Positions 1 through 64,000 of a DNA stretch of 64,000 bases are shown here, piece after piece (position 1 is the first letter of the stretch; each line of letters opens with the position of its first letter). Both the position numbers and the translations under genes were made by a program. The notes beneath the pieces were generated by a model, which worked only from the letters and a program-made list of their open reading frames with translations, did no database searches and was not told where the DNA came from. Origin of the DNA: Isoetes taiwanensis (Eukaryota > Streptophyta > Lycopodiopsida > Isoetales > Isoetaceae); contig JAJEKV010000052.1 in NCBI GenBank assembly GCA_021234155.1, positions 2,784,254 to 2,848,253 of the forward strand, written 5' to 3'.

Positions 1-409
1 TCTAATACAAAAGTCGAAGATGGTACGACCGTTCCTTTAATGCCATATTTAGGTCCTGAATATAACTCAAACACTTGGCATAAATTGAGTAAGCATCAGT
101 GGCGCATGCTCATCTATGGCCTAAATTCAAATGCACGAACAATATCCAAGCCCAGTGACTACGCAAGCTTCACATATATTGATGGTCGTCCTCAGTTGCA
201 TGGAAACCTTGCTGCTTTTATTAATAGCTCTATCGAGAATCCTGAAGCTACCAATTGTGAATTTGTCGAGGCAAACAAAGACCAAGAAGAATTTTTAGGC
301 GTAAAATTGATGGAGATATATCATGGTTTATGCTATAAAAACTTTGTGTATTGGTGATGAATTGTTCATTGAATATGAATACGGTAGACCAATACCGGAG
401 GTCCTTTGA
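1..409 (+). pseudogene. SET-domain-like gene fragment, frameshifted
   Basis: The reading frame is open from the window edge and gives about 119 residues (the first in-frame Met is at base 40), ending in a stop at 357. The segment GNLAAFINSS followed by ATNCEF resembles the core of SET-domain methyltransferases (GN-x-x-RFINHSC-x-PN), where the chain forms the pseudoknot around the cofactor. The expected closing motif GDELFIEYEYG is present but lies in another frame, reached by a shift near base 320-335, and ends in a stop at 407-409. The NHSC core is changed to N-S-S, so catalysis is doubtful. SET proteins transfer methyl groups to lysines on histones or other proteins. It lies on the opposite strand from every mobile element in the window. 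It could be a decayed host gene end or a captured fragment. Family call moderate; function unknown. Confidence 0.55.
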
Positions 410-451
410 TGATGTACTCAAATTACTCATATAATTTTCGTCGGAATGCAC

Positions 452-497
452 CCTCCTCCTCCTCCTCCTCCTCCTCCTCCTCCTCCTCCTCCTCCTC
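452..497. repeat. (TCC)n microsatellite at an element 3' end
   Basis: About 15 copies of TCC, then TCTTCTTCGATGATG. It occupies the position that other elements fill with (TTC)n, so on the sense (minus) strand this element ends in GGA instead of GAA triplets. Confidence 0.95.
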
Positions 498-594
498 TTC
501 TTCGATGATGTTCTCACAAAGACTATGTACAATTAAAGTTTAACAACAATTAAAAGACTTCGTTCAAAGTGAGCACATATTTCCCAATACCTAC

Positions 595-612
595 CCTGGG
601 TTTGAAACCAGG
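595..612 (-). other. C-hairpin (CCTGG/CCAGG) near the element 3' end
   Basis: A five-base stem CCTGG/CCAGG with an eight-base loop, preceded on plus by a CTACC block and followed by CCACATCAGG. The same hairpin sits 50-170 bases to the right of the GAA site in most elements. The stem changes in a paired way to CCTAG/CTAGG at 3584 and 29239, and to CCCG/CGGG at 51298. Confidence 0.6.
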
Positions 613-1106
613 CCACATCAGGTACTCCTACTCCCATTTTAATCTTTAACGTTTTGGAAAAATCATATAAGAATATAATACAAGTAATAGATTTCATCTT
701 TAGATATCACAGTATTAAATAGATCATGTAACTTTTTCATTTAATCATAATTGTTTCATTCAAGTTTTAAACTGTAGACATAGGCTTGGTAAATCTTGTT
801 TTTTTGGAAAATACAACCTGAAATATCATTAACATATACGTATCTGGATCCTTAAAGAAGTAGTTCAGTAATATTCAATTTTTTATATAAGCTATCATCA
901 TTCATATATTTCAGAGCAGAGCTGGATCCATGAAGATCTATTCAATTTTCAGTATTTAGAATTTTTCAATTCACAAACACAACCATTTGTGAGCAAGATA
1001 CACTATTATGTAGTCTGTACCAACTTAAATAGAACCAGACCAGTCATATACTTGTCTAACTTGTCACCACTTGATTGTACTTCCATTTAAAGAGGAAAGA
1101 TCTCAC

Positions 1107-1222
1107 CAAGTATTGGTACAAGCATTGCATCAGACCATGTTCTTCTTATGGTCCATTGATTGTAACACCAAACATCCGAAAATAACTCCAGGAGAGAGAG
1201 TAGGAGAGAGAGTTCTGGTTAC
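1107..1222 (-). other. Exon-like block between TGCAG and GTGAGATC
   Basis: On minus this block starts after TGCAG (GTAACC) and ends in TTG before GTGAGATC. Equivalent blocks lie at 5854-5998, 29711-29819, 37091-37202, 42962-43095, 51937-52041 and 59932-60066, with conserved borders but divergent interiors. Several copies have stops in all three frames, so it is probably non-coding: an alternative exon or part of an intronic RNA. Confidence 0.5.
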
Positions 1223-1317
1223 CTGCACCCAAGCAATGACAAAGTTAGCATAAATTGGTAACTAGCCAAGGGGCGTCAGGTAAGCTATAGAACACTCTGG
1301 CTTATCGCCCTTCACCT
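1207..1317 (-). ncRNA. Conserved pseudoknot RNA element, copy 1
   Basis: On plus: AGAGAGTTCT (1207-1216), a hairpin GTTACC/GGTAAC, a stem AAGGGGCG/CGCCCTT with inner GTAAGC/GCTTAT, and the inner loop AGAACACTCT (1289-1298). The loop pairs 9 of 10 bases with 1207-1216, making a pseudoknot. On minus the block is bounded by TAG|GTGAAGG and TGCAG|GTAACC, like a 93-nt intron with a TGCTAA-type branch site. No ribozyme core was recognised. Confidence 0.6.
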
Positions 1318-2620
1318 ATTATTTTCAGCATTGTTAAATTATATTAACCCAATAGAGTCTCATGATTTCAGTAGGTTAATACAAGCTGACAAAACTCATT
1401 AACTAGTTGGTGGCCAATACCAATAGGGTATTCTACTTAAAGCCTACTAGTGATCAGAGTTGAGGAAAAACAACATATATAAGCCCTTGCAAAGCCTCAT
1501 TACAAAGCGAACCTCTTGCCTATGGCTGGCTGTCCAACTTAACCTGTGTACTTGAGATGAAATTCATGATTGTTGTGCCTTATTCCTTTTCAACAAGGTG
1601 GCACCGGATCATCATACAACCATCATATAACCATATAGTGCTGACTTACTTTGTAGACCTTTATATAAGCGGAACTAAATCAGCGAGCAACACACTTAGA
1701 CTAAGGACATCAGGTACAATGCAAGCCCCTGCACTGCAATGTAATCTAACCTACAGCATTTAACAACCTTAGCAAACTTGAGTATTTCTAAGCACTCCAC
1801 AACATAGACCTAGCAGCAGTCATGCAAAAACATGAGTATGAAGCCACCTACAATCCCAAGCCTAAAGCAAACCGATGTGCAACACTATGAACCCAACATC
1901 ATATGCAAAAGGCAAACACCAAATAAGAAAACAACTGACACAATCATGTAGCTACACAAACAAGGTATGCTGCACACAACCACTCAACCCTAATATGCCT
2001 GCTATTTTCCAACCTGCATGCCATACAGTACCGCTATATGCATGGTCTAACACAGCACTACAACATTGAAATAAGGCAACACTATTGTTTGCTTTTGCTT
2101 TTGAACAGATAATCATACATAATAGTTACAAGAACCTGAATGTGTTCGCTCCGCTTTTCTAGCAGTAACGCCAAGCTCCATTATGAATCTGTGTATCACG
2201 TCTGCTAAACTAGAGCCAGAAATGGCTATCGGTTTTGAGCCTACCACAGATAGATTATCATGAATATTGTTAGCTCTAAATCAATATTTAGAGGAAAGGA
2301 ACAGAGCACCAATGCCTTTGTTCAAGCCAAAACTTTACCTTGTATCAGATTAAATCGGCTTGTTTCTTCCATTTATGGCAATATTTTATCTAGATGTGGA
2401 TCATCATATCAACCAGCAAAGATTCGAAATGGCTTTTAGCAAATAGTTATGGCAACCTCGCAGCCAAATCGACAGCTTACTCCCCATTTTCATAACAGAG
2501 AACCCCTTAAAAAACCATGCATCGAAAGCTATCTGATACTATAGCTCTGCAATCAGGCATTTCCGATGCTGTTCATATCATTTGGTATCTGATGCTATCA
2601 TATCATTTCCGATGCTATCT

Positions 2621-2640
2621 GAGCGGCCATTTTGGCGCCA
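2621..2640. promoter_or_regulatory. E2F-like palindrome TTTTGGCGCC
   Basis: GCGGCCATTTTGGCGCC lies in the presumed 5' region of this element. Related sites lie at 50152-50170, 53313-53326, 58561-58573 and twice at 60834-60885. TTTGGCGC fits the E2F consensus TTTSSCGC. Binding is untested. Confidence 0.3.
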
Positions 2641-3424
2641 GATGCAGCCATAGCAGATGCCTTAGCAAAGCCACGAATAAAATTTTGCCCCAATATATTT
2701 TTGGCACCAACGTATGCCCTAAATTCAAGACCATTTAATTTTAATGCACAATTTTCTATCTTTGAAACTTTGTTGCCTTCATATACGTGCCACTCTTAGC
2801 CACTTTGCACATTTAATGCACCTTAGAGTATCATAAGAAGCAAATGAGCGCTTCCACCAAAGTGACATGCAATTGCAATTGCATGTTGCTCCACTTGCCT
2901 CACATGCATTTAAAGCAAATGCATGCATAAGATTAAAGGAAAAATCCCATAAGCTATATCTTTAGTTTATACAAAGGGCTAGCTTATTTACCATGTAGAG
3001 GCGTTTGTAAACAATAATGCCAAAGTGCCTTGATTTCCTTGCAATTTCTATCCATTGGAATTTTTTGCCTTCTTCTATGCAACATAAGCTATTTAGAGCG
3101 ATAGACCATTGTTGACTATTTTCAAATGTCTCATTTTCAGAAGTCCTTTATCCCATATTTTAAATGTGGAACCATATATTTCTTTGGAGGGTTTGAACCC
3201 CTACTTATTTTGTGATGCCATATAGGTTTAAATACACATCATTTATTTTCTTGCAATAGATGCACCAAATACCATAATAAGTGTAAAGGTTATGTGTGCA
3301 GGTCTTTTGCATTTTAAACCAGTGCTTCCACCAACCTAGGCACCATAGCTTGCCATGATGTCAAATAAATACATGTGTCGATTTCTTTTTCTCTTTCCAA
3401 TGATTTGAAGAATCAAAAGAGAAT

Positions 3425-3494
3425 TTCTTCTTCTTCTTCTTCTTCTTCTTCTTCTTCTTCTTCTTCTTCTTCTTCTTCTTCTTCTTCTTCTTCT
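3425..3494. repeat. (TTC)n microsatellite
   Basis: About 23 TTC units at an element boundary. The 60-base left flank is repeated left of the tract at 5331. Confidence 0.97.
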
Positions 3495-4282
3495 TTTTAC
3501 CATTTACATCCAAACTTACACTATTAAATGAACGAGTCACGTTAATAGTTCCATATAAGATGTAAACTCTACCATATATCCACCCTAGTATTTAACTAGG
3601 CCACAACATACCTTAATATATCCATTATGAAACAAATACTGCGTATCCATCATTCAAATTATCATTTTTGTAAAACAGTATTATTTTCAATCTGTACATT
3701 TCCATTTTTCATCTTACATTTTCAGTCATACTTTAGTCATATTTGAACTGTTAAATAGCTTTGTTTCCGTCTTAATCCTTTCCATTTTTCATCTTACAAT
3801 TTCTGTCATACTTTAGTCATATCTAAACTGTCAAATAGCTTCGTTTCAGTCTTAATCATTTCAATATTTTTTGATACAGTAGTTTCAGTTTTGCACAATA
3901 GTAATACACATTTAACATCTCATAATTTTCCTGGTAAAGCTTTATTTATATTGGATCACAAATTCAAGTTCAACAATTATGTTCAGCAAGTGTAGCATTT
4001 CAGCATCTATATATTATGAGCCATATAGCTGGACTCCCAATTATATTTTTCAGGATATTTTCAATAACTAAGTTTAACAGCACGGTTTACATTGTCTATT
4101 CTCATTAAGAGAAATATGGCTATATTTATCAGATTTAACGTGCTTAACAGCAATGTTTAACAAAGCCAAATAATCAGACCCATGTAAGGATCCCTTTATT
4201 AGAGTATAAGCATGGAAGGATCTCACCAAACGGGGGTTTAGGATATTCCCCCCACGTGGTAGAACCCCCCTTTGGTAAATCG
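3495..4282 (-). mobile_element. 3' fragment of an array element, cut by the SINE array
   Basis: It retains the GAA end, the C-hairpin as CCTAG/CTAGG (3584-3600) and the GTGAGATC donor (4222-4229 on plus as GATCTCAC). The exon-like block is cut a few bases further on, where SINE sequence begins. The pseudoknot is missing. The interior is AT-rich with two imperfect copies of a roughly 75-base segment (around 3700-3775 and 3780-3855). Confidence 0.6.
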
Positions 4283-5262
4283 AGAAATGGTCCAAATTTT
4301 TGTATTTTTTATTTTTGGTCCAGCTAGACTAGTCTTGTCACTAGAATATCATCTTGTACAGACTAGCTAGAAATATCCTACTGCCGGTCAAGGCAACCAA
4401 AGTGGAGGACACGTATAGGCACAAGTTCTACCACGTCGGGGATCATGGCCAGATAACCCCAAAGAACCAACTCCCAAATATAAACATACACTGGCCGGGT
4501 TTGAACCCCCGACCAAGTGCACATTTATTTTGGCATTACTAGGCCTATACCAACTCACCACACATCCGTTGGGCAAAACTTTAGCCATACATGCACACTT
4601 TGTAGGCGGGGATATCTCCGCCTTAGGAAGTCACGGAAATTTTGTATTTTTTATTTTTGGTCCAGCTAGACTAGTCTTGTCACTAGAATATCATCTTGTA
4701 CAGACTAGCTAGAAATATCCTACTGCCGGTCAAGGCAACCAAAGTGGAGGACACGTATAGGCACAAGTTCTACCACGTCGGGGATCATGGCCGTATAACC
4801 CCAGTAACCAACTCCCAAATATAAACATACACTGGCCGGGTTTGAACCCCCGACCAAGTGCACATTTATTTTGGCATTACTAGGCCTATACCAACTCACC
4901 ACACATCCGTTGGGCAAAACTTTAGCCATACATGCACACTTTGTAGGCAGGATATCTCCCGCCTTAGGAAGTCACGGAAATTTTTGTATTTTTTATTTTT
5001 GGTCCAGCTAGACTAGTCTTGTCACTAGAATATCATCTTGTACAGACTAGCTAGAAATATCCTACTGCCGGTCAAGGCAACCAAAGTTGAGGACACGTGA
5101 TAGGCACAAGTTCTACCACGTCTTGGGATCATGGGCAGTATAACCCCAAAGAACCAACTCCCAAATATAAACATACCTTGCCGAGTTTGAACCCCCGACC
5201 AAGTGCACATTTATTTTGGCATTACTAGGCCTATACCAACTCACCACACCATCCGTTGGGCG
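4283..5262 (-). repeat. Tandem tRNA-derived SINE array, three copies
   Basis: Three copies with a period of about 340-345 bases. On minus each has an A-box-like TGGTGAGTTGG and a B-box GGGTTCAAACCC about 50 bases on (plus positions near 4498, 4838 and 5183), the internal RNA polymerase III promoter of tRNA-derived SINEs. The body carries TTTATATTTGGGAGTTGGTT, and the copies share a GGTCCAGCTAGACTAG segment at the right. Tandem arrangement is unusual, since SINEs normally insert singly. Confidence 0.7.
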
Positions 5263-5330
5263 GAAGTCAAATAAATACATGTGTCGATTTCTTTTTCTCT
5301 TTCCAATGATTTGAAGAATCAAAAGAGAAT

Positions 5331-5550
5331 TTCTTCTTCTTCTTCTTCTTCTTCTTCTTCTTCTTCGAATTCTTCTTCTTCTTCTTCTTCTTCTTCTTCT
5401 TCTTCTTCTTCTTCTTCTTCTTCTTCTTCTTCTTCTTCTTCTTTCTTCTTCTTCTTCTTCTTCTTCTTCTTCTTCTTCTTCTTCTTCTTCTTCTTCTTCT
5501 TCTTCTTCTTCTTCTTCTTCTTCTTCTTCTTCTTCTTCTTCTTCTTCTTC
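5331..5550. repeat. (TTC)n microsatellite, longest in the window
   Basis: About 220 bases of TTC with small interruptions near 5366 (TTCGAATTC) and 5442. The right flank, GAATATGTTCTTACAAAG, is the A-family internal site. Confidence 0.97.
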
Positions 5551-5984
5551 GAATATGTTCTTACAAAGACTACGGTCAGATAATGTTAAAAAACATTTAA
5601 AAGCCTCGTTCAGAGTAAGGACATGTCTCCCAATATCTACCCTGGTGTTTTATGCCAGGCCACATCAGGTACTCCTACTTCCATTATCCCTTAATATAAT
5701 CAACATTTCACAATATAGCTTAAATTTAGATCTTATTGTAATATGTATAACATGTACTTAAACCTTTACTTGAAATAGTAATCATTCTTTATTTATTTAT
5801 CATGAAAAATATAATCGTTTTACAATATCAATTTGCCAATAGAAAGATCTCACCAAGTTCTTGCCATAAATCATATTCCTCTTCAATCTTTTTATAACTC
5901 TTTAACTCAGCAATTTTGATTCCAAATATTCCCATCTCTTTCGAGTTAACGACCACCCTAGAAACAAAATAGAGACAATTGGAG

Positions 5985-6107
5985 GAGAGAACCCGTACCT
6001 GCAGCCAATCAATACACAATTAGCATGATAATGGTAAATGTGCAAGGGCCAAAAGGTACATTGGGTCTCTCAGTTTATCACTGATCACCAATTGTATCCT
6101 TTTGCCC
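5985..6107 (-). ncRNA. Conserved pseudoknot RNA element, A1
   Basis: Same topology as copy 1 with different sequence: GAGAGAACCC (5985-5994) pairs with loop GGGTCTCTC (6063-6071). The main stem is AGGGC-CAAAAGGTA with TATCCTTTTGCCCT, and TACC/GGTA forms the side hairpin. Copies lie at 9653-9776, 13285-13408, 16737-16860 and 20359-20481; units 3 and 4 have lost the CTGCAG at the acceptor. The 5' border on minus is AG|GTCACC, weaker than the GTGAAGG of other families. Confidence 0.55.
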
Positions 6108-7040
6108 TGAGGTGACCTTAACTAGAAAGGATTGGAATAGTAGCATATTTAGCATTATAATTTCTCAATTATCAATCATTCCCATTAGACGAGAACTAAT
6201 TTCTTAGTCCCAAATCCAGCTGGTCATGTTGATAATTGTTCAATAGCATGATAATTTTCTTACAACTTTAAATTTTCAGATGTAAAAATCAGATTTCATA
6301 CTCTTCTTAATGTTTTAAACAAGATAATACTTAAGCGCATACATTTAAGTTATGCGATTCCATTTTTGCCTTTCAATAAACCAAGGCAGCAAAAAATCTA
6401 ATGGAAACACAGAAATATGAAATATTTAGCTAGTCTAATCCATTTAGCAAATATCTTAATCATTTTAATCATGAAACAGTGAAGAACCTGATATTTGAAG
6501 TCTCCAGATAGGATACTCCAGAATAGGCATACATCATTGCCTAGAATGCCATCAAATAAATCTTTAGCGCATTTCAGCATTTTCCAGGAGCCATAATACA
6601 TAGCATGCAACCATGTTTTAATCACCAGCAGATGACGTGCGTATCATCCTCCACCTTAAAATGCATCTGTATTATAAGGCAGAAACAGAAAGTATATATT
6701 TCAAGCTCATTTGCAAGCCTGTTATTTGTGTTCAAAGTTAGCATTACCACATCGATCTCAAAGTTAGCAGTAAGAACTTGGCGAAGAGGCAAAATACCCT
6801 TTGGCAGTGCCATTTTCTGCAGGAGATGACTCCATGCATGGAACTGTATTTTGCTTCACAATCTGTCTGGAAACCAAGATTTGGATCCCATAAATCTCAT
6901 ACTAATTTCGAAATCCATAAATATCAGGAATTTCAATAAGGAACTTACCAACAGAACTCTATTTTGAAGACATTGAAGCAATGAAAAACCGAAGAAGCTG
7001 CTAGTATAGAAGCTCTTACAGCGTATTAGCAAATGTGTAC

Positions 7041-7425
7041 AGCGGGCTAGTTTGTATTATCCGGCCCCCCCCTACTGTATTATCCGGCCTAGACACCTAT
7101 AGTAGTATCCGTATTCTTTGGTACTTTTGCCCCCTTTGGAAGAATCCCAAAAGCCCCTCTTCTACATCGTCAAAATACCATTATTCTAAATTAAATCAAA
7201 TTATTAACTGTTTATTTAGAATAAAATTGGATAGTAGGTCGATTAGGTATGTTGTGGACAAAACTGCCTGTTTTGAGCGCGCCGCATCGAAAAGTCTGCG
7301 GATGCATGGAAGGGGCGGTTTCTTCTTCGCTAAACTACCAAAGGGGGGCGGATGCTACTGATGGGTCGTCGGGCCGGTTTCTTCCGGGGGGGCGGGATAA
7401 TACGACCCTCCCGCAAAATTACCCG
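7041..7425. mobile_element. TIR (MITE-like) insertion in A unit 1
   Basis: A segment bounded by TTTGTATTATCCGGCCCCCC on the left and, inverted, GGGGGGGCGGGATAATAC on the right. It interrupts sequence that is continuous in unit 5 (near 21421). Related copies lie at about 10700-11085 and 17795-18170, and a collapsed remnant at about 14330. No transposase was seen. Exact ends and target duplication are blurred by local sequence corruption. Confidence 0.5.
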
Positions 7426-7430
7426 ACAAG

Positions 7431-7646
7431 ATCATAAACCATTTTTTGAGACATGGCAGCCATCAAAGTCCTGTGAAGCAGCTTCATGGCTATGACAACG
7501 ACCTTCTTTTTGGCCATAGCCTGGCAAAACGAACTTGGAAGTGCCATATAGAGCAAGCTACGACACTTTTTCATATCTGGATCGCTCCATAAAGCCGTAT
7601 TTCCAGCAACAGATCCTACAACATATTTTTCAGCTACAAATGGCAA
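7431..7646 (-). CDS. Candidate small exon of A units (MPFVAEKYVVGS...)
   Basis: An open frame of about 72 codons beginning MPFVAEKYVVGS and containing a basic stretch, QAMAKKKVVVIAMK. In A unit 5 the frame runs into a possible donor, CTG|GTACGC, at 21421-21424. It is largely kept in units 1 and 5 and broken in units 2-4. A diverged counterpart near 49560-49740 has stops. I do not recognise the family. It may be the first coding exon of A elements, in the place of the MPKGVY exon of B and C, or a chance frame. No membrane segment or signal peptide is evident. Confidence 0.3.
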
Positions 7647-8664
7647 CCCTTTTCATAAGAGGTCTGCAAATCCAAACTTTTGATTCTAAATCCGGTTAGA
7701 ACCGACATACTAGGCAGCCCTTTTGCAGAATCGGCCCATGCTATTTGTGGTCTTCTTTAGCTTTTAGGCAGATGCGGCTACATTAGCCATCCAGAACAAC
7801 TCATCCATTATACAGAAGCAAACCCTAGGTTTAGGGCTATTTAGGGCATATCGAAAATCAATGGTAATTTTAGCCCCAAAATATTTGGCAGAGTATCCAT
7901 TGAAACCTTATTACAAGAAAAACCTTCATCATCTTTTCGATAAAATGCTTTATCAACCATTACAAGAAGCTTCCCCAAGCATATAAGGGCTTGTCGCCAC
8001 TTCTCCAAGCATATAACGGCTTATGCTTATTGCCGCAACTACACCAAGCATATAAAGGATTTTGCCATACTTTGCTTTTTGTAGACAATTTGGTTTTTGC
8101 CATACAAGCTATTAAAAAGCACATCCTAGATCGTAAGATGATTTTTCATGGGGTCCACATTTAACATAAGGGTTTCAAACTTTGTAATAATAAACCTTCT
8201 CTTTGATTAAATATAGTCCAAAATCATTTTTGTATCACCACTGGGATATGCACGTCACTTATAAAACCTTTATACCCCATATAATATTTCGTATCCATGC
8301 TTCTCACAAAATAGCAAGTAAAGCTCTAGTGTTTTTTGTACACAAGAACCATTGAGGTAAAATATTTTAGTTGTATCCACTTCTGAGGTAAAATGTTCTA
8401 CCCCATAACTTCATCTCAACACCATAACTTCATCTCAACTTTGCACATGCATCACCCTTCAAGTTTGCATTTCATGCCAAATCGTGTCATATAGCCACCT
8501 CGTGCCATAAGCCTCTATAAATATTCAAACAAATTGATACTTCCATAATTATTTCCAAAGCATAAGGCCTAAGCCAAGATTGTAATATGCCCTAAGGCAA
8601 TTTTGCATCTTAAACCAACTTTATTACGAAGGGCAAATTGGCCCCAACCTTTCAAAAAGAATAT

Positions 8665-8770
8665 CTTCTTCTTCTTCTTCTTCTTCTTCTTCTTCTTCTT
8701 CTTCTTCTTCTTCTTCTTCTTCTTCTTCTTCTTCTTCTTCTTCTTCTTCTTCTTCTTCTTCTTCTTCTTC
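8665..8770. repeat. (TTC)n microsatellite
   Basis: About 35 TTC units between the 5' region of unit 1 and the 3' tail of unit 2. Confidence 0.97.
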
Positions 8771-8855
8771 TCCCACATCCCTCCCTCGGGGATGTAGGAC
8801 ACCACTTTTATAAGGAAAGTAGGACACCCCATATAAAAGAGGGTCCTACTTATAC
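8771..8855 (-). other. 3' tail box and hairpin of A unit 2
   Basis: On plus, CCCACATCCCTCCCTCGGGG is followed by a hairpin whose arms are AGTAGGAC-CCC and GGGTCCTACTT. The same module lies at 12406, 15855, 19476, 31979, 39373, 41661, 44704 and 54051, with paired changes in the stem. Confidence 0.65.
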
Positions 8856-9165
8856 CGAAGAAAGCAGATTAATCTACATGAGATATTGATATTTTGAAAT
8901 TTAGAGTATTAGGTACATTGGCCCTAATCTCTATGCCATGGCACTATGGACCAAGGTCTTTTTATAATCTTAATATGTCAAGTTAATTTCGATGGGCCAT
9001 ACATACCATGGATAGCCCGGATATATGCATTATGTCATTTCATAGGCTATGACCATTTACCATAAGATATGGTAGCAGAACCATTCAACTGTAATAGAAC
9101 ATAAGTTAGTAATGCTAGATCCAAATAAGGAATCAACATTATTTAATGGTTTCGGAAATGATGTG

Positions 9166-9187
9166 TTTGCTGAATACCTCCAGCAAA
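9166..9187 (-). other. H-hairpin beside the internal GAA site
   Basis: TTTGCTGAATACCTCCAGCAAA, an inverted repeat with one mismatch, about 20 bases before TTTCTTCTTCG. The family forms are TTTGTTGGA-TAAC-TCCAACAAA (29108, 36501), TTGCTGGA-TACC-TCCAGCAA (58365) and TTGTTGGAC-TT-GTCCAACAA (42266, 45309). Confidence 0.6.
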
Positions 9188-12100
9188 TAGATGTCACAGT
9201 TTCTTCTTCGAATATGTTCTTACAAAGACTACAGTCAGATAAGATAATGTTAAAAAACATTTAAAAGCCTGGATTCGGGTAAGGACATGTCTCCCAATAT
9301 CTACCACAATGTTTTATGCGGGGCCACATCAGGTACTCCTACTTCCATTATCCCTTAATATAATCAACATTTCACAATATAGCTTAAATTTAGATCTTAT
9401 TGTAATATGCATAACCTGTACTTAAACCTTTACTTGAAATAGTAATCATTCTTTATTTATTTATCATGAAAAATATAATCGTTTTACAGTATCAATTTAT
9501 CAATAGAAAGATCTCACCAAGTTCTTGCCATAAATCATATTCCTTCACGTCTTCAATCTTTTTATAACTCTTTAACTCAGCAATTTTAATTGCAAATATT
9601 CCCATCTCTTTCGAGTTAACGACCACCTAGAAACAAAATAGAACAATTGGAGGAGAGAACCCGTACCTGCAGCCAATCAATACACAATTAGCATGATAAT
9701 GGTAAATGTGCAAGGGCCAAAAGGTACATTGGGTCTCTCAGTTTATCACTGATCACCAATTGTATCCTTTTGCCCTGAGGTGACCTTAACTAGAAAGGAT
9801 TGGAATAGTAGCATATTTAGCATTATAATTTCTCAATTATCAATCATTCCCATTAGGCGAGAACTAATTTCTTAGTCCCAAATCCAAATTGGTCATGTTG
9901 ATAATTGTTCAATAGCATGATAATTTTTCTTACAACTTTAAAATTTTCAGGATGTAAAAATCAGATTTCATACTCTTCTTAATGTTTTAAACAAGATAAT
10001 ACTTAAAGCATTACACTTAAGTTATGCGATTCCATTTTTGCCTTTCAATAAACCAAGGCAGCAAAAAATCTAATGGAAACACAGAAATATGAAATATTTA
10101 GCTAGTCTAATCCATTTAGCAAATATCTTAATCATTTTAATCATGAAACAGTGAAGAACCTGATATTTGAAGTCTCGAGATAGGATACTCCAGAATAGGC
10201 ATACATCGTTGCCTAGAATGCCATCAAATAAATCTTTAAGCGCATTTCAAATTTTCCGGGCACCCATAATACATAGCATGCAACCATGTTTTAATCACCA
10301 ACATGATGGCGTGCGTATCATCCTCCACCTTAAAATGCATCACGTATTATAAAGGCGAAAAAAAAGTATATTTCAAGCTCATTTGCAAGCACATTATTTG
10401 TGTTCAAAGTTAGCATTACCACATCGATCTCAAAGTTAGCGGAAGAACTTGGCGAAGAGGCAAAATACCCTTTGGCGGTGCCATTTTCACCGCGGAGATG
10501 ACTCCATGCATGGGCGTATTTTGCTTCACAATCAATGCGGAAACCAAGATTTGGATCCCATAAATCTCATACTAATTTCCAATCCATAAATATCGGGAAT
10601 TTCAATAAGGAACTTACCAACAGAACTCTATTTTGAAGACATTGAAGCAATGAAAACCGAAGAAGGCGCTAGTATAGAAGCTCTTACAACATTAGCAAAT
10701 GTGTATAAATGGCTGGTTGTATTATCCTGCCCCCCTCAAGTATTATCCGGCCTAGACACCTATAGTAGTATCAATTACATTCCCCTTTGGTACTTTCGAT
10801 TCCTTTGGAAGAATCCAAATTCCCTCTTCTACATCGTCAAAAATACCATTATTCTAAATTAAATCAAATTATTAAGCTTATTTATTTAGAATAAAATTGG
10901 ATAGTAGGTCGATTAGGTATGTTGTGGACAAAAGCACTTTGTTTTGGCACCGGAACCAAAAGCAGTGATGCATGGAAGGGGGCGGTTTCTTCAAAGTAAA
11001 GTAAAATTGGATCTCTAATCATAGGTCGTCGGTAGGTTTCTTCGATCGGAGGGGCGGATAACTTGTTCTACCTCCGTCTGACGTACCGGCAAGATCATAA
11101 ACCATTTTTTTGAGACTGGCGACCATCAAAGTCACGTGAAAGCGGCTTCGCATGGCTATGACGGCGACCTTCTTTTTGGCCATAGCACGGCAAAACGAAC
11201 TTGGAAGTGCCATATAGAGCAAGCTACGACACTTTTTCATATACGGATGCGGCTCCATAAAGCCGTATTTCCGACCGCCCTACAACATATTTTTCAGCAT
11301 ACAAATGGCAACCCTTTTTCATAAAAGGTGCGCAAATCCAAACTTTTGATTCATCCCATAGTTAGAACCCGATAACATACTAAACCAAACCCTTTTTGCG
11401 AGAATCGGCCCATGCTATTTGTGGTCTTCTTTAGCTTTTAAGTCTCATGATCGCGGCTACATTAGCCATCGAGAACAACTCATCCATTATCACGAAACAA
11501 ACCCTAGGTTTAGGGCTATTTAACACTATATCGAAAATCAATGGTAATTTTAGCCCCAAAATATTTGGCGAGTATCCATTGAAACCTTATTACAAGAAAA
11601 ACCTTCATCATCTTTTCGATAAAATGCTTTATCAACCATTACAAGAAGCTTCCCCAAAGATATAAATGCTTGTCGCCACTTCTCCAAACATATAACGGCT
11701 TATGCTTATTGCCGCAACTACACCAAGCATATAAAGGATTTTGCCATACTTTGCTTTTGTAGACAATTTGGTTTTTTATAGCATACAAGCTATTAAAAAG
11801 CACATCCTAGATCGTAAGATGATTTTTCATGGGGTCCACATTTAACATAAGGGTTTCAAACTTTGTAATAATAAACCTTCTCTTTGATTAAATATAGTCC
11901 AAAATCATTTTTGTATCACCACTGGGATATGCACGTCACTTATAAAACCTTTATACCCCATATAATATTTCGTATCCATGCTTCTCACAAAATAGCAAAA
12001 GTAAAGCTCTAGTGTTTTTGTACACAAGAACCATTGAGGTAAAATATTTTAGTTGTATCCACTTCTGAGGTAAAATGTTCTACCCCCATAACTTCATCTC

Positions 12101-12357
12101 AACACCATAACTTCATCTCAACTTTGCACATGCATCACCCTTCAAGTTTGCATTTCATGCCAAATCGTGTCATATAGCCACCTCGTGCCATAAGCCTCTA
12201 TAAATATTCAAACAAATTGATACTTCCATAATTATTTCCAAAGCATAAGGCCTAAGCCAAGATTGTAATATGCCCTAAAAGGCAATTTTGCATCTTAAAC
12301 CAACTTTATTACGAAGGGCAAATTGGCCCCAACCTTTCAAAAAGAATATCTTTTTAT

Positions 12358-12405
12358 TCTTCTTCTTCTTCTTCTTCTTCTTCTTCTTCTTCTTCTTCTT
12401 CTTCT
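12358..12405. repeat. (TTC)n microsatellite
   Basis: Sixteen TTC units, shorter than the neighbouring tracts, at the unit 2/unit 3 border. Confidence 0.97.
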
Positions 12406-15400
12406 CCCACATCCCTCCCTCAGGATGTAGGACACCACTTTTATAAGGAAAGTAGGACACACCCCTTATAAAGAGGGGTCCTACTTCCTTATCACAAGAA
12501 AGCGGTTAATGCATGAGATATTGATATTTTGAAATTTAGATTATTGGGTACATTGGCCTCTAATCTCTATGCCATGGCACTATGGACCAAAGGTCTTTTA
12601 TAATCTTAATATGTAAATGCGGCCTGATTGGAGCCATACATACCATGGATAGCGGATATATGCATTATGTCATTTCATAGGCTATGGACCATTTTACCAT
12701 AAGATATGGTAGCGAAACCATTCAACTGTAATAGAACATAATATCAGTTAGTAATGCTAGATCCAAATAAGGAATCAACATTATTTAATGGTTTTGGAAA
12801 TGATGTGTTTCCTGAATACCTCCAGCAAATAGATGTCACAGTTTCTTCTTCGAATATGTTCTTACAAAGACTACGGTCAGATAATGTTAAAAAACATTTA
12901 AAAGCCTCGTTCAGAGTAAGGACATGTCTCCCAATATCTACCCCGTGTTTTATGCCGCCACATCAGTACTCCTACTTCCATTATCCCTTAATATAATCAA
13001 CATTTCACAATATAGCTTAAATTTAGATCTTATTGTAATATGTATAACATGTACTTAAACCTTTACTTGAAATAGTAATCATTCTTTATTTATTTATCAT
13101 GAAAAATATAATCGTTTTACAATATCAATTTGCCAATAGAAAGATCTCACCAAGTTCTTGCCATAAATCATATTCCTCTTCAATCTTTTTATAACTCTTT
13201 AACTTCGACAATTTTGATTCCAAATATTCCCATCTCTTTTCGAAGTTAACGACCACCCTAGAAACAAAATAGAGACAATTGGAGGAGAGAACCCGCACTG
13301 CGACCAATCAATACACAATTAGCATGATAATGGTAAATGTAAAAAAAGGGCCAAGGTACATTGGGTCTCTCAGTTTATCACCGATCACCAATTGTATCCT
13401 TTTGCCCCCCAGGTGACCTTAACTAGAAAGGATTGGAATAGTAGCATATTTAGCATTATAATTTCTCAATTATCAATCATTCCCATTAGACGAACTAATT
13501 TCTTAGTCCCAAATCCACCGGTCATGTTGATAATTGTTCAATAGCATGATAATTTTCTTACAACTTTAAATTTTAGGATGTAAAAATCGATTTCATACTC
13601 TTCTTAATGTTTTAAACAAGATAATACTTTGCGCATACATTTAAGTTATGCGATTCCATTTTTGCCTTTCAATAAACCAAGGCAGCAAAAAATCTAATGG
13701 AAACACAGAAATATGAAATATTTAGCTAGTCTAATCCATTTAGCAAATATCTTAATCATTTTAATCATGAAACAATGAAGAACCTGATATTTGAAGTCTC
13801 CAGATAGGATACTCCAGAATAGGCATACATCGTTGCCTAGAATGCCATCAAATAAATCTTTTAAGCGATTTCAAAGATTTTCCAGGAGCCATAATACATA
13901 GCATGCAACCATGTTTTAATCACCAGCAGATGACGTGCGTATCATCCTCCACCTTAAAATGCATCTGTATTATAAGGCAGAAACAGAAAGTATATATTTC
14001 AAGCTCATTTGCAAGCCTGTTATTTGTGTTCAAAGTTAGCATTACCACATCGATCTCAAAGTTAGCGAGAAGAACTTGGCGAAGAGGCAAAATACCCTTT
14101 GGCGATTGCCATTTCGCGGGGAGATGACTCCATGCATGGAACTGTATTTTGCTTCACAATCTGTCTGGAAACCAAGATTTGGATCCCATAAATCTCATAC
14201 TAATTTCGAAATCCATAAATATCAGGAATTTCAATAAGGAACTTACCAACAGAACTCTATTTTGAAGACATTGAAGCAATGAAAACCAAAGAAAGTTAGT
14301 ATAGAAGCTCTTTCCACAGACATAGCAAATAGTTTGTATTATTACACCTATAGTAGACAAGATCATAAACCATTTTTTTGAGCTACAGAGCAGATCCAAC
14401 AAAAGTGCATGGGAAGGGGGCCGGTCGTATGCAACTTTTTGGCCATAGCACGGCAAAAGGGGCTTGGGCCTGCCATATAGCGCCAGCATCCCGCATACCG
14501 CAAAGATCATAAACCATTTTTTGAGACCTGGCAGCCATCAAAGTCCTGTGAAGCAGCTTCATGGCTATGACGACAACCTTCTTTTTGGCCATAGCCTGGC
14601 AAAACGAACTTGGAAGTGCCATATAGAGCAAGCTTACTTACACCATATCCGGATCGCCCATAAAAGCCGGTTTTCAAAGAAATGGATCCTACAACATATT
14701 TTTCGGCTACAAATGGCAACCCTTTTCATAAGAGGTCTGCAAATCCAAACTTTTGATTCTAAATCCTAGGAACCGACATACTAGGCGACCTTTTGGCAAG
14801 AATCATTACCATGCTATTTGTGGTCTTCTTTAGCTTTTAGGCAGATGCGGCTACATTAGCCATCCAGAACAACTCATCCATTATACAGAAGCAAACCCTA
14901 GGTTTAGGGCTATTTAGGGCATATCGAAAATCAATGGTAATTTTAGCCCCAAAATATTTGGCAGAGTATCCATTGAAACCTTATTACAAGAAAAAACCTT
15001 CATCATCTTTTTCGATAAAATGCTTTATCAACCATTACAAGAAGCTTCCCCTAAGCATATAAGGGCTTGTCGCCACTTCTCCAAGCATATAACGGCTTAT
15101 GCTTATTGCCGCAACTACACCAAGCATATAAAGGATTTTGCCATACTTTGCTTTTTGTAGACAATTTGGTTTTTGCCATACAAGCTATTAAAAAGCACAT
15201 CCTAGATCGTAAGATGATTTTTCATGGGGTCCACATTTAACATAAGGGTTTCAAACTTTGTAATAATAAACCTTCTCTTTGATTAAATATAGTCCAAAAT
15301 CATTTTTGTATCACCACTGGGATATGCACGTCACTTATAAAACCTTTATACCCCATATAATATTTCGTATCCATGCTTCTCACAAAATAGCAAGTAAAGC

Positions 15401-15736
15401 TCTAGTGTTTTTTGTACACAAGAACCATTGAGGTAAAATATTTTAGTTGTATCCACTTCTGAGGTAAAATGTTCTACCCCATAACTTCATCTCAACACCA
15501 TAACTTCATCTCAACTTTGCACATGCATCACCCTTCAAGTTTGCATTTCATGCCAAATCGTGTCATATAGCCACCTCGTGCCATAAGCCTCTATAAATAT
15601 TCAAACAAATTGATACTTCCATAATTATTTCCAAAGCATAAGGCCTAAGCCAAGATTGTAATATGCCCTAAGGCAATTTTGCATCTTAAACCAACTTTAT
15701 TACGAAGGGCAAATGGCTAACCTTTCAAAAAGAATA
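12406..15736 (-). mobile_element. A unit 3, rearranged non-autonomous element
   Basis: Tail, H-hairpin region (about 12810), C-hairpin region, pseudoknot (13285-13408) and 5' region follow the A pattern. Around 14330-14520 the TIR insertion is reduced to a remnant, and the segment containing GATCATAAACCATTTTTT occurs twice, giving a scrambled stretch. I see no intact coding exon. Confidence 0.7.
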
Positions 15737-15854
15737 TCTTCTTCTTCTTCTTCTTCTTCTTCTTCTTCTTCTTCTTCTTCTTCTTCTTCTTCTTCTTCTT
15801 CTTCTTCTTCTTCTTCTTTCTTCTTCTTCTTCTTCTTCTTCTTCTTCTTCTTCT
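15737..15854. repeat. (TTC)n microsatellite
   Basis: About 39 TTC units with one interruption near 15817 (TTCTTTCTTC). Confidence 0.97.
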
Positions 15855-18800
15855 CATCATCCCTCCTCGGGATGTGGGACACCACTTTTTATAAGGAAAG
15901 TAGGACACCCCCTTATAAAAAGAGGGGTCCTACTTCCTTACACCAGAAGAAAGCAGATTAATCTACATGAGATATTGATATTTTGAAATTTAGAGTATTA
16001 GGTACATTGGCCCTAATCTCTATGCCATGGCACTATGGACCAAGGTCTTTTTATAATCTTAATATGTACGTACAGCACAGTGGGCCATACATACCATGGA
16101 TAGCCAGATATATGCATTATGTCATTTCATAGGCTATGGACCATTTACCATAAGATATGGTAGCGAAACCATTCAACTGTAATAGAACATAATATCAGTT
16201 AGTAATGCTAGATCCAAATAAGGAATCAACATTATTTAATGGTTTCGGAAATGATGTGTTTCCTGAATACCTCCAGCAAATAGATGTCACAGTTTCTTCT
16301 TCGAATATGTTCTTACAAAGACTACGGTCAGATAATGTTAAAAAACATTTAAAAGCCTCGTTCAGAGTAAGGACATGTCTCCCAATATCTACCCTGGTGT
16401 TTTATGCCAGGCCACATCAGGTACTCCTACTTCCATTATCCCTTAATATAATCAACATTTCACAATATAGCTTAAATTTAGATCTTATTGTAATATGTAT
16501 AACATGTACTTAAACCTTTACTTGAAATAGTAATCATTCTTTATTTATTTATCATGAAAAATATAATCGTTTTACAATATCAATTTGCCAATAGAAAGAT
16601 CTCACCAAGTTCTTGCCATAAATCATATTCCTCTTCAATCTTTTTATAACTCTTTAACTCAGCAATTTTGATTCCAAATATTCCCATCTCTTTCGAGTTA
16701 ACGACCACCCTAGAAACAAAATAGAGACAATTGGAGGAGAGAACCCGTATCATTGTTTAAAATCAATACACAATTAGCATGATAATGGTAAATGTAAGGG
16801 CCAAAAGGTACATTGGGTCTCTCAGTTTATCACTGATCACCAATTGTATCCTTTTGCCCTGAGGTGACCTTAACTAGAAAGGATTGGAATAGTAGCATAT
16901 TTAGCATTATAATTTCTCAATTATCAATCATTCCCATTAGACGAGAACTAATTTCTTAGTCCCAAATCCAAATTTGTCATGTTGATAATTGTTCAATAGC
17001 ATGATAATTTTCTTACAACTTTAAATTTTCATGTAAAAATCAGATTTCATACTCTTCTTAATGTTTTAAACAAGATAATACTTAAGCGCATACATTTAAG
17101 TTATGCGATTCCATTTTTGCCTTTCAATAAACCAAGGCAGCAAAAAATCTAATGGAAACACAGAAATATGAAATATTTAGCTAGTCTAATCCATTTAGCA
17201 AATATCTTAATCATTTTAATCATGAAACAGTGAAAGAACACGATATTTGAAGTCTCGGATAGGATACTCTTAATAGGCATACATACATTTGCCTAGAATG
17301 CCATCAAATAAATCTTTAAGCGCATTTCGACATTTTCGGCAAACCATAATACATAGCATGCAACCATGTTTTAATCACCAACGGATGACGTCGCTTATCA
17401 TCCTCCACCTTAAAATGCATCACAGATTATAAGGCGCAAAACGAAAGTATATATTTCAAGCTCATTTGCAAGCCCTGCTATTTGTGTTCAAAGTTAGCAT
17501 TACCACATCGATCTCAAAGTTAGCAAATGGAACTTGGCTTAAGAGGCAAAATACCCTTTGGCGGTGCCATTTTCTCATTAGGAGATGACTCCATGCATGG
17601 AACGTATTTTGCTTCACAATGCATGGAAACCAAGATTTGGATCCCATAAATCTCATACTAATTTCAAAATCCATAAATATCGGGAATTTCAATAAGGAAC
17701 TTACCAAAGAACTCTATTTTGAAGACATTGAAGCAATGAAAACCAAGAAGTCGCTAGTATAGAAGCTCTTACAACAGATAGCAAATGTGTACAATGGCTG
17801 GTTTGTATTATCCGAGCCCCCATCAGATATCCTGCCTAGACACCTATAGTAGTATCCGCCCCCCCTTTGGTACTTTTCCCCCTTTGGAAGAATCCGCCCC
17901 CTCTTCTACATCGTCAAAAATACCATTATTCTAAATTAAATCAAATTATTAACTGTTTATTTAGAATAAAATTGGATAGTAGGTCGATTAGGTATGTTGT
18001 GGACAAAACTGCCTGTTTTGAGCGGCAGAGCATCAAACTTTTAGTGCGGATGCATGGAAGGGGGGCCGGTTTCTTCCAAAGGGGCGAACCACCAAAGGGG
18101 CTATGCTCAAGATGGTCGTCGTGCCTATTTTCTTCGATCCGGAGGGGGGGATAATACACCCTCGCGTCTGTACTCTGATTTCATAAACCATTTTTGAGAC
18201 ACAGCGGCCATCAAAGTCCCTGTGGAAGAATTCATGGCTATAGACGACGACCTTCTTTTTTGGCCATAGCACGGCAAAACGAACTTGGAAGTGCCATATA
18301 GAGCAAGCTACGACACTTTTTCATATCCGGATCGCTCCATAAAGCCGGTATTTCCGACAAGAATTCCTACAACATATTTTTTTGCTACAAATGGCAACCC
18401 TTTTCATAAGAGAGCAACATCAAATCCAAACTTTTGATTCTAAATCCGGTTAGAACCCGACATACTAGGCGTAGCTTTGCAGAATCGGCCCATGCTATTT
18501 GTGGTCTTCTTTAGCTTTTAGGCAGATGCGGCTACATTAGCCATCCAGAACAACTCATCCATTATACAGAAGCAAACCCTAGGTTTAGGGCTATTTAGGG
18601 CATATCGAAAATCAATGGTAATTTTAGCCCCAAAATATTTGGCAGTATCCATTGAAACCTTATTACAAGAAAACCTTCATCATCTTTTCGATAAAATGCT
18701 TTATCAACCATTACAAGAAGCTTCCCCAAGCATATAAGGGCTTGTCGCCACTTCTCCAAGCATATAACGGCTTATGCTTATTGCCGCAACTACACCAAGC

Positions 18801-19429
18801 ATATAAAGGATTTTGCCATACTTTGCTTTTTGTAGACAATTTGGTTTTTGCCATACAAGCTATTAAAAAGCACATCCTAGATCGTAAGATGATTTTTCAT
18901 GGGGTCCACATTTAACATAAGGGTTTCAAACTTTGTAATAATAAACCTTCTCTTTGATTAAATATAGTCCAAAATCATTTTTGTATCACCACTGGGATAT
19001 GCACGTCACTTATAAAACCTTTATACCCCATATAATATTTCGTATCCATGCTTCTCACAAAATAGCAAGTAAAAGCTCTAGTGTTTTTTTTTTTACACAA
19101 GAACCATTGAGGTAAAATATTTTTAGTTGTATCCACTTCTGAGGTAAAATGTTCTACCCCATAACTTCATCTCAACACCATAACTTCATCTCAACTTTGC
19201 ACATGCATCACCCTTCAAGTTTGCATTTCATGCCAAATCGTGTCATATAGCCACCTCGTGCCATAAGCCTCTATAAATATTCAAACAAATTGATACTTCC
19301 ATAATTATTTCCAAAGCATAAGGCCTAAGCCAAGATTGTAATATGCCCTAAGGCAATTTTGCATCTTAAACCAACTTTATTACGAAGGGCAAATTGGCCC
19401 CAACCTTTCAAAAAGAATATCTTTTTATT
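15855..19429 (-). mobile_element. A unit 4, non-autonomous element
   Basis: Same parts as unit 2: tail, H-hairpin region (about 16260-16283), internal GAAGAAG, C-hairpin, exon-like block, pseudoknot (16737-16860, acceptor CTGCAG replaced), a TIR insertion (about 17795-18170) and the 5' region. The small exon is broken. Confidence 0.72.
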
Positions 19430-19475
19430 CTTCTTCTTCTTCTTCTTCTTCTTCTTCTTCTTCTTCTTCTTCTTC
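19430..19475. repeat. (TTC)n microsatellite
   Basis: About 15 TTC units; its left flank matches the 12358 tract, including CTTTTTATTC. Confidence 0.97.
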
Positions 19476-22400
19476 CCACATCCCTCCCTCAGGATGTAGG
19501 ACACCACTTTTTATAAGGAAAGTAGGACACCCCCTTATAAAAAGAGGGGTCCTACTTCCTTACACCAGAAGAAAGCAGATTAATCTGCATGAGATATTGA
19601 TATTTTGAAATTTAGAGTATTAGGTACATTGGCCCTAATCTCTATGCCATGGCACTATGGACCAAGGTCTTTTTATAATCTTAATATGTACGTACAGCAC
19701 AGTGGGCCATACATACCATGGATAGCCAGATATATGCATTATGTCATTTCATAGGCTATGGACCATTTACCATAAGATATGGTAGCGAAACCATTCAACT
19801 GTAATAGAACATAATATCAGTTAGTAATGCTAGATCCAAATAAGGAATCAACATTATTTAATGGTTTCGGAAATGATGTGTTTCCTGAATACCTCCAGCA
19901 AATAGATGTCACAGTTTCTTCTCCGAATATGTTCTTACAAAGACTACGGTCAGATAATGTTAAAAAACATTTAAAAGCCTCGTTCAGAGTAAGGACATGT
20001 CTCCCAATATCTACCCTGGTGTTTTATGCCAGGCCACATCAGGTACTCCTACTTCCATTATCCCTTAATATAATCAACATTTCACAATATAGCTTAAATT
20101 TAGATCTTATTGTAATATGTATAACATGTACTTAAACCTTTACTTGAAATAGTAATCATTCTTTATTTATTTATCATGAAAAATATAATCGTCTTACAAT
20201 ATCAATTTGCCAATAGAAAGATCTCACCAAGTTCTTGCCATAAATCATATTCCTCTTCAATCTTTTTATAACTCTTTAACTCAGCAATTTTGATTCCAAA
20301 TATTCCCATCTCTTTCGAGTTAACGACCACCCTAGAAACAAAATAGAGACAATTGGAGGAGAGAACCCGTACCTGCAGCCAATCAATACACAATTAGCAT
20401 GATAATGGTAAATGTGCAAGGGCCAAAAGGTACATTGGGTCTCTCAGTTTATCACTGATCACCAATTGTATCCTTTTGCCCTAAGGTGACCTTAACTAGA
20501 AAGGATTGGAATAGTAGCATATTTAGCATTATAATTTCTCAATTATCAATCATTCCCATTAGACGAGAACTAATTTCTTAGTCCCAAATCCAGCTGGTCA
20601 TGTTGATAACTGTTCAATAGCATGATAATTTTCTTACAACTTTAAATTTTCAGATGTAAAAATCAGATTTCATACTCTTCTTAATGTTTTAAACAAGATA
20701 ATACTTAAGCGCATACACTTAAGTTATGCGATTCCATTTTTGCCTTTCAATAAACCAAGGCAGCAAAAAATCTAATGGAAACACAGAAATATGAAATATT
20801 TAGCTAGTCTAATCCATTTAGCAAATATCTTAATCATTTTAATCATGAAACAATGAAGAACCTGATATTTGAAGTCTCCAGATAGGATACTCCAGAATAG
20901 GCATACATCGTTGCCTAGAATGCCATCAAATAAATCTTTAGCGCATTTCAGCATTTTCCAGGAGCCATAATACATAGCATGCAACCATGTTTTAATCACC
21001 AGCAGATGACGTGCGTATCATCCTCCACCTTAAAATGCATCATATTATAAAGGCGTAAAATGTAAAAGTATATATTTCAAGCTCATTTGCAAGCCCATTA
21101 TTTGTGTTCAAAGTTAGCATTACCACATCGATCTCAAAGTTAGCAATAAGAACTTGGCGAAGAGAGGCAAAATACCCTTTGGCGATTGCCATTTTCTCGC
21201 AGAGATGACTCCATGCATGGAATCATTTTTGCTTCACAATCTGTCTGGAAACCAAGATTTGGATCCCATAAATCTCATACTAATTTCGAAATCCATAAAT
21301 ATCAGGAATTTCAATAAGGAACTTACCAACAGAACTCTATTTTGAAGACATTGAAGCAATGAAAAACCGAAGAAGCTGCTAGTATAGAAGCTCTTACAGC
21401 GTATTAGCAAATGTGTACAGCGTACCAGCAAGATCATAAACCATTTTTTGAGACCTGGCAGCCATCAAAGTCCTGTGAAGCAGCTTCATGGCTATGACGA
21501 CAACCTTCTTTTTGGCCATAGCCTGGCAAAACGAACTTGGAAGTGCCATATAGAGCAAGCTACGACACTTTTTCATATCTGGATCGCTCCATAAAGCCGT
21601 ATTTCCAGCAACAGATCCTACAACATATTTTTCAGCTACAAATGGCAACCCTTTTCATAAGAGGTCTGCAAATCCAAACTTTTGATTCTAAATCCGGTTA
21701 GAACCGACATACTAGGCAGCCCTTTTGCAGAATCGGCCCATGCTATTTGTGGTCTTCTTTAGCTTTTAGGCAGATGCGGCTACATTAGCCATCCAGAACA
21801 ACTCATCCATTATACAGAAGCAAACCCTAGGTTTAGGGCTATTTAGGGCATATCGAAAATCAATGGTAATTTTAGCCCCAAAATATTTGGCAGAGTATCC
21901 ATTGAAACCTTATTACAAGAAAAACCTTCATCATCTTTTCGATAAACTTCTGCGATTTTTGTTTCGTATTTGGGAATTAGTGGTTGGGACTATGATTTTA
22001 GTGTCGTATTGTATAGAAAAGGGTATATTTTGCGTTGTTTGAGCAGCTTAATGGCGTTTAGTGGTCATGTTACTATTTTGATGTGTTTTCATGATTTCTT
22101 GCCATCTTGGAATAGAAAAAGTAATGCTGTGCGGATGAAAGGGCGTGCTGCTTTCTATTTTAGGCTCCTTATTTTGGGGAGAGTGCAGGGCAGGGGCGGG
22201 CTTAGCAAATAAGCAGGGCTTTGCAAAATGCTGGGCTCTTCATGTTCTTTGGTGAAGGGCGTGAAGATCCGTGGCTCCTTTGTTTTGGTTTTACACTTCG
22301 GTTGCATGGGCTTTTTGTTTATTTTTCGTTTTCTTTGTCTATATTTCGGTCCGGCAACAAAGCGGCATGCCCGCCTTGTTCGTGGCGCAGCTTTCGTGGT

Positions 22401-23679
22401 CGTGGTTGTTCCCGCTTCTGTGGGCAGCGACTATTTACTGAATCGGCTTCTTTGGCTTGTTATTTAAATGCCTTGTTTGGCTTCTTTGGCCGCTATCTAT
22501 TTCTCATTGGGAGCGTAGGCGGGCGAAAGCTTATCTTTCTTTCTTTTCCGTAGGGCATATCTGTGTCTGTGTGTTCTGCAGGTATATTTGGTTGCTGTGA
22601 AGAGGATGGATTCTGGCCCAAGAAGTAGTCGCGACCGCACTAGCAACTGCAGGGATTGACGCGCGGGATTGACACCGGCATTCATTCATGCAGTTCAAAA
22701 TCTTGGCGGCAGCGGAGGATCCATTTGGGCAGTCTAGTTTGGCACAGGTCGCCAGGAATGATGCCTGCCATTGAGTTTGGCCCTCGATTTTTCCAATGTG
22801 CACGTAGACCATTGAGCACTTTTGCACCATTGGAAGTGGGGCTAAGATTTCTGGTGGAAAAATCCCTGGTCCTTGATCTGGCACAATTTGTAGAATATTC
22901 CCCGGATCAGTGGCCCAAAACAAAAGATAGAAAAAACCCATAAACCCCATAAAAAACATTACTAATTACAACCATTACAAGAAGCTTCCCCAAGCATATA
23001 AGGGCTTGTCGCCACTTCTCCAAGCATATAACGGCTTATGCTTATTGCCGCAACTACACCAAGCATATAAAGGATTTTGCCATACTTTGCTTTTTGTAGA
23101 CAATTTGGTTTTTGCCATACAAGCTATTAAAAAGCACATCCTAGATCGTAAGATGATTTTTCATGGGGTCCACATTTAACATAAGGGTTTCAAACTTTGT
23201 AATAATAAACCTTCTCTTTGATTAAATATAGTCCAAAATCATTTTTGTATCACCACTGGGATATGCACGTCACTTATAAAACCTTTATACCCCATATAAT
23301 ATTTCGTATCCATGCTTCTCACAAAATAGCAAGTAAAGCTCTAGTGTTTTTTGTACACAAGAACCATTGAGGTAAAATATTTTAGTTGTATCCACTTCTG
23401 AGGTAAAATGTTCTACCCCATAACTTCATCTCAACACCATAACTTCATCTCAACTTTGCACATGCATCACCCTTCAAGTTTGCATTTCATGCCAAATCGT
23501 GTCATATAGCCACCTCGTGCCATAAGCCTCTATAAATATTCAAACAAATTGATACTTCCATAATTATTTCCAAAGCATAAGGCCTAAGCCAAGATTGTAA
23601 TATGCCCTAAGGCAATTTTGCATCTTAAACCAACTTTATTACGAAGGGCAAATTGGCCCCAACCTTTCAAAAAGAATAT
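19476..23679 (-). mobile_element. A unit 5, with a 1-kb insert and an empty TIR site
   Basis: The best-preserved A unit. It has the tail, H-hairpin region, C-hairpin (near 20019-20037), exon-like block, pseudoknot (20359-20481) and an 84-codon version of the small exon frame (21394-21648). It lacks the TIR insertion (empty site around 21418-21424). Its 5' half is split by foreign sequence at 21947-22968. Confidence 0.75.
21947..22968. other. Foreign 1-kb insert in A unit 5
   Basis: The A consensus runs from GATAAA straight to ATGCTTTATCAACCATTAC. Here about nine bases are replaced by 1022 bases with higher GC and many CpG. No terminal repeats or target duplication are visible. It contains a pyrimidine/TG-rich TTCTGCAG acceptor-like site near 22577 and a 142-codon frame on minus (22531-22959) that I cannot assign. 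It could be a host gene fragment, filler DNA at a break, or an assembly join. Confidence 0.5.
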
Positions 23680-23930
23680 CTTCTTCTTCTTCTTCTTCTT
23701 CTTCTTCTTCTTCTTCTTCTTCTTCTTCTTCTTCTTCTTCTTCTTCTTCTTCTTCTTCTTCTTCGTACATGTTCTTACCTAGACTACAGTCACATTTAAA
23801 GTACAATTACATTAAAAGAACCTTGTTCAAGGTAAGATCATATTTCCAAATATCCACCCTGGTTTTTAGGCCAGGCCACATCAGGCACTCTCCAAACCAT
23901 TAGCCCATATAACTTCCTGGATTTGAAAAA
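23680..23930 (-). mobile_element. (TTC)n plus 3' stub of an array element
   Basis: TTC tract 23680-23764, then the internal-site flank GTACATGTTCTTACC and a C-hairpin CCTGG/CCAGG (around 23870). The element stops at the second SINE array. Confidence 0.7.
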
Positions 23931-24852
23931 CATACATCCGTTGGGCAAAACTTTTGCCTTACATGCACACTTTGTAGGCAGGATTTAATCACGCCTTAGG
24001 AAGTCTAGGTCCTAGGGGCAACTCTAGCGGCATGGCTTTTTAGCCTCACCATCCTAGTGCCACCTACCATAGTCCCATTGTTTTTTTTATTACTTTGTTT
24101 AAGGTCCATACTAGATTAATCTTGTACAGACTAGCTAGTTTATCCCACTACCTTGCGGCAACCAAAGTGGAGGACACGTATAGGCTTTTAAGTTCTACCA
24201 CGTCGGGGATCATCATCGTATACCCCCAATAACCAACTCCCAAAGATAAACATACATTGGCAAGGTTTGAACCCATGACCAAATGCACATTTATTTTGGC
24301 ATTATTAGACATATACCAACTCACCACACATCCGTTGGGCAAAACTTTTGCCTTACATGCACACTTTGTAGGCAGGATTTAATCACGCCTTAGGAAGTCT
24401 AGGTCCTAGGGGCAACTCTAGCGGCATGGCTTTTTAGCCTCACCATCCTAGTGCCACCTACCATGGTCCCATTGTTTTTTTTATTACTTTGTTTAAGGTC
24501 CATACTAGACTAATCTTGTACAGACTAGCTAGTTTATCCCACTACCTTGCGGCAGCCAAAGTGGAGGACACGTATAGGCTTTTAAGTTCTACCACGTCAG
24601 GGATCATCATCGTATACCCCCAATAACCAACTCCCAAAGATAAACATACATTGGCAAGGTTTGAACCCATGACCAAATGCACATTTATTTTGGCATTATT
24701 AGGCATATACCAACTCACCACACATCCGTTGGGCAAAACTTTTGCCTTACATAGGCAGGATTTAATCACGCCTTAGGAAGTCTAGGTCCTAGGGGCAACT
24801 CTAGCGGCATGGCTTTTTAGCCTCACCATCCTAGTGCCACCTACCATAGTCC
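23931..24852 (-). repeat. Second tandem SINE array
   Basis: Two complete copies and part of a third, period about 392-397 bases. On minus each has the A-box-like TGGTGAGTTGG and the B-box GGGTTCAAACC (plus positions near 24262 and 24654). The flanking body differs from the 4.3-kb array by an extra segment with GGTCCTAGGGGCAACTC, so this is a longer subfamily of the same SINE. Confidence 0.7.
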
Positions 24853-24963
24853 CTTCTTCTTCTTCTTCTTCTTCTTCTTCTTCTTCTTCTTCTTCTTCTT
24901 CTTCTTCTTCTTCTTCTTCTTCTTCTTCTTCTTCTTCTTCTTCTTCTTCTTCTTCTTCTTCTT

Positions 24964-24993
<30 letters not shown>
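24853..24993. repeat. (TTC)n microsatellite
   Basis: About 47 TTC units joining SINE sequence to an array element stub. Confidence 0.97.
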
Positions 24994-24995
<2 letters not shown>

Positions 24996-25514
24996 ATGTT
25001 CTTGCCAAGACTACAGTCACAGTTATGCAAACAATTACATTAAAAGAACCTTGTTCAAGGCAAGATCACTTATCCCAATATCCACCCTGGTTTTTTAGGC
25101 CAGGCCACATCAGGCACTCTACAAACCTTAGCCCATATAATTTACTATATTGAAAAATATCCAAAAATAAAAATCTTGAGTAAAATAATTCATATCATCA
25201 TTTCCATATTAGCATATCCAATTTGTACATAACGTTTTTGAATTTGAAAGTATAAGGTAATCAATCTTACAACTATAAGCTTAAATCTTAACTTAAATCT
25301 TACAACTATGAAGTTTTGAATTTGAAAGTATGAAGTGTAAAGTAAACTTTGAATCTTGATGTAGCATATTCCATCCTCTTCCGCGTTAACGCCAACTCTA
25401 ACAGCAAAATGGAGACAATTAGAGGAGAGAACCCGTACCTGCAGCCAATCAATACACAATTAGCGTGAAAACGGTAAATGTGCAAGGGCCAAAAGGTACA
25501 TTGGGTCTCTCAGT
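24994..25514 (-). mobile_element. 3' part of a short element, fused to B unit 1
   Basis: Nearly identical to 47810-48330. It contains a C-hairpin, an exon-like block lacking the GTGAGATC border, and the first half of a pseudoknot of A type (GAGAGAACCC near 25423 and GGGTCTCTC near 25503). At about 25515 it switches inside the pseudoknot loop to reverse transcriptase sequence of the B family. Confidence 0.65.
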
Positions 25515-26760
25515 TCATCATGGTTTCCACTCATATATCCTACTGCCATATTGATTACTTTTTTGATCACCAAGCATATCCCATCCTCCCCAATCAAGGG
25601 AATGTTCTCATAGCACTTGGAGATATCAGCAGTGTAAATATCATGTATCTTAGAAGGCAGATTGAGCATAAAATCATATATTGAATTAACAATCCAGAAA
25701 GGATTAACACATCCTGGCAACAATACATTTACTATACTAAGCCTATGCATGTATGCCCCAGGCAGAACCTCCAAAAGGCCTTTCAATCCTCTTGTAACTA
25801 TTTTTGCAGGGAGTGTAAATATGGTATTATTCGCATTTGTGATCCATCTATAGTGCGCCTTATGAGCCTTGTATGTGCCCAACAAATAGGGAATCTTATC
25901 ATTATAATTGACCAACCAAGTGGAATTTACCTTCCACTCACCGCTTAATCTTTTTATCGCAATTCTTTATCTATCTTACATTTCTCGAATCATTTCCATT
26001 AAGTCGCAGCCTAGCCATCTCTCTAATATGCCGGGGGCATATGAATGATGGCACATTTGTTGCCTTGTCGACCCCTCGCTATATACAAGTTAACGTACTA
26101 ACCAATCAATGCATGCTAGTACCTTGACATCTTCGATCACACATTTAATCTTCTTCATATTTTTAAAAACTTGACAAAGATCATGCCCAATGTTCTTAAT
26201 CGGTTCTGAATTATGCTCCTCCTTTCATAGGGTGCGAGTAATCTACCTCTGCCCTCATGGAATGTAAACAGATCCTCAAAACCTCTATTAAGATCAGTCA
26301 TAAATTCATCCATATTTAAAGGTCTATCCGGTATGAAATTTAAGCCTTTCTTTAGCATATTTCGAGTCCTTTCGATTTTACAATCTTTGAGGTCTAAAGT
26401 TCTCACATGACCCACTTTTTATCAATAAATTTTGCCATACCTGGTTTATGGCGCACACAATGCGGGGTCATCAGCAAATATCTTATATGGTTTGTATAGG
26501 TAATCGGTCAATTTATCATCATATTTCCAACCGAAACTTGAATCATCCACAATATGAGTTCCAAAATCCCCAAGCCTTAGAACAACATATTCTTTGAAGT
26601 GTTTACGAATATCCACTTTATCAATGACTTTCGATGAGAACAAGAAGTGTGCCCTTACCTTCTTTTTTAATAACCACATTGGCCTTCATCAAAGTTTTTC
26701 GCCATCATGACCTCGTCCAATACTTACGTCGTTGTCATCCATATTCTGCATGACAAAGCA
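25515..26760 (-). pseudogene. B unit 1 reverse transcriptase, 3' truncated and corrupted
   Basis: Homologous to the N-terminal half of the B reverse transcriptase. Motif A, TADISKCYENIP, is present near 25610-25650, but everything after it is missing at the 25515 junction, including motif B and the YMDD motif. Several frameshifts break the frame. Against the 33.3-34.2 kb copy most changes coincide with CAG or CTG in the intact copy, for example GGCAG to GGCGC near 26451. It cannot encode an active polymerase. Confidence 0.85.
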
Positions 26761-27539
26761 TCTATGAGAACTATATAACTTAGTGAGTCATCATAATCAC
26801 TATTTCCAGAAATCGTGACATCTATATTCATAAGACTTAGGCAGCATTTTCCTGAATATTATCATTCATGAGCAGTCTTACTATGTCAAGCATTAGTAAT
26901 CTTCGGATACAAGGGTAAGTAACCCAATAAAAGCCATAATATTTTGTTACGGTTGATGATCAACTTACTATCATCTTTTATAATCTGTCACCAGATAAAT
27001 ATCAGATATGCATGAACATCTATTTATTAATCTTACATAAACACCTCATTATTTGGTCTAAAAGACCCCAAAAATTTGGCATATAGCCCCTTGTATTTAT
27101 CATATAATCCGTGATTACAATCGAGAGACATTGCAATACTATTACAAAAAGTATTTTTCTTATGTAATTATATCAAAAGCCCACAATCGTATTCGGAAGG
27201 TATAATAACAAGATATATCCGTTATTCATCACAAAACCGAGCTCCAAAATGCTACAATACATATGCCATCTTAGCCAAAGATCGTATCATAACCGATATA
27301 TCTCAACCCTTCATAAGCCTTCATTGGGTATCTCCATCATGAGCCATACTTGATCTCATATAGGGCTCCTTTTTCAAAAGTACGATCTTTTATTGTATTG
27401 ATATGATATTAGGCATCATGCCTTATATCTGCCCTGTTGAAAAGAAACAAGGGCACCAAAATTAGTAGATATTTCTACTTTTGGTCATATATAATTGACC
27501 GTCCATAATTGGATCTTTAAAGCATGTAAATATCCTTAC

Positions 27540-29060
27540 TTTTCAAAGACCAGTTGACCATGCACACCATCATAATTTCTTTGAAGATAATCTGGTCCGC
27601 TTTTATTCACAGATATGCTTCTCCGGTGTCTGACTAACAATTGTATCAGATTTTTTCAGTCAAGTCTTCAATAATATTACAAACTGTTAGATGTACTACC
27701 TCTCCTAACTTGAGGAGGGAGGTAACTTTCACTCCCATAGTTGGTCTTTTGAGTCCGAAAAGAGGAAGACTTCGCTCCACATCAGGTTTTTATTGAATTT
27801 CTTCTCCTTAAGCATTATTTCACATACTTCAACAAGTTTTGTATTGCCGAAAAAGTCTTAGCAATGTCACGGTTTTGAGTTAACAGCCAGTTTGTTTGTC
27901 ATCTTAATCATCATTATCCCGCACATGTAAATAAGCAAAAGCCGAGCCATAACCGGCTGTTTAAGGTTCATCTGATATATATAAGAAAATAGCCCATTTT
28001 TCCAGCCATGGAAAACCAGGGTAAACAAGCTCCAAGTGGTTGAATACAAACCATATTGCTTGGTCAAACCAAGTAATTGAGTCGTAGGCAACCCGATGTC
28101 GGGCAAGCAGCTACATTTGATGTATGGACTCCAACTTCTCCATATCTTGTGTAAATAAGCATACCCCTCTCAAGTATCGGGTATCCCATATGGGCTTTCA
28201 CAAACGAGTTATCCCATTATTCATAATGCATTTCTTATCAAACAAGTTCGCCCAAATGGGAAGTCCACCTCAAGATTATCAATAATCTTAACCATGTTAT
28301 CGGTATCCTTAATAATACTATCCATTTCATCTTCCTTAATGTCGACCATCGGCATCCACGCTTTAGCACCGATTGGAGCTAGAATACTTGAAATTGTTGC
28401 TCCTCCATAGGCCTCCTGAAAACTCTTCACCAAGCCATTCTATCGCCCTTTCGGAGATAATAGGGAACCTTCTACAATTGTTCGGGGTTAATCTCACCCG
28501 GTTTTTCTTTGGAACATCCCTTCAGATTTGCTTCCACTTCTTTCTTCATGAGGTCTATGTCATCCTTTGGGATGAATTTTGCAAATCCTTGGGTGGTCTC
28601 TCCTTCATCCACACTACATTCAACCTGCTTCCCTTTGTTCTCTTTAACAAATGTATTATCTTTGAGCTTATGCACCTTTTCCAAGTATGTTACCCCAATT
28701 TTGCATTCCATAGACAACATGTCATCAAGATCAGTACGATCTGCTAGTATATCTTGTGTATCACAAAACAGTTGTTGGATCATACCTTTGCATTCGTTCA
28801 ATCTCATACCTTTCTGGTCCATTAATATGAAAGTCTCCAGCCAAGCACTAAACCCCAGGTGAATAATAGGAGAGAACTGACCAGCTCCAAGGTTCTTGTT
28901 TAGGGTCAGCAACAAGTTATGAATCTCAGCGTTGGGGATCAAACATAATATAGCCTGGACAGCATTATTAGGTGGAGACCCCACCTCCCCATATCCCGCA
29001 TCCGAAAAAGTACTTTGTCCAGTTAGTTCTCTACATGAAAAAATGCAAAAAGTAAGTAAT
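27540..29060 (-). pseudogene. B unit 1 ORF1, broken copy
   Basis: Same protein as the ORF1 at 34936-36423 but split by frameshifts. The longest open piece covers the N-terminal 200 codons (28472-29074 frame), starting after the acceptor ATGTAG|AGAACT. The damage again clusters at CAG/CTG positions, for example TCAGGGCAGCC in the good copy against TCGTAGGCAACCC here. The GYGEVGSPPNNAVQ start and the FVKEN linker are readable. It is dead as assembled, though polishing error may explain part of the damage. Confidence 0.85.
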
Positions 29061-29107
29061 CCAAACCACTCCAAAGATTACTCATTGATATTGAGAGGAT
29101 TATCGTG

Positions 29108-29254
29108 TTTGTTGGATAACTCCAACAAATGGAAATCACAATTTCTTCTTGTTAATGTTTACGTCAAAATTTTACTGTTATATGAACCAGTCATAAAAAC
29201 AGCTCCATCTAAGAAGTAAACTGTCCAAAAATATCCATCCTAGTATTAACTAGG
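29108..29254 (-). other. H-hairpin, internal GAA site and C-hairpin of B unit 1
   Basis: TTTGTTGGA-TAAC-TCCAACAAA (29108-29129), TTTCTTCTTG (about 29140-29149), and CCTAG/CTAGG (29239-29254). In long elements the GAA site stays short (two or three triplets) between the two hairpins, whereas short elements have an expanded tract here. Confidence 0.65.
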
Positions 29255-29803
29255 CCACAGCATAAAGCAACCCTCAATATATTGGTCAACAACTTATATT
29301 ACTATTTACTAGCTTTTAATAACTAATTTTCAAAAATTTCCATTCACGTTATCCCATTGTCATTTTACAAATCATATTTTTTTCACTTCTCAACTTTTGC
29401 ATATCCTTTTTATTTTTGAACTTTTAATATCATTACATTATCCAACATACAATCTGATAATATGATCTCAAATAAAAATTCCTGATATATTCATTGTTCA
29501 CTTATGTTACATTATATCCGTTCAGCTTTACCCTGTTTAAATTTTCAATCATTTCAGCTTGTAGTACTTTAAAATTTCATTTGTTCCAACCATCATAAAC
29601 TGCCAAAACTGCAGTGACTACTCACTATTAGAGAAACCATACATTTAAGTAGCTTTTTTTTCCACAAAGTATTAAGCTACGCAGTGTTCTTGCATTATAG
29701 AACGATCTCACCATGTCCATAGTCAGTATGACATAGTATGTTTTGGTAATAACTCCGTATCCTCATTGTGTAACCCGAAAGCCTTAAAAAGAACTTGTAG
29801 GAG

Positions 29804-29916
29804 GAGATGTTTAGGTTACCTGCATCCAACCAATACACTAGTTAGCAATAATATGGTAAAAGTGCAAGGGACGTCCGGGTAAGCATTTAAACATCTCGGC
29901 TCTTCGCCCTTCACCT
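29804..29916 (-). ncRNA. Conserved pseudoknot RNA element, B1
   Basis: GAGATGTTTA (29804-29813) pairs perfectly over ten bases with the loop TAAACATCTC (29888-29897). Stem AAGGG(A)CG/CGCCCTT, side hairpin GGTTACC/TGGTAA. Intron-like borders at 29914 (TTAG|GTGAAGG) and 29820 (ATGCAG|GTAACC), with branch-like TTGCTAAC. It lies inside the predicted intron between the MPKGVY exon and ORF1. Confidence 0.65.
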
Positions 29917-31025
29917 AATTATTCAATAAGTATTACGGGTCAGAACCTCTGGACCCCATTAACTATGCAGTTAGCCCAGCAAGTACGAAATAACAAGTGG
30001 TCTTTAATTTCCAATCAGCTGTTTACCACAGTAGATCAACCATTTTTCAATATCTATCTTCCAATAGACCACACATTTAGCTGAAACATTTCCTTCTTCC
30101 CATACATGTAGTATACAGTTATCTTAACTTTTTTAATCATTATACTAGTGCCCCCTTAACTGATAACATGATTTAAAACCTCTGTAGAGACGATTCATAG
30201 CATGACCATTCCACAAATTATGCATCTAAGCATACAGTCCTACTAATAACCTGTGTATAAAGCCATAGATTAAGTCCACATACAGTCCATCCAGGCATCC
30301 TTTTATGATTGTGCAAGAAAAATATGATTCTCTAAAAGACCTTCCTAACTTGTCAATTTTCCGGCTGCCCAAAACAAGTTCATATGCATTCTTATAGTCT
30401 GCATTTTCTTGCATCTGTTAAATGCATCCAGAGCCACCCAATACATTAAGATCATGCAGGCCCTGCTTATGCATTTCTTTAAGACAAATGTAGACGACCA
30501 TAAAAAGGTAGTATGGCATTTTATCATTAATAAGGCAGCATCTATCTGCAACTATAACATTCTATTAGCATAAACAAGTAGCTTGAGATGTAATGTGAAT
30601 AAACCAATCCATCAATCTGAGGTATGTGAACAATATAGCGGATGTAAATATCTATTATGTATAAGCATGGCAGCATATCGTTCCTACCCCAAGACTCTTC
30701 CTTATGTGTAGCCAATAATAACCACAGTCATCGCATGCATATATTTAAAACAACACATAATACATTCCATATCAAGCCCACTGTTTTAAGGCCCATATCT
30801 CATCAGACAATCGCATACAAGCAATATGGACTGTACCAGACTCTCCATCTATCGTAATCTATCAGCACACACAACCCATATAGCCTTAACTTCGCCCATT
30901 GGATTACTAGGCGACATGCAAAGCAGGCTTATCTCTGTTCTAGCCGCAGCATATGTTAAAGACCATGCATTGTCTGAGAAAGCATAGGGAAAGAAGGAAA
31001 AGAAACTCTTTGAGCCAAAGGAAAC

Positions 31026-31193
31026 CTGTTTTGGTTCGCTCCTTTCACTAGCAGCAGCTCGGACGTCTCTTGCAACAATAGCCTGCCTCCCACCACCATT
31101 ATTTGGCCCACGAAATCTTCTATACGGGAAGTTACCAGCTTGCTGGGCTCTGCTCCTGTTACCTGGCTGCCTTGTGTAGACACCTTTCGGCAT
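31026..31193 (-). CDS. First exon of B unit 1, MPKGVY basic N-terminus
   Basis: 56 codons from MPKGVYTRQPG to SEPKQ, ending CAG|GTTTCC in phase 0. Only a few differences separate it from the B unit 2 exon. The peptide is rich in Arg, Gly, Asn and Gln, as in a disordered nucleic-acid-binding tail. Its phase matches the phase-0 acceptor of ORF1, so the two probably splice together. In this unit the downstream ORF1 is broken. Confidence 0.6.
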
Positions 31194-31970
31194 TTTTCTC
31201 AGAGTAACAACGAATGGCAGTATCACTAGGAGGTTTTTGAGCGGTAGAGCATATAGCGGAGAGCAAACAAGGCGCAAGTAACTTATCCTTCCCGCCGGAC
31301 TTATGATATAAGGAACTGCTTAAGTCATATAACATATACGAAAATAAAGTCCTGGTCATACCTCATAAATTCGGCCAGCACAATCACTACACAATATTTG
31401 GTATCCATCTCGATTTCGAGTTCTCCACCAAGGTCTCGAGCCGTCAACATAAAATGAGGTCTGGCTGATTACTTTGGGTCTAATCAAAAGCATACCCATT
31501 ACATTAATTTAACAAAATATCCATATATTAATAAATATGAGACCATGGTTTTTATTCTTAGATATTGGTGTACACCCTTCGAAATACAACTCCACCATAA
31601 GATTTTATACCAACAAGTATGTTCCAGGGGCCCCAACAACATAAGCCCTGAAGTTAAACGTACATACTTCATCTAGTCATAATAGTTATGTGGCATAAAA
31701 CATATGATTCTGCAAACACAACTTAATGCATAAGACAATGGTCCAACACCTTTGTTTCTAAGCATCCCAAGCTTTAAGGCATTTGAGCAGCACCTAGAAT
31801 TTCATGTACCCAAACATATAGTGAGCATCTCTATGTCCCATTTTCATAATCGTAAACCTTTATAAACACTAGTGCATGATATCCCTGACATCCAGTAATA
31901 GTGGTACCATGTGTCTTTTTAACAAAACCACTTGGTACAATCTCAAAATATCACACAGATTTATTTCTTT
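31194..31970 (-). promoter_or_regulatory. 5' region of B unit 1
   Basis: About 780 bases between the first exon and the tail of B unit 2, nearly identical to 38575-39364. It must hold the promoter if elements are transcribed individually. I see no clear TATA box, and no coding frame that I trust. Confidence 0.35.
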
Positions 31971-31978
31971 TTCTTCTT

Positions 31979-32073
31979 CCCACAGCCCACCCTCGAGCAG
32001 TAGGATCCATCACATCAATGGAAGTAGGGTATAGGACCCTCCATCCATGATGGATGGGGTCCTACTACCCTAC
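31979..32073 (-). other. 3' tail box and long hairpin of B unit 2
   Basis: CCCACAGCCCACCCTCGAG box, then a hairpin (32024-32073) with arms GTAGGGTA-TAGGACCC-CATCCA and TGGATG-GGGTCCTA-CTACCCTAC, roughly 22 pairs. On minus it begins four bases after the reverse transcriptase stop. B units have only TTTCTTTTTCTTCTT here in place of a long TTC tract. Confidence 0.75.
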
Positions 32074-32077
32074 AACC

Positions 32078-34148
32078 TTATTCAAGCAAATTCTTCATGT
32101 CTTTTATGTTAAATGCAAGACCAGGAAACTTGTTAGAGTTGAGCATCCTATGTACATTCTCCATAAGGTCATCCTTATGAAAGCCATTATGCACAAACTC
32201 TTGTATTAGCTCATTCAAATCCCATGCAGCTGCAACATGGCTACTGTGCACATATAAATAAGGCAGAATTTGAGAGATGATTACTCGGCTAGCGTTCAAA
32301 TATGGCCGGCAACCGGAAGCATGGATAAATTTTATCATCTCAAATGGAAGTTTATTCCGCTTATCATATCTTGTAGTCTTAAATAACCCAGCCACATGAT
32401 CTATCACTTCAATGGTAACATTAAGGAAGTTACCTTTATAACCCACCAATCCTGTATTATCTTCTCTCGCTCTGTATTCAGTCTCATTTTTGATATGCAA
32501 GACCTTCAGATTATATATATTGAAACTTTCACTATTGTCCTGGCCATTTAAGAAAAATTCTTCCAGGCCACCACCATTGGGAATGCATACATCATCCATG
32601 TATCTTCTTGCATCCCTAAATTTTAAAATATCTTTGAATCTTCCAGCTTTAGCAAGTCTTTCAATATGAAGCATTTCAAAGAATGACAAGTAAATATTAC
32701 ACCAATCAGGGGAACATGCGAAACCCATCGGAATTCCACATGCCTGCCTCCATACATTAGATCCTTGAATTATAAAGCAGTTGCATAAAAGCCACGTATT
32801 CAGCTCATAAAATTCATCTTTAGTCATGCAAATCCAGCCACCATCATCTTTCTTTTTACTGTCCCAGCCACCAACAATGTCATCCTTTATTATTTTGAAC
32901 CAGAATTTACATTCATCATGGTTTCCACTCATATATCCTACTGCCATATTGATTACTTTTTTGATCACCAAGCATATCCCATCCTCCCCAATCAAGGGAA
33001 TGTTCTCATAGCACTTGGAGATATCAGCAGTGTAAATATCATGTATCTTAGAAGGCAGATTGAGCATAAAATCATATATTGAATTAACAATCCAGAAAGG
33101 ATTAACACATCCTGGCAACAATACATTTACTTTACTAAGCCTATGCATGTATGCCCCAGGCAGAACCTCCAAAAAGCCTTTCAATCCTCTTGTAACTATT
33201 TTAGCAGGAGTGTAAAAATGGTTTTATTTGCATTTGTGATCCATCTGTAGTCGGCTTTGTGAGCCTTGTATGTGCCCAATAAATAGGGAATCTTATCATT
33301 ATACTTGACCAACCAAGTGGAATTTACCTTCCAGCTCACTGCTTAATCTTTTTTATCAGCAATTCTTTATCTATCTTACATTTCTCGAAATCATTTCCAT
33401 TAAGTCGCAGCCTAGCCATCTCTCTAATATGCCAGGGGCATATGAATGATGGCACATTTGTTGCCTTGTCGACCCCTGCTATATACAAGTTACGTACTAA
33501 CCAATCAATGCATGCTAGTACCTTGACATCTTCGATCACACATTTAATCTTCTTCATATTTTTAAAAAACTTGACAGCATCATGCCCAATGTTCTTAATC
33601 AGATTCTGAATTATGCTCCTCCTTTCATAGGGGTGCAGTAATCTACCTCTGCCCTCATGGAATGTAAACAGATCCTCAAAACCTCTATTAAGATCAGTCA
33701 TAAATTCATCCATATTTAAAGGTCTATCTGGTATGAAATTTAAGCCTTTCTTTAGCATATTTCTGAGTCCTTTCGATTTTACAATGCTGAGGTCTAAAGT
33801 TCTCACATGACCCACTTTTTTATCAATAAATTTTGCCATACCTGGTTTATGGCAGACACAATGCGGTACCTGGTCATCAGCAAATATCTTATATGGTTTG
33901 TATAGGTAATCGGTCAATTTATCATCATATTTCCAACCGAAACTTGAATCATCCACAATATGAGTTCCAAAATCCCCAAGCCTTAGAACAACATATTCTT
34001 TGAAGTGTTTACGAATATCCACTTTATCAATGACTTTCGATGAGAACAAGAAGTGTGCCCTTACCTTCTTTTTAATAACCACATTGGCCTTCATCAAAGT
34101 TTTTCGGCCATCATGACCTCGTCCAATACTTCTGTCGTTGTCATCCAT
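32078..34148 (-). pseudogene. B unit 2 reverse transcriptase, two frameshifts
   Basis: Encodes the same polymerase as 54175-56241: an N-terminal region with CHKPGMAKFIDKKVGHVRTLDLSI split into Cys/His and GHVRTLDL parts, motif A TADISKCYENIP, motif B ACGIPMGFACSPDWCN and motif C RRYMDDVCIPN. The coding likely begins after a TGCAG|AATATGG acceptor near 34151. The frame breaks near 33345, where an extra T occurs in a run, and near 33205, where a G is lost in AGGGAG. Both sites read differently in B unit 3, so homopolymer error in the assembly is possible. The stop is followed at once by the tail hairpin. Otherwise all catalytic motifs are intact. Confidence 0.85.
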
Positions 34149-34935
34149 ATTCTGCATGACAAAGCATCTATGAGAACTATATAACTTAGTGAGTCATCAT
34201 AATCACTATTTCAGAAATCGTGACATCTATATTCATAAGACTTAGGCAGCATTTTCCTGAATATTATCATTCATGAGCAGTCTTACTATGTCAAGCATTA
34301 GTAATCTTCAGGATACAAGGGTAAGTAACCCAATAAAAGCCATAATATTTTGTTACAGTTGATGATCAACTTACTATCATCTTTTATAATCTGTCGGCCT
34401 GTATAAATATCAGCATATGCATGAACATCTATTTATTAATCTTACATAAACACCTCGTATTTGGTCTAAAAGACCCCAAAAATTTGGCATATAGCCCCTT
34501 GTATTTATCATATAATCCGTATTACAATCAGAGACATTGCAGTATTACAAAAAGTATTTTTCTTATGTAATTATATCAAAAGCCCACACTGTATTCAGAA
34601 GGTATAATAACAGTATATCCGTTATTCATCACAAAACCGAGCTCCAAAATGCTACAATACATATGCCATCTTAGCCAGCATCGTATCATAACTGATATAT
34701 CTCAACCCTTCATAAGCCTTCATTGGGTATCTCCATCATGAGCCATACTTGATCTCATATAGGGCTCCTTTTTCAAAAGTACGATCTTTTATTGTATTGA
34801 TATGATATTAGGCGCATCATGCCTTATATCTGCCCTGTTGAAAGAAACAAGGGCACCAAAATTAGTAGATATTTCTACTTTTGGTCATATATAATTGACC
34901 GTCCATAATTGGATCTTTAAAGCATGTAAATATCC
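34149..34935 (-). other. Spacer between ORF1 and reverse transcriptase, B unit 2
   Basis: 787 bases, AT-rich, with no long frame. ORF1 ends GAAAAGTAAGG, so its stop overlaps a donor-like AAAA|GTAAGG, and the right edge of the reverse transcriptase has a TGCAG acceptor. Splicing here would not fuse the two frames directly, so the polymerase may be a second cistron. Confidence 0.5.
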
Positions 34936-36423
34936 TTACTTTTCAAAGACCAGTTGACCATGCACACCATCATAATTTCTTTGAAGATAATCTGGTCTGC
35001 TTTTATTCACAGATGCTTCTCCAGGTGTACAGCTAACAATTGTATCAGATTTTTCAGTCAAGTCTTCAATAATATTACAACTGTTAGATGTACTACCTCT
35101 CCTAACTTGAGGAGGGAGGTAACTTTCACTCCCATAGTTGGTCTTTTGAGTCTGAAAAGAGGAAGACTTCTGCTCCACATCAGGTTTTTTATTGAATTTC
35201 TTCTCCTTAAGCATTATTTCACATACTTCAACAAGTTTTGTATTGCCGAAAGTCTTAGCAATGTCACAGTTGGAGTTAACAGCCAGTTTGTTTGTCATCT
35301 TAATCATCGTATCCCGCACATGTAAATAAGCAAGCTGAGCCATAACTGGCTGTTTAAGGTTCTGTCTGATATAATGCAGAAAATAGCCCATTTTTCCAGC
35401 CATGGAAAACCTGGGGTAAACAAGCTCCAAGTGGTTGAATACAAACCATATTGCTTGGTCAAACCAAGTAATTGAGTCAGGGCAGCCAGTATCAGGCAAG
35501 CAGCTACATTTGATGTATGGACTCCAGCTTCTCCATATCTTGTGTAAATAAGCATACCCCCTCTCAGTATCAGGGTATCCCATATGGGCTTTCACAAACA
35601 GAGTTATCCCATTATTCATAATGCATTTCTTATCAAACAAGTTCGGCCCAAATGGGAAGTCCACCTCAAGATTATCAATAATCTTAACCATGTTATCGGT
35701 ATCCTTAATAATACTATCCATTTCATCTTCCTTAATGTCAGCCATCAGCATCCACGCTTTAGCACTGATTGGAGCTAGAATACTGAAATTGTTGCTCCTC
35801 CATAGGCCCTGCTGAAACTCTTCACCAAGCCATTCTATCGCCCTTTCAGAGATAATAGGGAACCTTCGGCAATTGTTCAGGGTTAATCTCACCAGGTTTT
35901 CTTTGGAACATCCCTTCAGATTTGCTTCCACTTCTTTCTTCATGAGGTCTATGTCATCCTTTGGGATGAATTTTGCAAATCCTTGGGTGGTCTCTCCTTC
36001 ATCCACACTACATTCAACCTGCTTCCCTTTGTTCTCTTTAACAAATGTATTATCTTTGAGCTTATGCACCTTTTCCAAGTATGTTACCCCAATTTTGCAT
36101 TCCATAGACAACATGTCATCAAGATCAGTACGATCTGCTAGTATATCTTGTGTATCACAAAACAGTTGTTGGATCATACCTTTGCATTCGTTCAATCTCA
36201 TACCTTTCTGGTCCATTAATATGAAAGTCTCCATCCAAGCACTAAACCCCAGGTGAATAATAGGAGAGAACTGACCAGCTCCAAGGTTCTTGTTTAGGGT
36301 CAGCAACAAGTTATGAATCTCAGCGTTGGGGATCAAACATAATATAGCCTGGACAGCATTATTAGGTGGAGACCCCACCTCCCCATATCCCAGATCCAGC
36401 AAGTACTTTGTCCAGTTAGTTCT
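34936..36423 (-). CDS. ORF1 of B unit 2, conserved protein of unknown fold
   Basis: 495 residues from the acceptor ATGTAG|AGAACT (RTNWTKYLLDLGYGEVG) to the stop. It shares long blocks with the C copy at 56722-58227: CLIPN-x-EIH, LGFSAW, ILADRTDLDDML, RFPIISE-x-AIEWLGEEF, LWRS-x-NFS-x-LAPIS, GITLFVKAHM, CSC...C (about residue 300), DQAIW, HL-x-x-VYPR and a basic C-terminal half. The acidic middle linker (about residues 110-180) and the Ser/Thr-rich tail vary. I recognise no catalytic motif or known domain. Its place before the polymerase suggests an RNA- or particle-forming partner, by analogy with ORF1/gag-like proteins; this is inference. Exon 1 at 38407-38574 ends in the same phase and probably supplies the N-terminus. 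Confidence 0.85.
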   Translation of the reverse strand, partial: RTNWTKYLLDLGYGEVGSPPNNAVQAILCLIPNAEIHNLLLTLNKNLGAGQFSPIIHLGFSAWMETFILMDQKGMRLNECKGMIQQLFCDTQDILADRTDLDDMLSMECKIGVTYLEKVHKLKDNTFVKENKGKQVECSVDEGETTQGFAKFIPKDDIDLMKKEVEANLKGCSKENLVRLTLNNCRRFPIISERAIEWLGEEFQQGLWRSNNFSILAPISAKAWMLMADIKEDEMDSIIKDTDNMVKIIDNLEVDFPFGPNLFDKKCIMNNGITLFVKAHMGYPDTERGYAYLHKIWRSWSPYIKCSCLPDTGCPDSITWFDQAIWFVFNHLELVYPRFSMAGKMGYFLHYIRQNLKQPVMAQLAYLHVRDTMIKMTNKLAVNSNCDIAKTFGNTKLVEVCEIMLKEKKFNKKPDVEQKSSSFQTQKTNYGSESYLPPQVRRGSTSNSCNIIEDLTEKSDTIVSCTPGEASVNKSRPDYLQRNYDGVHGQLVFEK

Positions 36424-36500
36424 CTACATGAAAAAATGCAAAAAGTAAGTAATCCAAACCACTCCAGCATTACTCATTGATATTGAGAGGATTATCTGTG

Positions 36501-36647
36501 TTTGTTGGATAACTCCAACAAATGGAAATCACAATTTCTTCTTGTTAATGTTTACGTCAAAATTTTACTGTTATATGAACCAGTCATAAAAACAGCTCCA
36601 TCTAAGAAGTAAACTGTCCAAAAATATCCATCCTAGTATTAACTAGG
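36501..36647 (-). other. H-hairpin, internal GAA site and C-hairpin of B unit 2
   Basis: TTTGTTGGA-TAAC-TCCAACAAA (36501-36522), TTTCTTCTTG and CCTAG/CTAGG (36632-36647). Same order and spacing as in B unit 1. Confidence 0.65.
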
Positions 36648-37186
36648 CCACAGCATAAAGCAACCCTCAATATATTGGTCAACAACTTATATTACTAGCT
36701 TTCCATAACTAATTTTCACAAATTTCCATTCACGTTATCCCATTGTCATTTTACAAATCATATTTTTTCACTTCTCAACTTTTGCATATCCTTTTTTTCT
36801 TTGAACTTTTAATATCATTACATTATCCAACATACAATCTGATAATATGATCTCAAATAAAAATTCCCGATATATTCATTGTTCACTTATGTTACATTAT
36901 ATCCGTTCAGCTTTACCCTGTTTAAATGCTCAATCATTTCAGCTTATAGTACTTTAAAATTTCATTTGTTCCAACCATCATAGACTGCCAAAACTGCAGT
37001 GACTACTCACTATTAGAGAAACCATACATTTAAGTAGCTTTTCCATAAAGTATTAAGCTACGCAGTGTTCTTGCATTATAGAACGATCTCACCATGTCCA
37101 TAGTCAGTATGACATGTTATGTTTTGGTAATAACTCTTCGTATCCTCATTGTGTAACCCGAAAGCCTTAAAAAGAACTTGTAGGAG

Positions 37187-37298
37187 GAGATGTTTAGGTT
37201 ACCTGCATCCAACCAATACACTAATTAGCAATAATATGGTAAAAGTGCAAGGGACGTCAGGTAAGCATTTAAACATCTCGGCTCTTCGCCCTTCACCT
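37187..37298 (-). ncRNA. Conserved pseudoknot RNA element, B2
   Basis: GAGATGTTTA (37187-37196) with loop TAAACATCTC (37270-37279), ten pairs. Intron-like borders at 37296 and 37203, 94 nt. Upstream and downstream (36.7-37.1 and 37.3-38.4 kb) is intronic AT-rich sequence in which I see no other gene. Confidence 0.65.
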
Positions 37299-38406
37299 AA
37301 TTATTCAATAAGTATTACGGGTCAGAACCTCTGGACCCCATTAACTATGCAGTTAGCCCAGCAAGTACGAAATAACAAGTGGTCTTTAATTTCCAATCAG
37401 CTGTTTACCACAGTAGATCAACCATTTTTCAATATCTATCTTCCAATAGACCACACATTTAGCTGAAACATTTCCTTCTTCCCATACATGTAGTATACAG
37501 TTATCTTAACTTTTTTAATCATTATACTAGTGCCCCCTTAACTGATAACATGATTTAAAACCTCTGTAGAGACGATTCATAGCATGACCATTCCACAAAT
37601 TATGCATCTAAGCATACAGTCCTACTAATAACCTGTGTATAAAGCCATAGATTAAGTCCACATACAGTCCATCCAGGCATCCTTTTATGATTGTGCAAGA
37701 AAAATATGATTCTCTAAAAGACCTTCCTAACTTGTCAATTTTCCGGCTGCCCAAAACAAGTTCATATGCATTCTTATAGTCTGCATTTTCTTGCATCTGT
37801 TAAATGCATCCAGAGCCACCCAATACATTAAGATCATGCAGGCCCTGCTTATGCATTTCTTTAAGACAAATGTAGACGACCATAAAAGGTAGTATGGCAT
37901 TTTATCATTAATAAGGCAGCATCTATCTGCAACTATAACATTCTATTAGCATAAACAAGTAGCTTGAGATGTAATGTGAATAAACCAATCCATCAATCTG
38001 AGGTATGTGAACAATATAGCGGATGTAAATATCTATTATGTATAAGCATGGCAGCATATCGTTCCTACCCCAAGACTCTTCCTTATGTGTAGCCAATAAT
38101 AACCACAGTCATCGCATGCATATATTTAAAACAACACATAATACATTCCATATCAAGCCCACTGTTTTAAGGCCCATATCTCATCAGACAATCGCATACA
38201 AGCAATATGGACTGTACCAGACTCTCCATCTATCGTAATCTATCAGCACACACAACCCATATAGCCTTAACTTCGCCCATTGGATTACTAGGCGACATGC
38301 AAAGCAGGCTTATCTCTGTTCTAGCCGCAGCATATGTTAAAGACCATGCATTGTCTGAGAAAGCATAGGGAAAGAAGGAAAAGAAACTCTTTGAGCCAAA
38401 TGAAAC

Positions 38407-38574
38407 CTGTTTTGGTTCGCTCCTTTCACTAGCAGCAGCTCGGACGTCTCTTGCAACAATAGCTTGCCTCCCACCACCATTATTTGGCCCACGAAATCTT
38501 CTGTAAGGGAAGTTACCAGCTTGCTGGGCTCTGCTCCTGTTACCTGGCTGCCTTGTGTAGACACCTTTCGGCAT
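38407..38574 (-). CDS. First exon of B unit 2, MPKGVY basic N-terminus
   Basis: 56 codons: MPKGVYTRQPG, then an Arg/Gln/Gly-rich stretch, ending SEPKQ at CAG|GTTTC (phase 0). The start is chosen because MPKGVY is the only part shared with the exons at 53113-53271 and 63208-63357, and all three end in Gln at a CAG|GT donor. The ORF1 acceptor at 36423 is also phase 0, so splicing out about 1980 bases gives one protein of about 551 residues. The low-complexity, positively charged tail suggests nucleic-acid binding or a targeting signal. No known family. Confidence 0.65.
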
Positions 38575-39372
38575 TTTTCTCAGAGTAACGACGAATAGCA
38601 GTATCACTAGGAGGTTTTTGAGCGGTAGAGCATATAGCAGAGAGCAAACAAGGTGCAAGTAACTTATCCTACCCGCCGGACTTATGATATAAGGAACTGC
38701 TTAAGTCATATCACATATACGAAAATAAAGTCCTGGTCATACCTCATAAATTCGGCCAGCGCAATCACTACACAATATTTGGTATCCATCTTGATTTCGA
38801 GTTCTTCACCAAGGTCCCGAGCCGTCAACATTAAATGAAGTCTGGCTGATTACTTTGGGTCTAATCAAAAGCATACCCATTACATTAATTTAACAAAATA
38901 TCCATATTTTAATAAATATGAGACCATGGTTTTTATTCTTAGATATTGGTGTACACCCTTCGAAATACAACTCCACCATAAGATTTTATACCAACAAGTA
39001 TGTTCCAGGGGCCCCAACAACATAGGCCCTGAAGTTAAACATACTTACTACTTCATCTAGTCATAATAGTTATGTGGCATTAAACATATGATTCTGCAAA
39101 CACAACTTAGTGCATAAGCCAATGGTCCAACACCTTTGTTTCTAAGCATCCCACGCTTTAAGACATTTGAGCAGCACCTAGAATTTCATGTACCCAAACA
39201 TATATTGAGCATCTCTATGTCCCATTTTCTTAATCATATAATGTAGTAAACCTTTATAAACACTAGTGCATGATATCCCTGACATCCAGTAATAGTGGTA
39301 CCATGTGTCTTTCTAGCAAAACCACTTGGTACAATCTCAAAATATCACACAGATTTATTTCTTTTTCTTCTT

Positions 39373-41620
39373 CCCACAGCCCACCCTCGAGCAGTAGGAT
39401 CCATCACATCAATGGATGTAGGGTATAGGACCCTCCATCCATGATGGATGGGGTCCTACTACCCTACAACCTTATTCAAGCAAATTCTTCATGTCTTTTA
39501 TGTTAAATGCAAGACCAGGAAACTTGTTAGTGTTGAGCATCCTATGTACATTCTCCATAAGGTCATCCTTATGAAAGCCATTATGCACAAACTCTTGTAT
39601 TAGCTCATTCAAATCCGCTGCAGCTGCAACATGGCTACTGTGCACATATAAATAAGGCAGAATTTGAGAGATGATTACTCGGCTAGCGTTCAAATATGGC
39701 CGGCAACCGGAAGCATGGATAAATTTTATCATCTCAAATGGAAGTTTATTCCGCTTATCATATCTTGTAGTCTTAAATAACCCAGCCACATGATCTATCA
39801 CTTCAATGGTAACATTAAGGAAGTTACCTTTATAACCCACCAATCCTGTATTATCTTCTCTCGCTCTGTATTCAGTCTCATTTTTGATATGCAAGACCTT
39901 CAGATTATATATATTGAAACTTTCACTATTGTCCTGGCCATTTAAGAAAAATTCTTCCAGGCCACCACCATTGGGAATGCATACATCATCCATGTATCTT
40001 CTTGCATCCCTAAATTTTAAAATATCTTTGAATCTTCCAGCTTTAGCAAGTCTTTCAATATGAAGCATTTCAAAGAATGACAAGTAAATATTACACCAAT
40101 CAGGGGAACATGCCGAAACCCATCGGAATTCCACATGCCTGCCTCCATACATTAGATCCTTGAATTATAAAGCAGTTGCATAAAAGCCACGTATTCAGCT
40201 CATAAAATTCATCTTTAGTCATGCAAATCCAGCCACCATCATCTTTCTTTTTACTGTCCCAGCCACCAACAATGTCATCCTTTATTATTTTGAACCAGAA
40301 TTTACATTCATCATGGTTTCCACTCATATATCCTACTGCCATATTGATTACTTTTTTGATCACCAAGCATATCCCATCCTCCCCAATCAAGGGAATGTTC
40401 TCATAGCACTTGGAGATATCAGCAGTGTAAATATCATGTATCTTAGAAGGCAGATTGAGCATAAAATCATATATTGAATTAACAATCCAGAAAGGATTAA
40501 CACATCCTGGCAACAATACATTTACTATACTAAGCCTATGCATGTATGCCCCAGGCAGAACCTCCAAAAGGCCTTTCAATCCTCTTGTAACTATTTTTGC
40601 AGGGAGTGTAAATATGGTATTATTCGCATTTGTGATCCATCTATAGTCTGCCTTATGAGCCTTGTATGTGCCCAACAAATAGGGAATCTTATCATTATAC
40701 TGACCAACCAAGTGGAATTTACCTTCCAGCTCACTGCTTAATCTTTTTATCAGCAATTCTTTATCTATCTTACATTTCTCGAAATCATTTCCATTAAGTC
40801 GCAGCCTAGCCATCTCTCTAATATGCCAGGGGCATATGAATGATGGCACATTTGTTGCCTTGTCGACCCCTGCTATATACAAGTTACGTACTAACCAATC
40901 AATGCATGCTAGTACCTTGACATCTTCGATCACACATTTAATCTTCTTCATATTTTTAAAAAACTTGACAGCATCATGCCCAATGTTCTTAATCAGATTC
41001 TGAATTATGCTCCTCCTTTCATAGGGGTGCAGTAATCTACCTCTGCCCTCATGGAATGTAAACAGATCCTCAAAACCTCTATTAAGATCAGTCATAAATT
41101 CATCCATATTTAAAGGTCTATCTGGTATGAAATTTAAGCCTTTCTTTAGCATATTTCTGAGTCCTTTCGATTTTACAATGCTGAGGTCTAAAGTTCTCAC
41201 ATGACCCACTTTTTTATCAATAAATTTTGCCATACCTGGTTTATGGCAGACACAATGCGGTACCTGGTCATCAGCAAATATCTTATATATCGGTCAATTT
41301 ATCATCATATTTCCAACCGAAACTTGAATCATCCACAATATGAGTTCCAAAATCCCCAAGCCTTAGAACAACATATTCTTTGAAGTGTTTACGAATATCC
41401 ACTTTATCAATGACTTTCGATGAGAACAAGAAGTGTGCCCTTACCTTCTTTTTAATAACCACATTGGCCTTCATCAAAGTTTTTCGGCCATCATGACCTC
41501 GTCCAATACTTCTGTCGTTGTCATCCATATTCTGCATGACAAAGCATCTATGAGAACTATATAACTTAGTGAGTCATCATAATCACTATTTCAGAAATCG
41601 TGACATCTATATTCATAAGA
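39373..41620 (-). mobile_element. B unit 3, 5'-truncated copy
   Basis: Tail (39373-39467) and reverse transcriptase only. It matches 31979-34235 and then stops at CATAAGACT, where ACTAGTTGATC of the D unit begins. No ORF1 or 5' part. Confidence 0.85.
39472..41537 (-). pseudogene. B unit 3 reverse transcriptase, frameshifted
   Basis: Open in three overlapping pieces (41537-41283, 41233-40100, 40152-39472). Motif A TADISKCYENIP, motif B up to ACGIPMGF and motif C RRYMDDVC are all present. One break is a 16-base deletion near 41287; another is an extra C in ATGCCGAAACCC at about 40113, inside motif B. The region broken in B unit 2 is intact here (GKFHLVGQYNDKIPYLLGTY), so the two copies complement each other in the alignment and show what the ancestral frame was. 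Confidence 0.85.
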
Positions 41621-41660
41621 CTAGTTGATCTTTTTTTCTTCTTCTTCTTCTTTTTCTTCG

Positions 41661-41750
41661 CCCACAACCCTCCCTCGGGTAGTTGAGCACTTCTTCTCAT
41701 GGAAGTTAAGGAGTAGGACCCCTCTTCCATGGGAAGAAGGGCCCTACTAC
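41661..41750 (-). other. 3' tail box and hairpin of D unit 1
   Basis: CCCACAACCCTCCCTCGGG box, then GTAGGACCCCTCTTCC-ATG-GGAAGAAGGGCCCTAC as an imperfect hairpin. Identical in D unit 2 (44704-44793). Confidence 0.7.
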
Positions 41751-41979
41751 CTTACTGCCAAGAAAGCATTTTTTGTAATGTCATCTTAATGCATTCTTTG
41801 TATCCATATCACGTGCTCAAACCGTTATGGTATTATACTGCACTCAATCTGGTAAAATATTCATGTATATGGATGGGGCACAATGGGCCAACATCCACTT
41901 CATATAGAGTGGCTCAGTGGGCCAGAAACATCATGTTTGATATGATGTTCTTAAAGTCTTATGATAAAACCTTAGACTA

Positions 41980-42198
41980 TTAGTTCTCAGCCATATTCAA
42001 CGGCTTATGTAATATCTTCATGTAATCAGATCCGTTTTTCCAGAAAATAAGTGGCATACAATCTGACCTGGACAATCCTTTATTGAAGCATATATCAGCA
42101 AATCTCCAGAGCATATCCGATATAATACTGGAGATAACCCGAGGTCCAACAGATGCTTGAACCATCTTTTGTTTTTCTACATAGTCATAATTCAGCAA
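41980..42198 (-). CDS. Residual 72-codon frame of D unit 1
   Basis: Open frame beginning near MLNYDYVEKQKMVQAS and ending PLNMAEN, just after a TTACAG acceptor-like site. It sits where B and C carry ORF1, but I see no convincing similarity to ORF1. An almost identical frame in D unit 2 (45023-45241) differs by one residue, which only shows recent duplication. Possibly the sole remaining exon of a lost ORF. Function unknown. Confidence 0.3.
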   Translation of the reverse strand: MLNYDYVEKQKMVQASVGPRVISSIISDMLWRFADICFNKGLSRSDCMPLIFWKNGSDYMKILHKPLNMAEN

Positions 42199-43079
42199 GT
42201 TAGCATCTGTAATACATACACCGAATTATGAATTATGAATTGACAATTTAAGGATAAGCTATGTCTTGTTGGACTTGTCCAACAAAAAGGAAGTCACAAT
42301 TTCTTCTTATTTACAGTTCACATCTAGATTTACACAATATAATGTACAATTTACAATTACAATGCTCCATTCAAGATGCAAACCAAACCCAAAATATCCT
42401 TCCTGGCTTTTACCCCAGGCCATAGCTAAGGGACTTCCTTAAATTGCCATCACCTTGAGTACATCATACGTTTTCCACTATTTTTCTTAATTCGCTATGA
42501 TATTATGGCCCATTAACAACTACAATTTCATATCTCATACCTAAAGCTTATGTATTCTCCGTGTTGCAATCCACTATACTCCTATTATGTACAATACAAA
42601 TTTCCATTCTCAACAAATATTCAGCTGTATTTCCAACTTTATTTCTTTTCTTTGTTTACATTGAAAAGTCATCTTTCCATTCATAATGCATCAAATACAC
42701 ATTCTTTCAAAACCAAAACCTTTTACATTTTTTCGTATCACTGTTTACATACTCAATTATAAAATATAGCAAGTTTATTTTCATATCAAAGATCCATCTT
42801 ATTTCTGTTTTAATGTCATAAATCAAAATTCACTATTTGTGACTTCAAACACCTTGCACATATCTGTTTTACAGCAAAACAATAGCTCAAAGATTCTATC
42901 ACTCTTATCCATTTCCACAATCGTAATAAATCCTTAGAAAGTTATTTGGAATAATCTCACCAAGCTTTGTGTAGGCAGCGCCATAGAATTTCTTCAATTG
43001 AAGTAGACATTCAGCATTCTACTTCATCTTTTTGTAGCCCAATGCGTGCTACACCTAAACCTTGACAAAAGAATAGGAG

Positions 43080-43190
43080 AAGATGTCCTGGTTACCTGCA
43101 CCCAAACAGACCAATATTAGCATGAAAATGGTAATAAGGAAAGGGGCGTCAGGTAAGCTAAAGAACATCTTGGCTTATCGCCCTTCACCT
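43080..43190 (-). ncRNA. Conserved pseudoknot RNA element, D1
   Basis: AAGATGT (43080-43086) pairs with loop ACATCTT (43165-43171); stem AAGGG(G)CG/CGCCCTT; inner GTAAGC/GCTTAT; side hairpin TTACC/GGTAA. Borders 43188 and 43096, 93 nt, with TGCTAAT branch-like site. D2 copy at 46123-46232. Confidence 0.65.
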
Positions 43191-43811
43191 ACTTTTGGCA
43201 AAGTTTCTGGCAGATTTTAAGCCATGTATTATGTTAGCTCAAAAGAAACCATCTTATTTATAATATTTTCAAGCTGACTATGGTTGCTTACCACAACCGC
43301 TAGTAGATCAGTTCTTATCATGTATTAATCTAAAAGAATCATCATTAATCAGAAACATACACTTGGTTTTAACCGCCAAATACCGTACAGCAGCCATGCC
43401 ATGGAGATGTCTTAAACCTTTTGTAATATTCCCAGTTTTTCAGCTTTCCATATGCTCTATTACTAGCATACTTAAAAATCAGAAATTGACAAACTGGTAC
43501 ACAGATAATGACAATGGCCTTGCCACAGTACCATTAAACAACAAGCAGCCAAACTAGGCTAAGAATATACTCTATTCATCAGATTTTCTGTTCTAAGTTA
43601 AGCTTGCCTATGCATTTAAACAAAACATCCCTTGAAGAAACTAAACTTCAGCCATAGAAAGCTCTAAATCTGTTTCTTATGTTGCAAGCCAGAACTGATT
43701 CCAGTTATACTAGCAACCTCTACTTCATTTTGCATCTGGATTCATACCAACACATATTTTTTCATCCAAAAAATATCAAGAACTCTGACCTGATGGGCGC
43801 CTCCCTGAGAA

Positions 43812-44006
43812 TCAATACTTGGTCTTCGAATATTTGATGGTGCATTCCACTATGGCGCATTCCCAACTGTGGCTTCTAGCCTTCACAAATGCGCTTTGTA
43901 TTGTATATGCATTCGCCTGACATTTCTTGGACTGCCATTTCGTGGCATAGATCAACCGATTCACCTTTATTTCATGGCTCACAAGCTGAACAGAGGATTG
44001 ATGCAT
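43812..44006 (-). CDS. Candidate 64-codon frame in the D 5' region
   Basis: MHQSSVQLVSHEIK to KYSKTKY, identical in D unit 2 (46852-47046). It overlaps an 82-codon frame on plus (43889-44137), and I cannot tell which, if either, is real. No known family; conservation between copies is uninformative because the whole 3 kb is duplicated. Confidence 0.2.
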   Translation of the reverse strand: MHQSSVQLVSHEIKVNRLIYATKWQSKKCQANAYTIQSAFVKARSHSWECAIVECTIKYSKTKY

Positions 44007-44663
44007 GTCCTATTGTAACGGCAGCATTCCAAGCCGCTTCTATAGGAGTAAAACTAGCTGGGTATGGAGCGTCCATACATAACCACGCTGAAACCAAGCT
44101 TTCACGACCAGATTTGCGGCTAGGGGTTCCAAAATAAGACATCACAAAGCATCTTCCGTTAGGTTACCAATACTCAATATCCACGTTTAGTATACAATAC
44201 CAATATTCAATAGCCAAAACAGAATATTGAGTCGTCAAAATTAAATTAAGCCTTTAAAGTCCTCACCTCTTTTAGACCAACTATTCCAAGCTTTAAATGC
44301 ATCCTTGGTGAAAGGTCCATCATGCAATCCTTACCGTATCATTAAATATTGGGTCAACATTGAAGATGCACTTCGTCTCCATTTAATTCTTTGGGTCATA
44401 AGGTCCACGACCCACACATATTAAATTATTGTGTCAATTCTAGAGTATAACAAAACAATGTACCACCTTTAAGTCCCATCGTCCTCTCACCTCTAACTTA
44501 TAGTCCTTAAGGACAATAATTATCATGTAATAAATGCCCTTATGTCTTAAATCACCTTTCCAATCCCTTACACCATCTTAACAATTTCTTTATATCTTAG
44601 CTCATGATCATCCACCAACATTTGCAAAAATTCAACACATACCTTATTTTCCTTTTGCTCACA

Positions 44664-47600
44664 CTAGTTGATCTTTTTTTCTTCTTCTTCTTCTTTTTCT
44701 TCGCCCACAACCCTCCCTCGGGTAGTTGAGCACTTCTTCTCATGGAAGTTAAGGAGTAGGACCCCTCTTCCATGGGAAGAAGGGCCCTACTACCTTACTG
44801 CCAAGAAAGCATTTTTTGTAATGTCATCTTAATGCATTCTTTGTATCCATATCACGTGCTCAAACCGTTATGGTATTATACTGCACTCAATCTGGTAAAA
44901 TATTCATGTATATGGATGGGGCACAATGGGCCAACATCCACTTCATATAGAGTGGCTCAGTGGGCCAGAAACATCATGTTTGATATGATGTTCTTAAAGT
45001 CTTATGATAAAACCTTAGACTATTAGTTCTCAGCCATATTCAACGGCTTATGTAATATCTTCATGTAATCAGATCCGTTTTTCCAGAAAATAAGTGGCAT
45101 ACAATCTGACCTGGACAATCCTTTATTGAAGCATATATCAGCAAATCTCCAGAGCATATCCGATATAATACTGGAGATAACCCGAGGTCCAGCAGATGCT
45201 TGAACCATCTTTTGTTTTTCTACATAGTCATAATTCAGCAAGTTAGCATCTGTAACACATACACCGAATTATGAATTATGAATTGACAATTTAAGGATAA
45301 GCTATGTCTTGTTGGACTTGTCCAACAAAAAGGAAGTCACAATTTCTTCTTATTTACAGTTCACATCTAGATTTACACAATATAATGTACAATTTACAAT
45401 TACAATGCTCCATTCAAGATGCAAACCAAACCCAAAATATCCTTCCTGGCTTTTACCCCAGGCCATAGCTAAGGGACTTCCTTAAATTGCCATCACCTTG
45501 AGTACATCATACGTTTTCCACTATTTTTCTTAATTCGCTATGATATTATGGCCCATTAACAACTACAATTTCATATCTCATACCTAAAGCTTATGTATTC
45601 TCCGTGTTGCAATCCACTATACTCCTATTATGTACAATACAAATTTCCATTCTCAACAAATATTCAGCTGTATTTCCAACTTTATTTCTTTTCTTTGTTT
45701 ACATTGAAAAGTCATCTTTCCATTCATAATGCATCAAATACACATTCTTTCAAAACCAAAACCTTTTACATTTTTTCAGATATCACTGTTTACATACTCA
45801 ATTATAAAATATAGCAAGTTTATTTTCATATCAAAGATCCATCTTATTTCTGTTTTAATGTCATAAATCAAAATTCACTATTTGTGACTTCAAACACCTT
45901 GCACATATCTGTTTTACAGCAAAACAATAGCTCAAAGATTCTATCACTCTTATCCATTTCCACAATCGTAATAAATCCTTAGAAAGTTATTTGGAATAAT
46001 CTCACCAAGCTTTGTGTAGGCAGCCATAGAATTTCTTCAATTGAAGTAGACATTCAGCATTCTACTTCATCTTTTTGTAGCCCAATGCGTGCTACACCTA
46101 AACCTTGACAAAAGAATAGGAGAAGATGTCCTGGTTACCTGCACCCAAACAGACCAATATTAGCATGAAAATGGTAATAAGGAAAGGGGCGCCAGGTAAG
46201 CTGAAGAACATCTTGGCTTATCGCCTTCACCTACTTTTGGCAAAGTTTCTGGCAGATTTTAAGCCATGTATTATGTTAGCTCAAAAGAAACCATCTTATT
46301 TATAATATTTTCAAGCTGACTATGGTTGCTTACCACAACCGCTAGTAGATCAGTTCTTATCATGTATTAATCTAAAAGAATCATCATTAATCAGAAACAT
46401 ACACTTGGTTTTAACCGCCAAATACCGTACAGCAGCCATGCCATGGAGATGTCTTAAACCTTTTGTAATATTCCCAGTTTTCAGCTTTCCATATGCTCTA
46501 TTACTAGCATACTTAAAAATCAGAAATTGACAAACTGGTACACAGATAATGACAATGGCCTTGCCACAGTACCATTAAACAACAAGCAGCCAAACTAGGC
46601 TAAGAATATACTCTATTCATCAGATTTTCTGTTCTAAGTTAAGCTTGCCTATGCATTTAAACAAAACATCCCTTGAAGAAACTAAACTTCAGCCATAGAA
46701 AGCTCTAAATCTGTTTCTTATGTTGCAAGCCAGAACTGATTCCAGTTATACTAGCAACCTCTACTTCATTTTGCATCTGGATTCATACCAACACATATTT
46801 TTCATCCAAAAAATATCAAGAACTCTGACCTGATGGGCGCCTCCCTGAGAATCAATACTTGGTCTTCGAATATTTGATGGTGCATTCCACTATGGCGCAT
46901 TCCCAACTGTGGCTTCTAGCCTTCACAAATGCGCTTTGTATTGTATATGCATTCGCCTGACATTTCTTGGACTGCCATTTCGTGGCATAGATCAACCGAT
47001 TCACCTTTATTTCATGGCTCACAAGCTGAACAGAGGATTGATGCATGTCCTATTGTAACGGCAGCATTCCAAGCCGCTTCTATAGGAGTAAAACTAGCTG
47101 GGTATGGAGCGTCCATACATAACCACGCTGAAACCAAGCTTTCACGACCAGATTTGCGGCTAGGGGTTCCAAAATAAGACATCACAAAGCATCTTCCGTT
47201 AGGTTACCAATACTCAATATCCACGTTTAATATACAATACCAATATTCAATAGCCAAAACAGAATATTGAGTCGTCAAAATTAAATTCGCCTTTAAAGTC
47301 CTCACCTCTTTAGACCAACTATTCCAAGCTTTAAATGCATCCTTGGTGAAAGGTCCATCATGCAATCCTTACCGTATCATTAAATATTGGGTCAACATTG
47401 AAGATGCACTTCGTCTCCATTTAATTCTTTGGGTCATAAGGTCCACGACCCACACATATTAAATTATTGTGTCAATTCTAGAGTATAACAAAACAATGTA
47501 CCACCTTTAAGTCCCATCGTCCTCTCACCTCTAACTTATAGTCCTTAAGGACAATAATTATCATGTAATAAATGCCCTTATGTCTTAAATCACCTTTCCA

Positions 47601-47701
47601 ATCCCTTACACCATCTTAACAATTTCTTTATATCTTAGCTCATGATCATCCACCAACATTTGCAAAAATTCAACACATACCTTATTTTCCTTTTGCTCAC
47701 A
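44664..47701 (-). mobile_element. D unit 2, tandem copy of D unit 1
   Basis: 3038 bases, nearly identical to the preceding unit with only scattered small differences (for example GCGTCAGG to GCGCCAGG near 46189, TTTTCGTATC to TTTTCAGATATC near 45777). Same parts: H-hairpin 45309-45328, pseudoknot 46123-46232. Confidence 0.8.
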
Positions 47702-47710
47702 CTAGTTGAT

Positions 47711-47779
47711 CTTCTTCTTCTTCTTCTTCTTCTTCTTCTTCTTCTTCTTCTTCTTCTTCTTCTTCTTCTTCTTCTTCTT

Positions 47780-47809
<30 letters not shown>
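47711..47809. repeat. (TTC)n microsatellite
   Basis: 33 TTC units between ACTAGTTGATC of the D 5' end and TTACATGTTCTTGCC of the next short element. Confidence 0.97.
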
Positions 47810-47811
<2 letters not shown>

Positions 47812-50800
47812 ATGTTCTTGCCAAGACTACAGTCACAGTTATGCAAACAATTACATTAAAAGAACCTTGTTCAAGGCAAGATCACTTATCCCAATATCCA
47901 CCCTGGTTTTTTAGGCCAGGCCACATCAGGCACTCTACAAACCTTAGCCCATATAATTTACTATATTGAAAAATATCCAAAAATAAAAATCTTGAGTAAA
48001 ATAATTCATATCATCATTTCCATATTAGCATATCCAATTTGTACATAACGTTTTTGAATTTGAAAGTATAAGGTAATCAATCTTACAACTATAAGCTTAA
48101 ATCTTAACTTAAATCTTACAACTATGAAGTTTTGAATTTGAAAGTATGAAGTGTAAAGTAAACTTTGAATCTTGATGTAGCATATTCCATCCTCTTCCGC
48201 GTTAACGCCAACTCTAACGACAAAAATGGAGACAATTAGAGGAGAGAACCCGCACTGCAGCCAATCAATACACAATTAAGCGTGAAAGCGGTAAATGTGC
48301 AAGGGCCAAAGGTACATTGGGTCTCTCGGTTTATCAACGATCACCAATTGTATCCTTTTGCCCTCGAGGTGACATTAACAAGAAAAGGAAAGTGGAATAA
48401 TATCATTTTAAATTTCCCTTATGATCTCAAGCATTACCATTAGGCGAAACTAATTTCTTAGTCCCAAACCTAGGCGGCAACCTTGATAATCATCATCAAA
48501 TTTATAGTATAGCATAACAGTTTTATCATATTACACTTACAATGGAATAGTAACATTTTAAACGTCTCAAATGATCTCAAGTACTACCATTAGACGAGAA
48601 CTAATTTCTTAGTCCCAAATCTAGCTGTTTCCTTGATAATTTATTCTATTGCATAAAGTCCAACAATATCAATTCATAACATAGAGCGTAACATTCTTAT
48701 CATTTTAAGCTTCCTCAACTTGATTTTCATCTTTGCGTATAAACATTTCCAACCTACTTAGAATTTTTTCTGGAATCGTAGTCACTTCTTTAGTTCCATT
48801 CTATAATTTTTGAGAAACTGTACATACCAAGTAGATAGGTATATGCTATCTAGTACATTTGCGGAATCATGCATATCTTGTAAGCATATCTGTGGAATCT
48901 AGCATATCTTGTAAGCATATTATCCATTCAATATCTTACATGTCACATCCAAATACATTTTAAGAGTTCTTAAAGAGATAGCTTGAATCATGCATAACGT
49001 TTATAGTAGTATTTGTGAGTCCAAATATAGAATGCAAGATACAGAGTGCATATAGAATACTCAAAAGAGAGTTTAAATTCTAAATAGAATGAAGTTTGTT
49101 GATAAGAACCTGTAGTAGACGCTCTCCTTGCCATGAAGCAAAAAGAACACCTTGTGCGCTGTAGTAATGTTGTAGACCAGCATTATGTCTAGCACATGAA
49201 CTACTGCAGCATCATCAAATGCTCCAACCAAGTAATATTTTGGCGCAAAAACCTTTTGCATCTATTGGTAAGCTATTTTATTTAGCCTGCAAAGTGCCGA
49301 CAAAAGCATCCGAGAGCCATTAATTACCCTTTCTTTCCAAGCTAATATCAACTAGAGTGTTGTGTACAAAAGCACAATTTTCTGTTGAAAACAAAATCAG
49401 ACCTCTTTTTGTAACAAAATAGGCCAGAGTTTTATCTTAGGCACCAACATCAGTTCGACAAGGCCTTCAACGTCCATCAAAGCCCAACTTTATACAGAAA
49501 AAACCAATATTTAAGAAGTGGCTGCCATTAAAGCTCTGTTTTCTTGTGAAGCATCTTCATAGCCACAAGCCAGACCTCTTTTTGGCCATATCTTCATAGC
49601 CACAAGCCAGACCTCTTTTTGGCCATATCCTGGCAAAACGAATTTGGCAGTGCCATTTTAAGCAAGGATCATCCCAAAAAACAGTATTTCTATCAGATCC
49701 TCAACATGTTTTTTTGCTACAACATGCAGATATGGAAATATCAAATAACAAAAGCTTATCTTTGTGCAAGGAAGAACCTGTGTATGGCATCGATTTGCAT
49801 TTTCCGATCCCTGTACTATAACAAGCAGGTAATATGGACGGTTGTTTAGGCGCCAGACCTGTATGGCACATGATATATCCCCATCTCTCTGCATCCGGTT
49901 TCAGCAGAAAGAAGATCAGCACCCGGATCTGATACCTGGGCTTAAAAGGGCCATGTTTCCGGCATTCTGCTATAGAAGCCGTTTAATGCTGTTGCCAGAT
50001 CTATATCTGTCTGATCAGATACTCTATTTTAGAGCAAATGAAACAAACAACAAACTACATTTTCACTACGGCATGAGAGCCATTCTAAGAGCATATCCAT
50101 TTGTAACAAAGCCATGCAACATGATATTTGTTGGCTGCACCAAGTCATTCAGGCGGCCATTTTGGCGCCAGGCTTCTCGGCTATCTTGCCTCTTAACGAA
50201 ATAGGGCATATATGTCCTAAATCTATTTCCAACAATGTACTTAATGTTTCTCACAATTAATTTTTGTGCCACAATTGCGTCCAAGATGTAAAAGATGCCA
50301 TCGGCTCTTTTATTGTTGCTATGTCTTTGTATCTCAAGCTTTTGCCATATACGCTAACGGCCCCACAAACGATGTCAAGTGCAAAGTGCCAATTTTGAAA
50401 GGGCTTCTTTGCTTATTTCAAAGTAGTCCCGAATACTTTAAAAGAGCTTTTTGCTTTTTCATAAAAGTGAAACCATGTAACAACTACATATCTCTCCTTT
50501 TCTTTCACGTGTATCCACGTACAACCATAAACATTTCAAAGCATTTAATATCTTTGCATAAGCGTTGTGTATAGGAAAATCCTACTAAACCATATCTTGT
50601 TCTTTTTCATATGCATAATCTTTTTATAGGGAAATCCTATTAAACCATTTGTTATAAAATATTACATGCAAGCATGCCCACATTATGTTTTGGGACATGT
50701 CGAGATCTGGAATTTCTTTTCTCTTTCCAATGATTTACAGAATCAAAATAGAATATTCTCTTCTTCTTCATTATGAGGAAATTTGGCCCCCTAAGGTAAC

Positions 50801-51080
50801 CATAAATTCTCCCTTACACATTAGGTGGAATTCTCGTCCATTTGCAGAATATCATGCCTTCAAAATCTCTTGAAATAGATTTTAGGCAATTTCCAAAGTA
50901 AGATACCTATGTTGAGAATGGATCACAATACAAATTCACGCTTTCAAAAACCACAACATTCCCATGTATAAGGTGGTCATCAATACCATATTTTTGTGAC
51001 TATACCAACAATATGAAGTTCCAAATCTCTTAGAAAATAAATAGCTTTGGGCAGATTAAGGAATCAAGAAGAGAATATTC
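47810..51080 (-). mobile_element. Short element, no intact ORF
   Basis: On minus: 5' region with TTTTGGCGCC (50152-50170), a decayed counterpart of the A small exon (about 49560-49740), a pseudoknot of A type with CAG/CTG damage (about 48242-48366), C-hairpin near 47902-47919, GAA. A 37-base tandem duplication lies at 49554-49627, and a roughly 155-base imperfect duplication at about 48385-48660. Nothing else recognisable between 48.7 and 49.5 or 50.3 and 51.0 kb. Confidence 0.65.
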
Positions 51081-51211
51081 TCTTCTTCTTCTTCTTCTTC
51101 TTCTTCTTCTTCTTCTTCTTCTTCTTCTTCTTCTTCTTCTTCTTCTTCTTCTTCTTCTTCTTCTTCTTCTTCTTCTTCTTCTTCTTCTTCTTCTTCTTCT
51201 TCTTCTTCTTC
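51081..51211. repeat. (TTC)n microsatellite
   Basis: About 43 uninterrupted TTC units. Confidence 0.97.
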
Positions 51212-52025
51212 GTACATGTTCTTACTAAGACTACAGTCATATTAAAGAAAAATTTACATGCTTCGTTCATAGTAAGCACATATTCTCCTATATCTACCCC
51301 GGGTTTTTACATCGGGCCACAACAGGTACTCCTACTCCCAATAATAATAATCATCTCAGACTTATAAATGTATATGGTATCGGAAAGCATTTGGCATATT
51401 TTTTACTTTGAAAGCATTTGGCATATTTTTCGAAAAGGAAGACAGGATCAGTTTATGTTTCATCATTTAAATATTTGGATTTAAGTCTACAGTACTTCAA
51501 TCATATCATATGTGTAGATATCCCATGTTCAATTTAATATCTGCACTTATACATTAAATGATTTCAATCCGGTCATATGAAAAGTGAAGTCAGCAACAAG
51601 TCTTTAATTTTCATCAAGTTTATCATTTATATTATTTGCTTAACTATATCCAATTAATTCTACATTTTCAGAGTTACCATGAGTATCAGGAATGAAAGAA
51701 AAATTTTCATGCTTTGCATTTACACAAGGATTACATACTTTGAAGCAATTGAGGTTGCTGGCATCATTCATGGATGCTGGACTCTGGAATCTGAGATTAA
51801 TCTCATTCTGATCATATATAGTTCCTAGAATATTGCAATTAATCTAGAAAGCAAACATTGTGCCCAGCTAGTTAAAGAACTTGTTGTATTTAACCTTTTC
51901 TGCTAGAACATCCTTTCTTAAGAGGAATGATCTCACCAAGTGCAGATATAACCATTGTATTACGACCAAGTTCTTCTCCTGGTCCACCATTTGAACTAAA
52001 CACCAACCGAAAATAAATCCAGGAG

Positions 52026-52137
52026 GGAGAGTTCTGGTTACCTGCACCCAAACAGTGACAAAGTTAGCAACATATTGGTAACTAGCCAAGGGGCGTCAGG
52101 TAAGCAGTAGAACACTCCGGCTTATCGCCCTTCACCT
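52026..52137 (-). ncRNA. Conserved pseudoknot RNA element, C-family short element
   Basis: GGAGAGTTCT (52026-52035) with loop AGAACACTCC (52109-52118), nine of ten pairs; GTTA and GGTAAC side hairpin; AAGGG(G)CG/CGCCCTT; GTAAGC/GCTTAT. Predicted intron borders 52135 and 52042, 94 nt. Confidence 0.65.
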
Positions 52138-53112
52138 ATTATTTTCAACCAACCAATCATAATTATAACCCACTGGAGCCACAAATATATCAGCAGGTTA
52201 ATGTAGGTTGTTTAAACTCAAATCCAAGCTAATGCCATACACTAATATGGTGCATAGTTTTAAAGGCAGCTAGATAACTGAGTTAAGTAAGAAAGCACAA
52301 TATTACATGTGAAGCTCCACCAATATCTGTAACCCAATATCAGTATAGTGCAATAAACAATTTTTATCAGGTTAATAGCACATTTAAGGGTACATAGAGG
52401 AGCAGCAACTATCACAGCCATGCAAATATCATGGGTAACATCAAAGGATAAAGGGAAGAAGATAAATATGGTTTCCCTTGTGTCCACCATCTATGTAGAT
52501 ACCAAATAATAGTAAATATACTAAGAGTTTCAGATCTGAGATTTATTCCTTATTGAGTATTTGAGAAAAGGATTCGGATCGGATGGCATGCATCCGCACA
52601 GTTACACCTCCTTGGAGGCACTTAGAGATCCGCCCATTAGATTCCACTGGCATGAGTATGAGCAGAAAAAAGCAACGGCAAAAAGAGTAAAACAGAGTAG
52701 CTCAAACCACTACATCTTATCCTAGTTGCAGCCAGCACATTATCATAACTATATGAAAAGCACTCTATGTTTAGAGCCCAATCACTTAGATCTATATTCA
52801 CCGCCTAATATAGCAGCCAGCACTAATTTACCATCTCATAGGCTGTAATCTCTTTTAAGAATGATAAAGCACGAAATTAAATAGATTGATCCCAGAAAAC
52901 AGTCCAAACTATGTGACATATGCAGCATAAATTACAACCACTATTTTTGTAAAAAGGAAGCATATATCAGACCTGGACCATTAACTATTTTTTTGGCAAA
53001 CGTCCTTATTATGGAAGGTGAGCCATAAATAGAGCAAGCAGCCTCATCGGATCAAATATTTCCACTCTTATGTTTGAGTCGACTAATTAGAAAGTTAAGG
53101 TTTTAAATATAC

Positions 53113-53271
53113 CTGATTGGGAGATCCACGCCTCCCATTGCCTTGTACAACTCCGGTATTGTTGGATTTCCGGTTAAAACTGTTCTTGTCCAGCCTTCTT
53201 GCAGGAAACCCACCAGAGCTCGATCCCTTTGCCTTTTTTCCGGGGCCACGATCATACACTCCCTTAGGCAT
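53113..53271 (-). CDS. MPKGVY first exon, C-family short element
   Basis: 53 codons, MPKGVYDRGPGKKAKG to RRGSPNQ, ending CAG|GTATAT (phase 0). It is rich in Lys, Arg, Gly, Ser and Asn. A TTTGGCGC site lies about 45 bases upstream on minus. The first 30 codons recur at 58429-58518 in the adjacent autonomous element. No ORF1 follows in this element, so it would splice elsewhere or be a relic. Confidence 0.6.
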
Positions 53272-53890
53272 CTTGAAGATCGAAATATGCTTATACACAA
53301 ATCGTAGGAGGCTTTTGAGCGCCAAACAGAGCTCCAACAAGAAGTTCCGGGTAGCATTCCACAATGTCATTTCCAGAAATACTACACAAGTGAGGGTCTG
53401 GGCGCATCCTTAATTTCCACCAACCCATTAGATTCTGGCGGCACCGAAAAATTCTTTTGGGCATATGTGATATGCAATCCTTGACTGTCAGACCCATTAT
53501 ATTCTGTCACATTTAAGTATATTATACCTAATGCATTAATGAAGCCAAATCCTCTTTAGATACAATGGTCTCTATTTTCCCAAACATATAAGTGTAATAA
53601 ATTCTAACTATTACACGTAAGCAAAATATGGTAAATATATTAACAACATACCTTGGAGGTCAGCACATGTAAGATGGCTCCATATTGGGTTGTTTACCCC
53701 AACATAATATGTTGTTCTTCAGTTCAGATATTAGATCAACCTTAGTGTTAGAACTTATTGGCAAAACCAGTTTAATTACCTAATGATGGATAGAAACAAA
53801 GAAGTAGATTACAAATAGATGGATCATTGCCCACAGGCAAACCACCTGGTAGTCATTATAAACCCATCATATAATCCTCCTCCTCCTTAT

Positions 53891-54050
53891 TTCTTCTTCT
53901 TCTTCTTCTTCTTCTTCTTCTTCTTCTTCTTCTTCTTCTTCTTCTTCTTCTTCTTCTTCTTCTTCTTCTTCTTCTTCTTCTTCTTCTTCTTCTTCTTCTT
54001 CTTCTTCTTCTTCTTCTTCTTCTTCTTCTTCTTCTTCTTCTTCTTCTTCT
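53891..54050. repeat. (TTC)n microsatellite at the C element 3' end
   Basis: About 53 pure TTC units between the tail of the C element and a CCTCCTCCTCC-bearing 5' end. Confidence 0.97.
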
Positions 54051-54142
54051 CCCACATCCCTCCCTCGGGAAGTAGGGCCCTTCATTTTATAAGGGGCAGT
54101 AGGTAGGACCCCCCTATAAAAGGAGGGGTCCCACTACCCTAC
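54051..54142 (-). other. 3' tail box and hairpin of the C element
   Basis: CCCACATCCCTCCCTCGGG box, then GTAGGTAGGACCCC/GGGGTCCCACTACCCTAC arms around CCTATAAAAGGA. It starts about 33 bases after the reverse transcriptase stop on minus. Confidence 0.75.
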
Positions 54143-54174
54143 ACAGAAGACATATCTGCCAGCTAACAGAAACA

Positions 54175-56241
54175 CTAAACTTTAATTTCATTGATATTGT
54201 AGCACAAACCTGGAAATGTGTTATCAGATAACAACCTTCTTACGCAAGCCACCAGGTCGTTATGCATGAATCCATTACTTACAAACTCATGTATCAGTAT
54301 CTCCAAGTCCTCATTAGCTCTAATCGGACTTGTGTTGACATATAGAATTGGTAACACCTGTGACAGGATGACTCTACTGGCATTTAGGTATGGGCGGCAG
54401 CTAGAGGCATGAATAAATTTCATTACTGGAAACGGTAATTTGTCCCTTTTGTCATACTTATAAGTAGTAAATAATCCAGTAGAGGGCTCTATTACTTCAA
54501 TGGTAACATTTAAAAAATTACCACAGCACCCAATCTTACCCAAACCATTGTCCGTTGATGGGTATTGGGTCTCATCCTTAATCTGTAGCATATCCAGGTT
54601 ATACACATTGCAACATTCTGAGCTATTCTTACCCTCCTGGAAATATATAGAAAGGTCCCCACCATTGGGAATACAAAGGTCATCGATGTATCTTCTAGCA
54701 TCCTTAAATCTTATAATCTCTTGAAATCTGCCAAGGGTAGCAAGTCTTTCAATGTGTTTCATCTCAAAGAATGACAGATACAGATTACACCATTCAGGAG
54801 AACAGGCAAATCCCATTGGGATACCACAAGCCTGCCTCCAAACACCATCCCCTTGTACCACATAGCAGTTATTAAGGAGCCATACATTAAGCTCACAAAA
54901 TTCAGCTTTATTTAAGTAGTGCCATGAACTGCCGGACTGTTTTTTGCTATCCCAGGTATATACTATGTCATCCTCCAAAATTCTATAGCCCAGCAGTACT
55001 TCCTTTCCATGACTGGACATATAATCAATAGCAATACCGATAACTTCTGTTATAATGGCACATATCCCATCCTTTCCCTGCAGTGGAATGTTCTCATAGC
55101 ATTTGGAAATATCAGCAGTAAAAATGCTTGAAATTTTATTGGGAAGATTCAACATGAATTCATACACGGAATTAACAATCCAATAAGGATTAACCTTTCC
55201 AGGTAGTAGTACGCTGACTTTCTCTAGTCTTTTCATGTATGCCTTAGGAAGGACTTCAGTCAACCCTCTTAATCCTCTGGTGATTATTTTGGCGGGAAGC
55301 GTAAAAATGGTCTGATGGGCATTAGTGATCCAACGATATTCTCCTTTGTGAGCCTTAAACATTCCCAGAATATACGGCAACCTATCATTGTATGGGCATT
55401 CCAACTGGAATCCATTCATTAGGTCTAAGTTGATTTTTTGTAAGACCTTATCCCTGTTATCAGAACATTTATTGAAATCTTTACCATGCAATCTCTCACG
55501 CGCCATGTCCCTGATATGCCAAGGGCATATGAATGAGGGTACATTAGCCGCTTTGTCAACCGAGGAAATGTAAAGGTTACGAACCAGCCAGCTGAGACAT
55601 GCTTTTACCTTAAAATTCCCCATGGAATGGTGCCTCCTAGTGGAATTTCTAATTGCAGACATGGCTTTATTTTTGATAAATGCCAGAAGACCAATCTTGA
55701 TGCTGCTAACTTCATAAGGATGTATATTGATTCCATTTTTCTCAAAACCTTTAAACAGAACACAAATCTCTTCCTTCACGTCTTCCATAAACCTATGTAT
55801 GTTTAATGGTCTGTCCGGAATAAAATTCAGACCTTTACGGAACATGTTTCTTAATTCTCTGGATTTGATTATGGACAAATCCATTGTTCTGACATGGCCA
55901 ATTTTGGGGTCAATGAACTTATGCATCCCAGGCATGTGGCAGATACACTTTGGTATTTCTGTAGCAGCAAATACCCTATAGGGTTTGTAGACTAGATCAA
56001 TAAGTGGACTGTCATATATCCACCCAATGCATGTATTTTGCATGATATGGGTGCCAAAGTCCCCAAGTCTCATGAATAAATATTCCTTGATGGTCTCTCT
56101 TAAACTGATGTCATCAATAACTTTAGAGGAATAACGAAAATGTACTCTCACCTTTTTGGTTTCAGTACCACCTTTTTTGGACAATATTCTTCTCCCACTA
56201 GGTCCAATAATGATAATCCGTTTGCCCTCCGTTTCTTCCAT
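54175..56241 (-). CDS. Reverse transcriptase of the C element, intact
   Basis: 688 residues if it starts at Met 31 of the open frame, just after the acceptor AATTCAG|ATGGAAG; the 30 codons before look intronic. Numbering from the longer frame: a Cys/His segment CICHMPGMHKF (129-139) then GHVRTMDLSI; DKAANVPSFICPWH (259-272); RWITNAHQTIFTLPAK (333-348); motif A TADISKCYENIP (405-416, Asp407); motif B GIPMGFACSPEWCN (503-516); motif C YIDD (548-551); YKYDKRDKLPFP (624-635) in the thumb region. It should copy RNA into DNA. The KAHK, IPMG and DKAAN-type blocks resemble the Penelope-like group more than LTR, LINE or group II enzymes. No GIY-YIG or other endonuclease is visible. Confidence 0.88.
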   Translation of the reverse strand: MEETEGKRIIIIGPSGRRILSKKGGTETKKVRVHFRYSSKVIDDISLRETIKEYLFMRLGDFGTHIMQNTCIGWIYDSPLIDLVYKPYRVFAATEIPKCICHMPGMHKFIDPKIGHVRTMDLSIIKSRELRNMFRKGLNFIPDRPLNIHRFMEDVKEEICVLFKGFEKNGINIHPYEVSSIKIGLLAFIKNKAMSAIRNSTRRHHSMGNFKVKACLSWLVRNLYISSVDKAANVPSFICPWHIRDMARERLHGKDFNKCSDNRDKVLQKINLDLMNGFQLECPYNDRLPYILGMFKAHKGEYRWITNAHQTIFTLPAKIITRGLRGLTEVLPKAYMKRLEKVSVLLPGKVNPYWIVNSVYEFMLNLPNKISSIFTADISKCYENIPLQGKDGICAIITEVIGIAIDYMSSHGKEVLLGYRILEDDIVYTWDSKKQSGSSWHYLNKAEFCELNVWLLNNCYVVQGDGVWRQACGIPMGFACSPEWCNLYLSFFEMKHIERLATLGRFQEIIRFKDARRYIDDLCIPNGGDLSIYFQEGKNSSECCNVYNLDMLQIKDETQYPSTDNGLGKIGCCGNFLNVTIEVIEPSTGLFTTYKYDKRDKLPFPVMKFIHASSCRPYLNASRVILSQVLPILYVNTSPIRANEDLEILIHEFVSNGFMHNDLVACVRRLLSDNTFPGLCYNINEIKV

Positions 56242-56721
56242 CTGAATTATTAGTTTATAATCAGTATGCATCCATTTATGCATAACAGTTAAACTTAAAA
56301 AAGATGGAGTGTACAGGAGATATATACACACTAGAATTTTTAAATTATGTCCAGCACCTAGAATGATGCACGATCAATACCATCAATCCAACACATAATT
56401 TTGGAACATTTTCAAAATCCATGAGTCTGTGTTGAAATATGAGATATATTCCAAAATTGGCTTTACAAGCCTTAAACTTCTGCCCCATGATAATGAAGAC
56501 AGGCATTTACAGATATAATGACTGATATAGTTGGAAAATACAGCCATATTATATGGAAACTACATACGCGTATCATTAATCTATCATGAAGAGCATGATG
56601 CTCTGAAAAAAGGACTGCAACCATGGTGCCAGCCCATAACCTGCATAAGCAGATATATGCTAAATTAGTACATTGGACTAATTTAGTAACATGTGGATCA
56701 TTCAAACATACCCACCGAGTC
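56242..56721 (-). other. Spacer between ORF1 and reverse transcriptase, C element
   Basis: 480 bases without a long frame. A GGTGG|GTATGT donor-like site lies about ten bases after the ORF1 stop and the AATTCAG acceptor directly before the polymerase, so this may be an intron in a two-cistron transcript. Confidence 0.45.
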
Positions 56722-58227
56722 TCAGTAGGTCAAACGTGCCTGCTTGACATTTTCAGTCACATACGTGTCGCTTGGTCTAGGGCCCTTACAGACCGATGCT
56801 TCATCATTGTTGTTGGTACACGCAACATTAGATTCTGAGTAGTCAGCGATATTTTCAATAACTTGGCAACTAGAGCTAGCACTCATTCTACTGACCCTGG
56901 GTGGCAGAAAGTCATCATGCCTACCACTGGAGTGCTGCGTTGGAATTGAAGCAGTATGTTCTTCAACCACAATGTTGTGTTTTTTCAGTAAGAATGCACG
57001 GTCTTTGATCATCATTTCACAAACATTAACTAACTTGGTATTGCCAAGTACAGCCTGCACATTACAATCAGGGTCAACAGCAAGTTTGTTTGTAACCCTG
57101 ATCATCATATCGCGAACTTGCAGGTAAACTAGATGTGCCATAACAGGTTTTTTGAGCTTCTGCTGAATGAAGTTCAGAAAGGCACCCATTCTTCCTGCTG
57201 GTGAGTATCTGGGATACACCATATCCAAGTGATTAAATGCAAACCATATGGCTTGATCTAGCCATGTGATTGTATCCTTGCAAGAGGAGTCAGTGCAATT
57301 GCACTTAAAATACGGACTAAATGATCTCCAGATTCGATGTAGGTAGTTGTTTTCTCTTTTTATGATTGGGTAGGCCATATGTGCCTTCACAAATAGTGTT
57401 ATTCCAGTATTGTTGTGACATTGTTTGTCAAAGAGTGCAGTACCAAATGGAAACTCCACTTCCTCCTTGTCCCCTATCTTGATCAAATTTCTAGCAGCAT
57501 CATCAATTTCCAATAACTGAGCATTATTCAAACCTGCAATCATTATCCAAGCCTGTGTGCTTATGGGAGCTAGAGTACTGAAATTTTGGCTACGCCATAG
57601 TCCATGATCAAATTCCTCCCCGAGCCATTCAATGGCCATCTCAGATATTATTGGGAATCTTAGACAATTGTGCAGGGTTAATCTGACCATATTTTCACCC
57701 ATGTTTTCATTTATCACCGGCAGTCCATCATCCCCATCAGTTTTCATGATCTCCAGGTCCTCTTGGGGAATGAACTTTGTGAAACCAGGAGTTGTTCCAT
57801 CAGAGGTACTGTTATCAGCAGAATTCATATCATCATTGAAGGTTTTGTCCTTATCTTTCACTTTGTTGACTCTTTCTAGATAAGACACCCCTGCCTTGCA
57901 CTCAATTGCAAGCATATCGTCCAGGTCAGTACGATCTGCTAGGATATTGGGCATGTCACTAAACATTTGCTGTAATATCATTTCACACTCCTTAGTCTTC
58001 ATGCCCAGTCCATCCATTTTTAGGAACAGGTCCAGCCATGCGCTGAAACCTAAATATATGACTGGAGAATAGGACTCTTGAGGTAGTTTGCTGTTTAGCT
58101 TCAGGATTACCTCATGTATTTCCGGATTGGGGATGAGGCACAGAAGATATTGCACTGCTCTGTTAGGAGCTCGTCCTACAGCCCCATAACCCAAATCAGC
58201 CAAATGCTTGATCCAGATCCCCTTATG
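56722..58227 (-). CDS. ORF1 of the C element, conserved protein of unknown fold
   Basis: 501 residues from the acceptor AATACAG|CATAAGG (phase 0, HKGIWIKHLADLGYGAVG) to a TGA stop. Blocks shared with the B copy: CLIPN-x-EIH, LGFSAW, ILADRTDLDDMLA, FIPQEDLEIM, RFPIISEMAIEWLGEEF, LWRSQNFSTLAPIS, GITLFVKAHM, LHRIWRSFSPYFKC, CNCTDSSCKDTITWLDQAIW, VYPR and VRDMMI. Length and block order are kept while linkers diverge, which indicates selection on the protein. The Cys cluster might bind zinc. I cannot assign a domain. Gene order (ORF1, then polymerase) suggests a structural or RNA-binding role in retrotransposition. Confidence 0.85.
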   Translation of the reverse strand, partial: HKGIWIKHLADLGYGAVGRAPNRAVQYLLCLIPNPEIHEVILKLNSKLPQESYSPVIYLGFSAWLDLFLKMDGLGMKTKECEMILQQMFSDMPNILADRTDLDDMLAIECKAGVSYLERVNKVKDKDKTFNDDMNSADNSTSDGTTPGFTKFIPQEDLEIMKTDGDDGLPVINENMGENMVRLTLHNCLRFPIISEMAIEWLGEEFDHGLWRSQNFSTLAPISTQAWIMIAGLNNAQLLEIDDAARNLIKIGDKEEVEFPFGTALFDKQCHNNTGITLFVKAHMAYPIIKRENNYLHRIWRSFSPYFKCNCTDSSCKDTITWLDQAIWFAFNHLDMVYPRYSPAGRMGAFLNFIQQKLKKPVMAHLVYLQVRDMMIRVTNKLAVDPDCNVQAVLGNTKLVNVCEMMIKDRAFLLKKHNIVVEEHTASIPTQHSSGRHDDFLPPRVSRMSASSSCQVIENIADYSESNVACTNNNDEASVCKGPRPSDTYVTENVKQARLTY

Positions 58228-58364
58228 CTGTATTAAACACATTTAAATGAAAAATAAGTGGTTAGAACAGCAAAATCTCAATTATCACCAGCAAGTTATA
58301 CATACTAAGTGACTATGGAAACATATCCAATCATTTAGTTATATCAGTTTCAGAAATGTTGCGT

Positions 58365-58384
58365 TTGCTGGATACCTCCAGCAA
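58365..58384 (-). other. H-hairpin of the C element
   Basis: TTGCTGGA-TACC-TCCAGCAA, eight pairs. Against the B form TTGTTGGA/TCCAACAA both arms changed together (T-A to C-G), followed by TTTCTTCTTCG at 58398-58408. Confidence 0.65.
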
Positions 58385-58428
58385 GTAGATGTCAAAGTTT
58401 CTTCTTCGATGATGTTCTTACTAAGACT

Positions 58429-58518
58429 GTTCTTGTCCAGCCTTCTTGCAGGAAACCCACCAGAGCTCGATCCCTTTGCCTTTTTTCCGGGGCCACGATC
58501 ATACACTCCCTTAGGCAT
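58429..58518 (-). pseudogene. Truncated MPKGVY exon of the C element
   Basis: The first 30 codons match 53182-53271 (MPKGVYDRGPGKKAKG to LDKN), then the sequence jumps to AGTCTTAGTAAGAACATC, the flank of the internal GAA site. The exon donor is lost. The fused frame continues through the H-hairpin for about 25 codons before a stop. Confidence 0.75.
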
Positions 58519-59141
58519 CTTGAAGATCGAAATATGCTTATACACAAATCGTAGGAGGCTTTTGAGCGCCAAACAGAGCTCCAACAAGAAGTTCCGGGTA
58601 GCATTCTACAATGTCATTTCCAGAAATACTACACAAGTGAGGGTCTGGGTGCATCCTTAATTTCCACCAACCCATTAGATTCTGGCGGCACCGAAAAATT
58701 CTTTTGGGCATATGTGCTATGCAATCCTTGACTGTCAGACCCATTATATTCTGTCACATTTAAGTATATTATACCTAATGCATTAATGAAGCCAAATCCT
58801 CTTTAGATACAGTGGTCTCTATTTTCCCAAACATATAAGTGTAATAAATTCTAACTATTACACGTAAGCAAAATATGGTAAATATATTAACAACATACCT
58901 TGGAGGTCAGCATATGTAAGATGGCTCCATATTGGGTTGTTTACCCCAACATAATATGTTGTTCTTCAGTTCAGATATTAGATCAACCTTAGTGTTAGAA
59001 CTTATTGGCAAAACCAGTTTAATTACCTAATGATGGATAGAAACAAAGAAGTAGATTACAAATAGATGGATCATTGTCCACAGGCAAACCACCTGGTAGT
59101 CATTATAAACCCATCATATAATCCTCCTCCTCCTTATTTTT

Positions 59142-59291
59142 TTCTTCTTCTTCTTCTTCTTCTTCTTCTTCTTCTTCTTCTTCTTCTTCTTCTTCTTCTT
59201 CTTCTTCTTCTTCTTCTTCTTCTTCTTCTTCTTCTTCTTCTTCTTCTTCTTCTTCTTCTTCTTCTTCTTCTTCTTCTCCTCCTCCTCCTCC
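59142..59291. repeat. (TTC)n followed by (CCT)5
   Basis: About 45 TTC units to 59277, then five CCT (59278-59291) that run straight into ORF1-like coding sequence. Confidence 0.95.
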
Positions 59292-59339
59292 AACCTCTCC
59301 ATAGCCTATATCAGATAAGTGATTCATCCACGTATTTTT
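59292..59339 (-). pseudogene. 5' stub of an ORF1 exon
   Basis: After the acceptor TTATAG|AAAAATACG the frame reads KNTWMNHLSDIGYGEVG, matching the starts of ORF1 in B (TNWTKYLLDLGYGEVG) and C (GIWIKHLADLGYGAVG). The exon then enters GGA and GAA triplets in frame and is lost. This supports the phase-0 acceptor chosen for ORF1. Confidence 0.8.
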
Positions 59340-60050
59340 CTATAAGGCAACCATCAGCAAGATTAGTATACCTGGTAAAATGCAACCAATATATTAAGGA
59401 ATGACTGTGTTTGTTAGATAGCTCCAACAAAAGGAAGTCCCAATTTCTTCTTATTCATATTTACATCAAAACTTCACATTATTTTGTTTAATAACAGAAA
59501 TATTGTTCCATATATGATGTAAACGTTTCATTAATATCCTTCCTAGTTATGCACTAGGCCACAGTCTATGGTACAATGTACCACCTTAATATATTAGGAA
59601 ATTTATTTTTTCAGCTTTAAATAGAGTCTTATTCATGTATTCAGTTTAAAGACAAAAAGAGAAGTAAGATTTAATCATAAAAAACAGACCATTATATGTG
59701 ATTTCATCATAAAGAGTACAAAGGTTGATTATCTCAAGAAAGACTATAATTATTTTATGAATGTCAAGTCATCATTTCTGAAATATAACAGATAAGGAGC
59801 ATATAACAGCAAAATTCTCAAGCTTTTATGTAAAAAATCAGACCATTACATATGAATACCAAATCCTTGTTTTATGCTGATTGAGTCTATGTAGATAATT
59901 TCCTTAAACTTTCAAATCTGAAGGATCTCACCATAGTGTCTCATAAGGTTCTAAACTTCTCATAGCACCATTTAATGCCTGTTCTTCGTACACGGCCCAA
60001 AATGCCATAGCATAATGACCTTTGACAATACAAAAGAGAACTCCAAGGAG

Positions 60051-60163
60051 AAGATATCTGGGTTACCTGCATCCAACCAATATACTAGTTAGCAATAATC
60101 TTGGTAATAGTATAAGGGATGACAGGTAAGCAGTTAGATATCTTGGCTCTTCGCCCTTCACCT
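60051..60163 (-). ncRNA. Conserved pseudoknot RNA element, 60-kb element
   Basis: AAGATATCT (60051-60059) with loop AGATATCTT (60136-60144), nine pairs. Stem AAGGG(A)TG/CGCCCTT keeps pairing through a U-G wobble where others have C-G. The inner stem is reduced to AGC/GCT. Borders 60161 and 60067, 95 nt. Confidence 0.65.
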
Positions 60164-60833
60164 AGAGATTCCCAAAGTATTATGGGTCAATATAATAGTG
60201 AAGTATGCAAAAAGACAATAGGTATTTCAAAAAAAATGAAAAGCATATAGTATTGGCTGTTTACTACAGCCTTCTGAATCTGGATTCCCATCAATAATAT
60301 GTGACAGCCAGAAGTATAGAACATGTAGTCTAATAATCAAATAGTTCATTAATCTTGATTTTGGTAGCAACAAACATTATTTTCCAAATAAAAAGCAAAC
60401 ATAAGCTTAAGAACCATCAATATTGTATTTTGTGGAAGATATCTTAGTTATGAACAAATATTCTTCATGTTATTGAAGCAAGACAATACTAACGGTAACC
60501 TCAAACCTGTTATAAAGCTCAACACATCATAAGCTGACCTGAATAGTTTCGCTCCAGATTAAGACTTCATGTTGTATTTGTTTCGTTCATACTTTTATGG
60601 TGAAGCATCTCCATGCATTGGTCCAGCTTCAGACAACAAAGGCATCATTTGTATCAACGCCATCCTTTGGCTTCTTGTCTGCACTGTATCAAATAGGCTT
60701 CTTTGATGGAAGATCTCAAAACCCTCAAAGAATCAAACCCATCATGTATTTTCATGTGTATCACAGCAGGATAGAATCGTCCAAGTACTATCGGCCATGA
60801 TTCATACAGCATGTTGCATCAAGCAGATTTTTC

Positions 60834-60885
60834 AGGCGGCAACTTGGGCGCCAAACTACAGGCGGCAACTTGGGCGCCAAACTAC
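60834..60885. repeat. 26-base tandem duplication with TTTGGCGCC
   Basis: Two exact copies of a unit containing GGCGGCAACTTGGGCGCCAA. Each carries, on minus, TTTGGCGCC, so the duplication doubles the E2F-like site. Confidence 0.85.
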
Positions 60886-61479
60886 AGAGTCTCCACAATA
60901 ACTTGGCTTTTAGGTTATCCGTTTCAAACCCTTAACCTATTTCTTGGTATCTTACCTTATATTCGCAACCGCTTCCTTATCCCATGCCATAATGGTGACA
61001 TAATTACCATCGGCCATATGAAACAAAGAAAAGGCATTTGCCTATGTAAAGTCTCAATCAATTAATTTATTCATATCTACGGCTTCAAAGGACCGAATCA
61101 TAAGCATATAAGGTACTAGACCCAATAGAAACTTTATAGGTTGACACAATTTATTATTACCACAACTTTCAAAAACCTAAGTGCTTTTGCACATAGCATA
61201 TCATTAAATTCTATGTGTAGCAATAAATGCTAGATCATGAGATAAAATAACGTACCTTTAGTGAAAAAGATTTTGTCACATCTCCATTTGGTAGATATTC
61301 ATTTGGCTTTGGCCCATCAAATACATTGTAAAAGATAGCTTGAATATTTTCCTTCATTTTCTTTCCCATAACTCATATTTATCCATATTAGTCCATATAA
61401 ACTTCCATAAATCCTTCATCATTAGAAATTTAACATATGATAAATTCACAACTAAAGCATTTTTCAAACATACCAGATT

Positions 61480-61609
61480 ATTCTTCTTCTTCTTCTTCTT
61501 CTTCTTCTTCTTCTTCTTCTTCTTCTTCTTCTTCTTCTTCTTCTTCTTCTTCTTCTTCTTCTTCTTCTTCTTCTTCTTCTTCTTCTTCTTCTTCTTCTTC
61601 TTCTTCTTC
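61480..61609. repeat. (TTC)n microsatellite
   Basis: About 43 pure TTC units. Confidence 0.97.
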
Positions 61610-62330
61610 ACATTTACATCTAGATTTACACTACAATTGCATAAATACAAACTTATAGCTCCATTCAAGATGTAAATTATCCCATTCATATCCATCAAGG
61701 GTAAAACCCAAGCCACAGCTGAAAGGTAACCTTTACATGGTTGGAGATATGAATATGTCTAGCAGAGTAATATAATTAGTATAGCTTTTGCCTTTAAACA
61801 TGATGCATAAAATCAGACCATCATTTTAGAACACAGAATTCAGAATTTCAGAAAATACGAGTTTTAAAGTTAAACATGAGGTCACATAATTTCCAAATAA
61901 GTGCATCTTATATCTTTATCTCATGTAAGTTTCAGAATTTCAAAACATAGTATTCAGAATTCCAATATCGAGTAATTTCATTCTTATCAAATCAAGTATT
62001 ATATTGTAAATCATATCCAAGTTCAAGATGTAAACATATCTATAACAGCTCAAAATGTAGATGTAAACGCATATTATATGACCATAGTAGACCTTCAGAA
62101 TCAATCAAAACAGCATATACTTGTCCTATAATAACGTTAGCTATTTTCCAAGCTCTATACTTGCATTACATGTTTTTCTCTGACTATGTTCTTGTACATA
62201 TCAGAAACTAGGTAGATCTCACCACATTTTGCCGGAAATCGAAATTAGTTGAGCCCGATTTCCATGTAATATCTTCAATTTTAGTTGCCTTCATGTTTTT
62301 GCAACCTTGTAACTTTGAAAAGACAGAGAT

Positions 62331-62437
62331 ATAGAGTCTCTTACACCGCACCCAAACGTACCAATATTAGCATAAACATGGTAATAAGGAAAGGGCGTCG
62401 TAAGCAATGAGACACTATGGCTCTTCGCCCTTCACCT
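62331..62437 (-). ncRNA. Conserved pseudoknot RNA element, 62-kb element
   Basis: ATAGAGTCTC (62331-62340) with loop GAGACACTAT (62409-62418), nine of ten pairs. The acceptor TGCAG|GTAACC is changed to TGCGGTGTAAG, so the predicted 3' splice site is lost or misread while the pseudoknot pairing is kept. Confidence 0.6.
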
Positions 62438-63207
62438 ATCCTTATACAAAGTAGAAAGGTGTAATTTAAGCAAATGGAGCTCATATATTCAGTATAAATA
62501 GGAAAATGTATTCAAATGCAATGAATATTAGCATATGGCTGCTTACCACAGTCATACTTAATACAAATCGGCAAGCAATAAAAGAAGATACATTATTTTA
62601 AGTACAACGTATCCTTTTAAGTCTGCTTAGAATGAATCAGCACCAAAAATTGTGAGCAACGATGTCTACTCCAAATCATGCAACAAACTACTCCTTTTGG
62701 TAATCAGCATCCATAGTATAAGCATCAAGCATTTCTAAATGCACATATTGTCCACGCATAAATCATATGATGTCCTATCTACAATTCCTAATATATCAAG
62801 TCTCTGTCATATTTCTATCAGAGAGGTTTATGAGGAATCGTATCAGAATATAGAGCATTAAGGCCAATATATTATGATTAATCTCAGACTGGTTTCATAC
62901 AACAGTAAATCCTCTACATATTCCTTTCAAGGATATATCAATATAAGATCCCAGAAATATCCATGCCACTAATTTATCGGAGCCTATACATGCAACGGTG
63001 ATCATAAAATAATGGAGAACCTACATAAAAAGCATCGAGCATGCATAGCATGCTAATATATTCCTGTTAAGCATGGAATGTATTCTAGAGCCAGTATCAG
63101 AGCGAATCGGCATATTACCATAAGAATAGCATCAATACTATTCTTAGCCCTGCTTTTGTGAGAATAGATACTCTGGAAATAGATCAAAAATCTAAAGATA
63201 AGAAAAC

Positions 63208-63357
63208 CTGGATTTTGTCGCTCCCAGACTTGGATTCCTGCAACATATTCGAATGCTTCCCTTCATCATTATTCCTTTCACGGTTCCATGGCGAAGAGTT
63301 CCCAGCATCAGCATCATGCAACCACCGGTTACCATGGATATAGACTCCTTTAGGCAT
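63208..63357 (-). CDS. MPKGVY first exon, 62-kb element
   Basis: 50 codons, MPKGVYIHGNRW to SGSDKIQ, ending CAG|GTTTTC (phase 0). Beyond MPKGVY and the final Gln at the donor it shares little with the other first exons; its tail is richer in Asp, Ser and His. The upstream sequence has GGCGC and CCTCCT motifs like the C family. No downstream ORF1 exists in this element within the window. Confidence 0.5.
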
Positions 63358-64000
63358 TTCGTTCCTCCAAGCACAGTTCGACAAAAATGGCGCAGAGTAG
63401 TCGTTAAGGAGGAAATAAAGGAGGAAATATTTGGCTATGCTTAACTTGCCTCATCCATATTTCTTATGCCATACTTCAACATTTTAACCAAGCATTTAAT
63501 GCAATCGGCATCCCTATAAAGGGCCTTAGCATCACCGCCATATCTGCCATACTACTCACATGCTCTAGATATGTGCATAATAACTTTCCTTAGGCTAAAA
63601 TATATATTGCATACCTAGTTCACATTTAATAACTAGCCACTCAAATCTAATTCCTTATGAATTTTGTAAGTACAGTCCTTTTTATGGCAATATAAAACTT
63701 GCCTAGTCTCATTATAATTATATAGGCCTTTGCCCATAGCCCTTGCAGTGGTCAATTCATCACTACATCTTCATAAGCTTTTGAAAATGTACGATCAAGT
63801 ATCCCCCAAGGTCATTTTCAAAGGACCCATCACATATTTTAGTGCATAGCCAAGTGTGGCAATACCAAAGGTCCCTTAAACATATTATATTTTTATCTTC
63901 CAAGGACCCAACACATATTTATATATGTATAACCCTTTAAGCCATAACTTAATGATCTACACAAAGGCAATATACCATTTTCAAGTTTAATTACCATGTC

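Follow-up and report, generated by a model that had tools for sequence, protein, structure and literature searches.

A covarying nested fold in the predicted first intron of tandem Penelope-like retroelements of Isoetes taiwanensis

What keeps two short strands complementary across many copies of a repeated DNA block while their sequences diverge? This question is raised by a 64,000-nt stretch of the Isoetes taiwanensis genome (GCA_021234155.1, contig JAJEKV010000052.1, positions 2,784,254 to 2,848,253, forward strand), hereafter the window. The original prediction described a working RNA structure with true covariation, drawn as a pseudoknot of the order c'-[side hairpin]-a-b-c-b-a. It listed seven c'/c pairs, and we found every one where it had been placed. 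Block copies were drawn from the window and from its 1.66-Gb genome.

A nested fold under selection for pairing

The supported fold is nested. It consists of P0, a side hairpin, a long stem (P1-P2-P2b) and an apical hairpin (P3), with a three-way junction. P1 is the predicted c/c' helix. The side hairpin, GGC-GAUAA/GAAGA-GCC, is of the GNNNA type. A covariance model built from 10 of the 15 window loci, with two further loci identical to one of these, recovered the following 15 window copies, every one of them on the minus strand, with E values between 1.7e-33 and 1.8e-15. Beyond them, the next window matches had E values of 0.36 or worse.

52019..52138, minus strand: RNA block copy E, the representative copy
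about 52138-52135, minus strand: copy E, P0 5' strand
52129-52119, minus strand: copy E, side hairpin
52118-52109, minus strand: copy E, P1 5' strand (c)
52035-52026, minus strand: copy E, P1 3' strand (c'); P2, P2b and P3 lie between the P1 strands
1200..1318, minus strand: block copy at 1.2 kb (E 6.6e-33)
5978..6091, minus strand: block copy, family A (E 1.5e-25)
9646..9759, minus strand: block copy, family A
13278..13391, minus strand: block copy, family A, decayed (E 6e-17)
16730..16843, minus strand: block copy, family A, decayed (E 1.8e-15)
20352..20465, minus strand: block copy, family A
25418..25533, minus strand: block copy, A-like; A homology stops within the block, where family B reverse transcriptase sequence starts
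29797..29917, minus strand: block copy, family B
37180..37299, minus strand: block copy, family B
43073..43191, minus strand: block copy, family D
46116..46233, minus strand: block copy, family D
48235..48347, minus strand: block copy, A-like
60044..60164, minus strand: block copy F (60 kb)
62323..62438, minus strand: block copy H (62 kb); its TGCAG has lost its AG

The blocks at 9646 and 20352 duplicate that at 5978 and were counted once. First-look genome searches gave 472-2052 block candidates per query, with 2052 for family A. Our comparative set holds 118 copies (90 distinct), made up of 13 window copies and 105 matches from 104 loci. It includes part of the places from three of the searches and none from the family A search. 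Genome loci L001, L009, L010 and L079 are window copies and were excluded from the genome set.

Among the 90 distinct copies, c/c' showed 290 doubly changed cells and 21-22 compensatory branch events. Tree-aware nulls gave means of 0.8-1.5 branch events, and the observed level was reached in 0/300 nulls in each mode. The 10 window sequences by themselves contained 21 doubly changed cells, a level reached in 0/1000 nulls in each of two null modes. The R-scape check suggested with the prediction was borne out in part: c/c' lies far above tree-aware background, whereas an R-scape-like per-pair test on the 10 sequences, which had too little power, gave E < 0.05 in only 2/26 structure pairs. The same kind of test across all column pairs of these 10 sequences found no significant pair. 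Both per-pair results count against the covariation. Seven block copies folded at z -2.1 to -4.3 relative to dinucleotide shuffles, and four neighbouring stretches at -0.3 to +1.7. P2 is near-invariant on both strands and P1 varies freely. These data show that the block fold is under strong selection for pairing, and in this respect the prediction of a working RNA structure is supported.

Complementary strands could also come from a DNA-level inverted repeat (a recombination or promoter site) or from passive drift in recently amplified repeats. Conversion can preserve the complementarity of inverted repeats, and many copies look recent: 22/40 scored family A genome candidates, two of these inside the window, are identical over 140 nt. 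However, the tree-aware null fails to reproduce the pattern, and the neighbouring stretches fold no better than chance. Tolerated G-U pairs, together with a conserved G-U in P2b (GT in 73 and AT in 10 of 90 copies), point to RNA. We consider a DNA-level origin extremely improbable.

Strand and host element

The block lies in the predicted first intron of ORF1 in tandem Penelope-like retroelements (PLEs), whose coding features in the window are as follows.

53113..53271, minus strand: ORF1 exon 1 (MPKGVY...), element E; CAG|GTATAT follows
31026..31193, minus strand: ORF1 exon 1, family B; second copy at 38407-38574
34936..36423, minus strand: ORF1 exon 2, family B
56722..58227, minus strand: ORF1 exon 2, 54-59 kb element; putative acceptor ...TTTAATACAG|CATAAG
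54175..56373, minus strand: reverse transcriptase (RT) open frame with ADISKCYENIP, GIPMGFACSP and YIDD

In each of the two element types checked, one of them family B, an exon 1-exon 2 junction would be in phase 0. Judged by sequence, spliceosomal introns are kept in the genomic element, as in PLEs, and one exon 1-exon 2 query drew nine genome matches, each one-sided and none of them an intron-lost copy. Another PLE trait, copies arranged fully or partly in tandem, with repeated flanks (pLTR), is also present: the A, B and D families form head-to-tail arrays, and the 54-59 kb element is flanked by a 716-nt repeat. The RVT_1 profile matched 4/5 proteins (best E 4e-5), with the window's own RT under the gathering score, a profile result that places the RT in no particular class, and an RT protein search found four distant proteins (32-33% identical). 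A profile search found no PDB relative of the RT, and its AlphaFold model was unusable (mean pLDDT 36). No Pfam match to the GIY-YIG endonuclease, a further PLE trait, was found in the RT or ORF1 frames scanned; this endonuclease is absent from some Penelope-like clades. The ORF1 protein search yielded no relatives, nor did the RT protein search of viral contigs or a search with one block pattern in viral and genome contigs.

The minus strand, which is the coding strand, is most likely the RNA strand. When the stems (P0, side hairpin, P1, P2, P2b and P3) of the 90 distinct copies are read on this strand, G-U pairs outnumber A-C by 218 to 18 cells, and in P1 by itself by 25 to 4. These wobble pairs, together with the exons, branch point and RT, all of which are on the minus strand, argue against the original reading of an antisense, plus-strand pseudoknot. 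That reading is favoured by the conservation of AAGGG and CCCTT, which exceeds what the nested fold requires, and by a/a' being paired in 92.7% of the 90 copies, a level matched by 0/300 uniform and 8/300 rate-matched nulls. RNAalifold consensus energy is also slightly lower on the plus strand (-20.3 vs -17.9 on minus), and antisense templates are among published proposals for PLEs (PMC3846280). Yet the covarying pairs nest, and neither a/a' nor b shows compensatory change: doubly changed cells in a/a' crossing c/c' number 0 among the 10 window and the 90 distinct copies. The a/a' and b strands overlap covarying nested helices (side hairpin, P2b), and family A copies lack a/a'. A plus-strand pseudoknot is therefore very unlikely. 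Folding energy was dropped as a guide to strand. The sense strand was more stable in 11/11 window and 85/90 distinct copies, and this bias reflects composition because a flanking control also gives 85/90.

The block was said to be conserved in every element family, which does not hold. The 54-59 kb element lost it by deletion, and partial copies at 3.6 and 23.9 kb keep a second hairpin without the block. It is retained in families A and D, where the largest ORF is at most 142 aa and no ORF reaches 120 aa, respectively.

Splice-like motifs and the question of self-cleavage

Motifs resembling those of a regulated exon occur in and beside the fold. The branch-point motif TGCTAAY lies within the block in 88/90 distinct copies and the 3' splice site motif TGCAG|GT in 78/90, with 21-22 nt from branch point to AG in 77/77 measured copies. 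At exon distance downstream of the block, the 5'-splice-like GGTGAGATC is found in 114/118 copies when one mismatch is allowed and is exact in 96. Its window positions are as follows.

51929..51937, minus strand: 5'-splice-like GGTGAGATC, element E, conserved, downstream of the block
1099, 5846, 9510, 13143, 16598, 20220, 29704, 37085, 59924 and 62215, minus strand: GGTGAGATC elsewhere
42953 and 45998, minus strand: variant GGTGAGATT in the GGTGAGATC position

Given these motifs, the block may be a splicing switch in which the state of the stem governs the use of a non-coding cassette exon (a poison or decoy exon), a reading that we consider possible but somewhat unlikely. P3 would hold the branch point and P2 the 3' splice site, and the exon, 94-163 nt long, would end at GGTGAGATC, with borders TGCAG|GTAAC and TG|GTGAGATC. 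An open stem would lead to exon inclusion and wreck ORF1, while a closed stem would lead to exon skipping or intron retention. A near-invariant P2 beside a free P1 is expected if a splice signal pins one strand. The 74 distinct exons divide 25/25/24 by length mod 3, so as a set they look non-coding. Yet 31/74 carry an open frame, whereas 200 shuffles averaged 16.5 and peaked at 29; the copies are related. A purely non-coding exon would need no such excess. In copy H the fold is preserved although the AG is gone. A switch also leaves unexplained why TTACC, which faces the branch point with a C-C mismatch, is conserved.

Modelled energies do not support a simple two-state switch. Bistable pairing of the P3 UUACC with the 3' splice site was rejected: the forced alternative was 8.5-16.5 kcal/mol worse in six copies, and in copy H it equalled the free fold, the constraint having had no effect. 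A mini-intron (GTGAAG...TGCAG) in a coding exon was likewise set aside, as flanking frames were unconserved by eye and exon lengths mod 3 were even.

In agreement with the prediction that the block matches no known RNA family, the 64-kb window gave 0 Rfam matches at gathering thresholds. When two copies, and the stretch from block to GAA site, were scanned permissively, all matches were sub-threshold and to unrelated families (E 1.1 or worse). Self-cleavage had also been hinted at, and a new ribozyme could cut tandem transcripts in place of the hammerhead of other PLEs. Like PLE hammerhead ribozymes, the block is structured and sits in the pLTR, the 5' part that tandem elements repeat; its three-way junction has conserved unpaired residues (GGUGA, GAUAA/GAAGA loops), and the homology of copy 25418 ends within it. 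The hammerhead core motif is CUGANGA/GAAA. Unlike PLE hammerheads, the block has no such core, no match to hammerhead, HDV, twister, pistol or other Rfam families, and no break-point clustering. In 24/118 copies, upstream homology to the other retrieved copies ends within 450 nt. The breaks are spread between the block interior and a point 393 nt upstream, in a weak test whose outcome depends on which copies served as partners. The hammerhead of PAc, an anole PLE, is dispensable for insertion in vitro (PMC11167929). We therefore regard self-cleavage as quite improbable.

Proposed marking of the unspliced template

PLEs carry introns through an RNA stage, and published discussion leaves open whether the template is unspliced sense or antisense RNA (PMC3846280). 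Our best explanation, which we hold tentatively, is that the block acts in cis, as an RNA domain by which the unspliced transcript is kept, or marked, as the template for reverse transcription. The block lies upstream (5') of an internal GAA site, and the features that bear on this reading are as follows.

51083..51224, minus strand: internal site TAAGAACATGTAC + (GAA)43; copy E seems to end here
5331..5563, minus strand: internal site + GAA tract, low end of the A array
53891..54066, minus strand: other 3' end type, 3' UTR motif GAGGGAGGGATGTGGGA + (GAA)53
51294..51321, minus strand: second hairpin (TGTGGCC + stem), conserved in the intron and lying upstream of the internal GAA site

An RT/ORF1 particle would bind the block, probably together with the second hairpin downstream, and reverse transcription would start at the internal GAA site. 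Both the domain and the start site lie in the intron, and stems sequester the splice signals, so that only unspliced transcripts would serve as template. This would explain both the persistence of the intron and the retention of the block in derivatives without long frames. Template marking does not require the splice-like motifs.

In this role the block would resemble the RNA-binding region of PAc or a packaging signal missing from spliced RNA. Biochemical work showed that reverse transcription of PAc starts inside its RNA, so that genomic copies end at an internal site, and that the first 172 nt of the PAc ORF are required (PMC11167929). Our elements resemble PAc in their tandem copies and, on this reading, in a needed internal RNA stretch and an internal start. 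In contrast, the PAc region is coding, with an AC-rich stem loop, and the block is an intronic fold with splice motifs; the distance from block to GAA site (0.4-0.8 kb) is greater than in PAc.

Other retroelements offer looser parallels. In R2 retrotransposons, the 5' pseudoknot and 3' UTR RNAs are cis-acting folds bound by the retroelement protein. Unlike these RNAs, the block is nested, intronic and built around splice motifs, and its binding by a protein is conjectural; for R2Tg, a pseudoknotted RNA is mentioned in a published abstract.

The retroviral packaging signal lies downstream of the splice donor, and its fold in intronic sequence marks unspliced RNA as genome. The block would share this logic by analogy, with no shared family. 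It is doubtful, although conceivable, that a single intronic fold plays two roles, concealing a complete decoy exon and labelling unspliced transcripts for use by the element's own RT. If true, such a dual fold would be a packaging-signal-like device outside retroviruses and would explain intron retention by PLEs. With a covarying intronic fold that encloses splice motifs, upstream of an apparent start of reverse transcription, the PLE template question can be tested using a 120-nt RNA and two proteins. The block, in 118 examined copies, would also represent a family of structured RNAs with no match in Rfam.

Insertions that end at an internal RNA site, as in PLEs, are suggested by the pattern of copy ends. 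The internal site appears to be the terminus of eight window copies, of which one carries an AGG tract; six or more others continue past it. We searched 174-1600 nt of downstream DNA per copy for tails in the 118 copies. A GAA tract was present in 50/118, with 68/118 lacking one in the DNA searched. By pattern, what precedes the first tract is the internal-site signature in 28, that of the 3' UTR in 14 and other sequence in 8. The 28 internal-site tracts lie 426-820 nt after the block, except that of L060 at 319 nt, which is doubtful by eye, and two run to the end of the DNA searched. The tracts could instead reflect insertion into old GAA arrays or repeat growth inside a copy that reads on. 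One or more other conserved hairpins lie closer to the GAA site, and such a hairpin could be the true recognition element. The partial copies at 3.6 and 23.9 kb, which lack the block, end at the internal site, and the block therefore need not stay in the copied part.

Host retroelements and the intronic block

Much of the window is occupied by minus-strand-coded retroelements in tandem head-to-tail arrays. Families A, B and D are listed below with the reverse-transcriptase frame, and further arrays are present.

Retroelement arrays and reverse-transcriptase frame
5.5-23.7 kb, minus strand: A units, ~3.65 kb each
25.5-41.6 kb, minus strand: B units, ~7.39 kb each
41.7-47.7 kb, minus strand: D units, ~3.04 kb each
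54175-56373, minus strand: reverse-transcriptase (RT) frame, weak RVT_1 similarity

The RT frame has four distant homologues at 32-33% identity, and the best RVT_1 match among its relatives has an E value of 4e-5. For the ORF1 protein (56722-58242 and 34936-36423, minus), a protein search confined to relatives sharing short words returned no homologue at E 1e-3, and Pfam gave nothing better than E 0.06. The small first exon of ORF1 (MPKGVY...) terminates in CAG followed by GT, and exon 2 starts downstream of a putative acceptor. Judged from sequence, the exons would join in phase 0 in family B (SEPKQ to RTNWTKY), as would exon 1 of the 52 kb copy (E) and exon 2 of the 54-59 kb element (GSPNQ to HKGIWIK). 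The folded block lies in the intron between these exons, ~1 kb past exon 1. A deletion in the 54-59 kb element has removed the block together with the end of exon 1, leaving exon 1 directly against the internal GAA site (58399-58437, minus).

The block is common in the genome: four queries gave 1001, 615, 472 and 2052 first-look candidates, of which 40 for each were scored. Of the 40 places scored for family A, 22 carry an identical block sequence over 140 nt; they lie on 12 contigs and include two in the window. Given this identity, family A, which lacks long ORFs, looks recently active. As originally predicted, the block matches no known RNA family when the whole window is searched against Rfam at gathering thresholds. 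Permissive scans of copy E, of the family A copy at 6 kb and of the stretch from copy E to the GAA site gave only sub-threshold hits to unrelated families. Such an RNA is undescribed in the titles and abstract openings listed by literature searches, in a collection with few subscription journals.

Covariation and strand of the fold

The original prediction was a pseudoknot in the order c', side hairpin, a, b, c, b, a, and all seven of its c'/c pairs were found in place. We aligned 10 window copies on the minus strand. Of the 26 nested pairs in their consensus, 12 are doubly changed in one or more places; 95.3% of cells are paired, and sliding the partners collapses the pairing. Doubly changed cells numbered 31, compared with 10.8 in column shuffles.

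Helices of the block
P0: TAGG/CCTA and beyond
Side hairpin: GGC-GAUAA or GAAGA-GCC; in family A, CAGU-GAUAA-ACUG
P1: the predicted c/c' pairing
P2: UUACCUG/CAGGUAA
P2b: CGCCC/GGGUG, CGUCC/GGAUG, CAUCC/GGAUG
P3: contains TGCTAAY

In an R-scape-like per-pair test, which has little power with 10 copies, significance (E < 0.05) was reached by 2 of the 26 structure pairs and by none when all column pairs were considered. Among 75 matches at as many loci, 56 of them distinct and all aligned by fitting to the model, 15 of 36 pairs carried double changes. In an independently built MAFFT alignment (90 distinct copies), double changes filled 290 cells of P1, and compensatory branch events there numbered 21-22. 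When the same substitutions were redistributed over the same tree, null means were 0.8 in the uniform and 1.5 in the rate-matched mode, and in neither mode did any of the 300 nulls reach the observed value. These data indicate that the c/c' pairing is kept by covariation. P0, the side hairpin, P2b and P3 had 1-2 events each and P2 had none across the 90 copies. The predicted a/a' and b pairs likewise had zero events in these copies; since a/a' (AAGGG/CCCUU) is 92.7% paired, this contact may exist as an alternative or addition to the nested fold.

The nested helices of the 90 copies contain 218 G-U and 18 A-C cells (25 and 4 in P1 alone), these G-U cells reading as A-C mismatches on the plus strand, and one P2b position is G-U in 73 of the 90 copies. 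The sense sequence has more G than C, and composition may therefore account for part of the excess. RNAalifold slightly preferred plus; the exons, branch point and RT are all on minus. Folding energy was discarded as strand evidence, as a flanking control gave the same asymmetry (85/90 in both).

Splice motifs and proposed template choice

TGCTAAY occurs in 88 of the 90 distinct copies and TGCAGGT in 78; in each of the 77 cases measured, branch A and AG are 21-22 nt apart. P2 is nearly invariant on both strands while P1 is free to vary, as though P2 were pinned by a splice signal. Downstream, the 5'-splice-like motif GGTGAGATC lies 66-140 nt past the block in 114 of 118 copies with at most one mismatch (exact in 96). 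The 74 distinct AG-to-GTGAG stretches span 94-163 nt; by sequence they do not, as a set, look like coding exons, because their lengths modulo 3 are even (25/25/24). An open frame is present in 31 of 74, against a shuffle mean of 16.5.

We think that the element's protein recognises an RNA region to which the block belongs, and that the block, by lying in the intron and burying splice motifs, links the choice of template to the unspliced transcript. That the block controls splicing only is nearly as good an explanation. A genome search with joined exons 1 and 2 gave nine partial matches, none of them a spliced copy, a small sample that is in line with unspliced templates. Ribozyme action found no support.

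GAA tracts and a second hairpin

The window holds two main kinds of GAA tail, one after the 3' UTR motif GAGGGAGGG.TGTGGG and the other after an intronic motif that reads TAAGAACAT... or, in other families, resembles GATGTAAAT. In full units the intronic motif is followed by a few GAA, and then sequence reads on. By pattern, the first tract follows the intronic motif in 28 of 118 copies (one, L060, doubtful by eye), the 3' UTR motif in 14 and lies elsewhere in 8; 68 have no tract within the downstream sequence searched. Several of the 28 have further GAA-like repeats, or the sequence end, behind the tract. Excluding L060, the block lies 426-820 nt from the intronic-motif tract. Reverse transcription seems to begin at such internal sites. 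These endings resemble, as a sequence pattern, the internal initiation in vitro of PAc, an anole Penelope-like element, which needs the first 172 nt of its ORF and not its hammerhead (PMC11167929). However, PAc has an AC-rich loop where a GAA site and GAA tracts are found here.

Tracts reach ~73 repeats when they follow the internal site or the 3' UTR, compared with about three at read-through internal sites (5331-5550, 51083-51211, 53891-54049 and others, minus). Long tracts could arise if elements insert into GAA arrays, or if a short GAA template is copied repeatedly in the manner of telomerase.

Second conserved intronic hairpin
590-617, 5637-5664, 29235-29259, 51294-51321, 59538-59563 and others, minus strand: TGTGGCC, a stem (CUGG...CCAG, CUAG...CUAG, CUGAU...AUCAG) and GGGTAG/GGATGG

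This hairpin lies ~110-120 nt ahead of the internal-site tract in many copies, and its stem shows compensatory changes by eye. A separate hairpin-rich motif, GTAGGGTAGTRGGACCC...GGGTCC, occurs in the 3' UTR past the RT stop and finishes with GAGGG.GGG.TGTGGG and GAA (31960-32080, 54050-54175, minus). The block copy at 25418-25533 (minus) has its 5' end inside the side hairpin, joined to family B RT sequence, which may reflect a jump between templates at the three-way junction.
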